Assembly: GCF_001038455.1 (NCBI RefSeq)
Contig: NZ_LDUY01000022.1
Coordinates: 62,001-126,000, forward strand
Length of the DNA stretch: 64,000 nucleotides
Direction of reading: 5' to 3'
Source of the DNA: Fructobacillus sp. EFB-N1
GTDB taxonomy: Bacteria > Bacillota > Bacilli > Lactobacillales > Lactobacillaceae
The position numbers and the translations under genes are program-made. Each line of letters starts with the position of its first letter. Positions within the stretch are counted from its first letter, which is position 1. This document shows positions 1 through 64,000 of the stretch, piece by piece. Under the pieces are notes generated by a model that saw only the letters and a program-made list of their open reading frames with translations, was not told the origin of the DNA and made no database searches.

Positions 1-348
1 CTTCAAACCAGCTGCAGTGGTGCGCTTGTTTTGTTCCAAGTTGTCCTTGTAGTTTGAGTTTCCACCATCAATGATGATGTCGCCCTTATCCATCTTTTCA
101 ATCAAAGTATCGATTGTTGAGTTTGTTGGAACACCAGCTGGTACCATTACCCAAACAACCTTTGGTGATGGCAACTTAGCCAACATGTCATCGATTGTGC
201 TTGCGCCTTCAACCTTGTCTGAGTAGGCATCTGCTTCTGCAACAAAATCCTTGTTCAAGTCGAATGCAACAACTTCGTGACCATTGTCAACGGCGTTCTT
301 AACCAAGTTAAGACCCATCTTACCAAGGCCGATCATGGCAAACTTCAT
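1..348 (-). CDS. gnd: 6-phosphogluconate dehydrogenase (decarboxylating), N-terminal part
   Basis: Oxidatively decarboxylates 6-phosphogluconate to ribulose 5-phosphate in the pentose-phosphate/phosphoketolase route of heterofermenters. The visible 116 codons run off the left edge of the window. They show the Rossmann fold start MKFAMIGLGKMGLNL with the GxGxMG dinucleotide-binding loop at residues 7-12, a VMVPAG motif, and IIDGGNSNYKD, which is diagnostic of this family. The ATG is preceded by GAGG eight bases upstream. It is transcribed away from the RpiR-type regulator at 500, and the shared spacer holds both promoters. Identity is firm. Cofactor choice (NAD or NADP) cannot be judged from the fragment. 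Confidence 0.93.
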   Translation of the reverse strand, partial: MKFAMIGLGKMGLNLVKNAVDNGHEVVAFDLNKDFVAEADAYSDKVEGASTIDDMLAKLPSPKVVWVMVPAGVPTNSTIDTLIEKMDKGDIIIDGGNSNYKDNLEQNKRTTAAGLK

Positions 349-393
349 GTGTATTACCTCTTTTTTGAATTCTTCTATTAAACTACAAATTCT

Positions 394-422
394 ATTATAT
401 GAAAATTATTTACATGATGCAA
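394..422 (-). promoter_or_regulatory. gnd promoter
   Basis: On the minus strand, -35 TTGCAT (417-422) and -10 TATAAT (394-399) are separated by exactly 17 bp, about 50 bp upstream of the gnd start. This is a near-consensus sigma-A promoter and fits high expression of a central carbon gene. Confidence 0.7.
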
Positions 423-428
423 GCGATA

Positions 429-458
429 ATTGAAAATGAATTTCAATTTCGGTATAGT
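429..458 (+). promoter_or_regulatory. rpiR promoter with overlapping palindromic operator
   Basis: -35 TTGAAA (430-435) and -10 TATAGT (453-458) have a 17-bp spacer. A perfect inverted repeat, ATTGAAA-N5-TTTCAAT (429-447), covers the -35. RpiR/MurR family operators are often TGAAA/TTTCA palindromes, so this is the likely binding site of the regulator encoded at 500. It lies just upstream of the divergent gnd -35, so one dimer could affect both genes. Confidence 0.55.
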
Positions 459-499
459 ATTTATATTCTTAAGTTCTTCAATAATAAAGAGAGACAACT

Positions 500-1351
500 A
501 TGTCAAATTCAATTTTTGTTAAACTCGGACAAAATCCGGCCGGTTATAATCAGACCGAAAGTAAACTGATTACTTATATTAAGGCCAAACCCGCCGAAGC
601 CGCAACCGGCACCATCCGTGAAATGGCTGAAGAAACTGGCGTATCGACCGCTTCCATCTCACGCTTTGTTAAAAAAATCGGTTTCGCCTCCTATCGCGAC
701 TTTTCGGTGGCCCTCGCCTCTTATAATCAACGAAAGCCGCCCGTTGACTTGTTTGGTGAAATTGAGGATGCTGATGACACCGCCGCCATTACAAAAAAAG
801 TTTTTGCCGGTGCCCAAAACGCCCTTTCAATGACCATCGATAACCTATCCGCCGAAAAATTAGACCAAGCGGTGAAATGGCTGACTTCGGCGAAGCGAGT
901 TGGATTCTTTGGAATTGGTGGTTCTTCGATTGCCGCCTTTGATGCCTACCATAAATTCTTACGTACCCCAATCGATGTCATTTCTCATCCCGATTACGAT
1001 ATCCAATTGATGCAAGCCGTCAAGTTAACGCCACAAGACACCGCCGTCGTGATTTCCCACTCCGGTCGCAACGAAGATACCCTCTTTGTTGCCCAAAAGT
1101 TAAAGGACAACCAAGTTCCCTTTATCGCGATTACTTCCTTCGCCGATTCTCCTTTGGCCAAGATGGCTGATTTAGTCTTCTTGTCCTTAGCTGAAGAAAT
1201 TAACTTCCGGTCAGAATCGATGTCTTCTTTGGTCGCCCAGTTAACCATTATCGACACGCTCTTCACCCTTGCAGGCTCAAAGCTCCCAACACAAACGCAA
1301 CACGTCGTCGATACCATGCGCGATGTGATTGAGAGCACCCGCCTCCATTAA
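500..1351 (+). CDS. MurR/RpiR family transcriptional regulator with SIS domain
   Basis: A 283-residue cytoplasmic regulator. Residues 1-77 form the RpiR-type helix-turn-helix (a TIREMAEETGVSTASISRFVKKIGF-like helix pair). Residues about 125-255 form a SIS sugar-phosphate isomerase-like fold with GFFGIGGSS and the VISHSGRNEDT segment that normally contacts a phosphosugar effector. Length is typical. The start has a purine-rich site, AAAGAGAG. The gene is divergent from gnd, so a pentose-phosphate intermediate such as 6-phosphogluconate is a reasonable guess for effector, but that is inference. It ends just before a bidirectional terminator shared with udk. Confidence 0.88.
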   Translation: MSNSIFVKLGQNPAGYNQTESKLITYIKAKPAEAATGTIREMAEETGVSTASISRFVKKIGFASYRDFSVALASYNQRKPPVDLFGEIEDADDTAAITKKVFAGAQNALSMTIDNLSAEKLDQAVKWLTSAKRVGFFGIGGSSIAAFDAYHKFLRTPIDVISHPDYDIQLMQAVKLTPQDTAVVISHSGRNEDTLFVAQKLKDNQVPFIAITSFADSPLAKMADLVFLSLAEEINFRSESMSSLVAQLTIIDTLFTLAGSKLPTQTQHVVDTMRDVIESTRLH

Positions 1352-1400
1352 CCACTATTTCGGACCTTTGCTTAAAAATCAGCATTAGTCAACAAAAAAA

Positions 1401-1428
1401 ACGCACTGTTAATCAACAGTGCGTTTTT
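1401..1428. terminator. Bidirectional terminator between rpiR and udk
   Basis: Perfect 10-bp stem ACGCACTGTT/AACAGTGCGT with an AATC loop, T-run on the right and A-run on the left. It can end both converging transcripts. Confidence 0.85.
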
Positions 1429-1433
1429 ACGTG

Positions 1434-2069
1434 CTATTCTTGTTCTTCTTTTTCAACCATGGCAATTGCCTGGTTCATCAACATATCGATGGCCACAAAG
1501 TTTTCTCCACCTTCTGGTACGATAATGTCTGCATAACGCTTTGTGGGTTCAACGAATTGATTGTGCATTGGCTTAACGGTTGCCAAATATTGCTCAATCA
1601 CTCCTTCAACCGTCCGGCCACGCTCATGCGTGTCGCGTTGGAGACGACGGATAAAGCGAATATCATCGTCAGTGTCAACAAACACCTTCAAATCAAGCAA
1701 GTGGCGAACACGCGCATCGTTGAAAAGCAAAACCCCATCAACAATAATCACATCAGCCGGCTCAATATGAACCGTTTCGCTTGATCGTGTATGTTGTGCA
1801 TAATCATAAACCGGAATATCAATTGCCTGGTAGTCAATCAACTTTTCCAAATCAGCGACGAATCGATCAGTTTCAATCGAATCCGGATGATCATAGTTCG
1901 TCTTAACCCGCTCAGACATTGGCTTGCCCGACTGGTCCTTATAGTAAACGTCTTGCTGCAACAAAACTGGCTGGTTTGCACTTAAACGAGTGATTAACGC
2001 CTTGGAAACGGTGGTCTTACCAGAACCAGACCCACCTGTAATACCAATTAGTAACGGTTTCTTTGCCAA
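1434..2069 (-). CDS. udk: Uridine kinase
   Basis: Phosphorylates uridine and cytidine to UMP and CMP in pyrimidine salvage. The P-loop GITGGSGSGKTT lies near the N-terminus, followed by the YYKD motif and YDHPDSI, both standard for Udk. The reading frame is open upstream to 2102, but the first good ribosome site (TGGAGG) sits six bases before a TTG at 2069. This gives a 211-residue protein beginning MAKKPLLIG, the normal family length. An upstream TTG at 2102 lacks a ribosome site. The gene stands alone between terminators. Confidence 0.92.
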   Translation of the reverse strand: MAKKPLLIGITGGSGSGKTTVSKALITRLSANQPVLLQQDVYYKDQSGKPMSERVKTNYDHPDSIETDRFVADLEKLIDYQAIDIPVYDYAQHTRSSETVHIEPADVIIVDGVLLFNDARVRHLLDLKVFVDTDDDIRFIRRLQRDTHERGRTVEGVIEQYLATVKPMHNQFVEPTKRYADIIVPEGGENFVAIDMLMNQAIAMVEKEEQE

Positions 2070-2191
2070 AATTGCCTCCAAGGGGCTAAAAAGCCCACTC
2101 AATTATTTTTTCTTATCTAACCTATTTTACGTGATAACGGCCCTAAAAGCTAGTATCATTTTGTTTCAAAAAAGAAAATCGCGACATAAAA

Positions 2192-2222
2192 AGCCCGAAA
2201 TTTGTCTGTCAAATTTCGAGCT
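2192..2222 (-). terminator. Terminator of the MFS transporter gene
   Basis: A 13-bp stem with one mismatch (GCCCGAAATTTG pairing with CAAATTTCGAGC) and loop TCTGT. The run of A on its left is a U-run for the minus-strand transcript. Confidence 0.75.
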
Positions 2223-2252
2223 TCAAATCAAAGCAATTTCCTTTGCTGATTT

Positions 2253-3605
2253 TTAATCTTGCTTTTGGACGCGAATTCGACTGGCCAATAAGTAACCAGA
2301 TAACGGAATCAAGATAAACCAAGCAGCCGTGTGATTCAAAGCAGCCCCATAGGAGGTCGACTTGATAAACACACCAATCAAGATACTGGCAACCAAAATC
2401 GATGTCGCCCCAATCACCTGGCGCATAGTCGTAATGATGGCTGTACCGTGAGAAACCAAGTGTTTAGGCAAAGCATTGTTGGCAGCCGTAACTGCTGGCA
2501 TCATGATGAAGGCATTCCCACCTTCCAGAAGCATGGCGCCAATGATGGCCAGCAACAGGTACTTTGTTCCAAAGACAGCTAAGTCTACATAACCCAAAAC
2601 CATCATGGTTGAACCGAGCAAAACCAATGGGCGCAAGCCAATCTTCTCAAGCAGCCGACCAGCACGTGGGTTCATGGAAGACAAAAAGACGGCCGCCGGA
2701 ATCATCAACAGACCTGAAATAACCGGTACCAAATGATAAACCTTTTGGAAGTACAATGGCATCAAAACTGTCGCGGTAATTAAGCCAGAATAAGACATTC
2801 CCGTTAATAGCATGGCGGGCAAATAACCCTGGTACTTGAAAACCCGCAAATCCAAAAATGGTGTCTCTTCCTTCAACTGGCGAACGACAAAGGTCAACAA
2901 GAAAATGACGGAAAACAGCAAAATCAGTCCCAGCGGCCAATTCCAACCAGTAGCGGGTAAGACTGAAATCGTATAAAGAATACCGGCAAAGCCAATCAGA
3001 AGAAAAGCAGACATAAAGTCAAAGTTACGTGGCTCTAATTTGTGCGTATTTTCAATCTTGGACTGCATGGTGATAATCAAGACGAGCAAGACGATAAAGA
3101 ATAGGCCGAACAAAATCCGCCATGATCCCCATTGCAGAACAATCCCGGAAACGATTGGACCAACAGCCAATGCCGAACCCATTACCAGACCAACGGTCCC
3201 CATTGCCACACCACGGTCATCCTTTGGTGTATTTTCCAAAATTACCGCCTGGTAAGTTGGAAAGAGTGCCCCAACAGCCACTCCTTCTAACAAGCGGCCA
3301 ATCACAACACCAAGAAAGTTTGGCGTGACCATCGCATACAACGTTCCAACAAGAAAGACACCGACAATCAAATTCAATAACTTTTTCAATGGAATGTTGT
3401 CTAACAGCCAGGGTGACAAAGGCATCACTAAGGTCATAGCGACCATAAAGCCAGAGGTCACCCACTGCACGTTAGCAGCATTAATTCCAAACTGCTTCAT
3501 TAAAATTGGATAGGCTGTCGTCATCGTGGACTGAGAGATTGACATCGTAAAGGATGTCAATAACAAGACCAACGAAAATAGCGATAAGCGCTTCATATTT
3601 TTCAA
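2253..3605 (-). CDS. MFS multidrug efflux transporter, DHA2 (EmrB/QacA) type
   Basis: A 450-residue integral membrane protein predicted to export drugs or toxic metabolites by proton antiport. About 12-14 hydrophobic helices fill the whole length. The N-terminus shows SISQSTMTTAYPILMKQFG and a QWVTSGFMVAM motif typical of DHA2 exporters, followed by GRLLEGVAVGALFP (motif B/C region). The chosen start is a TTG eight bases after AGGGGGAA; an ATG three codons later is an alternative. It follows ccpA after 117 bp but has its own promoter. Its stop codon is immediately followed by the over-represented word AAATCAGC. The substrate is unknown. Confidence 0.85.
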   Translation of the reverse strand: MKNMKRLSLFSLVLLLTSFTMSISQSTMTTAYPILMKQFGINAANVQWVTSGFMVAMTLVMPLSPWLLDNIPLKKLLNLIVGVFLVGTLYAMVTPNFLGVVIGRLLEGVAVGALFPTYQAVILENTPKDDRGVAMGTVGLVMGSALAVGPIVSGIVLQWGSWRILFGLFFIVLLVLIITMQSKIENTHKLEPRNFDFMSAFLLIGFAGILYTISVLPATGWNWPLGLILLFSVIFLLTFVVRQLKEETPFLDLRVFKYQGYLPAMLLTGMSYSGLITATVLMPLYFQKVYHLVPVISGLLMIPAAVFLSSMNPRAGRLLEKIGLRPLVLLGSTMMVLGYVDLAVFGTKYLLLAIIGAMLLEGGNAFIMMPAVTAANNALPKHLVSHGTAIITTMRQVIGATSILVASILIGVFIKSTSYGAALNHTAAWFILIPLSGYLLASRIRVQKQD

Positions 3606-3636
3606 GGAAATTTCCCCCTTTGTTGATTATCCCTTT

Positions 3637-3665
3637 ATTCTATAGAAAAAATTCAAAAATGACAA
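3637..3665 (-). promoter_or_regulatory. Promoter of the MFS transporter gene
   Basis: Minus-strand -35 TTGTCA (3660-3665) and -10 TAGAAT (3637-3642), 17-bp spacer, about 30 bp before the TTG start. Confidence 0.5.
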
Positions 3666-3722
3666 GTTATTTATAATGATTCTAAATTAAAAAGAAGCCC
3701 TAGAATGAGTTTCCTGGTTTAA

Positions 3723-4736
3723 TTATTTAGTTCGTGTCGATCCTCGAGCAATCAAGGTGTATGGTAACTTAATTTGTGTTTCCGTCAATTTTTCACCGTT
3801 CATCAACTTTGTTAACATCCGCATGGCAACGGCCCCAATATCGTACTTAGGCTGGTTAATTGATGAAAGCTCTGGTCGGGAAACAATCGAAAAATTCGTG
3901 TTGTTTGATGTCACAATTTCCAAGTCTTCCGGTACCTTGTACCCATGGTCCTGATAATAGTTCAAGATGGAAACGGCAATTTCATCATCGTAAGCAACAA
4001 CGGCCGTCACATCCTGGGCCATTAAATCAGCAGCCTGTAGTTGGCCAGCCTCATAGGTCCGTGCTTTTGCAAAGACTAGCTGGTCAGCGTAATCGATGCC
4101 CGCTTCTTGCAAAGCACGTTGGTAACCAACTAAACGAAAATCCTGATCAATTGCCCGGTCTCTTGAACCAAGAACCAAAGCGATTCGTTGATGACCGCGG
4201 GCGAGCAACTTAGTGGTCACCGTTTCAAAGGCAGTCACATAATCGATATTGACGGATGGCAAAGCTTCATTCTCGGCCACCGATCCGGCCAAAACAATCG
4301 GAACGCCGGCAGATTGAATCATGGCCATCACTGGCTCCGAGAGCTTAGTCCCCATATAAATAATACCGTCGACCTGCTTCGTCAGCAGGTTTTTGATAGC
4401 CGTCACTGCCCGATCCTGTTCATCATCGGTATTGGTTAGCAAAGCATCGTATTGATACATTTGGGCGATGTCATCAACGCCGCGAGTCAATTCAGAATAA
4501 AAAATATTCGTCACATCCGGCATGACCACGCCAATGGTGGTAGTCTTCTTGGAGGCTAAGCCCCGGGCTACCGCATTGGGCTGATAGCCTAGCTCGTCAA
4601 TTGCCTTCAATACTTTGTCTCTGGTTGACTGGCGCACATTATCATTGCCATTAACAACTCGGGAAACAGTGGCCAGTGAAACTCCGACCTTTTCGGCGAC
4701 ATCATAAATTGTTGCGTTTTTCTTTTGCTCTGCCAT
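3723..4736 (-). CDS. ccpA: Catabolite control protein A (LacI/GalR family)
   Basis: A global carbon-catabolite regulator that binds cre sites with HPr-Ser-P as co-effector. The LacI-type HTH TIYDVAEKVGVSLATVSRVVNG is at about residues 8-30. The hinge YQPNAVARGLASKK and the segment TTTIGVVMPDVTNIFYSEL match CcpA rather than sugar-specific LacI relatives, and the 337-residue length is standard. AAGGAG lies eight bases before the second ATG (4736) but only two before the ATG at 4742, so the former is chosen. Its own promoter overlaps a perfect cre, implying autoregulation, and another cre lies in the promoter of the sugar-uptake gene at 58.3-59.3 kb. Confidence 0.92.
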   Translation of the reverse strand: MAEQKKNATIYDVAEKVGVSLATVSRVVNGNDNVRQSTRDKVLKAIDELGYQPNAVARGLASKKTTTIGVVMPDVTNIFYSELTRGVDDIAQMYQYDALLTNTDDEQDRAVTAIKNLLTKQVDGIIYMGTKLSEPVMAMIQSAGVPIVLAGSVAENEALPSVNIDYVTAFETVTTKLLARGHQRIALVLGSRDRAIDQDFRLVGYQRALQEAGIDYADQLVFAKARTYEAGQLQAADLMAQDVTAVVAYDDEIAVSILNYYQDHGYKVPEDLEIVTSNNTNFSIVSRPELSSINQPKYDIGAVAMRMLTKLMNGEKLTETQIKLPYTLIARGSTRTK

Positions 4737-4774
4737 CGCCATAACTCCTTATATAAAGCCTATTCTAAAGTTCA

Positions 4775-4803
4775 ATCATAGCAAAAAAAGGCCGTTTGTG
4801 CAA
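4775..4803 (-). promoter_or_regulatory. ccpA promoter
   Basis: Minus-strand -35 TTGCAC (4798-4803) and -10 TATGAT (4775-4780) with a 17-bp spacer. The -35 overlaps a cre site. Confidence 0.6.
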
Positions 4804-4821
4804 ACGCTTACACGGCCTTTT
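4786..4821 (-). terminator. Terminator of the small membrane protein gene
   Basis: The arms AAAGGCCGT (4787-4795) and ACGGCCTTT (4812-4820) flank a long loop that carries the cre. U-runs are available on both strands. Confidence 0.65.
4799..4812 (-). promoter_or_regulatory. cre site (CcpA operator) upstream of ccpA
   Basis: TGTAAGCGTTTGCA on the minus strand fits the cre consensus TGWAANCGNTNWCA at every position. It overlaps the ccpA -35 and lies inside the loop of the terminator for the upstream gene. Confidence 0.75.
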
Positions 4822-4835
4822 CATTTTTATTTAAA

Positions 4836-5051
4836 TTACAAGACATTTTCATCCTGGTGCGTGTCAAGCAATTCTTGTTGACGGTAACGCCAGTAAGCAA
4901 TACCCATGAAACCGAAGCTACCAACAAGCATTAAGAAGAAAGCGGCAACAAGGGTTAACCAGGTTGGCCAGCCATGGTTGGCTGCCCATAAAAATACAAT
5001 TGGGTAGGCTAGTAAAATTAGAAAACTCCAGCCAACTTTAAATAAGGTCAT
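4836..5051 (-). CDS. Small two-helix membrane protein of unknown function
   Basis: 71 residues with two hydrophobic segments (about 7-25 and 30-54) and a polar, acidic C-terminus ending HQDENVL. There is a good ribosome site (AAAGGAAAGGA) before the ATG, and a terminator follows. I do not recognise the family. It lies between the sprT/acpP cluster and ccpA. Confidence 0.65.
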   Translation of the reverse strand: MTLFKVGWSFLILLAYPIVFLWAANHGWPTWLTLVAAFFLMLVGSFGFMGIAYWRYRQQELLDTHQDENVL

Positions 5052-5125
5052 GATTCCTTTCCTTTAATTCATAAAAATAATTCATAAAAAATAATGGTTT
5101 ACTTGGCCAAGAAATTTTTCAGGAA

Positions 5126-5710
5126 CTACCGCATTTCCTCAACCAAGGTCAATTGTGTTCGACACTGACCACAGCGATATTTTTTCGTATCCACTCGTCG
5201 TTTTCGATAAAAGTCGTGCCCGTTTTGGCAACGATAATGCCATTTCACGCTCTGCTGCTTTCTTGGCTCTAAAGCCGGTGCATAGCGCGATCCACCGATT
5301 TGTTGCAAGAGTTTCTTAAAATCGGCATCCTTATGCTGGTAGCCTCGGTGCGCCAAATGGAGGTGATAATGGGTTAGTTCGTGCTTGACAATACCGATAA
5401 AATCAGCCCGATGGGCCATCTTCGGATTGAAGTCAATATGATGGTCAGCTAAGTGGTAGCGGCCACCCGTTGTTTGCAAGCGATTATTATAGATCGCTTG
5501 GTGCGTAAAAGGCCGGCCAAAGAACTCTAAAGAGACTTTTTCAACGAATGCCTGCAAATCAGCTTGTCTGAGTTCAGCCGATTCAAAGCCACGTCCAATT
5601 TCACTATGAGTAGTCGCTGCTGGTTTTTTATGCGTGGATGTCGTCCGTGGCGTTTTCACCTTCGGGCTAACATGCCGACGATCACGCCTGGTGAACATAG
5701 ACGTAATCAA
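5126..5710 (-). CDS. SprT-family putative zinc metalloprotease
   Basis: A predicted zinc peptidase-like protein. The active-site motif HELTH is at residues 110-114. A C-terminal zinc ribbon follows, with ligands near C161/H165 and C180/C183. SprT-like proteins are normally about 150 residues; here the open frame is 194 because of a basic, low-complexity N-terminal extension of about 45 residues. The frame begins inside the end of acpP (29-bp overlap) and no clean ribosome site is visible. Translation therefore probably depends on coupling to acpP, and the true start is uncertain (TTG 5710 or ATG 5698). Confidence 0.78.
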   Translation of the reverse strand: MITSMFTRRDRRHVSPKVKTPRTTSTHKKPAATTHSEIGRGFESAELRQADLQAFVEKVSLEFFGRPFTHQAIYNNRLQTTGGRYHLADHHIDFNPKMAHRADFIGIVKHELTHYHLHLAHRGYQHKDADFKKLLQQIGGSRYAPALEPRKQQSVKWHYRCQNGHDFYRKRRVDTKKYRCGQCRTQLTLVEEMR

Positions 5711-5930
5711 CGACCTTTTGCAGAGTCGTTAAGGAATCCAACTCTTCGTCTGGAATTTCCATATTATACTCATCTTCAACTTCTAAAACCAACTCAACCA
5801 CATCAATTGAATCGGCCGATGTATCCTTAGCAAAGTTCAGATCGGGGCTAACCTTCTCAGCCTTTAATGAAAACCGTTGTGCGGCTTCCTTTGCTAACCG
5901 GTCATAAATCTGTTCTTTTGTAAACGCCAT
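5682..5930 (-). CDS. acpP: Acyl carrier protein
   Basis: Carries growing acyl chains on a 4'-phosphopantetheine arm for fatty-acid and phospholipid synthesis. It has 82 residues with the attachment motif DSIDVVEL (Ser41) and a strongly acidic composition. AAGGAG lies six bases before the ATG. It sits directly after plsX, the usual partner, with a hairpin of about 10 bp in the 63-bp spacer that may adjust the ratio of the two products. Confidence 0.93.
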   Translation of the reverse strand: MAFTKEQIYDRLAKEAAQRFSLKAEKVSPDLNFAKDTSADSIDVVELVLEVEDEYNMEIPDEELDSLTTLQKVVDYVYVHQA

Positions 5931-5993
5931 TTGTTACTCCTTCAGCGACTAACGGCTCGTGAGCAATATCATTCACGACCGTCAGGCTGATTT

Positions 5994-7025
5994 TTATTTT
6001 TCAATTTTCTTTGCCTTCAAAGCGTCGGCATTTTCTTTAATAAAGGCCGTTGTCTTTTCGACCAAGTTTTCCTGAACCATCGTTTGAATCTGGCCCATCG
6101 TGTTGGCAACAGCATTGGCCTTAGCAGAACCGTGCGTCTTAACGACAGGTGCCTTCACACCCAAGACCACAGCACCACCCTGTTCATTAAAGTCCATCTT
6201 ATGCTTCAAAGAGCGCAAGGCTGGCTTCATCAAGAGAGCACCCAACATGCCACGGAATCCAGCTGATTTGATCGAATCCTTCAACTGATCCATCATCGTC
6301 AAAGCCGTTCCTTCCATAGCCTTCAATGCGGCATTACCAGAAAAACCATCAGCAACGACGACGTCGGCAGTTCCTTCCAAGATTTCACGGGCCTCAACAT
6401 TGCCTAAGAAATTAAAAGCAGTTGCCTGTTTCATCAATTGGTGGGCTGCCTTGTGAGTCTCATCCCCCTTGTCTTCTTCGCCTCCATTATTTAATAGACG
6501 AACACGAGGGTTTTGAATGCCCATAACAGACTGCGCATAGAAGCTACCCAAAATCCCATATTGGTAAAGATGCGCTGGCTTATTTTCGGCATTAGCTCCC
6601 AAGTCCATGAAAACAAATGAATCGTGAGGGCCACCAAATGATGGAATAGCAGATGCCAAAGCAGGGCGGTCAACACCCTTAATCCGACCAACGATAAAGA
6701 TAGCAGAAGACAGGATGGCACCAGTATTACCGGCAGAGAACAACGCATCCGCTGTCCCTTCCTTCACGGCCGTTGCAGCGCGCACCAAAGAAGAGTCTGA
6801 CTTATTTTTCATTGCCTTAACAGGTTCTTCGCCCATCTCGATTTCCTCTGTCGTTGGAATCAATGTAATTCGGTCATTATTTTGAATCAATGGGCGGACC
6901 CTAGCTTCAGTTCCAAACAATTGGAATTCCAAGCCTGCGTAACGGTCACGGGCCAATTCAACTCCCTTGACAATTTCATCTGGGGCAAAGTCCCCACCCA
7001 TCGCATCAATGGCAATCTTAATCAC
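5994..7025 (-). CDS. plsX: Phosphate acyltransferase PlsX
   Basis: Makes acyl-phosphate from acyl-ACP for the PlsY step of phosphatidic acid synthesis. It has 343 residues, starting MIKIAIDAMGGDFAPDEIVKG, with MGGD, ALFSAGNTGAILSSA and DLGANAENKP motifs of the family. It starts at a GTG preceded by TAGGAGAA. It follows recG by 39 bp, a common Firmicutes order (recG-plsX-acpP). The stop codon directly abuts the word AAATCAGC. Confidence 0.95.
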   Translation of the reverse strand: MIKIAIDAMGGDFAPDEIVKGVELARDRYAGLEFQLFGTEARVRPLIQNNDRITLIPTTEEIEMGEEPVKAMKNKSDSSLVRAATAVKEGTADALFSAGNTGAILSSAIFIVGRIKGVDRPALASAIPSFGGPHDSFVFMDLGANAENKPAHLYQYGILGSFYAQSVMGIQNPRVRLLNNGGEEDKGDETHKAAHQLMKQATAFNFLGNVEAREILEGTADVVVADGFSGNAALKAMEGTALTMMDQLKDSIKSAGFRGMLGALLMKPALRSLKHKMDFNEQGGAVVLGVKAPVVKTHGSAKANAVANTMGQIQTMVQENLVEKTTAFIKENADALKAKKIEK

Positions 7026-7064
7026 AATTTTTCTCCTAAAATTATCGTTTTCGTTTTAAATTCA

Positions 7065-9098
7065 TTAATCAAAATGGCGGAACTGCGCCATGGTTTTGGA
7101 TAAGTAAGTTACTAGGGGCTGATTTTCCACCTGGTTGTCCCAATCTGACTCACGCACAAGACTTAGGGCTTCTTGCTGGGCAATGGTCAGCATCGTCAAA
7201 TCCTTAACTGGATCACCCACCTGAAATTCAGGCATCCCGGACTGCTTTGTCCCTAAGATATCACCTGCGCCCCGTAATTCCAAGTCACGCTGGGCTAATT
7301 CAAAGCCATCGGTTGTATCAACCAATGCCTTGAGCCGTTCCTTACCATAGTCGGTCTTAGGGTCGGCCACCAAAACCGTGTAGGATTGGCGGTCACCTCG
7401 GCCAACCCGCCCCCGCAATTGATGAAGCTGAGCCAAGCCGAAACGGTCAGCATCTAATATTAACATAATGGAAGCATTCGGCACATCGACCCCAACTTCA
7501 ACGACGGTCGTTGCGACCAAGACCTGAACCTGATTGTCCTTGAAGCCCTGCATCAAGGTATCTTTGTCGTCCTTTTTCAACCGGCCATGTAAAAGACCAA
7601 CCGTATAGTCCGGCAAGGCCGCCTGCAAGGTCTGGTAAACTTCGGTGACATTCCGGACATCCAGCGTCTCGGATTCTTCAATCAAGGGAGTCACAACATA
7701 CGCCTGCGCCCCCTTGGCCAGCTCTGCCTTCATCAAAGCCAGCGCCTGGTCAAACTGTCTTTGAGAAAGCTGACTCGTAATAATCTGTTTCCGTCCTGCT
7801 GGTAACTCGTCAATCACAGAAACTTCCATCTCACCATAGGCTGTGATGGACAAGGTTCTTGGAATTGGTGTCGCCGTCATGGCCAGGATATCAGGGTTCA
7901 TCCCCCCCTCACGTAACTTTGACCGCTGTTTCACACCAAAACGGTGTTGCTCATCAATGACTGCTAACCCAAGATGATGGAAGTAAACGTCGTCTTGCAC
8001 CAGAGCATGGGTGCCGACAACAATATCAATTTCACCATTGGTTAAATCAGCTAAGATTTGGCGACGCTGCGCAGCCTTCAGTCCGGAAGTCAACAGTTCC
8101 ACCCGCAGGTCAATCCCCGCTTGATCAAAGAGCTTTGCCAGGCTCTTGGCGTGTTGCTGGGCCAGAATTTCGGTTGGTGCCATTAAGGCTGCCTGACAGC
8201 CGGCAGTCACCGTTGCATACATGGCGATGGCTGCCACCACCGTTTTTCCGGAACCAACATCACCTTGTAGGAGGCGGTTCATGTGCCGTGCATCGTGTTG
8301 GTCGGCCAAAATTTCGCCGACCACTCGCTTTTGGGCAGCGGTTAAGTCATAAGGAAGGCGGTCAATCAGTTTGGCAACCGCCGCCTTGTCATAATCCAGT
8401 GGTTGACCACCAAAAGACTGGTCTGCCTGTTTGATCAATTGTAGGCGCATTTGAAAGATAAAGAACTCTTCGAAGGCCGCCGACCGCCGACCGGCCTTGG
8501 CTTCCGCTGAGTCCTTAGGAAAATGGGCCCACTCGATTTGCTGATTTTTATCGAGGAGGCGGTACTTATCACGCAAGTGTTGTGGCACCAAGTTTGGCAT
8601 CTGCCCACGCAGTTGTCCCCATGCTTGCTCAACCAAATCAGCAATCGTCTTGGCCTTAACGCCCTTGGAGGCCGGATAAATTGGATCGAGGGCATCGGCC
8701 GTGGCTGGAACTAATTTGATAGCGGACAGGGCCGCCTTAGCTGCATTAAAGGTCCCATAAACGGCGACCTCCTGGCCAACCTCGATGTTTTTAGCAACCC
8801 AGGGCTGGTTAAAGAAGGTTACCCGGATATTTTCACGATCAATCAACAATCCTAAAACCGTCTGCGACCGCTTGCCAAAGCGCCGCACCACGGTGGGTGT
8901 GGAAACAATCCCTTTAAACGTCACCTTTTCCCCATCAAGCGTTTCCGATGGCCGTCTTGCGCCCAAGTCCTCGTAGCGGAAGGGATAATAAGTCAACAAG
9001 TCTTCAATTGTAAAAATACCCAAGTCGCGTAGCGCAGCTTGTCTCTTTTCCCCGACACCAGACAGTGCTGAAACCGGGTCTTCTAAAGCCAATGACAT
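7065..9098 (-). CDS. recG: ATP-dependent DNA helicase RecG
   Basis: Remodels stalled forks and Holliday junctions. It has a wedge/OB domain at about residues 1-180, Walker A LLQGDVGSGKTVVA, Walker B/DEXH VIDEQHRFG, motif III MTATPIPRT and the QLRGRVGRG helicase C-terminal motif. The open frame extends to 9143, but AGAGGGG stands eight bases before the ATG at 9098. That gives a 677-residue protein beginning MSLALEDPVSALSGVG, the usual length. It heads the recG-plsX-acpP-sprT cluster. Confidence 0.95.
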   Translation of the reverse strand: MSLALEDPVSALSGVGEKRQAALRDLGIFTIEDLLTYYPFRYEDLGARRPSETLDGEKVTFKGIVSTPTVVRRFGKRSQTVLGLLIDRENIRVTFFNQPWVAKNIEVGQEVAVYGTFNAAKAALSAIKLVPATADALDPIYPASKGVKAKTIADLVEQAWGQLRGQMPNLVPQHLRDKYRLLDKNQQIEWAHFPKDSAEAKAGRRSAAFEEFFIFQMRLQLIKQADQSFGGQPLDYDKAAVAKLIDRLPYDLTAAQKRVVGEILADQHDARHMNRLLQGDVGSGKTVVAAIAMYATVTAGCQAALMAPTEILAQQHAKSLAKLFDQAGIDLRVELLTSGLKAAQRRQILADLTNGEIDIVVGTHALVQDDVYFHHLGLAVIDEQHRFGVKQRSKLREGGMNPDILAMTATPIPRTLSITAYGEMEVSVIDELPAGRKQIITSQLSQRQFDQALALMKAELAKGAQAYVVTPLIEESETLDVRNVTEVYQTLQAALPDYTVGLLHGRLKKDDKDTLMQGFKDNQVQVLVATTVVEVGVDVPNASIMLILDADRFGLAQLHQLRGRVGRGDRQSYTVLVADPKTDYGKERLKALVDTTDGFELAQRDLELRGAGDILGTKQSGMPEFQVGDPVKDLTMLTIAQQEALSLVRESDWDNQVENQPLVTYLSKTMAQFRHFD

Positions 9099-9312
9099 GA
9101 GTGTATCCCCTCTTTTTGATAAGCAATATTTTACCATTTTCAAGAACGAAATGAAATATCGGCCACGCCAGCAAGCCTGTCAGCACCACCTTTGCAACAA
9201 TTTTGTCACGTTCGCCACCAAAATCAGAAGTTAACCAGCCAGTATTCTTTTGACATGGATTTTTCATCCATCCCAGTCATTCAAGCACTGATTTCTCATT
9301 TTTTAACCATAA

Positions 9313-9336
9313 AAAAAGACGCCAACGGCGACTTTT
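9313..9336. terminator. Terminator after the SemiSWEET gene
   Basis: A short hairpin with AAAAG/CTTTT and CGCC/GGCG stem segments and an AAC loop, with U-runs on both strands. Confidence 0.6.
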
Positions 9337-9341
9337 GTTCT

Positions 9342-9662
9342 TTAATGAATAAATACTGTGATGAAAGTAATCGCTCCAAAGAAAATTCCAGGAACGTTGG
9401 AAATGATGATTGGCCAATCCTTATAAGTCTTCAACCAACCATAGCCAGTCCATAGCGTAGCGTTGATCATCGCAACGGCTGGTTGGAGCCAGTTAACCGG
9501 CTCCCCACTAAAGTTAGAAATAATCTGTGGAAAGTATGAAACGTACATCAAGATATTCATCACGGTTGCGACCTTAGAAAAGATCTTCAGCATCTTAATC
9601 CGCTTCTCATCTACCTGTTTTTTTTCTTCTGGTGAAACATAATTATCAACACGCATGCCCAT
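9342..9662 (-). CDS. SemiSWEET / PQ-loop family putative sugar transporter
   Basis: A 106-residue three-helix membrane protein. A polar N-terminus of about 25 residues is followed by helices at about 27-50, 58-76 and 82-104. The PQ-loop motif is seen as YVSYFPQII in helix 1, and PIIISNVPGIFFG in helix 3 is typical of SemiSWEET proteins, which dimerise and pass sugars down a gradient. The ribosome site AGGAGA precedes the ATG by 10 bases. It is monocistronic, with an inverted repeat centred on its -10. The substrate is unknown. Confidence 0.75.
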   Translation of the reverse strand: MGMRVDNYVSPEEKKQVDEKRIKMLKIFSKVATVMNILMYVSYFPQIISNFSGEPVNWLQPAVAMINATLWTGYGWLKTYKDWPIIISNVPGIFFGAITFITVFIH

Positions 9663-9696
9663 GATTTTGTATCTCCTATTCCATCATTCGCTCGAA

Positions 9697-9722
9697 TGAT
9701 TGTGTCAATTATAACACAATCA
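9697..9722 (-). promoter_or_regulatory. Inverted-repeat operator over the SemiSWEET -10
   Basis: TGATTGTGT (9697-9705) and ACACAATCA (9714-9722) form perfect 9-bp arms around an 8-bp centre. The minus-strand -10 TATAAT (9708-9713) lies inside the repeat, with a TTGCAT -35 upstream at 15 bp. This is a typical repressor site; the regulator is unknown. Confidence 0.5.
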
Positions 9723-10249
9723 GAAAAAATGCAAGGACAATCGAAGCGAAGTGTTGGATAATCAAAAATAATTTATTTTTGATTAAAAAGCGCCATTATC
9801 CGTCAATCCTATCAGAGCCAGTTTTATCACTAAATGGCCGAAAAATCAAAAACAAATCATTGGAATTTAATCAACATTCCAGAACTTTAAACAAACTAAA
9901 ACTTGCTTCATCAATTTAAACGAAATTTTATTACTTTTTGTTAGTTTTTATCTCATTTTTGATAGAATAAAGTATATCGTTCATCGAAGATGACATTCTA
10001 TACAATTAATAGCCTTTTATAGAATCGTATAGAAGGCTAATTGCAGATTTTGTATCTTAAAATGTAGAAAAGATTTGTCGATACACCAACACATGCTTAG
10101 GTATTTTAGTTGAAGTAAAAACAAATAGGTAGTTCGAACAATTGAATGAAAGCATTACGTGCAGAGCCGGAATCACGATAAAAGCTGATTAACTTAGGTA
10201 TTAGGAGAAGGCCCATATTATTAGAGTCAAATCATTCAAATAGCGGTAA
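9723..10249. other. AT-rich non-coding or decayed stretch
   Basis: About 530 bp without a credible gene on either strand. It is visibly richer in A and T than its neighbours. It contains a hairpin at 10010-10039 and leads into a start-less coding remnant. It looks like eroded accessory DNA. Confidence 0.5.
10010..10039. repeat. Inverted repeat / hairpin in the decayed region
   Basis: TAGCCTTTTATA (10010-10021) and TATAGAAGGCTA (10028-10039) pair with one wobble around the loop GAATCG. There is no strong T-run, so it may be a remnant terminator or an element end. Confidence 0.4.
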
Positions 10250-10618
10250 AGTATCAGTATTTTAAATGAGTATGAAGTCATCGTCAACGTTGGTAAAAAA
10301 GATGACATCTACTACGGACAAAAGCTAGGCGTCTATAAGCGGTTGGGCGAGGTCACCGCTCCCTATAATGATGACAAATTCTTAGGCCGCTGTGAATCAC
10401 TAATTGAAACACTGACACCATTAAAAATCGACGAAAACTACTCGATTTTATACAAACGTCACTTCGCTGTACCATCAACTACACATGTTAACTATCCATT
10501 AACTAGCACAGAAGCGCTGATTTTAAATGTTGATGACGACAATATTCTCCCGTTTGAATACGTTAGTCGTCAGACCATTAACCTGGGCGATACTGTGAGA
10601 AATTTACCGTTGTACTGA
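10250..10618 (+). pseudogene. 5'-truncated gene remnant of unknown function
   Basis: An open frame without any ATG, GTG or TTG near its beginning, preceded in frame by TAA at 10247. Its first readable segment is EYEVIVNVGKKDDIYYGQK, then LGVYKRLGEV, continuing to a C-terminus INLGDTVRNLPLY. The first in-frame start codon is a TTG at 10343, deep inside that conserved-looking stretch and lacking a ribosome site. Codon use in the body looks coding. I read it as the C-terminal part of a lost gene. The family is not recognised; the pattern (hydrophobic strand, GKKD, GQKLGVY) resembles small beta-domain tails found in many bacterial proteins. Confidence 0.5.
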
Positions 10619-10715
10619 TGGCTGTGGTCTGCCCGCCTATTAAACAAAATTTGACTGCAATCCAATCAACGGAAAAAATATATTTTGTGCCTATAAGAGG
10701 CAGCAATTTGAAGGC

Positions 10716-10997
10716 TTAACAGCCTTCTTTTTTGTTTACCAGTACAAGGGAAGTATCGGCCACAACCGCAAGCAAAGACTCACCGTTTTTTGTTTGAACA
10801 TCAGTGGCGCTTGTCCTCTCAGGCAATTGAATCCAATTGTCTTCAGCAGCGAGCAGATCCCCTTCCAGTACATCCTTGGCCATTTTAGTCGCTTCAATTT
10901 TATCCTTTCCAAGGGTATTCACATTTGGAAAATCGTGGAAGTTAACACCAATGCAGTCGCAATCTAGATATAAAGTTGCGTAATACATATATTTCAT
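10716..10997 (-). CDS. HicB-like (RNase H-like fold) protein, orphan
   Basis: 93 residues from the ATG at 10997, which has AGGTGA upstream; a TTG at 11027 is a weaker alternative. The order MYYATLYLDCDCIGVNFHDFPNVNTLGKDKIEATKMAKDVLEG is the pattern of HicB-type antitoxin domains (beta strand, FPDxP-like motif, then the ExxxAxE/L helix). There is no HicA partner with its double-stranded-RNA-binding fold immediately upstream or downstream, and no DNA-binding tail is evident. It may be a degenerate antitoxin or a domesticated regulator. Confidence 0.55.
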   Translation of the reverse strand: MKYMYYATLYLDCDCIGVNFHDFPNVNTLGKDKIEATKMAKDVLEGDLLAAEDNWIQLPERTSATDVQTKNGESLLAVVADTSLVLVNKKEGC

Positions 10998-11038
10998 ATT
11001 GCTCACCTTTTCGATCTCAACGTGCAAAATCAGCCTAA

Positions 11039-11069
11039 TAGCCCAATGCTTTCAGTATTCGCTGGGCTA
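11039..11069 (+). terminator. Orphan plus-strand terminator
   Basis: TAGCCCA/TGGGCTA stem with a long loop, followed by GCCTCTTTTTT on the plus strand. No plus-strand gene precedes it apart from the remnant 420 bp away, so it may belong to a lost gene. Confidence 0.45.
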
Positions 11070-11226
11070 GCCTCTTTTTTCAATCAACATTGTAACATGT
11101 GCCAATATGGGTGTTAGCACCAACTATCTATTTTAAAATCAGAAAAGTAATTACTTGTGTGCGCCAATCGACCACAAATAATCATACGAAATCAAGATAA
11201 AATAACGCAGTTCAAAATAAATAAAA

Positions 11227-11260
11227 AAAGTCCCCGACAGGATAACCCGTCAGGGACTTT
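11227..11260 (-). terminator. Terminator of tRNA-Cys
   Basis: AAAGTCCC/GGGACTTT stem extended by GAC/GTC, with an A-run on its left that is a U-run for the minus-strand tRNA transcript. Confidence 0.75.
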
Positions 11261-11267
11261 ACTTTCA

Positions 11268-11338
11268 AGGTGGCAACCGGAGTCGAACCGGCGATCAGGG
11301 TGTTGCAGACCCATGCCTTACCACTTGGCTATGCCACC
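11268..11338 (-). tRNA. tRNA-Cys (GCA)
   Basis: A 71-nt cloverleaf on the minus strand. It has acceptor GGTGGCA pairing with TGCCACC, a short D arm, anticodon loop CTGCAAC with anticodon GCA, and T arm with GGTTCGACTCC. CCA is not encoded. The 3' end faces the decayed region at 9.7-11.2 kb. Confidence 0.93.
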
Positions 11339-11363
11339 AAAAAGCGTTTGAACAACGCTTATA

Positions 11364-11392
11364 ATTATAAAGAAAATTGGTCTAAATTACAA
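11364..11392 (-). promoter_or_regulatory. tRNA-Cys promoter
   Basis: -35 TTGTAA (11387-11392) and -10 TATAAT (11364-11369) with a 17-bp spacer, about 25 bp from the mature 5' end. Confidence 0.6.
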
Positions 11393-11423
11393 TACCTTTA
11401 TGAAAGTTATTGCACAAGCTGAT

Positions 11424-11726
11424 TTAACCCAATTTATTATCTAAGAGAATCTGCTTCATTTCAGCCTGAATATCATCCGGCTTAACCCACTCGTCAAAGT
11501 GGTCAGCTTCCAGTGGTAAAAAGTCATAGTGATGGTTAATAAAGTCCTCTACCTTTTCCACGTGAGAAGACCGCGGAATATTCATCTTCAAAATCCGAAC
11601 TTCTTTAATCATCCCATGCTCAGCAGCATACTCTGCTCGAGAGTTTTCGGAAATATTGCCCAGCTCGTAGTAAATTGTGCCATCGTTGCGGGTGATTTCT
11701 TCAATCAAATTAAACGTCTGATTCAT
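11424..11726 (-). CDS. Conserved-looking 100-residue cytoplasmic protein, unknown function
   Basis: A soluble, acidic protein beginning MNQTFNLIEEITRNDG, with a central beta-rich part and a helical C-terminus (DDIQAEMKQILLDN). It overlaps the end of the YibF-like gene by 17 bp and is therefore the third cistron of that operon. I do not recognise the family. The stop codon overlaps an AAATCAGC word. Confidence 0.7.
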   Translation of the reverse strand: MNQTFNLIEEITRNDGTIYYELGNISENSRAEYAAEHGMIKEVRILKMNIPRSSHVEKVEDFINHHYDFLPLEADHFDEWVKPDDIQAEMKQILLDNKLG

Positions 11727-12489
11727 CTAACAAGTTCCGTCCTTCCTTTTGGTAACGGCGCTCGACCATGTAAGTCGACAGCCAAATCGATAGCAAAATA
11801 CCAATCATGCCCAACAGCATCGTGGCCACTTCCATCACCAAGAGCTTGGCATTGATAAATTCCGCCAACGTGTAGTGCAGGCGCAGGTACCAAATCAAGA
11901 GTGGAATATTAGCTCCCAACATCCCGAAGAAGAGTGTGTTAACCGCCGTCCCCAGAATTTGGCTGCCAATGGTTTCCGCATGCTCACTTAACGATTCCTT
12001 CGTAATATCGGGCGAACGTTCAATTACTTCAAATAAATCAGCAGTAATCGCCATCGAAGCTTCAGCAATCGCCCCCAAAGCCGAAATGACCATCACAATC
12101 ACGACTAAATGGCTAAAGTTGATGCCGATATTGAGCGACAAGCCCTCTAATTCATCCGAATTTTCCAGAGTATAGCCTTGGACCTGAGCAAAGTGTTGGG
12201 TCAAAAAAGACAAGCAGCCAACAACGGTGGTGACCACCAAAGAGCTCTGCCAAGCAATTGCCATGACCTTAGCTCGACCGGCCGAAAGGTAGATAGCGAC
12301 CGAAAGAATCATCAAGGAAATGATGGCCATCACGATATAAGGATTAAAGCCCCAATTAACAAGGATAATCAACGTAAAAATCAGGAAAAAGTTCAAGACC
12401 AGTCCCAAAAAAGTCTTCAACCCTTGCTGACCACCAACAATCATCAATGAAAGAAGAAGGATAATAATCAGCACACAAATCGAATTCAT
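11710..12489 (-). CDS. YibE/F-like membrane protein, second paralogue
   Basis: 259 residues with about seven hydrophobic helices. AGGAGG stands seven bases before the ATG at 12489, ruling out the longer upstream frame. It overlaps the preceding YibE-like gene in an ATGA arrangement. The segment around residues 110-150 (SALGAIAEASMAITADLFEV) corresponds to the conserved core that the partner has as GVLGAVMDESADIVAGLFGL, so the two are related. Molecular function is unknown for the family. Confidence 0.75.
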   Translation of the reverse strand: MNSICVLIIILLLSLMIVGGQQGLKTFLGLVLNFFLIFTLIILVNWGFNPYIVMAIISLMILSVAIYLSAGRAKVMAIAWQSSLVVTTVVGCLSFLTQHFAQVQGYTLENSDELEGLSLNIGINFSHLVVIVMVISALGAIAEASMAITADLFEVIERSPDITKESLSEHAETIGSQILGTAVNTLFFGMLGANIPLLIWYLRLHYTLAEFINAKLLVMEVATMLLGMIGILLSIWLSTYMVERRYQKEGRNLLDESDV

Positions 12490-13574
12490 TTTGCCGCCTC
12501 CTCTTCTTGATGACGTAATTTCCAGGCCGTCAGGCCGGCCGTGACTGGTACTGCCCAAACAATTCCAAGAGCAGAAACAACCGTCTGCAAGATACCAAGG
12601 TTCATGACTTGGTCCAAAATGTAGGACCAATTATTGCCATTGCGTAGCATCAAAATCACCATTGGAATCGTCTCGGCAATAAAAATCATAAACAAGACGT
12701 TGGTCAAGGTACCCAAAATCTCACGGCCAACCGACAATCCCGCCTGCCAATAATCCTTAAAGGGTCGATGCGGTGATTCCCGGTAAAGGCCAAAGAGACC
12801 AGCAACAATATCAGCGGACTCATCCATCACCGCTCCCAAAACACCAATAATAGTTTGCGCATAGAAAATTGGGGCTGGAACCTGGGTCACAAAGGACATC
12901 GTTTCAAAGTGCACACCAATACCACCCGTCACTAGTAACACAAACCACATAACAAAAACCGCCAAAGCAGTCGTAATGGCCGTCGCCACTAACGTAATAT
13001 GGGCCTGCCGACTGCGTCCTAAGACAAGGTAGAGCGAAAGAGCTGCTAAAGCCACCGCTACCAAAGAAAACCAGAGAACAACCGGCAAACTCTTAACGTG
13101 AACATCAACAACCAGTGCCACCACAAAAACGGCAGCATTCAAGACAACCGATAGCAACAAGAAACTAGTCTTTTTAAAGCGAACATAAATGATTGTCGCC
13201 GTTACCAATAAGGCCACCAACGCCAAGAGCGTCGAATCGCGCTTGATGGTGTCGATCTGATAGGAACCAGAATACTCCTTGAGTAGAATTTGGTCACCAA
13301 CCTCGTAATTAGTCGTCATCGTCTGTGAGGCCATCACCTGATTTTGAATCTTAACCGTTTGGCCAGATCGGTTGAGTAGTTTCACCGACAAGTTCTGGGT
13401 ATATTGACCGTCCTGGTTACCAAATTCGTCCGTGGTTGATTCTTGACTGGTCTGCTTAACGGCCGTAACCTGGCCAACAGGGGCGGAGTACAAAAAACTA
13501 TCAAAGCGGGCAAAGAAAAAGGCCAGGATGGTCACAACGGCAATAATGGCCAAGCGGCCAAGCTGTTTTTTCAT
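12486..13574 (-). CDS. YibE/F-like membrane protein, first paralogue
   Basis: 362 residues. An N-terminal helix (about 9-28) is followed by an extracytoplasmic domain of about 90 residues (QESTTDEFGNQDGQ, SVKLLNRSGQTVKIQNQ, GDQILLKE). Then come about seven membrane helices carrying the family core with DESADIV. The chosen ATG at 13574 has GAGGGG nine bases upstream; an ATG three codons earlier would touch it. It forms an operon with the next two genes. The family is widespread in Firmicutes, with no established activity. Confidence 0.8.
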   Translation of the reverse strand: MKKQLGRLAIIAVVTILAFFFARFDSFLYSAPVGQVTAVKQTSQESTTDEFGNQDGQYTQNLSVKLLNRSGQTVKIQNQVMASQTMTTNYEVGDQILLKEYSGSYQIDTIKRDSTLLALVALLVTATIIYVRFKKTSFLLLSVVLNAAVFVVALVVDVHVKSLPVVLWFSLVAVALAALSLYLVLGRSRQAHITLVATAITTALAVFVMWFVLLVTGGIGVHFETMSFVTQVPAPIFYAQTIIGVLGAVMDESADIVAGLFGLYRESPHRPFKDYWQAGLSVGREILGTLTNVLFMIFIAETIPMVILMLRNGNNWSYILDQVMNLGILQTVVSALGIVWAVPVTAGLTAWKLRHQEEEAAK

Positions 13575-13624
13575 GATCAACATCCCCTCTTACCCTCCTA
13601 AAAAGGGCAAAGTTAAAACTTACA

Positions 13625-13656
13625 AAAGAAAAGAGCTGTCACAGTCACTGTCCAGC
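13625..13656 (-). terminator. Terminator after dnaI
   Basis: GCTG...ACAG/CTGT...CAGC stem (13635-13656), with TCTTTTCTTTT following on the minus strand. Confidence 0.55.
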
Positions 13657-13671
13657 CCCAACAGAATTTTT

Positions 13672-14628
13672 TTAACGACGTAAACGCAGATTTTCGCCGG
13701 CTACAGCCACTGGCTGGGCCAAGAATAAGATTCGCTGCATCAACCGGGCAGCCTTGCCCGGCTCTTTTGCCTCTCTCGTTTGACTCAAATACTCCTCTAA
13801 TGAGGTTAAATCAAAATTAGAAGTAAAGCAAGTGGTCAACTGATTTTGCATTCGGTATTCCAAGATAACCGACAGGATCGAATCTCTCGCCCAAGCAGTC
13901 AAATTATCCGTCCCCATATCGTCTAAAATCAGGACTTCGGCCTGTTTAGCCTGCGCGATAATATCATCCGTTTTTTGTTCAGTACTATTTTTATTGAAAC
14001 CGGCCTTCAAGTCCTCAATCATCGTTGTCCAGTGGACCATCATGACCGAAATCCCATTAGCAGACAAGGCATTGGCCAAGGCTCCCATTAGGTAGGTCTT
14101 CCCGACACCAAAATCGCCGTAAAGATAAAGGCCTTGAACAAAGTCGTCCTGGCGGCCTTCATCTTTTGAAACCAAGGCGTCAAAAAGTCGAACGGCCGCT
14201 GAAACAGCAGCCTGGCGACCAGGGTGTTGGCCGACTTCTGCAACTAATTGTTTCAAATCAGCCTGGCGAACGTCCTTTGGCACCGAAAACATCTTCAGCA
14301 TCTTTTTTTGCATCAAAGATTCCTGGGTTTTCTGGCTGGCCTGGTAGGTCACGTGTGGGTAACCCTTTTCAATCGTTAGAATGGGATGGTAACCGGGAAA
14401 AAGGCCACTATCAGGATTTTTACTCTGATGCTTTTGGTTAACATACTCGAACAAGTCCATCATCGACACCGCGAAGGCATCGGGTTTTAACTCTTTTTGA
14501 TGTGCCTGCCAGAAATCTTGAACGTCTTGATTGTTCTTGATCACTTCCAGGGTTTGCGCCAAACGGGCATTGGAAACTTGGGGATATTTTTTTTGAAAAT
14601 CTTTTAAGGCTGACCCTAAATCTTTCAT
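13672..14628 (-). CDS. dnaI: Primosomal protein DnaI (helicase loader)
   Basis: An AAA+ ATPase that loads the replicative helicase at oriC and at restart sites. It has 318 residues, with an N-terminal helicase-interaction domain at about 1-130, Walker A GDFGVGKTYLMG, Walker B VLILDDMG and an arginine finger near the C-terminus (AARLMQRI). The ATG at 14628 is preceded by GAGG six bases upstream; the TTG at 14640 overlaps the dnaB stop. It directly follows dnaB, as in most Firmicutes. Confidence 0.93.
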   Translation of the reverse strand: MKDLGSALKDFQKKYPQVSNARLAQTLEVIKNNQDVQDFWQAHQKELKPDAFAVSMMDLFEYVNQKHQSKNPDSGLFPGYHPILTIEKGYPHVTYQASQKTQESLMQKKMLKMFSVPKDVRQADLKQLVAEVGQHPGRQAAVSAAVRLFDALVSKDEGRQDDFVQGLYLYGDFGVGKTYLMGALANALSANGISVMMVHWTTMIEDLKAGFNKNSTEQKTDDIIAQAKQAEVLILDDMGTDNLTAWARDSILSVILEYRMQNQLTTCFTSNFDLTSLEEYLSQTREAKEPGKAARLMQRILFLAQPVAVAGENLRLRR

Positions 14629-14636
14629 TACAAACC

Positions 14637-16091
14637 TCAATTCTTAGTTTTGCGATCCTTCAACAACGCCATCATGGCAGCTGCATCATCACCCTGACTG
14701 GCCCGGCTAGTCAACTGGTCATTTTGAGCCATCTTCGGTTCCACCTTCTGGCCGGATCGATTATACCAACCCTGGTAGCGACTTTGATTCGTGCTCGTGC
14801 GGGCCTTCTGCTGGTTTTGGTGGTTCTTAATCGCAGCGACTGCCTTCGGTGCGGTATCGACCTGATTTTTCGCCCAATCATTGACAATCGAATCGACCAA
14901 GTTCCGCTTCAAATCAGAATTATCCATATTCACCAAAACCTGGTAAATCAGGATATTGATCACTGGTACCGGCAAAATATTTTGTTGAACCAGATTGGTT
15001 AGTAACTGGCTCTCGGACTTTGTCACGTAACCATGATTATTTTCTTTAATTTGCCGTAGAAAGTCAATTGGACTCAATAAATCAGCTGCCTGATAAAGCG
15101 ATTGCAGGACCCTTGATTGTTTTGACGTGCCTTGTTTAAGCTGACTCTGACTGTTTGACGCCTGAGCCGTTGGTTGACCCTGGCCGCCAGTCAGCTGCTG
15201 GCCAACTGAACCAACTGCTTGATAGCTCTGCCCTGGACCAGCTGAAGATGTTTCAACTTGATTTCCCCGGTTGGCTAACTTGGTCTTTTCAGCATTGTTT
15301 CCCCACTGATTTTGCAAGTAGGCCATAAAAGCAGGACGGTTTAAGCGGTGATCATCAAGGTTAATGTTGCGCGTAATGGCCGTTGCTAACTCGGCCTCGT
15401 TCAGCCCGTAAAGGACCTGCTGGGTCATAATCAATTGCCGGTCGGACGCTAAATTAGCAGCCGTTGTGCCATGGATAAGGGCGACCATCGCATCGTAGTC
15501 AAAGCTCTGCGTACTAAAGTCCAAATCGTCCAGCGACCCTGGCCCTGCCAATTCGACACTTGGCTGGCGGCCGGCAACCGGATTATCAAAGAATTCCAAG
15601 AAGCTAGCCGAGAGGTTGACAACGTTGGCACCAGTGACTTGACCGGCCGGTTGACCCGCAAAGCGGTCAGCCAAAACCTGAAAGCGGTCCTCACCGGCAA
15701 AGTAAAAGAGTAAGCCAGACAGCAAGTCTTCGTTAAAGAAGTCTTGTGCCGTCATTGGAGGCTGAATTTGATATGTATAGCCAGCAAAGCCACCGGCTTC
15801 CTGGTAGAAGGTTTTCAACAACCCCACCGCCTCCAGCGCCTTGCGGGCATGGACAAGGTCGGGCAATGACAAGGTTAACGTATCAAGCAGCAAATAGTGA
15901 TCGGACCATTTTGTCGTACCGGCCTGGCTCTCTTGAACCATGAAATGGTAGAGGGCATAAGCTTTGGCACCCAGAAAAGGCAAGTACAAGCTAAAAACAC
16001 GGTCCAAATCAGCAAGGCTAATTGGCGCCTGCAAGCTCAAATAGGCCGGCTCTTTCGCCTGAAATTCAATTGTCTGCTTGGAAACAGCCAT
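14637..16091 (-). CDS. dnaB: Replication initiation and membrane attachment protein DnaB
   Basis: A Firmicutes primosome protein working with DnaD and DnaI in helicase loading. It has 484 residues. The N-terminal winged-helix region (about 1-115) is followed by a DnaB_2/DnaD-like domain at about 330-410 (LSPIDFLRQIKENNHGYVTKSE...). The middle (about 265-325) is a low-complexity Q/S/G-rich linker. It overlaps coaE by a TAATG junction with AAGGAAG upstream, so the start is secure. Confidence 0.9.
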   Translation of the reverse strand: MAVSKQTIEFQAKEPAYLSLQAPISLADLDRVFSLYLPFLGAKAYALYHFMVQESQAGTTKWSDHYLLLDTLTLSLPDLVHARKALEAVGLLKTFYQEAGGFAGYTYQIQPPMTAQDFFNEDLLSGLLFYFAGEDRFQVLADRFAGQPAGQVTGANVVNLSASFLEFFDNPVAGRQPSVELAGPGSLDDLDFSTQSFDYDAMVALIHGTTAANLASDRQLIMTQQVLYGLNEAELATAITRNINLDDHRLNRPAFMAYLQNQWGNNAEKTKLANRGNQVETSSAGPGQSYQAVGSVGQQLTGGQGQPTAQASNSQSQLKQGTSKQSRVLQSLYQAADLLSPIDFLRQIKENNHGYVTKSESQLLTNLVQQNILPVPVINILIYQVLVNMDNSDLKRNLVDSIVNDWAKNQVDTAPKAVAAIKNHQNQQKARTSTNQSRYQGWYNRSGQKVEPKMAQNDQLTSRASQGDDAAAMMALLKDRKTKN

Positions 16092-16693
16092 TATTCTTCC
16101 TTCTTTAAATCAACTAGATACTTTTCAACTTGCTGCTTTAGTTCTTCTTCACTGCCATTATTGTCAAAGACGACGTCAGCCATCTCGACCTTCTTTTCGA
16201 TTGAAATTTGGGCCTTAATTCGGCTTTGAGCCGCATATTCGTCTAAGTGATCTCGGGCCATTAATCGGTCAAGTTCGATCCGCGGGTTCGTAGCGACCAC
16301 CAAAATTTGGTCGAGCCAGCCAGATTCATCGTACTTTTGTTCAAAAAGGAGTGGAATGGCGATAAAAATCACCTTTTCACCACGGTTTTTAAAAAAGTTG
16401 AGCTTGTCCTCAATCGCTGAGTAAATTGCTGGACTCGTAATCGCTGTGAGTTCCTTTAATTTAGCTGGGTCTTGAAAGACCATTTGCCCAAGCTTTTTTC
16501 GGTTCAAGACTCCGTTTTCAACAATATCTAAACCAAAAATATCCTTGATTTTTTCAAGAGTAAAGGTCCCCGGTTCCACTACCTCGCGGGCAACCAGGTC
16601 GGCATCAATTACCCGATAACCGGCAGCTGCCACAATCTTGGTGACTGCTGATTTTCCAGTAGCAATACTCCCTGTTAAACCGATGATTTTCAT
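16091..16693 (-). CDS. coaE: Dephospho-CoA kinase
   Basis: Catalyses the last step of coenzyme A synthesis. It has 200 residues with P-loop GLTGSIATGKSAV at 5-17 and the DADLVAREVVEPG motif that recognises dephospho-CoA. It is translationally coupled on both sides: an ATGA overlap with the DUF975 gene upstream and a TAATG overlap with dnaB downstream. In many relatives nrdR lies between coaE and dnaB, and it is absent here. Confidence 0.94.
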   Translation of the reverse strand: MKIIGLTGSIATGKSAVTKIVAAAGYRVIDADLVAREVVEPGTFTLEKIKDIFGLDIVENGVLNRKKLGQMVFQDPAKLKELTAITSPAIYSAIEDKLNFFKNRGEKVIFIAIPLLFEQKYDESGWLDQILVVATNPRIELDRLMARDHLDEYAAQSRIKAQISIEKKVEMADVVFDNNGSEEELKQQVEKYLVDLKKEE

Positions 16694-17400
16694 GCTGCCC
16701 CCTTCTGCAAAGCTTGTGCAAAGACTTGGCTTGAGTAGACAACTCGCGCCGTATTCAAGTATGGCGTCACGTAGATATAGGCTAAGCCAAAGGTCAAAAA
16801 CCCTAGTAGGTGCCAGCCCAAAAAGGAAAGTTCAAGTTGGAAAAGTTCCATTTTTCGTCCAGACATTACCCGCCGAGAAATCGAAATATAGTCGGTCAAG
16901 GATTTCTGCTGGCGACCAAGCAGGCTATCCATCTTAAAGGCATAGTAAGTCTGTGAGTAGGAGAAGGCCTTAACGAAGCCCGGAATCACCAGTACCGACC
17001 ATAAGAAGAGCAGGATGTTTTGTACGAAAGCCAGCATAAAGGTCGCAAAGAACCGCCCAAAGCGAAAAGCCTGAATGCTTTGGCGCCATGTGACCTTAGC
17101 CTTTGGTTCCTGAAACTGATCCACAATGGCCCATTTAGCAGACCAAGAGAAGACCAGAGCAATGGTACTGGCAACCGTTTGGCTAAAGTAAGCACTTCGT
17201 TGGTTGAAGTACACCAGCTGACCCGTTTGGTGATAGTTCAATAACACCAGATAGGTTGTTGTCAGTACCAAAGCGGTTTGAAAAAGATTAAATAAAATAA
17301 CAATCCAGTTAGCCTTGATGGCAGCAACAAAACTTTTTTGTAGATGTTTTCTGGCGGTCAGCTTAACACGATTGCGCGAGATTGGTGTGATTTCTGTCAT
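16690..17400 (-). CDS. DUF975 family membrane protein
   Basis: 236 residues with about five to six hydrophobic helices. The C-terminal signature (ISRRVMSGRKMELFQLELSF, then LTFGLAYIYVTPYL) is typical of DUF975 proteins: a cytosolic S/N-x-RRxMxGxKxxLF segment, then a GxxYxxPY helix. No biochemical role is established. It sits between fpg and coaE and overlaps coaE by ATGA, so it is co-expressed with replication and repair genes. Confidence 0.75.
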   Translation of the reverse strand: MTEITPISRNRVKLTARKHLQKSFVAAIKANWIVILFNLFQTALVLTTTYLVLLNYHQTGQLVYFNQRSAYFSQTVASTIALVFSWSAKWAIVDQFQEPKAKVTWRQSIQAFRFGRFFATFMLAFVQNILLFLWSVLVIPGFVKAFSYSQTYYAFKMDSLLGRQQKSLTDYISISRRVMSGRKMELFQLELSFLGWHLLGFLTFGLAYIYVTPYLNTARVVYSSQVFAQALQKGAA

Positions 17401-17528
17401 GAGTTCCTTTCGCGAAAAGGCACAATTACCTTCTGCTGGGTTTTTAAAGATAAATAAAATGAAATAGCGGTTAATAGCACTGATTTTTCATGGTCTAATT
17501 ACAGCTACCAGACAAGCCGAGGTCTCAC

Positions 17529-18359
17529 TTACTTTTGTACCTGGCAGTTTGGACAGTAGGTGGTTCCGCGTTGGGTGACTTTAATCTTGACAAGTGTCGT
17601 ACCACAGCGCCGGCAGGGTTCACCAGCACGGCCATAGACATCAAGTTCGTTTTGAAATTGACCAACCTCACCAAAAACATTGGAAAAGGAATGGACGGTC
17701 GTCCCATGATGAACGGTCGCCCGGTTAATCTCTTGAATAATATTTTGGCGCAGGTTGGACACCTCTTCCGCCGATAAATGGTCCGTTAAGGTCTCCGGAT
17801 GGACCTTGGTCTGCCAAAGCACCTCATCCGTATAGATATTACCAAGGCCAGCCACATTAGACTGGTCAAGCAAAAACGGCTTAATCTTTCGGTGGGACTT
17901 GGCTAAAATTGATGTTAAATAGGTGATATCTAAATCAGCTTCGGTGGGTTCCGGCCCCATTTTCGCTAAACCGGAAACCTCTTGGTATTCTTTACCGGTC
18001 GGTACCAGTTGCATCCGGCCGAAGCGGCGGGTGTCGTTGTACATTAAATCGCGGTCGTCATCTAGGGTAAAGATCACTTCCGTGTGCTTATGTGGGGTCT
18101 CTCCCACAGGCTCAACCGAGTACTGGCCCTCCATCCGTAGGTGGGAAACCAGGGTCTTTTGATTTGAGAGCCGGAAAAGCAAAAACTTGCCCCGCCGGTC
18201 AATTTTATCGATAGTTGCCCCGGCTAAGTCCGTCTGAAAATTCGTTAAATCAGAAACGATTGCTTTTGGATAAGGAACAGCCACGCTGTTAATTTTTGCC
18301 CCCTGTACCAGGGCAGTCAGCCCGCGGCGGACAGTTTCAACTTCAGGCAATTCTGGCAT
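17529..18359 (-). CDS. mutM: Formamidopyrimidine-DNA glycosylase (Fpg/MutM)
   Basis: Removes 8-oxoguanine and formamidopyrimidines from DNA. It has 276 residues. It starts MPELPEVETVRRGL, with Pro2 and Glu3 as catalytic residues. The helix-two-turn-helix LLDQSNVAGLGNIYTDEVLW and a C-terminal zinc finger CRRCG...CPNCQ complete the family pattern. It precedes the DUF975-coaE-dnaB-dnaI run with a 128-bp gap. Confidence 0.95.
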   Translation of the reverse strand: MPELPEVETVRRGLTALVQGAKINSVAVPYPKAIVSDLTNFQTDLAGATIDKIDRRGKFLLFRLSNQKTLVSHLRMEGQYSVEPVGETPHKHTEVIFTLDDDRDLMYNDTRRFGRMQLVPTGKEYQEVSGLAKMGPEPTEADLDITYLTSILAKSHRKIKPFLLDQSNVAGLGNIYTDEVLWQTKVHPETLTDHLSAEEVSNLRQNIIQEINRATVHHGTTVHSFSNVFGEVGQFQNELDVYGRAGEPCRRCGTTLVKIKVTQRGTTYCPNCQVQK

Positions 18360-18497
18360 TTGGGTCGATAACCCCCTTCATATCAACGTTTTAAATATTT
18401 GTGGCTTAGTTTTTGGTTAACTTTTGGCCTAACCTTGACGATTACTGGTTAAATCAACAAATTTCATTAATATTTTCAAGAAATATTATAACAAAAA

Positions 18498-18523
18498 ATA
18501 GCCAGGCACGATTGCCCGACTAT
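18498..18523. terminator. Terminator after the DEAD-box helicase gene
   Basis: ATAG...GGCA/TGCC...CTAT stem with wobble pairs. On the minus strand CTATTTTTTG follows. Confidence 0.65.
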
Positions 18524-18653
18524 CTTTTGGATAATCTGTCAATAAGTTCATATTGTTTTCATTATAGCACAGGGATAATGGCCAATAATTCGGCTTGCTG
18601 TCGTCAACCAACTACCAGTTGGCCACACTTGAAAAAATGGCAACTCGATTAAA

Positions 18654-20024
18654 TCACTTCGAATCCTGAGGTCGGCTAGCCCACTTTGGCTTACCTTTAT
18701 CCTTCTTCTTCCGTGCTTGGTGCTTTTTCTTCGCCTTGGCAGCTTCCTTGGAAGTCAGTTCGCGTTTCTCTTCGGACTGCTTTTGACGGTTCTTCTTATC
18801 GGCTTTGCGGTTTTTGCCATCCTGAGGATTGGCAGCCCGCTTCTTTTCAGCACGTGGCTGTTTTTCTTCGGCCAAATCATCGCCATCATCTGTCACTGTC
18901 GCCATCGCCTTTTGCAACTTCTTGGCTTCCTGTTGCTTTTCATCGGCTGCGGCCCAGTTGAACTTTTCCAGGTTGATTTCTTCTGGCAAGTACTGCTTCA
19001 ACTTGCGGATATCGTGGTCGTTACCCAGGTTCAACACTTGACCGGAAAGACCAGCACGCCCTGTTCGACCTGTTCGGTGAAGGTAGGTCGTCAAGTTATG
19101 CGGAATTTGCGCATTGACCACTAATGGCAAGCCCTGAATATCAAGACCACGGGCAGCCACATCCGTTGCCAGCAACAAGTCAAGTTTGCCCTTCTTAAAC
19201 GATTGGAGGGCATCGGCCCGCTTTAAGTGCGACTTTTCGTTGTTCCCAACGGACATGACGGAAGCATGTTCGTGGCGCAAGGCTGCTTGTGCGGCAACCA
19301 AGGTCCCAATGGTGTTAAAGAAAACCAAGGCTTGCTGGTGTCGGCGAGCTAATTCAATCAAGACCTTGTGCTTTGCCTTGGCATCAACGTGCAAGTAGGT
19401 ATGGTCAATGGTTTTTGGTGCCTGATTTTCCACGGAAACCGGCTTCACAGAGTGGCCAAAAAGTTCCTTGACCCAGGCCAAATCGACACCTGAGGTTGCC
19501 GAAAAAAGAGCAACCTGGTCAAGTGGTGGAAGCGCATCCGCTAAGGCGTTTAAGTCTTCCTGGTGTTCTTCGTTCAAGGTGGCATCGGCCTCATCGACAA
19601 TTAACGTCTTCAGGTGCTTGGTTTTCAACGCCCCACCATCAATCATCGTTAAAATCCGGCCAAGAGTCCCGACCACGATAGCCGGCTTCTCCTTCTTCAA
19701 CTTATCAGCCTGGCGTTTCCCGTTCGCCCCACCAATTAAGGCGGCAACCTTGACACCAACCTCGCTCGCATACGGGCGAATAACCTGAGCCAACTGTGCC
19801 CCTAGTTCCTGTGAGGGTGCTAAAATCAGAACCTGACTCTGCTTGGCCGTCAAATCAATCCGTGACAACACCGGCAAAGCAAAGGCTAACGTCTTCCCAG
19901 AACCAGTCGGTGCCAGGCCGAAGACTGATTCACCGGCGGTCATTCGGTCAAAAAGGGCATTTTGAATCGGCGTTTCTTCTTGAAATTGTTCATGAAATAA
20001 ATTGGCAAGTTCCGGTAAAATCAT
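18654..20024 (-). CDS. DEAD-box ATP-dependent RNA helicase
   Basis: 456 residues. It has motif Q (Q at EETPIQNALFDRM), Walker A APTGSGKTLA, DEAD (VDEADATL), SAT (FSATSG), the helicase C motifs DVAARGLDIQG and HRTGRTGRAG, and a lysine-rich C-terminal tail from about 380 for RNA contact. It resembles the shorter YfmL/CshB-type helicases involved in ribosome assembly or cold growth; the exact paralogue is not settled. It is monocistronic between two terminators. Confidence 0.9.
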   Translation of the reverse strand: MILPELANLFHEQFQEETPIQNALFDRMTAGESVFGLAPTGSGKTLAFALPVLSRIDLTAKQSQVLILAPSQELGAQLAQVIRPYASEVGVKVAALIGGANGKRQADKLKKEKPAIVVGTLGRILTMIDGGALKTKHLKTLIVDEADATLNEEHQEDLNALADALPPLDQVALFSATSGVDLAWVKELFGHSVKPVSVENQAPKTIDHTYLHVDAKAKHKVLIELARRHQQALVFFNTIGTLVAAQAALRHEHASVMSVGNNEKSHLKRADALQSFKKGKLDLLLATDVAARGLDIQGLPLVVNAQIPHNLTTYLHRTGRTGRAGLSGQVLNLGNDHDIRKLKQYLPEEINLEKFNWAAADEKQQEAKKLQKAMATVTDDGDDLAEEKQPRAEKKRAANPQDGKNRKADKKNRQKQSEEKRELTSKEAAKAKKKHQARKKKDKGKPKWASRPQDSK

Positions 20025-20101
20025 TCTTTATTTTCCTTATTTTTGGCGACTGTCTTTTTGACGGCAATCCGCCCGTTTTTAAAATTCACTTCTATTATAA
20101 C

Positions 20102-20138
20102 AAAAGCCCGCCTTACGATTTTTGTAGGTGGGCTTTTT
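20102..20138. terminator. Terminator after obgE
   Basis: AAAAGCCC...GGGCTTTTT stem with an inner CCT/AGG, U-runs on both strands. Confidence 0.8.
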
Positions 20139-20167
20139 CGACTGAAAGGTAGCCAATGGTTTTTGGC

Positions 20168-21484
20168 TTATTCAGAATATTCAAAGACAAAGTTTGTATT
20201 ATTAATTCGAACATCGTCGCCGTCTTCGGCACCAGCTTCGCGCAACTTATCATCAACACCCATATGGCGGAGTTGACGGGCAAAGCGCATAATGGTTGCT
20301 TCACGTTGCATGTTCGTCATGGCAGCCAGCTTTTCGACTTCCGGTCCAGAAATCAACCAGCAAGAAAGTTCATCATCCCAATCAACGGAAACGACAGGAG
20401 CTTGCTTCTTGTATTGGTAAATCTTCTCTTCCGTTGTTTCTTCTTCCTGTTGGTAAGCCGTTGGTACTGGCGCTTGATCCAACAAGTCGGCCGTCTTGCG
20501 CAAAAGCGCACCAACGCCATCATGGGTCACAGCTGAAATTGAAACAATTTCAGGTGTTTTAGCCAAACCAGAATCTGCTTGCACCTGTTCTTGGAACTTC
20601 GCAAACAATTCCTCTGAATCTGGCATGTCCATCTTAGTAGCAACCACGATTTGTGGTCGCTCCAAAATCGTTGGATCATATTCCTTCAATTCAGTCAAAA
20701 TTTTCTTATACTGAACATAGGGGTCCTGTCCTTCAATGCCAGACATATCCACCAAGTGCAAGATAACGCGGGTCCGCTCAACGTGACGCAAGAATTGGAA
20801 TCCTAATCCAACACCTTGTGAAGCCCCTTCAATCAACCCTGGCAAATCAGCCATGACAAAGTCACGGTTATCGCCCAAGCGGACCATCCCGATGTTCGGG
20901 TCAATCGTTGTAAAGTGGTAAGCCGCAATCTTTGGCTTCGCATTTGACACCACCGACAACAAAGTTGATTTTCCAGCAGAGGGGAAACCAACCAAACCAA
21001 CATCAGCCAAAACTCGCAATTCCAACTTAATTTGTCGTGTTTGACCTGGCTCACCGTTTTCAGATAATTCAGGAGCTGGGTTAGCTGGCGTGGCAAAACG
21101 AATGTTACCACGACCACCACGACCACCACGAGCAACCAATAATGTCTGATCAGGGCGCACTAAATCACCCAATACCTCACCGGTATCAGCATCGGTCACG
21201 ATGGTCCCTTGGGGAACTTTAATCACGCGGTCGTCTGCAGACGCACCGGTCATCCCCTTGGTCCCACCATTACCACCAGACTGGGCCTTAAAGTGACGAT
21301 TATAACGGAAATCCATCAAAGTTCGTAGTCCTTCATCCACCTTTAAGATGATGGAACCACCATGGCCACCGTCCCCACCGAAGGGACCACCCATGGCCAC
21401 AAACTTTTCATGACGGAAAGAAACGATTCCATCGCCACCCTTACCTGCTTTTAGCTCAACTTGTGCTTGATCAACAAATGCCAT
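20168..21484 (-). CDS. obg: GTPase ObgE/CgtA
   Basis: An essential GTPase linked to 50S assembly and the stringent response. It has 438 residues. The glycine-rich OBG fold (1-158) contains [13 protein letters not shown] and [13 protein letters not shown]. The G domain has P-loop [21 protein letters not shown] and ATKMDMPD, and a C-terminal OCT domain lies at about 355-435. The start at 21484 is fixed by homology ([19 protein letters not shown]), yet the ribosome site AAGGAG is 23 bases upstream and serves a short overlapping frame instead. Confidence 0.94.
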
Positions 21485-21500
21485 TTGTATTCGCGCGCAA
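21471..21500 (-). CDS. Possible 9-codon upstream ORF overlapping the obg start
   Basis: A TTG at 21500 stands seven bases after AAGGAG. It opens a frame of nine codons (MRANTNGIC if TTG is read as Met) that ends in TGA at 21471-21473, inside the first codons of obg. The obg ATG itself lacks a ribosome site at normal distance. Translational coupling is plausible. The palindrome GCGCAATGCGC overlaps the TTG. Confidence 0.35.
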
Positions 21501-21757
21501 TGCGCTACTCCTTTTTTAATCCAATGAATCTAGACAGTTAAGTCTATCACAGAAAGTTCTCTTTGCCTACACTTCTGCCCTGAAGACGCCAAATCAGGAC
21601 AAAAATGACTTGATTTTTTACCATAGCAAAAATTTTGACATCCCCCATCAATTGTGTGAACACTACCAATATACTGCAAACCAAGGGTAAAACGCCAATG
21701 GTTGCCTGCATCATATAAAACCATTCTAATATGAATAGCTAATTAAGCTGCTTTTCC

Positions 21758-23551
21758 TTAAGACTTTTGCTCCGACAGTGACCAATGGACTAGCTGAGCA
21801 ACCTTGGACGACAATCCCAAGGCTTCAAGCTCTTCGATGCTGGCTGCCTCAATCTTGGTGATGGAACCAAAGTTCGTCAACAGCTTTTGCCTGGTTTTTG
21901 GACCAACACCCGCAATCGCATCCAGACGCGAAGACAAGGATTTCTTCGACCGCGACTGGCGGTGGAAAGTAATAGCAAAGCGGTGAACCTCATCTTGGAT
22001 TCGTTGAACCAAGAAAAAGCCCTGGGACTGGTGGTCTAAGCGCACAACCTGCTCGGTCTTACCGTTAATCAAATCGGCAGTCTTGTGCTTATCGTTTTTA
22101 ACCATGGCCGCAATCGGTACATCAAGGCCCAGCTCATCTTCCAAAACTTCCTTGGCCGCATGAAGCTGGATGATGCCCCCATCCATTAAAATCAGGTCCG
22201 GCATCTCAGCGCCTTCCTTCAGAAGGCGGGAATAGCGGCGCCGAATGACTTCCTGCGTTTCTAGCCACTCATCGGCATGGTCTGTCGACTTAATCTTGTA
22301 TTTCCGGTACATATCCTTGTTTGGTCGTCCATCTTCAAAGACCACCATCGCCGACACAATTTCTTCCCCTTGGGTATGGGAATGATCAAAGGCTTCTATG
22401 CGATGGCCCATTGAAATTCCAAGAGCATCAGTAACTTCCTTCATGGCTCCAGAAGTCTTTTGCTCATTCAATTCCATCAGGCGGAACTTTTCTTCCAGGG
22501 CAATCCTGGCGTTCTTTTCTGCCAAGTCCAGCAAGTCCTTCTTTTCACCGCGGACGGGCGTGCGCACCGGAATATCCAAGGCAGCGGCTAGCAGGTCATG
22601 GTCAACGCCCTTTGGCACTAAAATTTCCTTAGGCTTTTGGATGTTCTTTTGTAGGTAGAATTGCTGGATAAAGGTCGTAAATTCATCAATCCCGTCACCA
22701 ACAACGGCAAAGGTCTGCTTACTTTGCCGAATCAAGCGAGCCTGCCGAACAAACATCACGGAAACCGTAATCCATCCCTTATCTAGGTAAAAATTAAAGA
22801 TATCACGTGGCGTTGAATCATTCGACAAGATTCGTTGGCTTTCAACCGTTTCATCAATATACTTCAGTTGGTCACGTAAATCAGCTGCCCGCTCAAACTC
22901 CAAATTTTCAGCAGCTTGGCCCATTTGTTTTTCGATTTGCCGCTTAACGACCTTGGTATCACCGGACAAAAAGCGCTTAATTCGGTCAACCTGAGCCGTG
23001 TATTCCGACTTAGGCACATCCCGAAAACAGGCACCGAGGCACTGCCCCATCGAATAATAGAGGCAAGGACGACCTTGGCGGCCCTTGCACCGTCTTAGTG
23101 GGTAATTTTTTTCCAAGAAATGGAGCGTTTCCTGGGCAGCATAAACGTTGGGATAAGGCCCAAAGTAAAAAGCGCCATCCTTCTTAACTTCTGAAACCAA
23201 GGCCATTCGCGGATCGGTTTCGCGAGTAATCTTGATGTATGGATAGCCCGTTCCATACTTCAAGCGAATGTTGTAATAAGGCTTATACTTCTTAATTAAT
23301 TCATTTTCCAACAAGAAAGCTTCTTTATCGGAATTAGTCACGATAAAGTCAAAGTCAACAATGTTGGCAACCAGTTCGGCCGTCTTGCCAGTATGGTCCT
23401 GCTTAAAATATGACCGCACCCGGTTCTTCAAGTTTTTGGCTTTACCGACATAAATAATTTTGCCCAAACGGTCCTTCATTTGGTAAGAACCTGGTTCATC
23501 TGGTAAGAGGAGCAGTTTTTGTTCAAGGTGTTTTGAGATATTGGCTAACAT
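21758..23551 (-). CDS. uvrC: UvrABC system protein C
   Basis: The incision nuclease of nucleotide excision repair. It has 597 residues: an N-terminal GIY-YIG-type nuclease (about 15-95: PGSYQM, IIYVGKAKNLKNRVRSYF), a UVR domain near 200-235, a central RNase H-like nuclease, and C-terminal helix-hairpin-helix motifs (AIAGVGPKTRQKLLTNFGS). There is no clear ribosome site. TATAAT ends only six bases before the ATG, so the mRNA may be leaderless or the start may be wrong. Confidence 0.94.
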   Translation of the reverse strand: MLANISKHLEQKLLLLPDEPGSYQMKDRLGKIIYVGKAKNLKNRVRSYFKQDHTGKTAELVANIVDFDFIVTNSDKEAFLLENELIKKYKPYYNIRLKYGTGYPYIKITRETDPRMALVSEVKKDGAFYFGPYPNVYAAQETLHFLEKNYPLRRCKGRQGRPCLYYSMGQCLGACFRDVPKSEYTAQVDRIKRFLSGDTKVVKRQIEKQMGQAAENLEFERAADLRDQLKYIDETVESQRILSNDSTPRDIFNFYLDKGWITVSVMFVRQARLIRQSKQTFAVVGDGIDEFTTFIQQFYLQKNIQKPKEILVPKGVDHDLLAAALDIPVRTPVRGEKKDLLDLAEKNARIALEEKFRLMELNEQKTSGAMKEVTDALGISMGHRIEAFDHSHTQGEEIVSAMVVFEDGRPNKDMYRKYKIKSTDHADEWLETQEVIRRRYSRLLKEGAEMPDLILMDGGIIQLHAAKEVLEDELGLDVPIAAMVKNDKHKTADLINGKTEQVVRLDHQSQGFFLVQRIQDEVHRFAITFHRQSRSKKSLSSRLDAIAGVGPKTRQKLLTNFGSITKIEAASIEELEALGLSSKVAQLVHWSLSEQKS

Positions 23552-23584
23552 AACTTTATTATACCCCCACGACTTCTATGTACG

Positions 23585-23616
23585 AAAAGGCCGCCAAATA
23601 ATATGGCGACCTTTTT
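23585..23616. terminator. Terminator after pyrG
   Basis: AAAAGG-CGCCA / TGGCG-CCTTTT stem, U-runs on both strands. Confidence 0.75.
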
Positions 23617-23657
23617 GTCTTCAAAACAAAGCATTCATTAAAAAATCAGCTTGGTGC

Positions 23658-25322
<1,665 letters not shown>

Positions 25323-25352
25323 TTAGCCAAAATTCATTAAATAAAATAGAAA

Positions 25353-25378
25353 GGCTCCCAAGCAGTAGCTTGGGAGCC
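25353..25378 (-). promoter_or_regulatory. pyrG leader attenuator (CTP-sensing terminator)
   Basis: A perfect 11-bp stem GGCTCCCAAGC/GCTTGGGAGCC with a 4-nt loop and a U-rich tail, placed between the pyrG promoter and its start codon. The 5' arm carries the CUCCC run. In the known pyrG mechanism that run pairs with extra G residues added by reiterative transcription at low CTP, preventing termination. Confidence 0.8.
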
Positions 25379-25407
25379 ATAAAAGATTTTCACATTAAAT
25401 GTGAGCC

Positions 25408-25443
25408 CTAATATATATTACAGACTGCCCCCCTGAATGTCAA
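25408..25443 (-). promoter_or_regulatory. pyrG promoter with GGGCTC initiation region
   Basis: -35 TTGACA (25438-25443), 17-bp spacer, -10 TAATAT (25415-25420). Seven bases beyond is GGGCTC, with predicted +1 at 25408. This start sequence is the one needed for G-stuttering at low CTP. Confidence 0.8.
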
Positions 25444-25579
25444 CACTTACTAAAATAATTATCTAGACCAAACACTTTCAGTCTTAGGGACCAGTGTTAA
25501 CCAAACATTAGCAAAGATTTCTTCGACAACAATACTGACAATCAAGTAATCGAAGCACCCTTGTCAGCAAAGCTGATTT

Positions 25580-26959
25580 TTACTTCACTTCTTGCTGGTT
25601 ACGGTGCGTCCAGAAGTACAAGAGTCCCATGAAGAGCAAGAAGCCAAAGCCAATGGCTAATGGTACCCGAGTCGTTGGGTTAATCACCATGAAGACCAAA
25701 GTAATTAATAGGAAGAAAATTGCAAAGTAGTTCGACCATGGTGACAAGGCCAACATGAAGGGGTGGCCCTTCATCAAATCTGGGTTTTCCTTGCGGAACT
25801 TAATTTGGGAAATCAAGATCACAAACCATGGCACCATTCCCGGTAAGGTTGAAGCCGAGTAAACCAAGACGAAGATGTTCGCAGACCCCTTCCAGAAAAG
25901 CGGTAAGACGGCATTTAAGACGATACCCAACAAAATCCCCAATGACATAGCCATCACAGAAACATCTGGCACGCGGTTCTTTGACAACTTCAAGAAGACT
26001 GGCGGCAATTCCTTTTGCTGTGCCAATGTGTACAACATCCGTGATGATGAGAACAGACCGGAATTCAAAGCCGATGCGGCAGCTGTCAACATCACGAAAT
26101 TGATGATTCCGGCAGCAGCCGTAATGCCAACCTTGGCAAACGTTTCAACGAATGGTGAGCCGACCGTGTCTAATTTATCCCAAGGATAAATCGTCACAAT
26201 CACAAAGATTGCCCCAACGTAGAAAATCAGGATTCGCGCAACAATCGACTTAATCGACTTCACAATGGCTTCTTGAGGGTGGGCCGCTTCACCGGCCGTA
26301 ATCCCAATAATTTCGATAGCTTGGTAAGAAGTGACCACGATTGACAAGGCAAACATGAAGCCCTTCAAGCCGTGAGCAAAGAATGGTCCGTGTGACCAAA
26401 GATTTGAAAAGCCAATGGCATGACCGTGATTACCAAAGCCAAAGACAATCATCAACAGTCCCAAGATAATCATAAAGACAATCGTCAAAACCTTAATGAT
26501 TGAGAACCAGGCTTCCAATCGACCATAGGCCTTAACCGTCACCAAGTTCGTTAAGGTCAACAGGATTAAGACAATCACACCCGTTACCCAAGTTGGCACG
26601 CCCGGCCACCAGTAGTGCATATAATCACCAACGGCGATTGTTTCCGAAATTCCAACCGTTAGCCACTGGAAGACATTCGCCCACACGGTTAGGTAACCGG
26701 CAACCGGATGAATATACTTCGTTGCATAATTAGCAAATGATCCAACAATTGGCTTCACGTAAAGCATTTCACCCAATGCCCGCATGACAATATATAAGAC
26801 CAAGCCGGCCAATAGGTAGGCCAGCAAGACGGACGTTCCCGTCCACTTGATGGTCGATGATGACCCCAAAAAGAGCCCAACACCAATTGTTCCACCAAGG
26901 GCAATCATCTCCATCTGGAATGATGACAATGACCGCTTTAATTCTTTTCCATTTTCCAT
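25580..26959 (-). CDS. Amino-acid permease (APC superfamily, AAT family)
   Basis: 459 residues and about 12 membrane helices. The start MENGKELKRSLSSFQMEMIALGGTIGVGLFLGSS carries the family's GGTIGxGLFLG motif in helix 1. GEMLYVKPIVGSFANYATKY and the ITAGEAAHPQEAI loop also fit AAT permeases. The ATG at 26959 has AAGGAGAG four bases upstream; the frame opens nine codons earlier without such a site. Expression is controlled by the T-box leader upstream, so its substrate should be the amino acid of the sensed tRNA. Its stop directly abuts AAATCAGC. Confidence 0.88.
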   Translation of the reverse strand: MENGKELKRSLSSFQMEMIALGGTIGVGLFLGSSSTIKWTGTSVLLAYLLAGLVLYIVMRALGEMLYVKPIVGSFANYATKYIHPVAGYLTVWANVFQWLTVGISETIAVGDYMHYWWPGVPTWVTGVIVLILLTLTNLVTVKAYGRLEAWFSIIKVLTIVFMIILGLLMIVFGFGNHGHAIGFSNLWSHGPFFAHGLKGFMFALSIVVTSYQAIEIIGITAGEAAHPQEAIVKSIKSIVARILIFYVGAIFVIVTIYPWDKLDTVGSPFVETFAKVGITAAAGIINFVMLTAAASALNSGLFSSSRMLYTLAQQKELPPVFLKLSKNRVPDVSVMAMSLGILLGIVLNAVLPLFWKGSANIFVLVYSASTLPGMVPWFVILISQIKFRKENPDLMKGHPFMLALSPWSNYFAIFFLLITLVFMVINPTTRVPLAIGFGFLLFMGLLYFWTHRNQQEVK

Positions 26960-26989
26960 CTGTCTCTCCTTGACGCGGCTGGTCAAACA

Positions 26990-27224
26990 AAAAAAGCGCC
27001 CCTAGAAATCTCTAGGGACGCTTGTTGCGTGGTACCACCCGTGTTTTGCCTAAGTAAAAAGACCTAGACAACACTCTTTTGCCAAGATAACGGCTGACAA
27101 CCGGGCTTCATTTCACGCATTACTCAAAGGCCACTACTGAGGGAGTTTTCACCGGCTTCGCCCGTCACTTTCACCAACCATGACGTCTCTAGCAGACTGG
27201 TACCGATTACTCGTCCTCATGAAT
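26990..27224 (-). promoter_or_regulatory. T-box riboswitch leader of the amino-acid permease
   Basis: In order on the minus strand: stem I elements (GAGGACGAGTAATC, AGAGA, GGTTGGTG), the T-box core GGGTGGTACCACG (27028-27040, pairing with the free tRNA 3' end), then a terminator stem (26995-27023). The specifier lies in the GGTGAAAACTCCCTC segment. AAC (Asn) and ACT (Thr) are both readable there, and I cannot choose without folding. Confidence 0.9.
26995..27023 (-). terminator. T-box leader terminator
   Basis: AGCG-CCCTAGA/TCTAGGG-CGCT stem followed by a T-run on the minus strand. It is mutually exclusive with the T-box antiterminator. Confidence 0.8.
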
Positions 27225-27230
27225 GTGATA

Positions 27231-27259
27231 ATTGTAAGCGCATCTGAAAAAAATTGCAA
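27231..27259 (-). promoter_or_regulatory. Promoter of the T-box permease transcript
   Basis: -35 TTGCAA (27254-27259) and -10 TACAAT (27231-27236), 17-bp spacer. The predicted transcript begins just before stem I. Confidence 0.65.
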
Positions 27260-27316
27260 GTACTTTTATCGAAGACAATCGAGCGGCAGCCATTGGTACG
27301 TTGATTTTTTAAAATA

Positions 27317-28333
27317 TTATGATTCGACCTGGTTATATTTTGACAGGTTCATCACCTTCCAAATCAGCAAAGCTACTACCCAGGCAACAACGAAAATCGC
27401 TACCAAAATAATGCCCAATTCGTTGAAATCAAGCGCCCCCGCCCACTGGGTTAAGAAGTTATCCCAGTGGAACATCGCTGACATCGATTGGATCAAGTCG
27501 ACAACACCAATAAAGCCGGCAGCAATAATCGAGATACTCGTTAAAATCAGGTTAAAGTAAACCTTGCGATAAGAAGTTGAAATAATCCAGTTATAGGTCG
27601 TTGACATAAAGAAGCCATCCAGAGTATCCATCAAGCACATTCCTGCGGTAAAGAATAGAGGCACAGATAAGATAGCATACCAAGGAACACCGGCAGTCGT
27701 TGCCGTTGCCGATGTGGCTAAGACCGCCACCTGCGTTGCCGTATCAAAGCCCAAGCCGAACAAGAAACCAACAACGGCTACCTGCCAGTTATGGTTAACT
27801 AAGTTCAGCATTTTCATAAACAGGCGGTAGATTCGGGACTGGGAAGCCAACTGTTCATTATCAGAGTCCAAAGCGACCTTTTTCATTTGCCGGAAATTTT
27901 GCCAAATACCACGAAGGATAAAAGTATTGAAGCAGGCCAGCAGTAACAGCATCACAGCTGCAATCATGGTCCCAAACATCCCACCAACAGACTCTAAAAT
28001 TGGCAAGGAATGGTCAGTCCACTCGACAAAAAGCACCGTCAGTAAGGTGAGCAATACCACGACCACAGAATGCCCGAAGGAGAAAGAAAAGCCAACCCCT
28101 CTCGTATTTTTGTGGTCATTCAACATTTTACGGGTCATATTGTCGATTGCGGCAATGTGATCAACATCAAAGGCGTGGCGCAGGCCAAATGTAAACGAAA
28201 TACCGGCCATCCCAAGCAACTGGGGATATTTTCCAAGTCCCGTGCTCAAAAACACGGTGCCTAAAGCCAGGATACTAAGGATAAAGACCCCATAACGGCT
28301 AATGTCGAATTTCCAACTGTGACTGTCTGTCAT
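27317..28333 (-). CDS. Nickel/cobalt transporter, NiCoT family
   Basis: 338 residues with eight or so membrane helices. The NiCoT signature RHAFDVDHIAAIDN (residues 52-65) binds the metal. FSFGHSVVVV and LGFDTATQVA are the other conserved motifs. The ATG has GAGGAG upstream. No urease, hydrogenase or cobalamin gene is in this window to say which metal is used. Monocistronic as far as seen. Confidence 0.88.
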   Translation of the reverse strand: MTDSHSWKFDISRYGVFILSILALGTVFLSTGLGKYPQLLGMAGISFTFGLRHAFDVDHIAAIDNMTRKMLNDHKNTRGVGFSFSFGHSVVVVLLTLLTVLFVEWTDHSLPILESVGGMFGTMIAAVMLLLLACFNTFILRGIWQNFRQMKKVALDSDNEQLASQSRIYRLFMKMLNLVNHNWQVAVVGFLFGLGFDTATQVAVLATSATATTAGVPWYAILSVPLFFTAGMCLMDTLDGFFMSTTYNWIISTSYRKVYFNLILTSISIIAAGFIGVVDLIQSMSAMFHWDNFLTQWAGALDFNELGIILVAIFVVAWVVALLIWKVMNLSKYNQVES

Positions 28334-28385
28334 AAATACTGCTCCTCTTTTCTAGTGCCTAAAACCCACTTCAGTAATAAAAACC

Positions 28386-28680
28386 ATGGCGATAATCAAA
28401 ATTCGTAAAGATCATCGCCATGTTAGCCATAATTTTGTCAATATCAAGTCCCTTCCGAATGACGGTTGGACATGACTGGATGCCCACTTATCGGTGGCTG
28501 CAATTGGCGACAGCGATATTCTTGTTCACCATTCAGCCTAGGCCAACAGTTTCTGCATCTTGGACTAATTCACTATCGGCTTTGACTGCTTGGCAGTTTT
28601 TTAAAAAAGCCGTCGGTACACTGACTGAAATCGCATCAATCCTAAAGCTTTTGAGAAAAGCAACCTTGGCCCGATGAAAA
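28386..28680 (+). pseudogene. Decayed coding remnant, possibly a replication-initiator-like HTH gene
   Basis: A short frame from the ATG at 28386 (MAIIKIRKDHRHVSHNF, then LPNDGWT) stops after 29 codons. A second frame from 28420 to 28677 carries on with WTNSLSALTAWQFFKKAVGTL. Read together they resemble the N-terminal region of plasmid/ICE-type helix-turn-helix replication proteins (IKIRKDH, SLPDDWT and a following helical domain) with internal loss and frameshift. The similarity is by eye only and the call is weak. The remaining spacer (28334-28963, about 630 bp) shows no intact gene. Confidence 0.3.
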
Positions 28681-28963
28681 AATAAGTCCGAGTTTTATTC
28701 ACCATCACGGATGCTCTTTCATCAAGTCAAACCTACTTTTTAGGCCCCTTCCGCATTTCGTGAATAAAAACGAACTAATTTCAATGACTAGTCCGCAAAG
28801 GAAAAAGATTAATCACCTGACCTTGTTAGGGGACAAATATGCCGGAGTTGTGCCTATCTAAGCTTTGTACTTCATAATTTCATCTATATTATATTTGTTT
28901 CAATTTGAAATGGTGTTTTATACCTTTTCTGTCAATTACATTATTGAATTCTAATATCATTTT

Positions 28964-29272
28964 CTAACTTAGCCCCAACATCGCCTTGGCATATGGTGAC
29001 ATCCTTTCAACCGACCAAGCCGGTTCCCAACAATATTCAATCTTAACCTCCTCGACACCATCAATAATTTTTAAGGCAGTGGCAATCATTTCATCTAATG
29101 TCCCCATAATCGGACAGCCAATCACTGTTAAGGTCATGTTAACTATGCATAACCCTTGGTCATTTAAGTCAATTTCATTAATAAAACCCAAATTGACGAT
29201 ATCTACACGAAAGTCCGGATCAACCACCTGGCTTAAGGCCAGCATAATTTCTTCTTTTTTCCCTGCATCCAT
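28964..29272 (-). CDS. sufT: SufT-like iron-sulfur assembly protein (MIP18/DUF59 family)
   Basis: 102 residues, a single MIP18 (DUF59) domain: VVDPDFRVDIVNLGFI, then MTLTVIGCPIMGTLDEMI with the conserved Cys in a GCP motif, and a C-terminal WEPAWSVERMSPYAKAMLG. It assists Fe-S cluster maturation. It starts two bases after the sufB stop and ends the suf operon, which supports the assignment. Confidence 0.85.
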   Translation of the reverse strand: MDAGKKEEIMLALSQVVDPDFRVDIVNLGFINEIDLNDQGLCIVNMTLTVIGCPIMGTLDEMIATALKIIDGVEEVKIEYCWEPAWSVERMSPYAKAMLGLS

Positions 29273-29274
29273 TT

Positions 29275-30705
29275 TTATCCTACCGATCCATTCATTTCAA
29301 ACTTCATTAAACGGTTCAATTCAACCGCATATTCCATCGGCAGTTCTTTGGTAAATGGCTCCACAAAGCCCATGACAATCATTTCGGTCGCTTTTTCAGC
29401 CGAAATACCCCGGCTCATCAAATAATAAAGCTGGTCTTCAGAAACTTTGGAAACCTTAGCCTCATGTTCCATCGAAACATTGCCGTTCAAGACAGTGTTA
29501 TAAGGAATGGTATCTGCTGACGACTGGTCATCAACCAAGATGGTGTCACATTCGACGTGGGCAAAAGAACCCGCCGAATCGCGACCAAACTTCACTGTTC
29601 CCCGGTAGTCAGTTGATCCACCATCATGGGCAATTGACTTTGAAACAATCGAAGAGGACGTATTGGGCGCATTATGGATCATCTTGGCACCAGAATCTAA
29701 GTTAACGCCCTTACCGGCAACTGCAATTGAGAGCATGGTCCCTCTGGCTCCCTGGCCATTCAAATAAACCGAAGGGTACTTCATCGTTGTCTTTGACCCA
29801 AAGTTTCCATCGACCCATTCCATCGTGGCGTTTTCTGCAGCTGCTGATCGCTTCGTTTCAAGTGAGTAGACATTGTTCGACCAGTTTTGAATGGTCGTAT
29901 AGCGGCAATAGCCATCCTTTTTGACGATGACTTCCACCACAGCTGCATGAAGGGAGTCTTGCGAATACATTGGCGCAGAGCAGCCCTCAACGTAGTCAAC
30001 ATGGGCGCCTTCATCAACAATAATCAGCGTGCGTTCAAATTGCCCTTCCTGTGCCGTATTGATCCGGAAATAAGACTGGATAGGTGTCGTGACGTGAACA
30101 CCCTTTGGCACATAGATAAAGGTTCCCCCGGACCAGACGGCCGAGTTCAAGGCAGCTAATTTATTATTAGTCGGCTTCACCAATGAACCTAAATATTCTC
30201 GAACCAGTTCTGGATATTCCTGAACAGCCGTGTCGGTGTCCGTGAAAACGATTCCCGTCTTCTCGAACTCCTCTTTCATCCGGTGGTAAATCACTTCGGA
30301 CTCATACTGGGCGGAGGAGCCGGCTAGCCACTTGCGTTCAGCTTCTGGCACTCCCAACCGTTCAAATGTATCCTTCAACTCTTGGGGAACATCGTTCCAA
30401 TCGCGGTATTTACCGTTGGTTGGCTTGTTATAGTAATAGATTTCATCAAAATTCAGGTCGGATAGGTCTGGACCCCAGTCCTGCATTGGCATCTTCAAAT
30501 AAGCCTGGTAAGACTGGAGTCGAAAATCAAGCATCCAACCGGGTTCATTCTTCTTAGCCGAAATTTTACGAATAACCTCTTCATTCAATCCCTGCCCTGT
30601 CGAATAGACTGCCTGGTAGTCATCATGAAAGCCATGAGCGTACTCCTCGTCAGCCCCGATGGCTGCCCGTGTTCGCTGCAGGTCTTCTTGTCGATCAATT
30701 TCCAT
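29275..30705 (-). CDS. sufB: Fe-S cluster assembly scaffold SufB
   Basis: 476 residues. Subunit of the SufBCD scaffold on which clusters are built. The family pattern is clear: [13 protein letters not shown] near the N-terminus, [13 protein letters not shown], a long right-handed beta-helix, and [20 protein letters not shown] near the C-terminus. GGGGGAG precedes the ATG, and it follows sufU within the operon. A cysteine is present in the VEGCSAP segment. Confidence 0.96.
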
Positions 30706-30707
30706 TC

Positions 30708-31217
30708 TTACTCCCCCTCAATCTTGGCAATTAAAGCAGTCACTGCATGGCTGGCGAGAGTGGCACACTTGAGTCGTGTTGGAAACTGACGAACGCCGGC
30801 CAAAGCCGACAATTCGCCAAGGTCAACATCCCCATCTTGCCAGCCTTTGTCCTCAACTGATTGGCTTTCATCGGTGAACAAGCCATCCTGGTTCTGACCT
30901 TGGACCTGATCAGCCATTAATAATTCAGAAAATGCCGCTAATTTTTCCCGAGCCGCTGGCAAACTTTGGCCAATTAACTGTTCAGTCAGCATCGAAGCCG
31001 CAGCCATCGAAATGGCACAACCCGCCCCGTCAAAGGACATGTCTTGAATCTGATTTCTCAACACAACCATTCGCACTTGTAAGACATCTCCACAGCTTGG
31101 ATTAAACTTTTCAACCTGTTGGCCAACCGAGGCTGGCAACGTCCGAAAATGATGAGGATTTTTAGCATGGTCTAAGATGACCTGCCGGTATAAAATTCCT
31201 AAGTCTGCTTGATTCAT
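30708..31217 (-). CDS. sufU: Fe-S assembly sulfur-transfer protein SufU
   Basis: 169 residues. A zinc-bound sulfurtransferase that accepts persulfide sulfur from SufS in Gram-positives. The three key cysteines are visible: Cys42 (SCGD), Cys67 (GAGCAIS) and Cys151 (LKCATLA). The loop between the last two, characteristic of SufU rather than IscU, is present. It overlaps the sufS stop by an ATGA-type junction. Confidence 0.94.
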
Positions 31218-32428
31218 ACAAAGTACTCCCGAGCCTGCCGCAGAGCCGAAACAAAGCGGTCAAGGTCTTCTTGGTTATTGTAAAAGGCAAAGGTGGCACG
31301 GACGGCCGATTGAATGCCCAAATAATCCATTAACGGCTGGGCGCAATGGTGACCCGCCCGCACCTCAACGCCCGCCATATCCAAAACGGTGGCGACATCA
31401 TGCGGATGAACACCCGCTAGGTTAAAGGACAAAACACCATGGTGGTTTTTGGCGTCCTTTGGCCCATACACGGTTAAATCAGGGATTTCTGCCAGAGCGG
31501 ACAGAGCGGCTGCCATCAACTCTTCCTCTTTGTCGGCGATTGTCTCTAAGCCAACCTCGTTCAAGTAATCAACAGCCGCCCCAAGACCGATGGCGCCGGC
31601 AATATTGGGCGTTCCAGCTTCAAAGCGCCAGGGCAGCTCTTGAAAGGTCGCTTCCTCTAGTGTCACCCGTTCAATCATTTCCCCACCGTATTGCACTGGT
31701 GTCATGGCTTCTAAGAAATCAGTTTTTCCGTATAGCACCCCAATTCCGGTTGGCCCGAGCATTTTGTGACCAGAAAAGGCATAGAAATCAACATTTAAGT
31801 CCAAAACATCGATGGGGAAATGGCCGACACCCTGGGCCCCATCAACAATGACCGTGGCCCCAACCTCATGGGCCAGTGTCGTCATTTCCTTGACGGGTGC
31901 CAGGCTACCAAGAACGTTGGAAACGTGGGCAAAGGAGACGATTTTCGTTTTCTGACTGAGCTTGTTCTTAAAATCAGCCAAATCAATTTCGCCTTTGTCC
32001 GTCAGGGAAACGTACCGCAACCGAGCCCCCGTCGCCTTGCCCAACACCTGCCAAGGAACAATGTTGGAGTGGTGTTCCAGTTGGGTTAACAAGATTTCAT
32101 CCCCAGCCTCCAGATGGTTCGGTCCATAGCCCTGAGCCAGCCAATTCAGGCTTTCGGTCGTCGACCTGGTAAAGACAATGTTTTTAGCAGCCGCCGCACC
32201 AATCATGGCTGCAACCTTCGCCCGTGCCCCTTCATAGCTAGTCGTTGCTTCTTGTGAGAGCGTATAAACGCCGCGATGAACATTGGCATTTTTTTGGTCA
32301 TAATAGGCCCGAATCTGGTCTAAGACCTGGTCTGGTTTTTGACTCGTCGCCGCCCCATCGAGGTAAGTTAAGGGATGGCCGTTGACCTGCCGATTTAAAA
32401 TTGTAAAATCATCTCGTACCGTTTTCAT
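31214..32428 (-). CDS. sufS: Cysteine desulfurase SufS (group II)
   Basis: 404 residues. A PLP enzyme that removes sulfur from cysteine. The PLP lysine is Lys222 in FSGHKMLGPTG, and the catalytic Cys362 is in RAGHHCAQP. The QLEHHSNIVPWQ and DGAQGVGH motifs are also present. The start overlaps the last 20 bases of sufD, so the two are translationally coupled. Confidence 0.96.
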   Translation of the reverse strand: MKTVRDDFTILNRQVNGHPLTYLDGAATSQKPDQVLDQIRAYYDQKNANVHRGVYTLSQEATTSYEGARAKVAAMIGAAAAKNIVFTRSTTESLNWLAQGYGPNHLEAGDEILLTQLEHHSNIVPWQVLGKATGARLRYVSLTDKGEIDLADFKNKLSQKTKIVSFAHVSNVLGSLAPVKEMTTLAHEVGATVIVDGAQGVGHFPIDVLDLNVDFYAFSGHKMLGPTGIGVLYGKTDFLEAMTPVQYGGEMIERVTLEEATFQELPWRFEAGTPNIAGAIGLGAAVDYLNEVGLETIADKEEELMAAALSALAEIPDLTVYGPKDAKNHHGVLSFNLAGVHPHDVATVLDMAGVEVRAGHHCAQPLMDYLGIQSAVRATFAFYNNQEDLDRFVSALRQAREYFV

Positions 32429-33599
32429 TGTTTAACTTTCTTTCAATGGCCGCAACGACCTGATTTTCGACCTTTTGATCATGGATTTTCGCGAGGATTT
32501 CACCAACAAAGCCACGAACAACGAGCCTTCTAGCGACTTGTTCCGTCAGTCCGCGACTCATCAAATAGTAGAGTTGCTGGTCATCGACCTGGCCAACCGA
32601 GGCCGCATGCCCGGCCGTAACATCACTTTCGTCAATCAAAAGCAACGGATTGGCCTCACCACGAGCACACTTGGACAGCATCAAGACCCGTGATTCCTGC
32701 TGGGCATCGGATCCCTTGGCGCCCTTGATAATCCGCCCCATCCCATTAAAAATCAGGCTTGAACTATTCAAAATCACCCCGCGTTGGAAGATATGCCCAA
32801 CCGTGTGCCGACCAATATTTTGGATTTCGGTGTTAAAACCTTGGACCTGCTTACCCGAAGTAAACGCGGCCACCTCGGTTTCTGATTTGGCACCCTCACC
32901 AACCAGCTTAGTCGTCAATTGGCTAATGACGTTGCCATCATTAAAGGCAGCATTGACCCAATTCACTTCCGCCTGGTTGCCAACAACGGCCTGACGGTTA
33001 ATAAAACCAGTCGTCTCTTGGTCTAAGTGGTCGAAGTTAACCATCGTCAGTTTGGCACCAGCAGCCGCCAAAACCTCAATCACCAAGGAGACATTGCTGA
33101 TACCAGCTGTTGCCGTCTCTAATTGACTGACGATGCGTGCCTGACTATTCTGATCGGCATAAATTACTAGCCGGCCAACCAAGTCACCGTCTGCACCCAA
33201 ATGAACCAAAAAGAGGTTCAAATTCTCGGTAACCGTTACCCCAGCTGGTAAGTAGACAAAAAGACCCGTATTAGCACTTTGCAAATTTTCTGCCGTCAAG
33301 CGGTCCTTTGTTTCGGCCACCCGGTCATAAACTTGTTCAACCAAATCCGGATAGTCCTGCTTGGCCTGCTTCAGTGGCAATAGCAAGACGCCGGCCTCAA
33401 CCAAGTCCTCCGGCAAATCATAATACGTTTGATTCAGACCCGCTAACTCGACTCCGGCATCCCCTGGTTGCGCCATCAGCGGCTGTTCTGCCTGTCCTTG
33501 ACCGGGCACTAAATCCGTCAGACCCCAATGTTGGAAACGGACCTTAGGAAAGTCTGGTAGGGGCAATTCTTCAGTTATTTGTCTTGTTAGCTCTTTCAT
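32409..33599 (-). CDS. sufD: Fe-S cluster assembly protein SufD
   Basis: 396 residues, a SufB-related beta-helix partner of SufB and SufC. The family features FVYLPAGVTV, NVSLVIEVLAAAGA and [28 protein letters not shown] are present. The frame is open to 33677 inside sufC, but the natural start is the ATG at 33599, one base after the sufC TGA. Confidence 0.93.
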   Translation of the reverse strand: MKELTRQITEELPLPDFPKVRFQHWGLTDLVPGQGQAEQPLMAQPGDAGVELAGLNQTYYDLPEDLVEAGVLLLPLKQAKQDYPDLVEQVYDRVAETKDRLTAENLQSANTGLFVYLPAGVTVTENLNLFLVHLGADGDLVGRLVIYADQNSQARIVSQLETATAGISNVSLVIEVLAAAGAKLTMVNFDHLDQETTGFINRQAVVGNQAEVNWVNAAFNDGNVISQLTTKLVGEGAKSETEVAAFTSGKQVQGFNTEIQNIGRHTVGHIFQRGVILNSSSLIFNGMGRIIKGAKGSDAQQESRVLMLSKCARGEANPLLLIDESDVTAGHAASVGQVDDQQLYYLMSRGLTEQVARRLVVRGFVGEILAKIHDQKVENQVVAAIERKLNNENGTR

Positions 33600-33600
33600 C

Positions 33601-34389
33601 TCACACCACCGGTACATCTTCGTCTGTGAGCGTAATTTCAAGACCCAATTCGTCACGCAGGGCCGCATAACCCTCACCCTCCAAGCGCTTAGCCAAATCA
33701 GGACCAGCGGTCTTCACGATTTTGCCCCCCATCATCACATGCACATAATCTGGCACAATATAATCGAGCAAGCGTTGGTAATGGGTAATCATCAATGTGC
33801 CAAAGTCAGCTGACCGCATGCTATTAACACCCTTGGAAACGACTTTTAGGGCATCAATATCTAAACCTGAGTCGATTTCATCTAGAATGGCAATGGCTGG
33901 TTTAATCACCAACATTTGGAGAATTTCATTGCGCTTTTTTTCTCCACCAGAAAATCCTTCATTCAAATAGCGGCTGGCCATCTCAGCGTTCATCGACAAA
34001 AAGTTCCGCTTTTCTTCCAGTTCCTTCATAAAAGTCATGACACCAACATGGTCATCATCAGCACGCCTGGCATTCACGGCTGAGCGCATAAACTCAAAGT
34101 TCGTAATGCCTTGAATTTCAGCCGGATATTGCATGGCCAAAAATAAACCAGCTCGAGCGCGCTCATCGACGCTCATTTTACTTAAATCCTGACCGTCCAA
34201 CTTGATTGTTCCCTGTGTAATTTGATAGGCCGGGTGTCCCATAATCGTCTGCGACAAGGTTGATTTCCCAGTCCCATTGGGTCCCATGATGGCGTGAATT
34301 TCACCCGTATTAATCGTTAAGTTAACGCCCCTTAAAATTTCTTTACCATCAATTTGAACGTGGAGGTCTTCAATTTTTAACGTCTTCAT
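33601..34389 (-). CDS. sufC: Fe-S assembly ATPase SufC
   Basis: 262 residues. The ABC-type ATPase of the SufBCD complex, soluble despite its transporter-like fold. Walker A GPNGTGKSTLS, signature FSGGEKKRNEI and Walker B AILDEIDSGLDIDALK are clear. AAGGAGAGG precedes the ATG. It is the first gene of the six-gene suf operon sufCDSUBT. A 245-bp spacer upstream separates it from nrdG. Confidence 0.97.
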   Translation of the reverse strand: MKTLKIEDLHVQIDGKEILRGVNLTINTGEIHAIMGPNGTGKSTLSQTIMGHPAYQITQGTIKLDGQDLSKMSVDERARAGLFLAMQYPAEIQGITNFEFMRSAVNARRADDDHVGVMTFMKELEEKRNFLSMNAEMASRYLNEGFSGGEKKRNEILQMLVIKPAIAILDEIDSGLDIDALKVVSKGVNSMRSADFGTLMITHYQRLLDYIVPDYVHVMMGGKIVKTAGPDLAKRLEGEGYAALRDELGLEITLTDEDVPVV

Positions 34390-34580
34390 TTATCATCCTC
34401 TCCTTATCAGTACCAATATTTGCCAATAGTCACCAATTTGTTTAAATTAAAATGCAAGTAGAGATGACAAGAGCCACAACTCCCTGGCGGTATTTTTCTC
34501 CGGCAGGTCTTTGCGGCCCCTAATTGTCAGTATTTTATTCCAAAAATTAAAAACTTTTTAGCCACACATTTTTTAAAGAT

Positions 34581-34605
34581 GCTAGGTCTGCCAATACCTC
34601 CTAGC
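34581..34605 (-). terminator. Weak terminator after nrdG
   Basis: GCTAGG/CCTAGC stem with a 13-nt loop followed by ATCTTTAAAAAA on the minus strand. Confidence 0.4.
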
Positions 34606-34634
34606 CAGCGATCGAAAACGGGCCGACCCCTAAA

Positions 34635-35216
34635 TCAGTGTACTAATCTATCCCAGATAACCACTTCTTTCGATTTAAGAGATTTTGGCACATCAATAAT
34701 CCGCTGGTTGGCACTACCACGGAATTGGAGCGTCAAATCCTTTTCTTCCTCCAAGAACCGACCGTCAACCACGATATCGATTAGTGACAATAATTCCAAC
34801 TTGTCATCCGTTTCTTTCATCAACTCATCCCAGGTATAACCGGTCCAAGACCAAATATCCTTTTTATGGCCAAATTCCTGGCGGATCCGCTTGGCCAACT
34901 GTATGCAAACTTGGGTATTCAAGAAGGGTTCACCACCTAATAACGTCAAGCCCTGAACATAATCCTTTGATAAGTCTTTAATAATTTGGTCTTCAAGTGC
35001 CATTGAATAGGGCTGGCCATAGTGGAAATTTTGCGCAACCACGTTATAACAACCCGGGCACATAAACTTGCAGCCAGAAACATACAAAGAACACCGGACC
35101 CCCTCACCATCAACAAAGTTGAATGGTTTGTAGTCAGCAATGAACCCCTGACTAAGCTCTTCTGCAGTCCATTCTTTGGGCATCGGATTGTTTGGTTTTC
35201 TGATAGCTCGCGACAT
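34635..35216 (-). CDS. nrdG: Anaerobic ribonucleotide reductase activating protein NrdG
   Basis: 193 residues. A radical-SAM activase that installs the glycyl radical on NrdD. The CxxxCxxC cluster motif is at Cys49, Cys53 and Cys56 (GCKFMCPGC), and LLGGEPFLN is the SAM-binding GGE motif. The start has AGGAG ten bases upstream and lies 65 bp inside the end of nrdD, so expression is coupled to its substrate. Confidence 0.93.
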   Translation of the reverse strand: MSRAIRKPNNPMPKEWTAEELSQGFIADYKPFNFVDGEGVRCSLYVSGCKFMCPGCYNVVAQNFHYGQPYSMALEDQIIKDLSKDYVQGLTLLGGEPFLNTQVCIQLAKRIRQEFGHKKDIWSWTGYTWDELMKETDDKLELLSLIDIVVDGRFLEEEKDLTLQFRGSANQRIIDVPKSLKSKEVVIWDRLVH

Positions 35217-37362
35217 CTGTAATCATCTCCTGCGTTAAATGCTTGGCTCGTGCTGCAATTTCGACGTGACGGCCATGGACCATCGGGCGTTGTTGTGGAT
35301 TCCCAAGGTAACCACAAGTTCGCTTAACCACATCACACATCTGCGGATCGTGGTTGCCACACTGTGGACATTCAAAGCCTTTGGCTGTTGCCTTAAAGTC
35401 ACCAGAGAAACCACACTTAAAACACTTATCAATTGACGTATTGGTTCCCAAGTAGCCAACGTGGTCATAGGCCCAATCCCAAACAGCCTCTAAGGCTTGT
35501 GGGTTTTGACGCAAATTTGGATACTCACAGTAGTGAATAAAACCACCGGCAGCATACTTTGGAAAGGCCTCTTCAAAACTAATTTTGTCAAAGGGGGTTG
35601 GATGTTTACGGACATCATAGTGAAAACTATTCGTGTAGTATTCCTTTTCAGTAATGTCTTCAACCTTACCGAACTTTTCAATATCAGCCTCGCAGAAGGT
35701 ATCCGTCAGCGATTCTGCTGGCGTGGAATAAAGGCTGTAATGGTAGCTACTCTCCTTTTCCCACTCAACGCAGTAGTCATGCATCCGTTTAATGATTTCT
35801 TCGGCGAAGTCATGGGCCTCTTGGTTCCCTTCCCAGTTTGACCCATAAAAGGCAGCAACCGTTTCGTACAAGCCAATATAACCGAGCGAAACCGTGGCCC
35901 GACCATCTTTGAAGACTTCATCAACACTATCAGTCTTCTTCAAGCGCTTACCAAAGGCACCATACATATACAGGAGTGGCGCATTCTCCGGCACGGCCTC
36001 CTTGGTCCTTTCAATTCGATAAGCCAAGGCCTGATGGGTTAAGGCAATCTTTTCATCAAAAATTTGCCAGAAAAGTTCCTTGTCTTGCTTAGCAAAGAGC
36101 GAAATTCGGGGTAGGTTCACTGTGACAACGCCCAGGTTCATGCGACCGGAATTAACCTCTTGACCATTTTCGTCTTCCCAACCTTGCAAAAAGGACCGGC
36201 AACCCATTGGCGTCTTAAAGGAACCAGTAATGTCGATAATCTTGTCATACATCAGCAAATCAGGGTACATCCGCTTTGTTGAGCATTCGAGTGCCAATTG
36301 CTTAATATCATAGTTTGGATCTTTTGGGCTGAAGTTCAAGCCACGCTTGACCGTAAAAGTCAGCTTTGGGAAGATGGCTGTCCGCTGTTCCTTACCCAGA
36401 CCCTTGATGCGAATTTGCAGGATGGCCTTTTGAATTTCTCTTTCAATCCAGTTCGTTCCTAATCCAAAGTTAATCGTTGTAAAAGGTGTTTGCCCTTGAG
36501 AGGAATACAAGGTATTGATTTCATATTCCAAAGCTTGCATGGCATCATAGATGTCTTTTTGAGTTTTTTCCTTGGCATATTCAACTTCCTTTTCCTCGGA
36601 AACCCAATTCTGAGCATCAACTAAATGCTTGTCATAATTCTTCTTAGCAAAGGGGGCCAATAATTGGTCAATCCGGTTAGCCGAGCAACCACCATATTGA
36701 GATGACGCCACATTAGCGATAATTTGTGACATCTGTGCCGTTGCCGTTTGGATTGACTTTGGCGAATCCACCCAAGCGTTACCAATCTTGTAACCGTTGT
36801 TCAAGAGGTTATCAAAATCAATCAAGCAACAATTAGTAGCAGGTGTCACCGGTGAATAATCCAAGTCGTGCCAGTGAATGTCGCCACGCATGTGTCCCTT
36901 AGCCACCATCTTTGGTAGCATTTGCATCCCGAGTGCGCGGCTAGCAGCCCCAGCCTCCAAATCGCGTTGGGTATTAAAGACCCGACTATCCTTATTAGCA
37001 TTTTCATGGACGACAGATGCGTCCTTATCGAATAGTTTTTCAATTCGCTTCTGAACATTGGAAGCATCGGCGAACTTTTGTTTGTCTTTTTCCCAATACG
37101 TTTGGTATTGGTTGATGGCTTCTTCTTCGCCATGTTTTTCTAAACAAGCATTCAAGAGTGTCCGAATTTCTGAAGTCGTGACCTTCTTGGCTTTCGCCAA
37201 AGTTTCGGTCAATTCTGCCATTATGGCTTGAGCGGTTTCTGTCGATAAATTCAGGTGTTCCAGGATAAAGTCGATCTTATAAGCATAAAAGGCTATTGCT
37301 TCGCCACTTTGCTTGATCACGGTTAGCTGTTTCAATTGATTATTTTCGATTGCCTGTACCAT
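35152..37362 (-). CDS. nrdD: Anaerobic ribonucleoside-triphosphate reductase NrdD
   Basis: 736 residues. Makes dNTPs from NTPs without oxygen. An N-terminal ATP-cone (about 8-95) is followed by the ten-stranded barrel with the PVTPATNCCLID and SSQYGGCS cysteines. A zinc site (CFKCGF...CPQC) and the glycyl radical loop (RTCGYLG) lie near the C-terminus. It has a C-terminal tail that overlaps nrdG. AGGAGG lies 12 bases before the ATG. A LexA-like box lies about 70 bp upstream. Confidence 0.95.
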   Translation of the reverse strand: MVQAIENNQLKQLTVIKQSGEAIAFYAYKIDFILEHLNLSTETAQAIMAELTETLAKAKKVTTSEIRTLLNACLEKHGEEEAINQYQTYWEKDKQKFADASNVQKRIEKLFDKDASVVHENANKDSRVFNTQRDLEAGAASRALGMQMLPKMVAKGHMRGDIHWHDLDYSPVTPATNCCLIDFDNLLNNGYKIGNAWVDSPKSIQTATAQMSQIIANVASSQYGGCSANRIDQLLAPFAKKNYDKHLVDAQNWVSEEKEVEYAKEKTQKDIYDAMQALEYEINTLYSSQGQTPFTTINFGLGTNWIEREIQKAILQIRIKGLGKEQRTAIFPKLTFTVKRGLNFSPKDPNYDIKQLALECSTKRMYPDLLMYDKIIDITGSFKTPMGCRSFLQGWEDENGQEVNSGRMNLGVVTVNLPRISLFAKQDKELFWQIFDEKIALTHQALAYRIERTKEAVPENAPLLYMYGAFGKRLKKTDSVDEVFKDGRATVSLGYIGLYETVAAFYGSNWEGNQEAHDFAEEIIKRMHDYCVEWEKESSYHYSLYSTPAESLTDTFCEADIEKFGKVEDITEKEYYTNSFHYDVRKHPTPFDKISFEEAFPKYAAGGFIHYCEYPNLRQNPQALEAVWDWAYDHVGYLGTNTSIDKCFKCGFSGDFKATAKGFECPQCGNHDPQMCDVVKRTCGYLGNPQQRPMVHGRHVEIAARAKHLTQEMITDVASYQKTKQSDAQRMDCRRA

Positions 37363-37430
37363 TCTAAATTACTTCCTCCTGTTTTTTGTTTTTGTGGGGT
37401 ACCTCAAATACTACAACGATTTTGTTTTTT

Positions 37431-37444
37431 AGAACAGATGTTCG
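37431..37444. promoter_or_regulatory. LexA/SOS-box-like operator upstream of nrdD
   Basis: AGAACAGATGTTCG has perfect GAAC-N4-GTTC symmetry, one base from the Bacillus-type CGAAC-N4-GTTCG box. It overlaps the -35 region expected for a TAGTAT -10 upstream of nrdD. A chance match is possible. Confidence 0.4.
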
Positions 37445-37583
37445 CTTGTGAAAAAAGCGCCTTCAAGTGCTCTTAGTCTTAAGGGAAAAGGGGATTAGAA
37501 TGATAATTACCATTTGTTTACAATCAGAAAAAATTAGCAACAAAAAAATAACTATTTGTTATTGAAATTCTTCACAAAACCTT

Positions 37584-37612
37584 TTTAACAATGAACCAAT
37601 TCTGCGTATAAT
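37584..37612 (+). promoter_or_regulatory. pncB-nadE promoter
   Basis: -35 TTTAAC (37584-37589), 17-bp spacer, -10 TATAAT (37607-37612), 22 bp before the start codon. Confidence 0.6.
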
Positions 37613-37633
37613 AGGAGAAAAAAGGACGGAACT

Positions 37634-39076
37634 ATGTACACAGACGATTCACTGGTATTGCACACTGATGCATACCAAATCAATATGATTTATACCTATT
37701 GGAAAGACAAAATTGATCAAAAGCCAGTGGTCTTTGAAGCCTATTTCCGCAAGATGCCCTTTGACAACGGCTACGTTATTTTCACAGGGCTGGAACGACT
37801 CGTTAAGGCCCTAACAAATCTTCGCTTTAGCGATGACGACATCGACTACTTACGGTCATTAGACCTCTACGAAGAGGATTTTTTACTCTATCTGAAGAAT
37901 TGGCGCTTAACGGCAACTATCCGCTCGGCTTTAGAGGGCGAAGTCATGTTCAACCACGAACCATTGATTCAAGTCGATGGTCCCTTGATTGATGCCCAAC
38001 TGTTAGAGACTCTCTTATTGAACATCATCAACTTCCAGACGCTGATTTCAACAAAGGCAGCTCGGATTGCTTCAGTCACCGATGGCCAGCCGTTGCTTGA
38101 ATTTGGAACAAGACGAGCCCAGGAACTTGATGCCGCCCTTTGGGGGACCCGAGCCGCCTACATCGGTGGTTTTGATGCCAGTTCAAACGTTCGAGCAGGT
38201 AAGCTCTTCCATATTCCAATCTCAGGAACGCATGCCCACGCCTTGATTCAGGCCTACCAAAGCGACTATGAAGGTTTTCGGGCTTATGCCAAAACCCACC
38301 ATGATGTTGTTTTCTTAGTTGATACCTTTGACACCCTAAAATCAGGTGTCCCCAACGCCATCAAAGTAGCAAAGGAGTTTGGCGATAAAATCAACTTCCA
38401 AGGGGTCCGGATTGATTCAGGTGATATGGCTTACCTATCAAAGAAGGTTCGGTCAATGCTCGATGAAGCCGGCTTCCAAGATGCAAAAATTTACGCCTCC
38501 AATGACCTGGATGAAAATACCATCTTGAATTTGAAAAGCCAAGGAGCAAAGATTGACGTTTGGGGCATTGGTACTAAGCTGATTACCGCCTACGACCAAC
38601 CGGCCCTCGGTGCCGTCTACAAAATGGTCAGCATCGATGGACAAAACACCATTAAGCTGTCCAATAACGTCGAAAAAATTTCTACGCCCGGTAAAAAGCA
38701 AATTTGGCGGATTACCGATAAGAAGGACGGCAAATCAGAAGGTGACTATTTGACCTTCTTTGGCCTGGATCCAAATCAAGTGGAAACTCTCCACATGTTT
38801 GACCCGAACCATCCCCTTCTTTCCAAGGAGGTCACTGATTTTCAGGCAACCCCAATTCTCCATGACATTTTCGTCGATGGAAAATTAGTCTACGACCTGC
38901 CTGACATCAAAGAAATTAAGGCCTACGCCAAAAACTCGCTGGATAATCTCTGGGATGAATACAAGCGCATCTTAAATCCAGAAACCTACCCCGTTGATTT
39001 GGCACAAGACCTCTACGATGCCAAAAACGACTTAATTCAAACCATCCGTCAACAAATCAAGGAGATGAAAGCATGA
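37634..39076 (+). CDS. pncB: Nicotinate phosphoribosyltransferase
   Basis: 480 residues. Joins nicotinate to PRPP to give nicotinate mononucleotide for NAD salvage. Conserved segments are [40 protein letters not shown] and [12 protein letters not shown] ribosome site AAGGACGG precedes the ATG. It overlaps nadE by ATGA, giving a two-gene NAD operon as in many auxotrophic lactic acid bacteria. Confidence 0.95.
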
Positions 39077-39894
39077 GAGCCCTTCAAGCCAAAATTATCG
39101 CCGAACTACACGTGCAACCTGTTATTGACCCCCGAGCCGAAATTCGGCGGTCGATTGACTTCTTAAAGCAGTACTTGACCCATAGCGCCTACCAGGGATT
39201 GGTCATCGCCGTTTCTGGTGGTCAGGATTCAACGCTGGCCGGTAAATTAGGTCAGATGGCCATTGATGAGCTCAGAGAAGAAACGCAAGAAGACTATCAG
39301 TTTATCACCATCCGCCAGCCTTATGGTCAACAGCAAGATGAAGACGATGCCCAGGCAGCGCTTGACTTCATTAACCCTGATCAAACAGTGACAACCAATA
39401 TCAAATCAGCTACGGACGCCATGGTTAGCTCTTTGCGTGAGGCTGGTTTGGTCGTTGACGACTTAAGCCGGGGCTCGATTAAGCCCAAGATGCGCATGAT
39501 CGCCCAGTATGCAGTGGCCAGAGAGCACCAGGCAGTTGTGATTGGCACTGACCATGCGGCCGAAGCCGTCGCTGGGTTCTTTACCAAGTACGGTGACGGC
39601 GGCACGGATATCAACCCCCTCTGGCGACTAAACAAGCGCCAAGGACGGGCGTTGCTTGAAGCTTTGTCAGCCCCCGCTCACCTGTATGAAAAGACCCCGA
39701 CAGCTGATTTGGAAGACGACCGACCACAGCTGCCAGATGAAGTAGCCCTAGGAGTCTCTTACAAGACCATAGACGACTATTTAGAAGGCAAGCAGGTTTC
39801 TACTAGCGACGCCGAAAAAATTGAATCACTCTACTTAAATAGCCAGCAAAAAAGGAACGAACCAATTACGATTTACGACACTTGGTTTTATTAA
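39073..39894 (+). CDS. nadE: Ammonia-dependent NAD synthetase
   Basis: 273 residues. Amidates nicotinate adenine dinucleotide to NAD. It has the N-type ATP pyrophosphatase P-loop VSGGQDST (residues 47-54), [20 protein letters not shown] and [17 protein letters not shown] motifs, with no glutaminase domain. It is coupled to pncB and followed by a very strong palindromic terminator. Confidence 0.96.
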
Positions 39895-39907
39895 TCATTC
39901 AAAACAC

Positions 39908-39955
39908 AAAAAGGACTCCGGGTTTTACCTTAAGGTAAAACCCGGAGTCCTTTTT
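39908..39955. terminator. Perfect 48-bp palindromic terminator after nadE
   Basis: AAAAAGGACTCCGGGTTTTA and its exact complement follow each other with the centre CCTTAAGG, so there is no unpaired spacer at the DNA level. T-runs flank both ends. Confidence 0.85.
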
Positions 39956-39973
39956 AACTGTTTTTTTGGGGGC

Positions 39974-40013
39974 AAAGAAAAAGCAGAACTTTTTCAAGTT
40001 CTGCTTTTTCTTT
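39974..40013. terminator. Second terminator, serving tRNA-Lys
   Basis: AAAGAAAAAGCAGAACTT/AAGTTCTGCTTTTTCTTT, an 18-bp stem with a 4-nt loop. It lies between the nadE palindrome and tRNA-Lys. Confidence 0.75.
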
Positions 40014-40044
40014 GGAATCTCCCAAGGTCGCCTGATTAACTCAG

Positions 40045-40118
40045 TGCTCCCGCTCGGATTCGAACCGAGGACCTTGGGATTAAAAATCCCCTACTCTAAC
40101 CAACTGAGTTACGGAAGC
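40045..40118 (-). tRNA. tRNA-Lys (TTT)
   Basis: A 74-nt cloverleaf. It has acceptor GCTTCCG with CGGGAGC (one G-U), D arm ACTC/GAGT, anticodon loop TTTTTAA (anticodon TTT) and T arm CTCGG/CCGAG. CCA is not encoded. The outermost anticodon-stem pair reads G-A. Confidence 0.88.
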
Positions 40119-40200
40119 AATCCTGTGCCTTAGCACATTTATATATATTACCGAAGCAAGAGCAAAAAAGCAATACTTTTTAAAAAATATTTTTACTTTT

Positions 40201-40761
40201 TTATTGCTCTTCATCCCCATTAGACAAGTCATCCAGGTCATCTGAACCGGCTAATTCCGTGAGGTTATCTTCGATGGCTTCGTCTTTTTCAGCATCGTCA
40301 TCATCTTCGGCATCATTGCCGTCACCAGTCTCGGCATTGTGACCTTCAAGGTCATCAAAGTCATCGTCTTCTGGATCATCATCGTTATAGTCAATCACGT
40401 CGTCATCGGCTGATGCAGAATCGGCAAAGACGTTCACCTTCTTTGAGGCCTTCTTCTTCTTTGGCTTTTCTTCTTCGTCATCAATTTCGTGAATTGATTC
40501 GTCGATTGCATCGACTGGATACCATGAACGCAGAGCCCATTCGTTATTTCCCAAGGAAATAAACGAACCGTCGGTGTTCAAGTCCGTATAAAATTGTGAC
40601 AATCGACTTTGGAAAGCATCCGCATCGATTTCCAAAAAGTTTTGGATGGCCGTCACTAAATCAGTAAAGGCCATGGCCTTCTTTTGTTCTGCTAAGATGG
40701 CCGTAGCGATTTCCACCAAGGACATCTCTTCCTTGAGTTGACCGTTTTCTAAATTTAACAT
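40201..40761 (-). CDS. rpoE: RNA polymerase delta subunit
   Basis: 186 residues. A Firmicutes-specific subunit that increases polymerase recycling and promoter selectivity. The N-terminal HARE-type winged helix (about 10-90, with WALRSWYP at its end) is followed by a basic patch KPKKKKASKK and a long, almost wholly Asp/Glu C-terminus (about 115-186). This layout is unmistakable. AAAGGACGAG lies before the ATG. Confidence 0.94.
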   Translation of the reverse strand: MLNLENGQLKEEMSLVEIATAILAEQKKAMAFTDLVTAIQNFLEIDADAFQSRLSQFYTDLNTDGSFISLGNNEWALRSWYPVDAIDESIHEIDDEEEKPKKKKASKKVNVFADSASADDDVIDYNDDDPEDDDFDDLEGHNAETGDGNDAEDDDDAEKDEAIEDNLTELAGSDDLDDLSNGDEEQ

Positions 40762-40786
40762 GGCTCTCGTCCTTTCGCGCTTCTAA

Positions 40787-41227
40787 CTAGTAGAGTATAC
40801 TGGATTTTGGCCCAAATTGCAAGGCAACCTGGTATTGGCCAACCACCTGGTCGTTGGCAGACAAGGCATAAGCCAAATCCAACGCCCCCGCCTGCTTGCT
40901 TTCATCAAAGGTAAAGTCAAGCTGGTTGGTATTGGTTGAAAGCAACATCATGCCCGCTACCGTTTGATAGGGTTGGTGTTCCACCAATCCAAGTTGAAAG
41001 ACCATTCGCGTCTTCGTCACATTATGACGACTAAGGCTGATTTGCTTTTCAGTGAGCTTAAAGATGACCTTGGTCTCACCTTCATCATCAATTTTTTCGG
41101 TGTAGGCCAAATAAACACTATCACCCTTGATGGTCAATAAACCGGTCGTTTCAACCTCATAATGTTCATCACCGGCATCTTGAAAGACCTGGTGACTGAT
41201 TTTCACTTGTACTTCTTTTTGGCTCAT
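40787..41227 (-). CDS. DUF1934 family (YwiB-like) protein
   Basis: 146 residues, a predicted calycin-like beta barrel without a signal peptide: SQKEVQVKISHQVF, YLAYTEKIDDEGETKVIFKL, QLGLVEHQPYQTVAGMMLL. In Firmicutes it usually lies beside rpoE or argS, as here upstream of rpoE. Function is unknown. Confidence 0.75.
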   Translation of the reverse strand: MSQKEVQVKISHQVFQDAGDEHYEVETTGLLTIKGDSVYLAYTEKIDDEGETKVIFKLTEKQISLSRHNVTKTRMVFQLGLVEHQPYQTVAGMMLLSTNTNQLDFTFDESKQAGALDLAYALSANDQVVGQYQVALQFGPKSSILY

Positions 41228-41250
41228 TTAGTTAAAATTGCTCCTAATAT

Positions 41251-41279
41251 TTTCACAAATAGCTAAAGTCTATTATAAT
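41251..41279 (+). promoter_or_regulatory. Promoter of the HD-domain protein gene
   Basis: -35 TTTCAC (41251-41256), 17-bp spacer, -10 TATAAT (41274-41279). Confidence 0.55.
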
Positions 41280-41308
41280 AAGAAAAAGCACGAAGGGAAA
41301 GGTCAAAT

Positions 41309-42655
41309 ATGTCGGAAAAATTAGCACACGAAAAAGTCCTCCGCGATCCAATTCACAAATTCATTCATATCCAAGATCAATTAGTCTTAGACCTGATTAA
41401 TACTCCCGAGTTTCAACGACTCCGTCGGGTTGAACAACTTGGCGTAACCGCCTTTGTTTTCCACGGGGCCGTTCATGACCGCTTCGGTCACTCCGTCGGT
41501 GCCTACGAATTAGCTCGGCGCATTACCGATTACTTTAACGAATACTATCGCACCAAAACACCTGGCGATGGTCTTTGGGACCCAGAGGAACAGATGTTGA
41601 CGGTTGTTGCTGCCCTCTTACATGACGTTGGCCATGGTGCCTTTTCACACACTTTTGAGCACCTTTTCCACACCAATCATGAACAAATGACCCAGGATAT
41701 TATTACTGGCGATACCGAAATCAACCGAGTTTTGCAATCTTACAGTCCTGATTTTCCCAACAAGGTCGCCTCAGTCATTGCCAAGACTTATGAAAACCAT
41801 CAAGTCGTCCAACTGATTTCTAGTCAATTAGACGTGGATCGGATGGATTACCTTCTCCGCGATGCCTTTTATACCGGCGCCACTTACGGTGAATTCGATA
41901 TCGACCGAATTATGCGAACGATGAAACCTTGCAAAACCGGGATTGCCTACGATATCGCTGGTATGCATGCGGTTGAAGACTACATTGTTTCCCGCTATCA
42001 GATGTACCTTCAGGTCTACTTCCACCCAGTTTCACGTGGAATGGAAGTGATCTTGGAGCACCTCCTGGGTCGCGTTAAGGAACTCCTTTCACAGGGACAC
42101 AATACTGGTGACTTGGTTGGACCCTTGCTGGCGCCCGTTTTTCAACCCGACCACGATTTGACCATTGATGAGTACCTACGCCTTGATGACAACCTCTTTA
42201 TGACGGCCATCAACGGTTGGCAGGACTATCCTGACCAAATCTTAGCGGACCTTTCGTCCCGGTTCTTAAACCGGCGCCCATTTAAGTCTATCCAAATTAA
42301 CGAGCAATCGGCGCCCTACCTGGCTGAGCTCGAGCAAATCGTCAAGGATGCTGGCTTTGACCCAGACTATTACACGGCCCAAAACGACGCCTACGACCTC
42401 CCCTACGATGATTATAAACCAAGCGAGAAGAAGCCACGAACCCAAATCGAGCTCGTCTTGAGCGATGACTCCCACCGTGAGTTATCACAGCTATCAGCTC
42501 TGGTTGCGTCTATTAAGGGCCGCGCTTCCTTGGACCAACGTTTCTTCTTCCCAAAAGAAATGCTGAACAATGGTCCAGACGACCTCTTCTCGCAGGTTCA
42601 CCAGAATTTCCGGTCACTGATTAAAAATGATACCTTTATCCCTGGCGAACACTAA
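41309..42655 (+). CDS. HD-domain phosphohydrolase, YwfO/SamHD1-like
   Basis: 448 residues. Metal-dependent HD superfamily: LRDPIHKFIHIQD at the start, then H...HD in HDRFGHSVGAYELARR and LLHDVGHGAFSHTFEH, and a later SQLDVDRMDYLLRDAFYTG. These motifs match the bacterial dNTP triphosphohydrolase group related to SAMHD1. The actual substrate is inferred only. It stands divergent from the DUF1934-rpoE pair. Confidence 0.88.
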   Translation: MSEKLAHEKVLRDPIHKFIHIQDQLVLDLINTPEFQRLRRVEQLGVTAFVFHGAVHDRFGHSVGAYELARRITDYFNEYYRTKTPGDGLWDPEEQMLTVVAALLHDVGHGAFSHTFEHLFHTNHEQMTQDIITGDTEINRVLQSYSPDFPNKVASVIAKTYENHQVVQLISSQLDVDRMDYLLRDAFYTGATYGEFDIDRIMRTMKPCKTGIAYDIAGMHAVEDYIVSRYQMYLQVYFHPVSRGMEVILEHLLGRVKELLSQGHNTGDLVGPLLAPVFQPDHDLTIDEYLRLDDNLFMTAINGWQDYPDQILADLSSRFLNRRPFKSIQINEQSAPYLAELEQIVKDAGFDPDYYTAQNDAYDLPYDDYKPSEKKPRTQIELVLSDDSHRELSQLSALVASIKGRASLDQRFFFPKEMLNNGPDDLFSQVHQNFRSLIKNDTFIPGEH

Positions 42656-42708
42656 AAAGAAACTACTAACGAAGAAATCAGTATCCATTAACTGATTTTT
42701 CACCCAAT

Positions 42709-42746
42709 AAAAACCGCTTTGACTACTAGCAGTCAAAGCGGTTTTT
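42709..42746. terminator. Bidirectional terminator between ywfO-like gene and pepN
   Basis: AAAACCGCTTTGACT/AGTCAAAGCGGTTTT stem with a 6-nt loop and T-runs on both strands. Confidence 0.85.
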
Positions 42747-42780
42747 GTCTCGTTAAAATTTTGCAGTTGTACTTAAAGGC

Positions 42781-45333
42781 TTACTTCTGTGCCAACAAAG
42801 CCAAAGCGCGGTCAACGTCAGCCGTTTGGTCGGCAATCGTCTTCATCCGGTTTTCAATCACCGCTTGGTCGATCACGATTTCGCGGGCCAAACCTGGTTG
42901 GTCCAACTTAGGCGTGAAGAAGGCCTTGAATTCGGCCAAGTTTTCCGCCGTCTTGAAGATGCGCGAAATCACCGTCACGTAAGATGAGAAGGACATGTCG
43001 CCACCAAGACGGTCTTCCAACCAGTCCCAGTTGTTCTTTGCCCAGTCCCAGGCCAGAGCTTGACCCTTGTCGTTGCCCAAGACGCCTTGGAACCAACCAC
43101 GAAGGTCTTGTGGCTTAATCACATCGGCATTCTGGTAGTTAGCAACCAGTGTCTCCAACTGATTTTCATCCTGGCTCGTTACTAAAGCAGCTTCCAAATC
43201 AGACTTCAAGGCTGCTTCCGCCGTCTTTTGATAGTCCGTCAAGAATTGGTTGAACTTTTCTTGGGTGTTAAAGTTTTGGATTTCGTTCTTCAACACAACT
43301 GCTCGACCGTTGGCAGGCAACTTCGTCACATCCCCACCAGCCTGTTCAAAGACTTCATGGTCGTGGGCAACCAAGTCAGCATTCTTAGCAAAGAGGGCTG
43401 CTAACAAAACCTGAGCTCGCACCATTTCATCATCAACGCTTTCGCCTGCGCGTTTGTCAAAGCCAAGACGGTCCAACTGTTGCTTTGAAAGGTCGCCAAC
43501 AAAGGTCTTCAAGTTCTTTTCCAAATCAGAACCATCTGTCGCAAAGGCCTTAACTTGGCCAATTACTTGATAAATCAATGACTGAACCAATTCAGATGTT
43601 GAGTCTGCCAACTTTGGCAAGACCCAAAGCAAGTCAGCAAATGATCCTTGACCAGCTTGGGCCAACAACAAGTTGTTTTGCAAGAATTGAGCTTGTGAAA
43701 TGGCGTTTGCCTTTTCCAAGTTGGCCACCTGTTCGGCCAACAATGTGTCATCGTATTGCACGATGTAGTGACCAGTATTACCAACATTCAAAGTGAAGGC
43801 ACCATTGCTTTCACGCTTCAATGTTTCATAATCACCCAAGTCCATGCTTTCAGTCGTCAACAAATCAGGGGCAGAGGCAGCAGAAGCGGCCAATGGCACT
43901 TGCCAAATCCGACTGTCGGCATTTGGCACAGCTGATTTGTCACCACCAATTGAGAATGGCTTTTGGCTAACCTTAACGCGGCCGTCCTCCACCTTGACAG
44001 AAACAACTGGGTAACCAGGTTGTTCCAACCAAGAATGCATGATTTCGCCAATGTTCTTGCCGGAGGCTTCACCCAAGGCAGACCAGAGGTCATCCCCGGT
44101 TGCATTGCTGTACTTCTTCTTGGCAAAGTATTCCTTCAAACCATTGCGCAAGGCATCGTCGCCAATCAAGGCACGAACCATGACCAACAAGTGGCCACCC
44201 TTGGCATAAACGATGGCGGGATCAAAGAGTGCATCAATTTCTTCTGGATGCTCGACTTCCACGTGGACGGGTTGAACACCTAAGATAGCGTCTCGCTGCA
44301 AAGCCTTTTGAACTTCAACGGCGTTGAAAGATTCCCAAATATGCCAGTCAGGCTCCAAGAAGTCCGTTGCCACGTATTCCATCATGTTGGCAAAGGATTC
44401 GTTCAACCACAACTCATCCCACCACTTCATGGTGACTAAGTCACCAAACCATTGGTGAGCCAATTCATGGGCCACGATGGTAGCCACGTATTGCTTGGTT
44501 GCCGTTGAAGAGTTCTTTGGATCAACGAGAAGGCAAGCTTCACGGTAGGTTACCACACCCCAGTTTTCCATAGCGCCGGCTGAAAAATCAGGCAAAGCCA
44601 CTTGCCAAGAATGTGGCAATGGATATGGTGTTTGATAAAAGTCTTCAAAGAATTCGATTGACCGCTTCGCGATATCAAGTGAGAAGTCCAAGTTATCGGC
44701 AGGGTGTGCCTTTGTAGCAAAAACCCCAATTTCAACACCAGAGTTCGTCTTAGTCTTCTTGCTTTGCAAGTCACCCAAGGCAAAGCCTAAGAGGTAAGTG
44801 GACATCTTGACTGTCTTGTCAAAGTAATGCACACCCTCTTCGACCTTTTGCTCTGGCATGTTTGAGATGACTGATTCCTCTGGCTTTTCATCAAACTTAA
44901 TGGCCAAAGAGAACGTTGCCTTTGCTTCTGGTTCATCAATACTTGGGAAAGCTTGACGAGCAAAGTAAGTTTCAAATTGCGTGGAAACCAATTGCTTGGC
45001 TTGACCATCGACGTTGTAATAAGATGGGTAAATCCCATTCATGTTGTCCGTCAATGGCGCGTGGTAAGTGACCTCGACTTCAATTTCACCAGCCTGATCA
45101 GCCTTAAAAGTCACTTGATCTTGGTCATTGTCCATTGTAAAGTCAACCGCTTGGCCGTTAACCTTCAATGTTTCCACCACTAAGTCGTGTTGGTGTAATG
45201 CTAGATCAGTCGTCGTCACGTGACCCGTAATCGTCGTTTTTCCAACAATCAACTTATTTTCGCGTGAGATATCCAAAAACAAATCATAATGATCGGGTTG
45301 GAATGTTTCATAAAGACGTGGAATTGCAGCCAT
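42781..45333 (-). CDS. pepN: Aminopeptidase N (M1 family)
   Basis: 850 residues, a cytosolic zinc exopeptidase used to finish peptide breakdown. It has GAMENWG (exopeptidase motif), the zinc site HELAHQWFGD with the distal Glu in NESFANM, and a long helical C-terminal domain. The length is standard for lactobacilli (about 845). A TATAAT lies roughly 65 bp upstream. Single gene. Confidence 0.96.
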   Translation of the reverse strand: MAAIPRLYETFQPDHYDLFLDISRENKLIVGKTTITGHVTTTDLALHQHDLVVETLKVNGQAVDFTMDNDQDQVTFKADQAGEIEVEVTYHAPLTDNMNGIYPSYYNVDGQAKQLVSTQFETYFARQAFPSIDEPEAKATFSLAIKFDEKPEESVISNMPEQKVEEGVHYFDKTVKMSTYLLGFALGDLQSKKTKTNSGVEIGVFATKAHPADNLDFSLDIAKRSIEFFEDFYQTPYPLPHSWQVALPDFSAGAMENWGVVTYREACLLVDPKNSSTATKQYVATIVAHELAHQWFGDLVTMKWWDELWLNESFANMMEYVATDFLEPDWHIWESFNAVEVQKALQRDAILGVQPVHVEVEHPEEIDALFDPAIVYAKGGHLLVMVRALIGDDALRNGLKEYFAKKKYSNATGDDLWSALGEASGKNIGEIMHSWLEQPGYPVVSVKVEDGRVKVSQKPFSIGGDKSAVPNADSRIWQVPLAASAASAPDLLTTESMDLGDYETLKRESNGAFTLNVGNTGHYIVQYDDTLLAEQVANLEKANAISQAQFLQNNLLLAQAGQGSFADLLWVLPKLADSTSELVQSLIYQVIGQVKAFATDGSDLEKNLKTFVGDLSKQQLDRLGFDKRAGESVDDEMVRAQVLLAALFAKNADLVAHDHEVFEQAGGDVTKLPANGRAVVLKNEIQNFNTQEKFNQFLTDYQKTAEAALKSDLEAALVTSQDENQLETLVANYQNADVIKPQDLRGWFQGVLGNDKGQALAWDWAKNNWDWLEDRLGGDMSFSSYVTVISRIFKTAENLAEFKAFFTPKLDQPGLAREIVIDQAVIENRMKTIADQTADVDRALALLAQK

Positions 45334-45442
45334 GAGGCACCTACCTTTTATTAAAAATTTATTAATATAGAATTAACAATAATGCTATTATAACTAAAAA
45401 ATGAGATAAAAGATAGTAAGGGGATGTGAAAAGGCGAACGCT

Positions 45443-45471
45443 TGCCTCATAATCTGGAAAGCCCTATAATT
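45443..45471 (+). promoter_or_regulatory. Promoter of the CPA1 antiporter gene
   Basis: -35 TTGCCT (45443-45448), 17-bp spacer, -10 TATAAT (45466-45471). Confidence 0.65.
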
Positions 45472-45523
45472 ATTAGGAAGAAGACCTTTCAATGGTCAAT
45501 CCATTTATGAGAAAGAGAAGTAC

Positions 45524-47602
45524 ATGTCGCTTTTATTGATTATCGCCTTGCTCGTGGGTGCCGTTGTTGCGGCTAACATCGTTCAGCCCTTTGTCAAGCG
45601 TATTCCAGAAGCACTGATTTTAATTGTCATTGGTGCCCTGTTTTCCATCCTACCAATCTTTCACGGCTTTCAAATCAACTCCGAGTTCTTTTTATTCTTG
45701 ATTATTGCGCCCATCATGTTTCAAGAGGGACAAAGCCACCCCTACAATACTATTCGTAAACACGCCAAAACCATTATCCAGCTGTCAGTCGTATTGGCGC
45801 TTTTTACCATGGTCTTAGTTGCCTTAGTCAACGCCAACTTCCCTACCAAGTGGCCGCTGGCCTTAACAATCGCCCTGGCAGCCATTGTGGTCCCAACGGA
45901 TGCCGTGGCCGTTAAATCAATGACAAAGGGCCTAACCATGCCCAAGGGGTTAAATCAGTCATTGGAACTAGAGTCTCTTTTTAATGATGCAACCGGAATT
46001 GTGTTACTGGACTTAGCCCTTTCATTTTTTACTAAGGGGTCGCTGTCACCCATGACAGGTATCGGCTATTTCCTCTTCGTTTCCTTAGGTGGCCTTTTAG
46101 TCGGTGCCCTCCTTTCTTTACTAGTAATTGGGTTACGGATGTATTTAAACTTCCACGCAACCTCTGCCAAAGCAACAACTATCCCCCTAAACCTCTTAAC
46201 CCCCTTTGTGATTTATATTGTCGCCGAACACCTCGGCACCTCCGGTATTTTGGCCGTGGTTGCAGCGGGCTTAGTACATAACTGGGAACATTCAAAACTA
46301 CAACTAATTGCCACCGAGAGTCAAATCGTGACCGCTACCATTTGGCAAACCACCACCACCGTTTTGAACGGGATTGTCTTTGTCATTTTAGGTCTAGCGC
46401 TGCCAGCCATTTTTAAAACGATGACTCACTTTGGCTGGGTTGGTTCCCTGATTTTAATCGCACTGGCTGGCGCCATCTACCTGGCAATGTTTTTAGGCCG
46501 CTTTCTTTGGGTGACACTCCAAAGCGATCAAAACCTAACCGAATTCTTCGGTAAAAAACATACAAAAAACCGCCGAGTTCGCGCCCGCCTCTTTGGTCTT
46601 TCAGGCGTCCACGGAGCCGTCACCTTGGCCTTAGCAATGTCATTGCCAGCCAAAATTAATGGTCGTCCCTTGCCCTTCTTAGATGAAATTCAAATCGTCG
46701 CCACCCTCGTAATCCTAATTTCTCTTGCCGTTGCTAGTGTGGCGCTGCCACTCTTGCTGAAAAAAGAAACGGCGGACTTTAGTCCAGAGGACCTTGATCG
46801 CGTCCGTAAGCAAATGATTGATACGGCGATTATTGCCGTCGAGCAGTCATCAGCAAAACATGCCGTCAAAAAAGCCCTCAGCCAAACCTTGCAAACGCAA
46901 AAGTTTACTAATGGTCGCCGGCTGGCTCAGGCTGATTTTACGACATCCGTCCTGCCACTCATTAACGAGGTCTTCGATGAATTAAACGAGTATATGGATT
47001 CCGATCATATCCAACAAAACTTCGATGAAAACACGATTGCCATCTATTCTAAGATTATCCAGCGTGGCCTGATTAATCCGGCTACCAAGCGTCATCCGGT
47101 GATGAACCTGCTCCGTAAACTGCGGCGATTGCAAAGCGAAATCAAGTTCCATACCAAGACTCGCACCTTTACCCATAAGCAACGTGCTCGTTACCAGCAA
47201 GAATACCTTAAGACACACCCTGAACAGCAGCAAATTATCGCCAACTTCCGCGATAATCGCCACGCTGTTTGGGCCTTAAACGCTGACACTCAAAGTTACG
47301 CCGACCAACTGCTGGCCAAGCACCTGGCAAAACAGATGATTGCTGGCCAAGAAACTGCCAATATCGACCAGGTTAGAAGAATCTTAGACCGATTCTTTGA
47401 TTTAGTATCCCACGATTACCAGCACGTTGACGTAACGGTTCCTCCCGAAGCCTACATTCAGGCATTCGGCCATGAGTATCGTTTTGTTACCACTGAATTA
47501 GAGAAAAAGGCCATTTCACCTGCTCTGGGTGACCAACTCTACCATGAAATCAACCAAGCGCAGACCCTCCAATTGATGGACCTGACTGCTACTTCGGACT
47601 AA
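45524..47602 (+). CDS. Cation:proton antiporter, CPA1 (NhaP-like) family
   Basis: 692 residues. About 12-13 membrane helices to residue 415, with the CPA1 core VVPTDAVAVKSM and LELESLFNDATGIVLLDLAL (the ND pair for cation binding) and the ARLFGLSGVHGAVTLALAMSLP segment. A cytosolic, largely helical C-terminal domain of about 270 residues follows, probably regulatory. The likely role is Na+ or K+ expulsion in pH and salt balance. Confidence 0.9.
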   Translation: MSLLLIIALLVGAVVAANIVQPFVKRIPEALILIVIGALFSILPIFHGFQINSEFFLFLIIAPIMFQEGQSHPYNTIRKHAKTIIQLSVVLALFTMVLVALVNANFPTKWPLALTIALAAIVVPTDAVAVKSMTKGLTMPKGLNQSLELESLFNDATGIVLLDLALSFFTKGSLSPMTGIGYFLFVSLGGLLVGALLSLLVIGLRMYLNFHATSAKATTIPLNLLTPFVIYIVAEHLGTSGILAVVAAGLVHNWEHSKLQLIATESQIVTATIWQTTTTVLNGIVFVILGLALPAIFKTMTHFGWVGSLILIALAGAIYLAMFLGRFLWVTLQSDQNLTEFFGKKHTKNRRVRARLFGLSGVHGAVTLALAMSLPAKINGRPLPFLDEIQIVATLVILISLAVASVALPLLLKKETADFSPEDLDRVRKQMIDTAIIAVEQSSAKHAVKKALSQTLQTQKFTNGRRLAQADFTTSVLPLINEVFDELNEYMDSDHIQQNFDENTIAIYSKIIQRGLINPATKRHPVMNLLRKLRRLQSEIKFHTKTRTFTHKQRARYQQEYLKTHPEQQQIIANFRDNRHAVWALNADTQSYADQLLAKHLAKQMIAGQETANIDQVRRILDRFFDLVSHDYQHVDVTVPPEAYIQAFGHEYRFVTTELEKKAISPALGDQLYHEINQAQTLQLMDLTATSD

Positions 47603-47613
47603 GTATTTCACAT

Positions 47614-47657
47614 AAAAAACCAGGTACTTTGCTACAAAACAAAGTACCTGGTTTTTT
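47614..47657. terminator. Terminator between the antiporter and the DUF1054 gene
   Basis: AAAAAACCAGGTACTTTG/CAAAGTACCTGGTTTTTT, an 18-bp perfect stem usable in both directions. Confidence 0.9.
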
Positions 47658-47686
47658 CTTAATCTTTTAACAGCCCTAATTAGCCC

Positions 47687-48280
47687 TTAGCGCAACTTTT
47701 CATAAATTGGTAGAAGTGTTTGCAAAGCTTGAATTAACGTCTCTGTTAGCTTCTCCTGGCCCATTAAGGACGATTCAGCCGGTATCTTCAAACCAACCAA
47801 AACTTCAGCGGCTTTAACCTTTTCATACCGCTCCACCGCATTGGCATAGTTGGCCAACTCCTGATTTTCATTGACCATATGATTTAATGACAGGCAGTAC
47901 TCACTTGGTAGCTGAGTAACTTGGCTAGCTACCGCCCGCATCTTGGGTACAATCTCAGCCAAGTCCTTAGGCTTCATATTCTCCTCAACTGCCAAGTAAA
48001 AATACAAGTTATCCGCCCACAAACCCAACTCGAAATGGGGCATCATCTTATAACCACGCTTATTGGGGGCAAAGGCCACCCAAGTATTATCCGGCGCATT
48101 GGTCTTACGCATCTTATGTTTGGCGACGTGTGCATACCAATCTTGACCATCTTCTTTTAAAATCGGCAATGCCAAATCAGCAAAGGCCACAAACTTCGGA
48201 TCAATGATCGCTCGAATTTTGTTCATCCGTCCGTCCAAAGTCGGGTCATCAAAAACAAGAAAATCCTGTTGATTAAACAT
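47687..48280 (-). CDS. DUF1054 family (YktB-like) protein
   Basis: 197 residues, soluble: FNQQDFLVFDDPTLDGRM, RKTNAPDNTWVAFAPNKRGYKMMPHFELGLW, PSEYCLSLNHM. These motifs match the UPF0637/DUF1054 family. Role unknown. It overlaps the brkB-like gene by 8 bp, so the two form an operon. Confidence 0.8.
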   Translation of the reverse strand: MFNQQDFLVFDDPTLDGRMNKIRAIIDPKFVAFADLALPILKEDGQDWYAHVAKHKMRKTNAPDNTWVAFAPNKRGYKMMPHFELGLWADNLYFYLAVEENMKPKDLAEIVPKMRAVASQVTQLPSEYCLSLNHMVNENQELANYANAVERYEKVKAAEVLVGLKIPAESSLMGQEKLTETLIQALQTLLPIYEKLR

Positions 48281-49136
48281 TTTCTTCCTCCTTCTCCTTA
48301 TCGTCCTTACTAAAGAACGGGAATTCCGTTAGCCATGTCATCAAGACAAAACCCACGACCAAAATCGTTGCCAAAAGATCCAACCAAATCAAGAAAACAG
48401 CAATCGACGCCAAGGACTGGTAAACACCGGATCGATGGAACTGAATATCAGCAAACCAAACAAAAACGCGGTTTAGGAGCATTAATAATGATAGGTCAAT
48501 CAAGGTCCCCACAATGACTGCTAAAAAGGACGGCCGGGCAGCCTTCACCGGCAAGCGATAATTGGCCCAAATCAGAAAAATCCACAAGCCAATAATAACA
48601 AGCCAGCGAGTTGGTGAGGCAATCACAATCCCGGTCCAATGGTTAATCAGCAAGGCCGTAATATTTCCAATCAAAATAATGGCTGCAACGGTTACCAACA
48701 TGACTATTAGCCATAAAAAAGCCCATAACCTTGAGAGAATCGGCAAACCCACCTCTTCCTTATCAGCAATTTTATTAAAGGTACTGCGCAGAACGGCCAA
48801 AACCTGTGATAGCGACCAAACAATAAAAATTAGTGAAAAAGAAAGATAAGATTTTGTATTGGTATGGGCAACCGAATTGACAATTGGTGTTAAAAAGTTA
48901 GCAATCGAAGAAGGCAGCATCTGTGCCAAAACGGTCACCACATGTTCCGTCTTCAAATTCAACGCCGCAATTGCCAACACGAACATAATCAACAGCGGAA
49001 TTAGTGTCAGAACCACATAGTAGGCAAAGGTTGGCCCAACTAACGTTAACTGTGCACGGGTAAAATAGGTCACCAGGGCATCGACCCGGAAACGGCGGTC
49101 TAGATAGGCCCAGATTTTTTTAAAACGTTTTTTCAT
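48273..49136 (-). CDS. YihY/BrkB family inner-membrane protein
   Basis: 287 residues with six membrane helices. The N-terminus has RVDALVTYFTRAQLTLVGPTFAYYVVLTLIPLLIMF and the middle LSQVLAVLRSTFNKI, features of the YihY/BrkB family, followed by a charged cytosolic tail KDDKEKEEEN. Often annotated as ribonuclease BN, though that name is a historical error. Function unknown. Confidence 0.85.
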   Translation of the reverse strand: MKKRFKKIWAYLDRRFRVDALVTYFTRAQLTLVGPTFAYYVVLTLIPLLIMFVLAIAALNLKTEHVVTVLAQMLPSSIANFLTPIVNSVAHTNTKSYLSFSLIFIVWSLSQVLAVLRSTFNKIADKEEVGLPILSRLWAFLWLIVMLVTVAAIILIGNITALLINHWTGIVIASPTRWLVIIGLWIFLIWANYRLPVKAARPSFLAVIVGTLIDLSLLMLLNRVFVWFADIQFHRSGVYQSLASIAVFLIWLDLLATILVVGFVLMTWLTEFPFFSKDDKEKEEENV

Positions 49137-49163
49137 AAATCCTATTATGCCATAATTACAAGC

Positions 49164-49192
49164 AAAAAGACCTCACAGTTTGAGGTCTTTTT
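49164..49192. terminator. Terminator after the Npr-like gene
   Basis: AAAAAGACCTC/GAGGTCTTTTT stem with a 7-nt loop. Confidence 0.85.
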
Positions 49193-49218
49193 AAGTTGAA
49201 AAAAACTAATTTTAAAAA

Positions 49219-50580
49219 TTAAACAGATGGAATTTGACCCAAAGCAGTTTGCGCTGCCAAATTCAAGACAGACCATTGACGGTCATAACCAGGTTGGAAG
49301 AAGAAGTCGGCCTCGGCCAAGTCTTCCAAGGTCATCTTGCCCTTAATTGCCAAGGCAATCGTATTGGCATGGGCAGTGACGTCGGCCTTTGATAAGACCT
49401 GGCCACCCAAAATTGCATGTGTCTTGGGGTTGAAAATCAGTTTCACGCTGATTTCTGGATTACCTTCCTTCACGAATTCAGGTCGGATTGTCGCTTCATA
49501 CAATGAGGAAGCAATTTCTAAGTTCATCTTAGCTGCATTATTGGCGTTCACACCGGTTGTTGCCAGGTTGTAATCGAAGACTGGCAAAGCAGATGAACCG
49601 TTAACACCAGCAAATGAACGCGCAGGCTTGTCCATCGTCATCGTTTCAATCACGTAACGTGCTTCACGACGGGCAGTTGAAGCCAAAGCAATTGGCGCTG
49701 GTTGACCAGCTGGCGCAAAGAGTGGCAAGATGGCGTCCCCAATTGCGTAGACATCCTTGGCAGAAGTTCGCAAGTATGGGTCCGTCTTAATCCAACCACG
49801 TTGGTCTAAGTCGATCGTTCCCTGCAAGTACTTCGTATTTGGCTTAACACCAGCCGCAACAATGGCCAAATCAGCATCAAATACTTGACCGGCATCGTCC
49901 TTAACCTTTGTCAACGTACCATCCCCTTCAAAGGCAGCAACCGTATGACCGAGGTGTAAGTTCACTCCGTTCTTTTCCAATTCAACTCGAACCTTTTCAG
50001 CCAATTCAGCGTCAAGGTAGTTTCCCAATGGGCGGTCGATCAAGTCAATGACCGTCACCTTCTTGCCTGCCTTCGCAAAGACTTCAGCAGCTTCGATTCC
50101 AATGTAGCCAGTTCCAACGACGACAACGGAAGAAACGGCATCATCATGCAACTTGTCATAAATCTTGGTTGCCCAATCACGACCGCGCATCAGATAGACG
50201 TTATCCAAATCAGCACCGGGAACTGGAATTGTCGCTGGCGTAACACCAGAAGACAAAATCAACTTATCGTATGAATCTTCCAAAACTTCGCCGGTCGCCC
50301 AATTCTTGACGGTCACCTTCTTGGCGTCCGTGTCAATTCCAGTCACTTCGTGTTGCGTCAAAATCTTGCCGCCAAACTTTTCCAAATCAGCTGGCTTAAA
50401 GTTACGAACATCATCGCGGTCCGTCACCTTGTCTTCTAAGAATAATTCTATTCCACAAGACATAAAGGACACAAAGTCACCTGCTTCATAAACAGTAACT
50501 TGTGCATCTGGGTATCGAGTTAAAGCTTCATGTGCGGCTTCGTGACCACCATGAGAGGCACCAACAACAACAACTTTCAT
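49219..50580 (-). CDS. NADH peroxidase/oxidase-family flavoprotein (Npr-like)
   Basis: 453 residues. An FAD enzyme using NADH to reduce H2O2 (Npr) or O2 (Nox). His10 and the redox Cys42 (SFMSCGIELF) that forms the sulfenic acid are present. The NADH fold shows VVVVGTGYIGIEAAE, and FAD binding is seen in DVYAIGDAI. The opening GASHGGHEA, LMRGRDWATKI and DRPLGNYLD look closer to enterococcal Npr than to water-forming Nox, but the two cannot be split with certainty. Start at the ATG with GGAGG six bases upstream. It neighbours metal/peroxide genes. Confidence 0.85.
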   Translation of the reverse strand: MKVVVVGASHGGHEAAHEALTRYPDAQVTVYEAGDFVSFMSCGIELFLEDKVTDRDDVRNFKPADLEKFGGKILTQHEVTGIDTDAKKVTVKNWATGEVLEDSYDKLILSSGVTPATIPVPGADLDNVYLMRGRDWATKIYDKLHDDAVSSVVVVGTGYIGIEAAEVFAKAGKKVTVIDLIDRPLGNYLDAELAEKVRVELEKNGVNLHLGHTVAAFEGDGTLTKVKDDAGQVFDADLAIVAAGVKPNTKYLQGTIDLDQRGWIKTDPYLRTSAKDVYAIGDAILPLFAPAGQPAPIALASTARREARYVIETMTMDKPARSFAGVNGSSALPVFDYNLATTGVNANNAAKMNLEIASSLYEATIRPEFVKEGNPEISVKLIFNPKTHAILGGQVLSKADVTAHANTIALAIKGKMTLEDLAEADFFFQPGYDRQWSVLNLAAQTALGQIPSV

Positions 50581-50708
50581 TTTCATCCTCCGTTAAAATA
50601 ACTTCGATTTGCAATAACAAAACTTCACATACATTATAAAATTTTTTCAGCATTAAGCCAAGACTTTTTTAAAAAATTTCAGTTAGACCATTTTTAAAAC
50701 TTTTTGTC

Positions 50709-51425
50709 TTAAAACAGCTTACCAATGCTAAAGTGAATCACAATGGTTAAGAGCCCAATCCAAATATTTCTGATAACCGCTCGTTTCACCATTCCCTTTG
50801 ATAAGAAAGCTGAAATGAGACCGGTCAAAGAAACGGCCACCACCGTTGCCAAAATAGCTGCAATATATTGGTATTTCATCGATGATAAAAGGAGTGCCAA
50901 AAGCGGCAGGGCACCACCAAGCGCTGCCGAAAACGTTGAAGCAAAAGAGGCCTCAATTGGTGAAACGTAGTGACCAAGGGTCATATCATATTTGACGGAC
51001 AAAATCGTTTCCAATGGCTTTTGTGCTAACAACTCAACTGCGATGGCCTTGGCTGTTTCAGCGGTCACACCCCTGTCTTCATAATAGGCTTGAACTGTTG
51101 CCAGCTGTTCATCAAAGTTTTCCTTTAATGCCACTCGCTCGCGATCGACTGCCACCCGTTCACTATCCGACTGTGAAGAAACCGCTGCAAATTCACCCGA
51201 TCCCATTGATAAGGCACAGGCCAACAAGTCTGACAACGCCGCAATGACAATCACAAGCCGATTCGTTGTCGCTGCCGCAACTGAGAAAACAACCCCAACA
51301 ACTGTCAAGATACCATCGTTTGAACCTAGGATTCCTGCTCGAATCGCATTTAGCCGTTCTTCCATTGTCTGACCGCTCTTTTTTTCCTCACGGCGGTCAC
51401 TAACTGTACTTAAAACATTTTTCAT
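50709..51425 (-). CDS. VIT1/CCC1-type iron/manganese transporter, copy B
   Basis: 238 residues. Five membrane helices with a long cytosolic insertion after helix 2. The N-terminal helix has the family motif RAGILGSNDGILTVVGVV, then SMGSGEFAAVSSQSDSE. GGGGGAGA precedes the ATG. It follows copy A by 15 bp and shares its topology but has diverged well below simple duplication. Probably moves Mn2+ or Fe2+ across the membrane. Confidence 0.88.
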   Translation of the reverse strand: MKNVLSTVSDRREEKKSGQTMEERLNAIRAGILGSNDGILTVVGVVFSVAAATTNRLVIVIAALSDLLACALSMGSGEFAAVSSQSDSERVAVDRERVALKENFDEQLATVQAYYEDRGVTAETAKAIAVELLAQKPLETILSVKYDMTLGHYVSPIEASFASTFSAALGGALPLLALLLSSMKYQYIAAILATVVAVSLTGLISAFLSKGMVKRAVIRNIWIGLLTIVIHFSIGKLF

Positions 51426-51440
51426 CTTTTTTCTCCCCCA

Positions 51441-52115
51441 TTAGCGAAAGAGTGAACCGATTGCTAGCGTCACAGCCATTGTTAAAATTCCGGCAACAAG
51501 GTTCCTTAAAGCACCTCTAACCCGGTTAGCACCATTAATCACGGCGGCTAAATAACCTGTGATTAATAATGCTACTAAGACTGCTAAAAATGTCGCTACA
51601 ATTCGCCACTCTGGTTTTGCTAAGCCCATCAATGTCATTGGAAAGGCTGCTCCGGTTGGGAAGGCGAAAAAAGAGACGATAGCGGCACCACCAGCAGAAA
51701 CCTTGGAATTTAGCGAAAAGCCAAAGCGTTCGCGCACCATTGTTTCTAAAGGATCCTTTGCCATCATTTCTTTTGTCGCCTGCAAAGCCATCTGAGCTGA
51801 AATGCCATCAGCTTGATACTTATCTTTGACAAAATTAAATTCTTTGTTGTAATCTTGTTCTAACACCTTCGATTCCTCTTTGCGAGCGCGGTCTTGAGCG
51901 TCTCTCGATGATTCAACCGAGACATACTCACCCATAGCCATCGAGACCATGCCGGCAAGCGTTCCTGCAAAACCTGACAACATCACCGCCGTCAGGCTTT
52001 GGCCCGCACCGGCCACTCCAATAATAATACCGGCAACCGATAGAATCCCATCATTGCCACCCATGACGCCCGCACGAACCAAGTTGTTTTGGGCCATTAA
52101 TGACTTTTTTTTCAT
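51441..52115 (-). CDS. VIT1/CCC1-type iron/manganese transporter, copy A
   Basis: 224 residues, first gene of the tandem pair. NLVRAGVMGGNDGILSVAGIIIGVAGA is the N-terminal signature, SMAMGEYVSVESSRDAQDRA the second-helix acidic motif, and the C-terminal helices end in LAIGSLFR. The ATG at 52115 has GGAGG ten bases upstream (a TTG two codons before is closer). It is divergent from a Fur-family gene whose spacer contains related inverted repeats. Confidence 0.88.
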   Translation of the reverse strand: MKKKSLMAQNNLVRAGVMGGNDGILSVAGIIIGVAGAGQSLTAVMLSGFAGTLAGMVSMAMGEYVSVESSRDAQDRARKEESKVLEQDYNKEFNFVKDKYQADGISAQMALQATKEMMAKDPLETMVRERFGFSLNSKVSAGGAAIVSFFAFPTGAAFPMTLMGLAKPEWRIVATFLAVLVALLITGYLAAVINGANRVRGALRNLVAGILTMAVTLAIGSLFR

Positions 52116-52133
52116 TCTCAATAATCCTCCTCA

Positions 52134-52182
52134 ATTAAGAATGGTTCTAATATAGTTTATCAGCTTCCTTTCCGTTTGTCAA
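52134..52182 (-). promoter_or_regulatory. Promoter and proximal operator of the VIT1/CCC1 pair
   Basis: -35 TTGACA (52177-52182), 17-bp spacer, -10 TAAACT (52154-52159). Just downstream lies ATTAAGAA-TGG-TTCTAAT (52134-52151), an imperfect inverted repeat in the initial transcribed region. Confidence 0.5.
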
Positions 52183-52234
52183 GAAAATGTGTAATTCTGA
52201 TAAATATCTTTTCTAAGTCATTAATGTCCACTCT

Positions 52235-52262
52235 ATTCTTATTTAGATAATTAATTAAGAAT
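52235..52262. promoter_or_regulatory. Distal inverted repeat between metal transporters and fur
   Basis: ATTCTTATTTA-N6-TAATTAAGAAT has 10 of 11 arm positions matching. The half-site TTAAGAAT recurs in the proximal repeat at 52134, suggesting one regulator binds both, possibly the Fur-family protein. Confidence 0.45.
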
Positions 52263-52309
52263 AATCCCAATGTAAAGCCACAAATTCTAAAATATTTGTC
52301 AAGAAGTCT

Positions 52310-52358
52310 TTGAATTGTTCTAATCACATGTTATAATCGTAATGTATTCGATACATTA
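52310..52358 (+). promoter_or_regulatory. fur-family gene promoter with inverted repeat at the transcription start
   Basis: -35 TTGAAT (52310-52315), 16-bp spacer, extended -10 TGT-TATAAT (52332-52337). The perfect repeat TAATGTAT-TCG-ATACATTA (52340-52358) covers the start point, a strong candidate for autoregulation. Confidence 0.6.
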
Positions 52359-52370
52359 GGAGGGGAAAAT

Positions 52371-52775
52371 ATGCTTGATCAGCTGAAATCCGTTTTACAA
52401 GAACACAAACTTAAGGCAACTAATCAACGGTTGACCTTGCTAGAGTACATGATGAGTCATGACACCCACCCTACGGCGGAAATGATTCATAATGATTTGC
52501 CAGATATTTCTCTAGCAACTGTTTATAATACTTTGGAAAAATTTGTTAATGCTAAATTAGTCGTCGTGATTGAGGGAATTTCAGATGGTAAGCGTCACTA
52601 CGATGCCGCCTCTCATCCCCATTATCACGTCATTAATACGCAGACCAACGAGATTATCGATGCAGCTAACTTTGACCCTGCGCCCCTGATCAAGGCTGCC
52701 CAGGCTGCAACCGGTTTGCAAATTACCGAGTATCGAATCGATTTGTATGGCATCAAACCAAACGCGAACGACTAA
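52371..52775 (+). CDS. Fur-family metal/peroxide regulator lacking cysteines
   Basis: 134 residues. The winged helix LKATNQRLTLLEYMMSHDTHPTAEMIHNDLPDISLATVYNTLEKF is classic Fur/PerR. The metal region has DGKRHYDAASHPHYHVI. The usual C-terminal CxxC structural-zinc pairs are replaced (INTQTNEI where HAICxxCG is expected) and the protein contains no cysteine at all. It could be a PerR- or Mur-like sensor. The divergent metal transporters and nearby NADH peroxidase-like gene support metal or peroxide sensing. Confidence 0.85.
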   Translation: MLDQLKSVLQEHKLKATNQRLTLLEYMMSHDTHPTAEMIHNDLPDISLATVYNTLEKFVNAKLVVVIEGISDGKRHYDAASHPHYHVINTQTNEIIDAANFDPAPLIKAAQAATGLQITEYRIDLYGIKPNAND

Positions 52776-52791
52776 TTAACAATTGCAACAC

Positions 52792-52827
52792 AAAAAACCA
52801 GTACTGAAAAATTTCAGTACTGGTTTT
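52792..52827. terminator. Bidirectional terminator between fur and pbp2b
   Basis: AAAAAACCAGTACTGAAA and its complement with a short AATT centre, T-runs on both strands. Confidence 0.85.
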
Positions 52828-52856
52828 TTTGATGCTTATTGTCTTTTTAACTAATT

Positions 52857-54896
52857 TTAACTTGGCTTATTCATCACAGTATCCCAAAAGGCATTAATAA
52901 TTTCCTTTGAGATACGACCATTTGTTCCATCCAAATAGGAGTTCAATCCTGGAATAGCCAAAGACATGGCAAATGGTTGACCTGGTACATAAGCCACCAT
53001 TGACTCAGTATAAGTCGAATGACCATTGGTTGTTGTTTCGGCAGTACCAGTCTTGGCATAAACCTGTGGCGACAAGCCGTGCAAACTAGATCCCGTGTTA
53101 TGTGGGTCTGAACCGTTGGCCACTCGGTACATTCCATTCTTAATGACATTCCATTGATCCGTGGTCAAAGAGACTTGACCTTGAAGTTGTGGTTGTGCCG
53201 TCCAAACGGTCTTTTGGTTCTTACCAGAAACATCACTCTGCAAAACCGAACCAACCAAGTGCGGCTGGACTAGGTAACCACCGTTAGCAATTACTGAAAC
53301 GTAACGAGCCAACTGCATGGTGGTATAAGAATCGTACTGTCCGAAGGATTCGTACAAATATTTTCCAATATTGGCACCGTCTGTCGGTCCACGATAACCC
53401 GCTGTTTCGCCATCAATATCGATTCCCGTCTTCGTTCCCAAGCCAAACTGTGCCAAACCATTGCGCAACGTTTGGAAGGCATCAGAACGAAGCTTCAACT
53501 GTTCACCCGGATAATAAGTCTGACCACCGATTTTCATTCCCAATTGAACGAAGTAAGTGTTCGAAGACCGTTCCAAGGCTGTTGGGGCATCAACGGCCAC
53601 CGGACTACCACCCTGGTTCCAGTATGAAGTAATGTTTGGCGTTCCTTGAATCTTAATCGCCTGATCATACATCGTATTGTTCGTTGGGGTGACCACGCCT
53701 TTTTGGAAACCAGTGGCCAGGATAGCTGGCTTAACAACAGACCCCATGACGATGGCAGCATTAATGTTTCCTAACGGATTGGCCGTCTTCGTTCCAGTCT
53801 TACTATCACGACTAACCCCACCCATGGCATAAATTGCACCAGTATAGGGATTAATAACAGTCGCATAAGCTCCTTGCACATCACCCCCAGGCAAATTATC
53901 TTCCAAAATTTGTTGCACTTTCTTTTGGAAGGCAGAGTTGATGGTCAACTTCAAAGTGTCACCAGCCTGTCCCTCATACTTAATATCAGAACTCTTGACA
54001 CCATTCATCGTCGAAATCACCGTTTGTGATGGTGACCCCTTCAATAGTGATTCATACTGCTTTTCAAGAGCAAAGCTACCAACCGGTTCATTTTGTGAAT
54101 AACCCTGTGCCAACAGTGTGTGCAATCGGTCTTCCGGCAAACCAGTTGATTCATTGGTGACCGTACCAACCATTGGTTCGAAATCATTCCCCTCAGGATA
54201 ATCACGAGAGAAAGACTCGCCAATCTTGATACCAGGCATATCAGACAACCGTTCCCCAATTTCAGCCTGTGCCTTATCGGAAACACCTGACTCTTGGATG
54301 TAGGTTGTTGATAGCGCGTAGGCTCCTGACATCTTTTGGAAAATCATCGCCTGGTTGGCATCAATATCCTTATCCAGATTATGATTCATCACGTACTGCG
54401 CTTGGTAAGTACTCAATTGAGTAGACGACCAACCATCGGCAGTCTTCCCATATTGCTTTTGCAACTTCGTTTGAATCTTTGTTGCTTCCGTTGAGTTTGT
54501 CACGAGATAGTAATCGGCCTTCGCCCGATTACTTAAACGACTAGTATCGATTGAAATATACTTGGATAGCGTCTTGGCAATTTTAGCAATCTGGGCCGAA
54601 GTCGTTGTTTTTCCTCTAGTATAAGTCACTGCCGCTTCGGGCTTATTACCGGTAATGACTTTACCGGTACTATCATAAATCAGGCCACGCTGGGCGCTAC
54701 CTAATTCAACGGTTTCATCGGACTTGCTAACCTCTGTTTCAAAGGCTGGTCCCTGTTTGATTGTCAGAAAGGCCAATTGAATAATCAATGCCATTGTTAA
54801 AGCAATGACGACGCCTAAAAGTAATTTTAGCCGGGATGGCAAGTTTGCTCTGGCGTCATTTTTATCACGGTCTTCAAGGTAAGGATTGCGCTTCAT
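52857..54896 (-). CDS. Penicillin-binding protein 2B-type transpeptidase
   Basis: 679 residues. Class B PBP for peripheral wall synthesis. A cytosolic tail precedes a single membrane helix (about 22-44), then a PBP dimerisation domain, then the transpeptidase with SVVK (Ser near 385), SSN near 442 and KTGT near 614. The ATG at 54896 follows GGAAAG seven bases upstream; a start five codons earlier has no ribosome site. Divergent from yfhO. Confidence 0.9.
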   Translation of the reverse strand: MKRNPYLEDRDKNDARANLPSRLKLLLGVVIALTMALIIQLAFLTIKQGPAFETEVSKSDETVELGSAQRGLIYDSTGKVITGNKPEAAVTYTRGKTTTSAQIAKIAKTLSKYISIDTSRLSNRAKADYYLVTNSTEATKIQTKLQKQYGKTADGWSSTQLSTYQAQYVMNHNLDKDIDANQAMIFQKMSGAYALSTTYIQESGVSDKAQAEIGERLSDMPGIKIGESFSRDYPEGNDFEPMVGTVTNESTGLPEDRLHTLLAQGYSQNEPVGSFALEKQYESLLKGSPSQTVISTMNGVKSSDIKYEGQAGDTLKLTINSAFQKKVQQILEDNLPGGDVQGAYATVINPYTGAIYAMGGVSRDSKTGTKTANPLGNINAAIVMGSVVKPAILATGFQKGVVTPTNNTMYDQAIKIQGTPNITSYWNQGGSPVAVDAPTALERSSNTYFVQLGMKIGGQTYYPGEQLKLRSDAFQTLRNGLAQFGLGTKTGIDIDGETAGYRGPTDGANIGKYLYESFGQYDSYTTMQLARYVSVIANGGYLVQPHLVGSVLQSDVSGKNQKTVWTAQPQLQGQVSLTTDQWNVIKNGMYRVANGSDPHNTGSSLHGLSPQVYAKTGTAETTTNGHSTYTESMVAYVPGQPFAMSLAIPGLNSYLDGTNGRISKEIINAFWDTVMNKPS

Positions 54897-54995
54897 TTGA
54901 ATTCTTTCCATTTATGTTCATTATGATTCTCTCTACTTTACCATAAAAAGCGAATTTATCGCTAAATTTCAACCGAATTTTGTTATTCTAGAGGC

Positions 54996-57623
54996 ATGAA
55001 TAATTACAGACAAATCGCCCAAAAATACCTTTTTTCACCAGTCACGCTTTCCTTTCTAATTCCTGTTATTTTAATGACCGCCTATTTTGCTGGTCGCGGG
55101 ATGACGCCCTTTGGTTCATCGACCATTTTAACGGTTGATTTGGGCCAGCAATACCTGGATTACTTTATTCAGTTTAAGCACACGATTCTATCTGATCCGT
55201 CTGCCTTTTTTTATTCCTTTTCATCAGGAATTGGTGGCGACATGGTTGGTGAATGGTCTTATTATTTAATGTCACCATTTAACCTCCTCTTCTTACTCGC
55301 CTCAACAAAAACCATGCCCATTTGGATTTTAGTCGTAACCGTTTTAAAAATCGGTTTAGCCGGCTTTTCGATGGCGCTTTTAATTAAGAAGATGAATTGG
55401 CTGTCAGGCTATTGGATTCTGATTTTTGCCATTAATTACCCACTCTCAGCCTGGTTTATCGCCAATGATTTAAACCTGCTATGGTTGGACACTGCCGCCA
55501 TCTTCCCTTTGCTGATTCTGTCATTAGAACGACTCCTGGCCCACAAGGGTTCCGGGGCCTTTTTGGCAATGCTGGTGGCGACGATTATCACCAATTATTA
55601 CATCGCCTGGATGGTGGGACTCTTCTTATTTCTTTATGTTCCCTTTCGCCTGTTTGACGGTCAAATCAAAAATCGGCTAAAAATTGTTTTCACATTGGTA
55701 AAATCAGGAATCTTAAGCATTTTTTTAACCGCTTGGCTTTGGTTACCGACCTACGCCCAACTGAAGATGGGGAAAACAACTCACAATTCCACCTGGCTAT
55801 TCAAATTTGATAATAACCCACTGTTATTATTCCTGAAGTTAATGCCTGGTTCCTTTGATTTTGATCAAATGCAAACCGGTCAGGCTAATTTTTTAGTAGC
55901 ACCATTAATTTTGATTGCTCTCTGGGCCTTTTTTGCTAGCAAAAAATTTTTACTTCGTGAAAAATTGATGGCCGCCCTCATCTTAGTGATTTTAATTTTA
56001 GCAACGACCTTTGCACCATTGATTTTACTTTTCCATGGTGGGCAATACCCCGTTTGGTACCCAGCTCGGTTCTCTTTTTTGATTTCCTTCTTTTTAATTG
56101 TCCTTGCTGCCAAGGGCTTTCAGCCAAATTGGCAGCCCAGCCTGTTCGCCCGTACTTTTTACCTTGTGGCTGTTTTAGCACTAACAATCTGGGGATCTAG
56201 CCAACTGCTAAAGGTATCTTACCTTGATAAAAATGCACTTCTCGGCTTTCTCTTCGGCTACCTTTTAACCATCCTGATTTTAATTGTGATGGACGGCAAT
56301 CAAGTGAAGATGTTGCTTCTATTGATTGTGACCACTGGCTACCTGATTTTTAATGCTGGCAAGACGTTAAACCACCTTTCCTATCTAACAAAGGCCACCT
56401 ATGAGGCTGGCGTTACCCGACTCACGGCAGTTTCCAAAGCAGCCACTAAGAACGATAATTCTTGGTATCGCATTAGTCAGGGCCTCAGTCGAACCTATAA
56501 CGATGGCTTTTCGGCTAACTTTAAGGCTGGCAGCCATTTTTCATCCCTGCTCCCTGCCACTACAGGTCAGTTTTACCAAAACATCGGCCAAATCGAAGGT
56601 GATTCCAAAATTGCCTACGATAATGGCACTACCATCACCGATTCTCTGCTGGCCTTTAAATACTTTATCCAAACAACCGGCCACTTAAATACTAGTTCCG
56701 CCTATTTGAAGCAAAGCAATCGTCCCGACTACAATCAGCAAAAGAGCGTTGCTAGTGGCAAAAATTGGGCACTAAAAGAGAATCCAACTGCTCTTAGCCT
56801 GGCCTATGCTGCTTCAAATCAGGCATTGACCACTCCACTATCCGTGCGTTACCCACTGGTCAATCAGGCAAACCTTCTTGCCAGCCTTGCCGGTCAATCG
56901 GACCAGCAATTACTTTATCGAGAACCTTTCCAGATTCTCAAAACTGAAAACTTAACAACGCCGACTGATTTGACGGGTGGGACAATTCAAAAGGTCAATA
57001 AGCATAAGAAAGCTATCTTAACCTTAGTTTACACACCAACAACTAATGATTCTTACTACCTTAATATTGGCGGCGCAATCAACCTTGATTCAGTCGACCT
57101 TCGACTCAATGGTGAACTCCTGACCCAGTCAAGTTCATATAACCATACGGTGGCCCTGAACCTCAACACCAACAAGAAGGACCAGCCTCAAATCTTAACA
57201 ATTACCTTAAATGACGGGGCTAATTCACGTTACCTTGACGACTTCGCCATCTACTACTTCGATCAACAAGCCGTTAACCAAGACCTAGCAAAACTAAAAC
57301 AACACTCACTAACCATTAAAAATGCCAATTCACGCAAAATTAGTGGTACGATTGTAACAACAGCCGACCAACCCTTAATTATGACTAGTATTCCAGCTGC
57401 CTCAGGTTGGCAGGCCAAGGTTGATGGCAAGGTGGTCAAAACAAAGACAGTGCTCCAAGGGCTGATTGCCATTCCGACACCCCCTGGTAAGCACCACGTA
57501 ACCTTAACCTATACACCACCGCTGCTAGTGCCCGGTCTCTTTTTATCAATGCTAACAGCACTCTTAATCGCTGCCTATGCATCATTTAAAAAGAATCGAC
57601 GACAAGCCTTGCGCCGAGGCTAG
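54996..57623 (+). CDS. YfhO-family polytopic membrane protein (GT-C-like)
   Basis: 875 residues with 12-13 membrane helices and a large extracytoplasmic C-terminal beta domain (about 640-830) before a final helix. The early loop STILTVDLGQQYLDYFIQFKHTIL followed by FFYSFSSGIGGDMVGEWSYYLMSPFN is the YfhO hallmark and carries the Asp expected in GT-C glycosyltransferases. In Bacillus, YfhO decorates teichoic acid with sugar; the same role here is inferred. Confidence 0.88.
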   Translation: MNNYRQIAQKYLFSPVTLSFLIPVILMTAYFAGRGMTPFGSSTILTVDLGQQYLDYFIQFKHTILSDPSAFFYSFSSGIGGDMVGEWSYYLMSPFNLLFLLASTKTMPIWILVVTVLKIGLAGFSMALLIKKMNWLSGYWILIFAINYPLSAWFIANDLNLLWLDTAAIFPLLILSLERLLAHKGSGAFLAMLVATIITNYYIAWMVGLFLFLYVPFRLFDGQIKNRLKIVFTLVKSGILSIFLTAWLWLPTYAQLKMGKTTHNSTWLFKFDNNPLLLFLKLMPGSFDFDQMQTGQANFLVAPLILIALWAFFASKKFLLREKLMAALILVILILATTFAPLILLFHGGQYPVWYPARFSFLISFFLIVLAAKGFQPNWQPSLFARTFYLVAVLALTIWGSSQLLKVSYLDKNALLGFLFGYLLTILILIVMDGNQVKMLLLLIVTTGYLIFNAGKTLNHLSYLTKATYEAGVTRLTAVSKAATKNDNSWYRISQGLSRTYNDGFSANFKAGSHFSSLLPATTGQFYQNIGQIEGDSKIAYDNGTTITDSLLAFKYFIQTTGHLNTSSAYLKQSNRPDYNQQKSVASGKNWALKENPTALSLAYAASNQALTTPLSVRYPLVNQANLLASLAGQSDQQLLYREPFQILKTENLTTPTDLTGGTIQKVNKHKKAILTLVYTPTTNDSYYLNIGGAINLDSVDLRLNGELLTQSSSYNHTVALNLNTNKKDQPQILTITLNDGANSRYLDDFAIYYFDQQAVNQDLAKLKQHSLTIKNANSRKISGTIVTTADQPLIMTSIPAASGWQAKVDGKVVKTKTVLQGLIAIPTPPGKHHVTLTYTPPLLVPGLFLSMLTALLIAAYASFKKNRRQALRRG

Positions 57624-57685
57624 GACCGTGATATATTCAACGTGCTGTATTTTTTGTGCTACATGGCACTGAAAGGAAGAGAACC

Positions 57686-58177
57686 ATGGCGGAAGAAAAG
57701 AAATTCCCAATGACGGCCGCAGGTCGTGACAAATTGCAAGCGGAGCTTGATGACTTAATTACCAAGCAACGTCCAAAAATTACTAACCGCATTCAAATCG
57801 CACGTTCATACGGCGATTTGTCTGAAAACTCTGAATACCAATCAGCAAAGGACGAACAAGCCTTTGTTGAAGGACGGATTGTGACCGTTCGCAAGATGAT
57901 TGAAAACGCTGAAATTATTTCAGCTGACAACTCTGACAGCGATGAAGTGACATTGGGTAAGGAAGTAATCTTTAAGGAACTTCCAGATGAAGATCCCGAA
58001 ACCTATACTATCGTTGGTTCTGTTGAAGCGGATCCAATGGCTGGTAAGATTTCAAATGAATCACCAATGGCTGCTGCCTTGCTTGGCAAGCATAAGGGCG
58101 ACACCGTTAAGGTGCCATTGCCTAACAACGTTGAAATTCAAGTTGAAATCTTGTCTGTTAAGACAAAGCAAGACTAA
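57686..58177 (+). CDS. greA: Transcription elongation factor GreA
   Basis: 163 residues. Stimulates transcript cleavage by stalled RNA polymerase. The N-terminal coiled coil has the acidic tip ([18 protein letters not shown]) and the C-terminal FKBP-like domain ends in [20 protein letters not shown] precedes the ATG at 57686; the longer upstream frame is not needed. Confidence 0.96.
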
Positions 58178-58181
58178 ATTA

Positions 58182-58215
58182 GAAAACCATTCAATTCAGT
58201 TTGAGTGGTTTTTTT
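58182..58215 (+). terminator. greA terminator
   Basis: AACCA-TC/GA-TGGTT stem followed by TTTTTTT on the plus strand. Confidence 0.55.
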
Positions 58216-58240
58216 GATGTTAAGATAAAATCAGCAAAGC

Positions 58241-58280
58241 AAAAGGCGGGTCCTTCCATTTTTTGGAAGGGCCCGCCTTT
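58241..58280. terminator. Second terminator, serving the sugar-uptake gene
   Basis: AAAGGCGGG-CCTTCC/GGAAGG-CCCGCCTTT stem with a T-rich loop. It stands right after an AAATCAGC word at about 58228. Confidence 0.8.
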
Positions 58281-58319
58281 CTGATTTATATTATGTTGCT
58301 TATATGATGAATTAATAAA

Positions 58320-59264
58320 TTATGCGAAGGAGTGAATGTTACCAATCAAGATAGCACCAATCAAAACCAAGAGTGTTCCGGCAATGATAAACTTCATTTG
58401 AGTAGAAGTCTTCTTTTCATGCAAAATATAGATACCACCAAAGGTACCAACAACGATACTCAACTGTGACAAAGCAGTAGCAATCGTTTGACCAACGGCC
58501 GGGTTAGCAGATGAAACGAACATGAAGATGTTTCCAACGGCCCAAACCAAACCAGTTACCAAGTTCTTCCAAGTTGGCTTTGAGAACATTTGCTTTCCTT
58601 CGCGGAAGACGAAGAGCACGATGATCAATGAACCGATTACCTGACCGATGGCCTGAGGACCAACGATGGCCGTCATGTAGTTCAAACCGTGACCGGCAGA
58701 CTTGATGTCATCTGAAATATAACCAATCTTTGACAAGAAGTTAGGCAAAACGAAGTAGAGCATGAAGCCCGCAGTTGACATCACTAAGTAGAAGATTCCC
58801 TTAGCATCAATCTTTGAAGGCGTTGCGGCTGTCTTATCTGGCTTTGAAATGAAGGTTGCACCAGTCACGACCAAGGCGATTGAGATAACCCCAACAATCC
58901 ACATAGCGGCGTTCTTCCACTCACCCAAGAGAGTGGCAGCCAACAGAGCGTTCATAATGATCTGGCCGGCTGTTGACAAAGGCATTCCCAATGAAACACC
59001 CATTTCCTTGAAGAGCAAGAACTGGAAAACCATCCCCATGGCCCAAACCAATCCTGATAGAATACCGACAACCCAGATTTCAGAACCAAGATAGAAGCCG
59101 TGTGGTAATACGAAACCGAAGAGTGTCAGCATTCCGAAAATCAATGCTCCAATTGACATTCCGAAAGTTTGTTGTGAGGCAGATCCGCCCATCTTTGTTG
59201 ATACGAGCCCAACTGAACCCCAGAACAAAGCTGAGAGCAAGGCAATTAAAATTGCAAAATTCAT
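58320..59264 (-). CDS. GRP-family sugar uptake protein (GlcU/RbsU-like)
   Basis: 314 residues with ten membrane helices in two five-helix halves. The start ILIALLSALFWGSVGLVSTKMGG and the second-half GLVWAVGNIFMFVSSANPAVGQTIATALSQLSIVVGTFGGIYILHEKK are the GRP glucose/ribose porter signatures. A perfect cre between its -35 and -10 means CcpA represses it on preferred sugar. The exact sugar is not determined. Confidence 0.9.
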   Translation of the reverse strand: MNFAILIALLSALFWGSVGLVSTKMGGSASQQTFGMSIGALIFGMLTLFGFVLPHGFYLGSEIWVVGILSGLVWAMGMVFQFLLFKEMGVSLGMPLSTAGQIIMNALLAATLLGEWKNAAMWIVGVISIALVVTGATFISKPDKTAATPSKIDAKGIFYLVMSTAGFMLYFVLPNFLSKIGYISDDIKSAGHGLNYMTAIVGPQAIGQVIGSLIIVLFVFREGKQMFSKPTWKNLVTGLVWAVGNIFMFVSSANPAVGQTIATALSQLSIVVGTFGGIYILHEKKTSTQMKFIIAGTLLVLIGAILIGNIHSFA

Positions 59265-59300
59265 AATGTTTAAGTTCCTTTCACTTATCTTACAAGCTAT

Positions 59301-59329
59301 ATTCTACACGAATGTAAACGGTTACACAA
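59301..59329 (-). promoter_or_regulatory. Sugar-uptake gene promoter with internal cre
   Basis: -35 TTGTGT (59324-59329), 17-bp spacer, -10 TAGAAT (59301-59306). The cre TGTAACCGTTTACA (59313-59326) fills most of the spacer and fits the consensus fully. Confidence 0.75.
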
Positions 59330-59358
59330 CGTTTTTTACAAAAAAATTTCACGAAATA

Positions 59359-59384
59359 AAAAAAAGCCTGACAAAGCAGACTTT
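59359..59384 (-). terminator. Terminator after the MltG/GH73 gene
   Basis: AAAG-CTG/CAG-CTTT stem with one opposed pair, U-run on the minus strand. Confidence 0.55.
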
Positions 59385-59390
59385 CAAAGG

Positions 59391-60608
59391 TTAATTTTTA
59401 TCGTATTGAGCTAAGTTCCAATTTTCAATAATCTGGATAATCAGCTTTGGATAACTAGGATCTGTGGCATAACCATCAGTTGACAATGCTTGGGCAGCAT
59501 CCTTGTAATTTTTAGCAGCCAAGACATCAGCAAACTGGTTGGCATTCCAAGTATTTCCATTGGCGATTGTCTTAGCGTGAGCCTTCATGGAATCTTGATA
59601 AGAGTCGTAAACTGCAAAACGAGCATTCTTCGTCACCGTTTGACCGTTTTCAACTTCTTGAGTCTGCAAAACGACTGATTTACCAGCTGTTGTGTCATCC
59701 GTCTTCACACCATAGTAATTATTATACTTTGATGACAACGCAGAATCGTCCCAGTTTGATTCGTGGATAGCCTGAGCGATTGAAATTGACGCCAGAATAC
59801 CATACTGGGATTGAAGACTCTGGCTATATGGCGCAATCTTCCTAATAAAGGCTAAACGCCGGTCAAACTCTTTCTTACCGCCGTTTTCCGCTAGCAAAAT
59901 GGCTGTCGATGCCGGAATCTTATTGGCTTTCAATTGAGCATAATATGGCTTTAAGGTCTTATTCGTCTGTTTCAACATGGTCATGACCAAATCCTTGGCA
60001 GACTTTTCTTTCTTGAAACGATAGATTCCTGGATAGACGAAATCATACAAAGTCTGGTCACTCTTGGCATTTAAGAATAACTGTGGGTATTCCTTCTTAG
60101 CTTGAGCAATTAAATCACTATCACTATAAGCAGCCAATAAATCAGACTTTGATACACCAGCAGCATCAGCAATTGTTTGTGCCGTCTGCTCTGCTGTCTT
60201 CGTATTTGAAATAAAGGTATAGCCGGAAGACAAAACCGGTTCAGCTCCAGAACCCTCTGTTAATTCTTGGTAAATCTCAGCAATATCTTGAACCTGTGAC
60301 AAGGGATAAGTGCCACCCGCAATATCTTTAGCCCCATACTTATTTGCATAACTAACAAAGTAGCGACTATTGCGGATAATCCCCTCTTTTTGCAACTGGG
60401 CACCGATTTCCTTGACGCTCGCCTTGTCCTTGACTGTAACCATCGTGACCGCGGTGTCATTTGGATTCTTTGCCTGATATCCCTGGCGATTGAACCAGAA
60501 GGCCCCACCAGCTGCTAATAGCAAAACGAATAGGATCATGATAATTCGGAACCGCCAACTATGTTTTTTGCGTTTCTTTGACGATTGCCGACGTTTTTCA
60601 AATTCCAT
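59391..60608 (-). CDS. Cell-wall hydrolase with MltG-like N-terminal region and GH73 glucosaminidase domain
   Basis: 405 residues. A basic tail and one signal-anchor helix (about 20-40) place it outside the membrane. Residues about 55-215 look like the N-terminal half of MltG/YceG (VKDKASVKEIGAQLQKEGII, AGGTYPLSQVQ, FVYPGIYRFKKEKSAKDLV). After AILLAENGG, where MltG would have its lytic core, a GH73 domain begins at about 255 (LASISIAQAIHESNWD with the catalytic Glu, then SSKYNNYYGVK) and runs to the C-terminus. The combination is not the usual MltG. Start at the ATG 60608; a TTG five codons earlier is possible. Confidence 0.8.
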   Translation of the reverse strand: MEFEKRRQSSKKRKKHSWRFRIIMILFVLLLAAGGAFWFNRQGYQAKNPNDTAVTMVTVKDKASVKEIGAQLQKEGIIRNSRYFVSYANKYGAKDIAGGTYPLSQVQDIAEIYQELTEGSGAEPVLSSGYTFISNTKTAEQTAQTIADAAGVSKSDLLAAYSDSDLIAQAKKEYPQLFLNAKSDQTLYDFVYPGIYRFKKEKSAKDLVMTMLKQTNKTLKPYYAQLKANKIPASTAILLAENGGKKEFDRRLAFIRKIAPYSQSLQSQYGILASISIAQAIHESNWDDSALSSKYNNYYGVKTDDTTAGKSVVLQTQEVENGQTVTKNARFAVYDSYQDSMKAHAKTIANGNTWNANQFADVLAAKNYKDAAQALSTDGYATDPSYPKLIIQIIENWNLAQYDKN

Positions 60609-60718
60609 CAGTAATGTTTCCAATCTTCAATCTTATTTCGCCTGATCAACTCGATTTGTACGGGAGTTTAACCAGCAACTCCTAGTATACTACCCTTTAT
60701 AAAGAAATATAATTAAAA

Positions 60719-60757
60719 AAACATAACGAGTGCAAGCAGCGTTGTACTCATTATGTT
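60719..60757 (-). terminator. ackA terminator
   Basis: AACATAA-GAGT/ACTC-TTATGTT stem with a T-run on the minus strand. Confidence 0.75.
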
Positions 60758-60782
60758 TTCCTTTGATTAAGTAATTATAAAA

Positions 60783-62015
60783 TTAAGCCATCAATTCTTG
60801 CACATCTCGAGCAATCATCAATTCTTCATCAGTTGGCACAACCAAAGTCTTAATCTTGGCATCAGCAGCTGAAACATCAGCCTCTTCACGGCAACCAGTG
60901 TTCTTATCCTGGTCAATCTTGATGCCAAAGTAACCTAAGCGGTCAACGACTTCTTCTCGAACCCAATCAGCATTCTCACCAATCCCGGCAGTAAAGACCA
61001 AAGCATCGGCACCACCCATTTCAGCAATGTATTGACCGATGTAACGAACAACACGGTCAACAAAGATTTTAATTGCCAAATCAGCCTGTTCGTTGTCCTT
61101 ACGGGCAGCCAAGAGATCACGCATATCACTTGAGACCTGTGAAATTCCCTGCAATCCTGATTTCTTGTTCAGAATTGTCAACATGTCTTCATTTGACAAA
61201 TTTTCCTTGGTTTGGATAAAGTTTACCAATGAAGCATCCACATCCCCTGAACGAGTCGCCATCGTCACACCTGCTAATGGTGTGAAGCCCATTGATGTAT
61301 CAAATGACTTACCGCCCTTAACAGCCGTAATTGAAGCACCGGCACCAAGGTGCAAGGTAATCAACTTCAAGTCCTTCAAATTCTTGCCTAAGATGTCAGC
61401 AGCACGACCGGCAACATAACGATGTGAAGTTCCGTGAGCACCATACTTACGTGCACCATACTTTTCATAGTATTCATAAGGTAATGAGTAAAGGTAGTTC
61501 ACCTTTGGCATTGTCTGATGGAAAGAAGTATCAAAGACGGCGACAGAAGTTGCGTCTGGCAATAACTTTTGGAAAGCACGGATGCCCAACGCGTTGGCTG
61601 GGTTGTGCAATGGTGCATAATCAGCCAATTCATCAATCTTAGCTAAGACATCATCGTTCACCAAAACAGACTTGTCAAAGTATTCACCACCAGCAACAAC
61701 GCGATGACCAACACCAACGATTTCGCTAAAGTCTTGGATAATATCCAATTCTGACAACTTTTCAAGCATCAAGTTAATGGCAACTTGGTGGTCCTTGATG
61801 GCGGTAACGGTCTTAAACTTAGCCTTGTCACCAGATACCTCAACATCAGCATTCTTGGCCGCTTGATCATTGGCCGCAAACTTGATCGTTACAATGGCAT
61901 CATCCATTCCGATTCGTTCAATTAACCCTTGGGCGATTACTTGCTCTTGTGGCATCTCTAAGAGCTGAAACTTCAATGAAGAACTACCGGCATTCACTGC
62001 CATAATCTTTGCCAT
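60783..62015 (-). CDS. ackA: Acetate kinase
   Basis: 410 residues. Converts acetyl phosphate and ADP to acetate and ATP at the end of the phosphoketolase pathway. It has NAGSSSLKFQ at the start, GHRVVAGGEYF, VFDTSFHQTMP, LGAGASITAVKGGKS and the FTAGIGENA loop. It follows ytxK and the comG operon, the usual order in lactobacilli. No cre is evident in the 42-bp spacer. Confidence 0.97.
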   Translation of the reverse strand: MAKIMAVNAGSSSLKFQLLEMPQEQVIAQGLIERIGMDDAIVTIKFAANDQAAKNADVEVSGDKAKFKTVTAIKDHQVAINLMLEKLSELDIIQDFSEIVGVGHRVVAGGEYFDKSVLVNDDVLAKIDELADYAPLHNPANALGIRAFQKLLPDATSVAVFDTSFHQTMPKVNYLYSLPYEYYEKYGARKYGAHGTSHRYVAGRAADILGKNLKDLKLITLHLGAGASITAVKGGKSFDTSMGFTPLAGVTMATRSGDVDASLVNFIQTKENLSNEDMLTILNKKSGLQGISQVSSDMRDLLAARKDNEQADLAIKIFVDRVVRYIGQYIAEMGGADALVFTAGIGENADWVREEVVDRLGYFGIKIDQDKNTGCREEADVSAADAKIKTLVVPTDEELMIARDVQELMA

Positions 62016-62057
62016 GAAAAAAATCCACCTATCTTTGTTTTTTAATTCATTTCTAAC

Positions 62058-63062
62058 TTACTTTAGTTTACCCCAGGCTTGGATATCTTGCAAAAATTCT
62101 TGCAAGGCCTTTTGGTCCTTAACGGAAGGATACTGTCCCATCAAAACTTCTTGCTTTGGCAGCGCATCTTTCTTCCGTAAAACCAAGAAAGCTTTCGCCT
62201 GTTCTTGATTTTGGAAATACTCTGCTGGCAGTGACAAGAATGCCTTTAATTGAGCCTTTTGTGAGAATAATTTCAGGATTGACTCATGCCGTGGCCCTGT
62301 TAATAAATCATTTGGCACGATGAGATAGATCCAACCATCATCCCTCACTAAGTCTAATGATTTTTCAATCATTAAATAATGAGCATAAGATTGGCCATCT
62401 TGTTCTGAAAAGGCTGTGACAAAGTTTTCTGGTGCTTCTTGCGGGTAGTAACCGATTGGTAAATCACCAATCACAACATCAGCAGGCGCAACTTCCTCGT
62501 TTTTCAAGCCAACAACATCCCCCAAAAACAGTGTTGGGTCTTCTTTAAGCGCAGCTGCCAATTCACTGGCCAAATCAAGCTGACCTTCATCGTTATCAAT
62601 CCCAATTAAATCGTGGGGCAAAAGGTCATGACGACTAAAGCTTTCAACAATTGTCCATAGGAGGTTGCCAGTGCCAATGACCATGTCATTGATACTCGTT
62701 TGTTCACTAGGATTAGCTGTCTGGTAAATCAGCTCGCCCAAAAGATAACCAATACCATCTGGGGTTAACTGAAGGTTTGCTGGTACTTTATCCTCTCGAT
62801 CAGCTTTCAAAACCAAAAGTTGTAAGATATTACGTTGGTCGCTGAAAGACAATCTTGGCCAGTCAATCTCTTCTAACGACTGTAAAGCCTTTTTAGAATC
62901 ATCAGCCAATTGGTCATGGTCGGAGCTAAGAATCTCTTTTTTATTTAACCTCTCTAAAGCCATGACAAGGGCTTCTCGATTGGTCGTTTTTTCTTGATTT
63001 TTCACCGTCACGACGGCTTGATCAATTTTTTCAAAATATGCAGGAATTTTTCGATTTATCAT
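62058..63062 (-). CDS. YtxK-type class I SAM-dependent methyltransferase
   Basis: 334 residues. An N6-adenine-methylase-like fold: the SAM loop is seen at DMVIGTGNLLWTIV, the acidic turn at LIGIDNDEGQLDLA, and a DLPIGYYP motif replaces the usual (N/D)PPY. It lies between comG genes and ackA as in Bacillus (ytxK) and lactobacilli. The target is unknown; a specificity domain of the restriction type is not present. Confidence 0.85.
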   Translation of the reverse strand: MINRKIPAYFEKIDQAVVTVKNQEKTTNREALVMALERLNKKEILSSDHDQLADDSKKALQSLEEIDWPRLSFSDQRNILQLLVLKADREDKVPANLQLTPDGIGYLLGELIYQTANPSEQTSINDMVIGTGNLLWTIVESFSRHDLLPHDLIGIDNDEGQLDLASELAAALKEDPTLFLGDVVGLKNEEVAPADVVIGDLPIGYYPQEAPENFVTAFSEQDGQSYAHYLMIEKSLDLVRDDGWIYLIVPNDLLTGPRHESILKLFSQKAQLKAFLSLPAEYFQNQEQAKAFLVLRKKDALPKQEVLMGQYPSVKDQKALQEFLQDIQAWGKLK

Positions 63063-63099
63063 GGTCTTATTTTAGCCCTTTTTGCTAGTCTAGACAAGG

Positions 63100-63420
63100 C
63101 TAAGGGGCTAAAAGTGGTCGCCAGTAATCCTGATGTTTGATAGTAATTTTAATCTGCTTTTCCCCCGATTCAATTAACCAAGGATCACCCTGAATTTGGC
63201 CAGATTGTTGATTATCTTGGTAAAACAATCGCGATGCTTCAATTTGCCTTGTATCGATGATAGTCGTTTCCAACAATAATAATTGGCTATGCAGCTTTTG
63301 GTGAAAAATTTTTGTCTGTAAAAAGAACAGCAAGCCAATGAGTGTCAATGCCAAAATTGTCGGTAACAGTAAGTAGGCTGGCTGACGGTTTCGCTGCTGG
63401 CGTGGCTGATTATTAAACAT
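63100..63420 (-). CDS. ComGG-like competence protein
   Basis: 106 residues. One hydrophobic helix (about 15-36) after a basic Q/R-rich start, then a pilin-like extracellular part (FYQDNQQSGQIQGDP). Placed after comGF, where comGG is expected. Sequence conservation in this family is low, so position and layout carry the call. Confidence 0.65.
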   Translation of the reverse strand: MFNNQPRQQRNRQPAYLLLPTILALTLIGLLFFLQTKIFHQKLHSQLLLLETTIIDTRQIEASRLFYQDNQQSGQIQGDPWLIESGEKQIKITIKHQDYWRPLLAP

Positions 63421-63444
63421 CTTTTACCCTTCTTCTACAATGGC

Positions 63445-63873
63445 CTATTTCGTGTTAGGCAAAAAAAGTGTGCCGCTCGCTTTCTCATGCCCCCGATCAA
63501 AAACAGTCAAAAGCTGATAGGTTCCAAAATTATCAATCCGTAAATCATCAATCCCATGTAGCAAGAGCACGCGACCATGATGAGTCCCAGCCAAAACTAA
63601 GTCATGCTTAGCAATTTTCAACGTAACCGGATCGCCAATGGTCTTCTTCAGCTGAATTTCACGCACTTGAACTTGATCAAGTTGATAGTTTTGCCGACCC
63701 AACTGTGTTAAAGCCGCTTGAAAATCCATCTGCATATCTTGCGTCTGCCCCCTTTTACTTTGTGGCAAAATGACCATTATTGCCTCAAAAACCATTGCCG
63801 CCACAAGGAGTGCCAGGATTGCTTCCACCATGGTAAAGCTGTTCCGGCTATTTTTACTTTGAACTGCCGTCAT
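63445..63873 (-). CDS. comGF: ComGF-type pseudopilin
   Basis: 142 residues. The type IV prepilin-like segment SFTMVEAILALLVAAMVFEAIMVI begins near residue 10, with Glu at +5 of the predicted cleavage site. The rest matches the ComGF pattern (QMDFQAALTQLGRQNYQL, HHGRVLLLHGIDDLRI, LTVFDRG). AAGGAAG precedes the ATG at 63873. Part of the transformation pseudopilus operon. Confidence 0.78.
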   Translation of the reverse strand: MTAVQSKNSRNSFTMVEAILALLVAAMVFEAIMVILPQSKRGQTQDMQMDFQAALTQLGRQNYQLDQVQVREIQLKKTIGDPVTLKIAKHDLVLAGTHHGRVLLLHGIDDLRIDNFGTYQLLTVFDRGHEKASGTLFLPNTK

Positions 63874-64000
63874 GGTTGGCTTCTTCCTTTTGCTTTTGAT
63901 TTTGGTCAACAAAAGACTGCCATCTCTCTAACGCCTTTCTTTTTTCCTGGTTGGCCGCCTTATTCTGCAAAATCAGTTCTCGCTGCTTTTTCTGATAGTT
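63854..64000 (-). CDS. C-terminal end of an upstream comG gene, probably comGE
   Basis: 48 codons open to the right edge, ending in TAA at 63854 and overlapping the comGF start by 20 bp. The tail is very polar (RKALERWQSFVDQNQKQKEE), normal for the C-terminus of ComGE/ComGD. The identity rests on position. Confidence 0.55.
   Translation of the reverse strand, partial: NYQKKQRELILQNKAANQEKRKALERWQSFVDQNQKQKEEANHDGSSK

Follow-up and report, generated by a model that had tools for sequence, protein, structure and literature searches.

Our analyses suggest, with a confidence that is about evenly balanced, that AAATCAG is a functional, non-polar and exact self-recognition word of 7 bp in the Fructobacillus tropaeoli group, and most likely a DNA-uptake word. 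The window, which is the whole 64-kb stretch of DNA analysed from G000, a Fructobacillus genome near F. tropaeoli, contains 106 copies of AAATCAG or its complement CTGATTT between positions 1 and 64000 (63 on the plus strand, i.e., 59%, and 43 on the minus strand), a density of about 1.7 per kb over genes and spacers, whereas 15.2 copies are expected from shuffles, and the observed number was reached in 0 of 100 shuffles. An earlier note on this DNA had put the word at about 100 copies and its eight-base form AAATCAGC at about 40, and these counts hold (the longer form occurs 42 times), while its chance figures of 10 and 2–3 were somewhat low, as dinucleotide shuffles give 4.1 for the longer form. 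Its estimate of about 60% of the copies on the plus strand was accurate, and the 11 copies that it gave as examples were all recovered in our word listing, on the plus strand at 1376..1382, 1849..1855, 4024..4030, 5400..5406, 5556..5562 and 23643..23649, and on the minus strand at 1167..1173, 2246..2252, 5987..5993, 11419..11425 and 25573..25579 (given there as 1166, 2245, 5986, 11418 and 25572). It had also described copies in genes and spacers and in several reading frames; in the window, 87 of the 106 copies lie wholly inside simple ORFs, which are open frames of at least 90 aa and not gene predictions, and 19 lie outside or on edges, with five of the six frame classes in use and the sixth barred by a stop.

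The counts exceed the expectation of a third-order Markov model and also that of a fifth-order (maximal-order) model fitted to the window and to samples of G000 and its close relatives G001 and G002, with 106 observed vs 66.5 expected copies in the window and 237 vs 144, 591 vs 370 and 309 vs 183 in the larger samples of the three genomes, in all of which AAATCAG is the top 7-mer. The excess over such a model, on which the earlier note had made its proposal depend, is therefore present in the window and in these samples, and the abundance of the word extends over the genome, as G000 carries 2183 copies (1085 + 1098) in 1.64 Mb. Given AAATCAG, AAATCAGC is not in excess (42 observed vs 43.2 expected), and its last position is unconstrained (ratio 1.17), so the final C lies outside the word, and the eight-base form proposed earlier had to be rejected. 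Inverted pairs of AAATCAG showed no excess over expectation, which rejects terminator-like pairing, and no even spacing was found, as gaps are near random (coefficient of variation 0.95–1.04); those below 100 bases are slightly rarer than expected.

Genome-wide, where our figures are raw copy counts, G001 and G002 carry 1628 (818 + 810) and 2384 (1320 + 1064) copies, whereas the other 10 Fructobacillus genomes have 253–558 copies each. With genome sizes rounded, this corresponds to about 1150–1400 copies per Mb in G000, G001 and G002 and to about 557 in G040, which has the highest density among 107 relatives from other genera, and a comparable density was absent from the 10 other Fructobacillus genomes and the 107 further relatives searched. 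Ratios in samples of G003 (1.1), G005 (0.8) and G012 (1.4) likewise indicate no clear enrichment. Genes and spacers contain 1.59 and 1.68 copies per kb in G000, 1.03 and 1.09 in G001, and 1.63 and 2.02 in G002, and the small unaligned parts available for a comparison of accessory with core DNA did not look poor in AAATCAG.

Constraint on the word was assessed in an alignment of relatives to a single contig stretch of G000 (144 kb). We made codon-matched counts of third-base changes in codons that agree at their first two positions; such changes are mostly, though not always, synonymous. At AAATCAG sites, 4 such changes were observed vs 15.8 expected on the G002 tip, 3 vs 15.8 on the G000 tip, and 23 vs 81.2 from G001 to G000, whereas no suppression was seen from G002 to G012, a genome without AAATCAG excess (158 vs 138.5). 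In four pooled comparisons that share sites, the change ratio was suppressed at all seven bases (0.00–0.37), position −1 showed a weak effect (0.62), and there was none at −2 (1.38) or at the base just after the word. Counted from the start of the word, some flanking positions also gave low ratios from small counts (−12, 0.53; +12, 0.41; +15, 0.35). Base composition is biased at −1 and +1. An unbiased screen of 7014 words, which pools the same comparisons and whose z values treat sites as independent, placed AAATCAG at rank 1 (z −13.0). AAATCAG is thus an exact seven-base word whose positions are conserved among relatives above background, and this conservation is weaker in spacers, where it was significant in one of four comparisons, and by an anagram control for retention of the full word (125 of 131 vs 0.904 on the G002 tip, p = 0.06; 125 of 137 vs 0.885 on the G000 tip, p = 0.41), with copies shared by G000 and G002 kept in G001 like anagrams (125 of 203 vs 0.622). 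At 27 sites, G012 is one base off the word common to the three genomes, and these unpolarised differences are of ten kinds and affect all seven positions, which makes a single mutational step unlikely as the source of the word, and we rejected it.

The orientation of AAATCAG follows gene sense and is without replication polarity. Relative to the leading strand, inferred from the GC skew of each stretch, the pooled and partly orthologous samples of the three genomes gave 106:85 in noncoding DNA and 61:97 in lagging-strand genes, and CTGATTT is favoured on the sense strand in genes. The bias toward the main coding strand, correctly seen in the earlier note, tracks gene sense, most genes here being on one strand. 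In these samples GGGGATG, by contrast, is strongly oriented with replication (151:6), and it may itself act as Chi or KOPS; that it is polar where AAATCAG is not argues against either role for AAATCAG.

The same constraint screen was topped by CAAAGTC/AAAGTCG in two other Fructobacillus pairs, G007/G009 and G006/G008 (about 94–108 kb aligned), in which AAATCAG is unconstrained (0.86–1.28). This second word, with the core AAAGTC, is best written as CAAAGTC or AAAGTCG, and genome-wide counts of CAAAGTC/AAAGTC reach 935–1311 copies in G006–G009 and G011, 713 in G012, 448–588 in the seven remaining Fructobacillus genomes, and 200–550 in eight genomes outside the genus. The genus therefore seems to have word dialects, with AAATCAG in the F. 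tropaeoli group and an AAAGTC-type word in sister species. The words of the two clades have little in common beyond AAA. AAATYAA is only mildly enriched in G005, for which there is no close genome pair, and the 140, 40 and 40 kb sampled from G003, G004 and G010 yielded no word of similar strength. G069, from another Lactobacillaceae genus, has its own word, AAATGCAG, with 746 copies vs 17–254 in 200 other Lactobacillaceae genomes.

The comG genes to which the earlier note had drawn attention are indeed at the right edge of the window, with comGE–GG inside and comGA–GD just past it. From operon position, we take the minus-strand features at 63857..64000, 63448..63873 and 63103..63420 to be the 3' part of comGE (its remainder is on the adjoining stretch), a comGF-like pseudopilin gene, and a comGG-like gene, the last of the comG operon. 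All 13 Fructobacillus genomes contain dprA, comGB and comEC sequence. In G003, G004 and G010, comEC is without frame break, yet their samples gave no word of similar strength, which counts against the uptake reading. Each of the three AAATCAG-rich genomes has at least one com lesion, and the genes hit differ: G000 is affected in comEC (at contig ends), G001 in comGA, comEA and comEC, and G002 in comGA. AAATCAG erodes faster in G001, the genome with the most com lesions, with 19 losses vs 3 in G002 (controls 408:445; p = 0.0003). When the ancestor was fixed by the outgroup G012, the loss ratio was 0.53 in G001 (9 of 16.9 expected), 0.20 in G000 (4 of 19.7) and 0.34 in G002 (7 of 20.4), a nominal gap between G001 and G002 based on 9 and 7 events; with the outgroup G005, the ratios were 0.62 in G001 and 0.39 in G002. 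For AAAGTC, no loss tracking com status was seen (18 losses in G009 vs 10 in G007, but 29 in G006 vs 13 in G008). As com lesions occur in all three genomes and yet constraint on AAATCAG continues along the short tips of G000 and G002, the word may be maintained without competence, unless the lesions arose recently.

This last point fits a reading in which AAATCAG binds another genome-wide factor, such as a nucleoid protein, a methyltransferase or defence system marking self and non-self, or one of unknown role, with a specificity that shifted between species. The strong constraint, the non-polar occurrence and the separate word of G069 also agree with such a factor, which we regard as unlikely but worth serious thought, as the target words of restriction and defence systems are usually avoided in genomes and not accumulated, and as, apart from uptake words, Chi and HIP1-like words, no set of about 2000 exact sites blind to genes and spacers is known to us. 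Chi itself, for which the RexAB nuclease (AddAB-type) would recognise AAATCAG, stop degrading and start recombination, with species differing through a changed RexB specificity, appears improbable to us, although several observations speak for it. AAATCAG is a short exact word that is species-dependent, abundant, conserved and not bound to one reading frame, it stays under constraint in genomes whose com genes are damaged, and RexB is uninterrupted by stops in all 13 Fructobacillus genomes, so that a Chi role is possible; these RexB matches are long open frames below the curated cut-off, which was reached in 0 of 21 genomes. Known Chi words are G-rich and most of them are less dense than AAATCAG, whereas CTGATTT is not G-rich, AAATCAG has no replication orientation, the polar and G-rich GGGGATG is a candidate for Chi in the same genomes, and erosion of AAATCAG is faster in G001 despite an open RexB frame. 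Variation of Chi words among species is reported in an excerpt of PMC3630211. Should AAATCAG be Chi-like after all, a non-polar Chi that changes within one genus would be surprising.

It is very improbable that AAATCAG serves FtsK as a KOPS-like word for chromosome orientation. It shares with KOPS and SRS (the words of FtsK and SpoIIIE) that it is short, abundant, genome-wide and conserved, but KOPS must be polar, which GGGGATG is and which the orientation counts of AAATCAG contradict. Just as hard to credit is an artefact of composition, codon use or mutation; the preference for CTGATTT on the sense strand and the biased bases at −1 and +1 could be read in this way, whereas the word is also found in spacers, third-base changes at its sites are suppressed codon for codon, and the differences in the sister species are of many kinds. 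We rejected composition and codon bias on the Markov counts together with the codon-matched test. Of the two precedents offered in the earlier note, Chi is thus weakened, and the evidence favours uptake words, for which the non-polar, exact and position-conserved word and the dialects speak, while the com lesions in all three genomes speak against them.

If AAATCAG is a DNA-uptake word, the competence machinery (the Com pilus, ComEA and ComEC) would take up or process DNA bearing it better than word-free DNA, and recombination with such fragments would spread the word and restore it at some 2000 sites. In sister species, AAAGTC (CAAAGTC/AAAGTCG) would be read instead, and as dialects the words would favour exchange within species. 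Uptake as the force, and a com protein as the reader of AAATCAG, are what we infer behind the abundance, clade limit, length, constraint and non-polarity of the word, the second word and the com genes described above. More broadly, we see a nearly even prospect that several Fructobacillus species, and perhaps one other Lactobacillaceae species (AAATGCAG), have an uptake-word system in which each reads its own word through a component of monoderm competence, so that sequence-specific uptake would have arisen in the Bacillota, outside the Neisseriaceae and Pasteurellaceae, with dialect changes within one genus. To our knowledge, DNA-uptake words are not known from Gram-positive bacteria, and our literature search, with most subscription literature outside its scope, found no report of AAATCAG as a genome word or of uptake words in Lactobacillaceae or Fructobacillus; three papers in which the letters AAATCAG occur are, judging by their titles, on other subjects. 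In the text excerpted from PMC12040237, uptake is described as sequence-independent in nearly all competent species beyond Neisseria and Haemophilus. A Gram-positive word system with dialects between close species would be an independent case for how such words spread, by drive or by selection, and a fresh case for the question of which pilus part reads DNA. The codon-matched constraint screen needs no prior knowledge to find such words and could be applied across bacteria.

Among the known systems, the USS of the Pasteurellaceae is, like AAATCAG, a genome-wide self word. It has flanking AT-rich parts, whereas the constraint on AAATCAG declines where the seven bases end. The USS is 9 bp long and the DUS of the Neisseriaceae about 12 bp (excerpt of PMC3630211), so AAATCAG with its 7 bp is shorter than these known uptake words; full competence gene sets were kept in only four of the Pasteurellaceae genomes compared, according to an excerpt of PMC1626085. 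AAATCAG differs from the DUS in that inverted pairs are not in excess, the host is Gram-positive, no ComP is known, uptake is only inferred, and the strains have com lesions. The sequence around AAATCAG diverges more than that around control words (0.111–0.120 vs 0.087–0.098), as an excerpt of PMC2397512 reports for the DUS, and here site choice contributes. The number of copies is similar, as Neisseria has about 1900 DUS in genomes of 2.2–2.3 Mb (excerpt of PMC3630211). Like the DUS, AAATCAG is the top over-represented word, is found on both strands and in genes and spacers, is conserved in position and has dialects, and the pattern thus resembles the tags by which some bacteria recognise their own DNA during uptake.

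Exact counting bore out the excess of AAATCAG that the earlier note had estimated by hand: the window holds 106 copies (63 on the plus and 43 on the minus strand; the estimate was about 100) against 15.2 expected from dinucleotide shuffles, and 42 copies of AAATCAGC, the 8-mer that extends the word by a C (estimate about 40), against 4.1. AAATCAG ranked top among the 7-mers of the window under a third-order model (21.0 expected), and its count also exceeded the fifth-order Markov expectation of 66.5. The eighth base had to be given up as part of the word, as it contributes no added excess (42 copies of AAATCAGC against 43.2 in the window). Gaps between copies are near random, there is no surplus of close inverted pairs, and the neighboring bases are mildly biased (A at −1, C at +1). 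The longest word-free stretch of the window (50384–54677, 4.3 kb) spans most of a PBP2B-like gene (52857–54911). The word occupies every permitted reading frame, and its density per kb in simple ORFs and between them is 1.59 and 1.68 in the EFB-N1 genome (G000, 1.64 Mb in 68 contigs), and 1.03 and 1.09 or 1.63 and 2.02 in its close relatives G001 and G002, respectively.

Counted on both strands of 120 genomes (G000, 12 congeners and 107 from outside the genus), AAATCAG occurs 2183 times in G000, 1628 times in G001 and 2384 times in G002, which together form the F. tropaeoli group, and 253 to 558 times in the remaining ten Fructobacillus genomes. This corresponds to about 1150–1400 copies per Mb in the three genomes, compared to a maximum of about 557 per Mb among the 107 non-Fructobacillus genomes. 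In sequence samples, the ratios of observed copies to the third-order expectation were 4.5 in G000, 4.7 in G002 and 3.1 in G001, and 1.4, 0.8 and 1.1 in the congeners G012, G005 and G003. Identity to G000, determined in the aligned parts of 144 kb of the contig, was 95.3% for G002, 89.3% for G001, 79.0% for G012, 77.6% for G005 and 73.9% for G003. From the distribution of the word, we infer that it rose mostly after the clade had split from G012 and G005. The window's NrdD (gene at 35152–37362) is 97% identical to that of F. tropaeoli F214-1, the sole Fructobacillus among the best 80 of 270 loci, with Leuconostoc carnosum next at 76%; a close nrdD copy may be absent from other Fructobacillus.

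The word is under constraint in this clade. Third-base changes in codons whose third base lies in the word, compared between relatives with those of the same codon elsewhere and with the first two bases unchanged, were suppressed on the terminal branches of G002 (4 observed, 15.8 expected) and G000 (3, 15.8), from G001 to G000 (23, 81.2) and to G002 (23, 78.3), and, at words common to G000 and G002, toward G001 (43, 66.0). No suppression was seen from G002 to G012 (158 against 138.5 expected), where the word excess is absent. Across the seven bases, the suppression ratios were 0.00, 0.23, 0.37, 0.21, 0.26, 0.23 and 0.33, compared to 0.62 at −1, 1.38 at −2 and 1.17 directly after the word; farther out, ratios range between 0.35 and 1.73, and the low values come from few counts. 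In a screen of 7014 7-mers, AAATCAG was the most constrained (z −13.0; 69 changes against 252.0). Whole words were retained from G001 to G000 in 135 of 171 cases, against a fraction of 0.501 for anagram controls (p = 3e-14). Retention in G001 of words common to G000 and G002 was at anagram level (125/203, 0.616 against 0.622), and on the terminal branches there was a weak excess for G002 (p = 0.06) and none for G000 (p = 0.41). In spacers, where numbers are small, 27 of 27 words were kept from G000 to G002 (p = 0.0016), and the other three comparisons were not significant.

With G012 as outgroup, sites where G000 and G002 have the word and G001 has a one-base mismatch divide into 19 cases in which G001 lost it and 20 in which the G000/G002 line gained it; anagram controls gave 408 and 264. 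For words of G001 with such a mismatch in G002, G002 lost 3 and G001 gained 11, compared to 445 and 605 for the anagrams. The losses thus differ between G001 and G002 (19:3 against 408:445, p = 0.0003). When the ancestral third base was set by G012, loss ratios were 0.53 in G001 (9/16.9), 0.20 in G000 (4/19.7) and 0.34 in G002 (7/20.4); G005 as outgroup gave 0.62 for G001 and 0.39 for G002. These counts and ratios suggest that G001 sheds the word faster than the others, yet it appears to stay below the full background rate. The 27 G012 sites with a single mismatch opposite a word common to all three genomes comprise ten kinds of difference at all seven positions, and this variety speaks against a single mutational mechanism.

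A second word was found in sister species. CAAAGTC has 1311 copies in G007, 1190 in G009, 978 in G008, 958 in G011, 935 in G006 and 713 in G012, compared to 448–588 in the remaining seven Fructobacillus genomes and 200–550 in eight genomes outside the genus. CAAAGTC and AAAGTCG led the constraint screens in G007/G009 (4770 words; z −7.9 and −7.8) and G006/G008 (5717 words; z −8.2 and −6.7), and AAATCAG was unconstrained in both pairs (ratios 0.86–1.28). Perhaps AAATYAA is a candidate third dialect in G005, where it is mildly enriched (2982 copies genome-wide) and where AAATTAA and AAATCAA were the top 7-mers of the samples. Samples of G003, G004 and G010 showed no clear word. In another Lactobacillaceae genus, AAATGCAG is a species-specific word of G069 (loci L222–L227), with 746 copies against 17–254 in 200 other genomes of the family; the surroundings of 24 copies in about 57 kb of its contigs are mostly unrelated, and three of these copies belong to a tandem repeat. 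Samples of G065 contain 19 copies of CCTGGATA/TATCCAGG in 80 kb against 2 expected.

The comG operon has its comGE–GG end inside the window and continues up to comGA beyond it. All 13 Fructobacillus genomes have matches to dprA, comGB and comEC. In G000 (contigs C17 and C22), comEC homology is lost at about residue 155 where one contig ends, and on the other contig the match passes through a divergent segment and then skips from residue 218 to 346; being sited at contig ends, this break is possibly an assembly effect. In G001, comEC is spread over several frames and lacks parts, and frame breaks occur in comEA and near the comGA start; G002 has intact comEC and comEA and a premature stop in comGA. 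Matches to comEC are split in G005 and G009, the latter also in dprA, and stops interrupt comG matches in G007 and G012. Each of these lesions could possibly be a sequencing error. Lesions in comEC, comEA, comGA, comGE/GF or dprA are frequent across the genus and apparently independent of one another. G000 retains an undamaged comGA, and G002 an undamaged comEC and comEA, so all three genes were most likely still whole in the common ancestor of the three genomes. Broken competence genes are likewise reported for Pasteurellaceae (PMC1626085).

A Chi word for a RexAB-type nuclease would be expected to follow replication, and RexB is present without stops in all 13 Fructobacillus genomes. The leading strand was assigned by GC skew. 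Copies of CTGATTT on the leading and the other strand number 493:277 within genes encoded on the leading strand, 61:97 within those on the lagging strand and 106:85 in spacers; the orientation of the word tracks gene sense, not replication. It is another word, GGGGATG, that behaves like Chi or the FtsK orientation word KOPS: it is over-represented across the genus and lies nearly always on the leading strand (leading to lagging 151:6 in the G000/G001/G002 clade, 169:12 in G006–G009, and 57:5 and 33:0 in two further sample sets). Its constraint is clear in G006/G008 (z −5.6) and less so in G007/G009 (z −2.9 and −1.7), and GGGGATG could well be the KOPS or Chi word of the genus. Since AAATCAG lacks the replication orientation of Chi, we do not class it as such and regard this function as unlikely; that it is the site of another factor is also unlikely, though slightly less so.

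From its sequence properties, AAATCAG may function most like a DNA-uptake word, a reading to which we give an even chance, because the word is exact, abundant, non-polar, conserved in position, confined to few species and located beside competence genes, and because sister species have a different word in its place. Its faster erosion in G001, the genome with most competence lesions, fits an uptake function. However, the continuing constraint on the terminal branches of G000 and G002, both with a competence lesion, does not fit, and a recent origin of these lesions would account for it. Loss of the second word did not track competence status. We regard AAATCAG as a putative DNA-uptake sequence and not as a proven one. 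It shares with known uptake words the abundance, the use of both strands, the positional conservation and the existence of dialects.

Follow-up and report, generated by a model that had tools for sequence, protein, structure and literature searches.

What does a protein do that begins as MltG and ends as a glucosaminidase? The length of glycan strands is believed to be set at the membrane by MltG, and a gene from Fructobacillus sp. EFB-N1 joins the membrane-anchored, non-catalytic two-thirds of this enzyme to a GH73 domain: a natural domain-swap experiment. The gene (Table 1) lies in the window analysed here, a stretch of 64,000 nucleotides from contig NZ_LDUY01000022.1. Its reading frame is intact from an ATG at 60608; translation is less likely to begin at an in-frame TTG at 60623. 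The protein has a basic cytoplasmic tail (residues 1-17) ahead of its anchor helix, and is identical (100%, a rounded value) to one in F. tropaeoli F214-1. Its AlphaFold2 model, based on 9 sequences, has a mean pLDDT of 71.6.

Table 1. Features of the fusion gene and its surroundings, in window coordinates.
Feature	Position	Strand	Residues or size	Remarks
Fusion gene	59391..60608	-	405 aa	Transmembrane anchor, MltG LysM-like module, MltG middle subdomain, GH73 glucosaminidase
Membrane-anchor helix	60483..60557	-	18-42	From sequence, and helix 18-42 in the AlphaFold2 model
MltG LysM-like N-terminal module	60243..60467	-	48-122	
Middle MltG subdomain	59886..60242	-	123-241	Includes FVYPGIYRFKK
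Junction AILLAENGGK	59874..59903	-	236-245	Remnant of the beginning of the MltG catalytic helix, without the catalytic Glu
GH73 glucosaminidase domain	59394..59864	-	249-405	
Glu283 codon	59760..59762	-		Aligned with Glu122 of Listeria Auto (3fi7)
Glu318 codon	59655..59657	-		Aligned with Glu156 of Auto
Terminator-like hairpin and T run	59362..59385	-		Directly 3' of the fusion gene
ackA (acetate kinase)	60783..62015	-		Upstream of the fusion gene; identified by sequence
greA	57656..58177	+		Convergent neighbour; identified by sequence

An earlier note on this DNA held that the N-terminal half follows MltG, and the comparisons bear this out. The Pfam YceG profile matches residues 57-230 above its curated cut-off (E=4.5e-18). 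Residues 48-237 match the Listeria MltG homologue Lmo1499 (4IIW) by sequence alone (E=4.9e-11), and residues 53-233 of the model align with chain 4iiw_B (Z 12.7, 176 residues), which rules out an unrelated fold. The high rmsd of that alignment, 11.2, probably reflects a differing orientation of the subdomains. Moreover, a profile of 19 fusion N-terminal parts aligns over 225 columns with one of 30 full-length MltG proteins from the same family (probability 100, E=3.7e-38).

Equally clear is where the resemblance ends. The YceG match covers profile positions 1-149 of 275; positions 150-275, the catalytic part of MltG, are absent. The NCBIfam MltG model TIGR00247 matches residues 22-232 with 67.7 bits, below its cut-off of 103.4, and lacks its C-terminal third. 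The profile-profile alignment stops where the MltG catalytic helix (LASLVERE) starts. At this position stands AILLAENGG, to which the earlier note had drawn attention, and which the end of the alignment identifies as the stump of that helix. Full MltG proteins gave phmmer matches reaching residue ~298. These were treated as over-extension, because the N-terminal query alone ends at 237 and the GH73 domain is ~52-57% identical to stand-alone GH73 domains of close relatives. The protein thus keeps the single-pass anchor and LysM-like module of MltG, and lacks the C-terminal catalytic domain with its Glu residue.

The GH73 domain begins within a few residues of the break, and all later MltG sequence is gone. 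The match to Pfam PF01832 is complete (residues 260-399, E=9.2e-32, 110.7 bits against a cut-off of 30.2), so that GH73 indeed stands where the lytic core of MltG should be. Many NCBIfam GH73 models match within residues 236-404, and model residues 249-403 align with Listeria Auto (3fi7; Z 13.9, rmsd 3.9, 146 residues). The motif IAQA.HESNWD and the downstream Glu residue are kept in 19 of 19 fusions; Glu283 lies within IAQAIHES, which fits the GH73 motif AQxxxES. Presumably, Glu283 and Glu318 play the roles of the Auto residues with which they align, Glu122 (catalytic) and Glu156. The surrounding active-site lobe (residues 285-315) is modelled with low confidence (pLDDT under 50).

Small membrane-anchored GH73 proteins of 200-222 residues, with a SagB-like layout, are widespread in Lactobacillaceae (L071, L087-L095, L098, and L102-L105). 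Proteins of this kind are the likely source of the fused domain.

Does the fusion replace MltG or complement it? The earlier note allowed both. A search of the genome found no YceG match other than the fusion, which argues for replacement and leaves no normal mltG to be complemented. One further GH73 protein is encoded (L071, 218 aa, membrane-anchored, C22:40755-41189). The sole SLT match (C25:17045-17329, outside the window) lies inside a 1715-residue reading frame, which probably encodes a prophage tape-measure protein. Replacement of MltG by a Pmp23/MpgB-type enzyme was considered and rejected: the corresponding lysozyme-like family, PF13702, had no match in the 16 Lactobacillaceae genomes searched, this one included.

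The exchange is shared by a group of relatives. In a sample of 301 genomes from the family, whose genera carry g-numbers and whose genus names are inferred except for Fructobacillus (g1), MltG is full-length in most genera (E about 1e-58 to 1e-85). Only partial-length YceG matches occur in g1, g6, g7, g16, and g39, and searches with the protein found a fusion relative (44-100% identity) in each of the 19 genomes searched from these genera. The long fusion is present in 10 of 10 aligned Fructobacillus genomes and in four related genera; altogether, the same architecture recurs in 19 aligned genomes, several of them single-contig assemblies. Samples of the order (345 genomes) and of the phylum (348 genomes) were searched as well. 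Among the matches listed, MltG-like and GH73 ones stand apart, and no fusion was found outside the group. Rare exceptions are possible.

Closely related fusion-bearing genera differ strongly in GC content at the locus (0.40 in L043, from g6; 0.48 in L045, from g39).

Two reduced forms occur in other genera. Genus g29 encodes a short fusion of 286-291 residues: anchor, LysM-like module, and GH73, with the middle subdomain missing. MutS1 was not found in any of the five g29 genomes searched, an absence that we take to point to Oenococcus, the probable identity of this genus. Genera g5 and g34, which appear to be Weissella-like, have only a stub of 114-132 residues, comprising the anchor and LysM-like module (L073, L074, L076-L078, L081-L083, and L086). 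The middle subdomain is missing here too, and the LysM-like module is common to fusion, short fusion, and stub. Finally, some genomes of g5, g26, and g37 (for example G005, G063, G098, and G285; ~99% complete) yielded no trustworthy match to YceG or to the stub. The genomes themselves have mreC, and full MltG is present in congeners of those from g26 and g37. This pattern points to repeated loss of MltG within Lactobacillaceae. A connection between this loss and a disappearance of the elongation machinery was rejected as far as mreC goes, as the gene is present in 33 of the 33 genomes checked and is retained alongside the fusion.

Gene order bears on the origin of these forms. A lactobacillus with full MltG (L097) has the ancestral order pheT-mltG-udk-greA, and the g5 stub occupies the same place, with pheT on one side and udk or greA on the other. 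The Leuconostoc-like locus reads ackA-fusion-transporter-greA, with ackA upstream as in the window. The Oenococcus-like g29 locus, read in one genome, is ackA-adhE-short fusion-(one gene)-greA, so ackA is one gene further away. The GH73 tree groups the long fusions in one clade (100/99) and the short ones in a second (100/100), and uniting the two is not rejected (p-AU 0.47). The tree is therefore neutral, and it is the similarity of the loci that favours one origin for both kinds of fusion.

The extracellular parts of the long fusion are all under purifying selection. Between Fructobacillus species, identity is 89-96% in GH73, 57-89% in the LysM-like module, and 68-93% in the middle subdomain, making GH73 the most constrained part. 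In these comparisons dN/dS is at most 0.08 in each of the three parts where computable, with dS mostly saturated. Three related stubs give dN/dS of about 0.05-0.09, indicating that the stub is likewise maintained by purifying selection.

These observations suggest a model, which we consider fairly probable, in which a membrane-held glucosaminidase cuts nascent glycan near the membrane in place of MltG, the LysM-like module setting the distance. The C-terminal catalytic domain encoded by mltG would have been replaced in place by GH73, in a common ancestor of Fructobacillus, the Leuconostoc-like genera, and probably Oenococcus; the incoming domain would have been of the same kind as in the family's small membrane-anchored GH73 proteins. 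The product would cross the membrane once. Its LysM-like module would bind or measure the nascent strand close to the strand's membrane end, and its GH73 domain would cleave the GlcNAc-MurNAc bond by hydrolysis at a set distance. New strands would be freed from the membrane, as they are by MltG/MpgA and SagB. The predicted substrate follows from the parts, since the protein joins an MpgA-type anchor and LysM-like module with SagB-type chemistry. In pneumococcal MpgA, an MltG homologue, the LysM domain directs cleavage to a point seven units away from the lipid anchor (reviewed in PMC8563077), and in Staphylococcus aureus the membrane GH73 protein SagB acts with SpdC to release nascent strands of set length (reviewed in PMC12272431).

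The chief rival to this model is that the protein could be an ordinary autolysin or a glucosaminidase for cell separation, in which the MltG remnant is a mere anchor and wall-binding module. Release of nascent strands would then fall to another membrane GH73 protein, or to none. We think this unlikely but worth weighing. The second small membrane GH73 protein of the genome could do the releasing, which counts against our model, and the survival of relatives that lack any YceG match suggests that MltG function may be dispensable in Lactobacillaceae. Against the autolysin reading, the fusion took the place of mltG rather than being added to it, and purifying selection has preserved what comes from MltG, the middle subdomain included. 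Moreover, the LysM-like part is kept elsewhere with no catalytic domain, implying that it does more than tether a hydrolase. The same Weissella-like stubs, as a non-catalytic part retained alone, lend something to a different idea: that the fusion is itself catalytically dead or regulatory, binding nascent glycan and scaffolding the elongation machinery. Conservation of the GH73 acidic residues, in the most constrained part of the protein, makes such a role improbable.

A bifunctional enzyme, with residual lytic transglycosylase activity in its MltG part, seems very improbable. Its one attraction is the Glu residue at the junction (E241), which is found only in Fructobacillus. The Leuconostoc-like genera do not conserve it, most fusions outside Fructobacillus reading ATSGK, SVSGK, or STSGG, and in the profile alignment it falls three residues before the catalytic Glu of MltG, ahead of which the homology has already ended. 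AILLAENGG, which the earlier note placed at the junction, therefore marks the start of the old helix, and its Glu is not a surviving catalytic residue. Least probable of all is an artefact of assembly or annotation, whether a chimera in the contig or a pair of genes mistaken for one. We found nothing in its support, and recurrence of the same architecture across five genera, in many independent assemblies, refutes it.

The model of a membrane-held glucosaminidase acting in place of MltG has a broader and more tentative extension. Retention of stubs with no catalytic domain suggests that the anchor and LysM-like module are the functional core. It is possible, if rather doubtful, that these two parts of MltG form a separable, membrane-held ruler or adaptor for nascent glycan, served by interchangeable cutters: the protein's own catalytic domain, as in most bacteria; GH73 in cis, as in Fructobacillus and the Leuconostoc-like and Oenococcus-like genera; or a membrane GH73 protein in trans, as in the Weissella-like genera.

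If the fusion does the job of MltG, then it is the anchor and the LysM-like module that control strand length, and the chemistry of bond cleavage is interchangeable. MltG/MpgA and SagB would be linked as two solutions to one task. Moreover, the walls of Leuconostoc, Oenococcus, and Fructobacillus, which live in food and wine, are predicted to have glycan strand ends that differ from those of other lactic acid bacteria. YceG and GH73 are known families; literature searches on MltG with GH73, SagB, or Leuconostoc did not find this layout described or characterised. (This is weak evidence, as most subscription papers lay outside their scope.) Nor did we find a description of the combination replacing MltG across a clade, or of the series from full MltG through fusion to stub.

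How does the fusion compare with known systems? With MltG/YceG proteins (E. coli MltG and Listeria Lmo1499) and with MpgA it shares the anchor, LysM-like module, and middle subdomain, but not the MltG catalytic domain and its Glu residue. Its predicted chemistry is hydrolysis on the GlcNAc side, whereas MltG is a lytic transglycosylase and MpgA acts as a muramidase. It is the sole YceG locus of its genome and, like lactobacillar mltG, lies near greA, which in lactobacilli with the ancestral order is found just downstream of mltG-udk.

The GH73 half has its own kin. It shares its fold and acidic residues with Listeria Auto and with Enterococcus AtlA (7qfu); the residues of Auto are E122 and E156. 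Auto and AtlA are secreted autolysins with other wall-binding modules. In the small GH73 proteins of Lactobacillales, L071 among them, the GH73 domains are ~41-57% identical to that of the fusion, and the two have in common a basic tail, a transmembrane helix, and GH73. Unlike the fusion, these small proteins have no MltG-derived modules, and in other genera they occur alongside full MltG. SagB likewise is a membrane-anchored GH73 protein, and release of nascent glycan at a set length is what we propose for the fusion. To our knowledge, SagB has neither the LysM-like nor the middle module of MltG; it relies on SpdC for length control.
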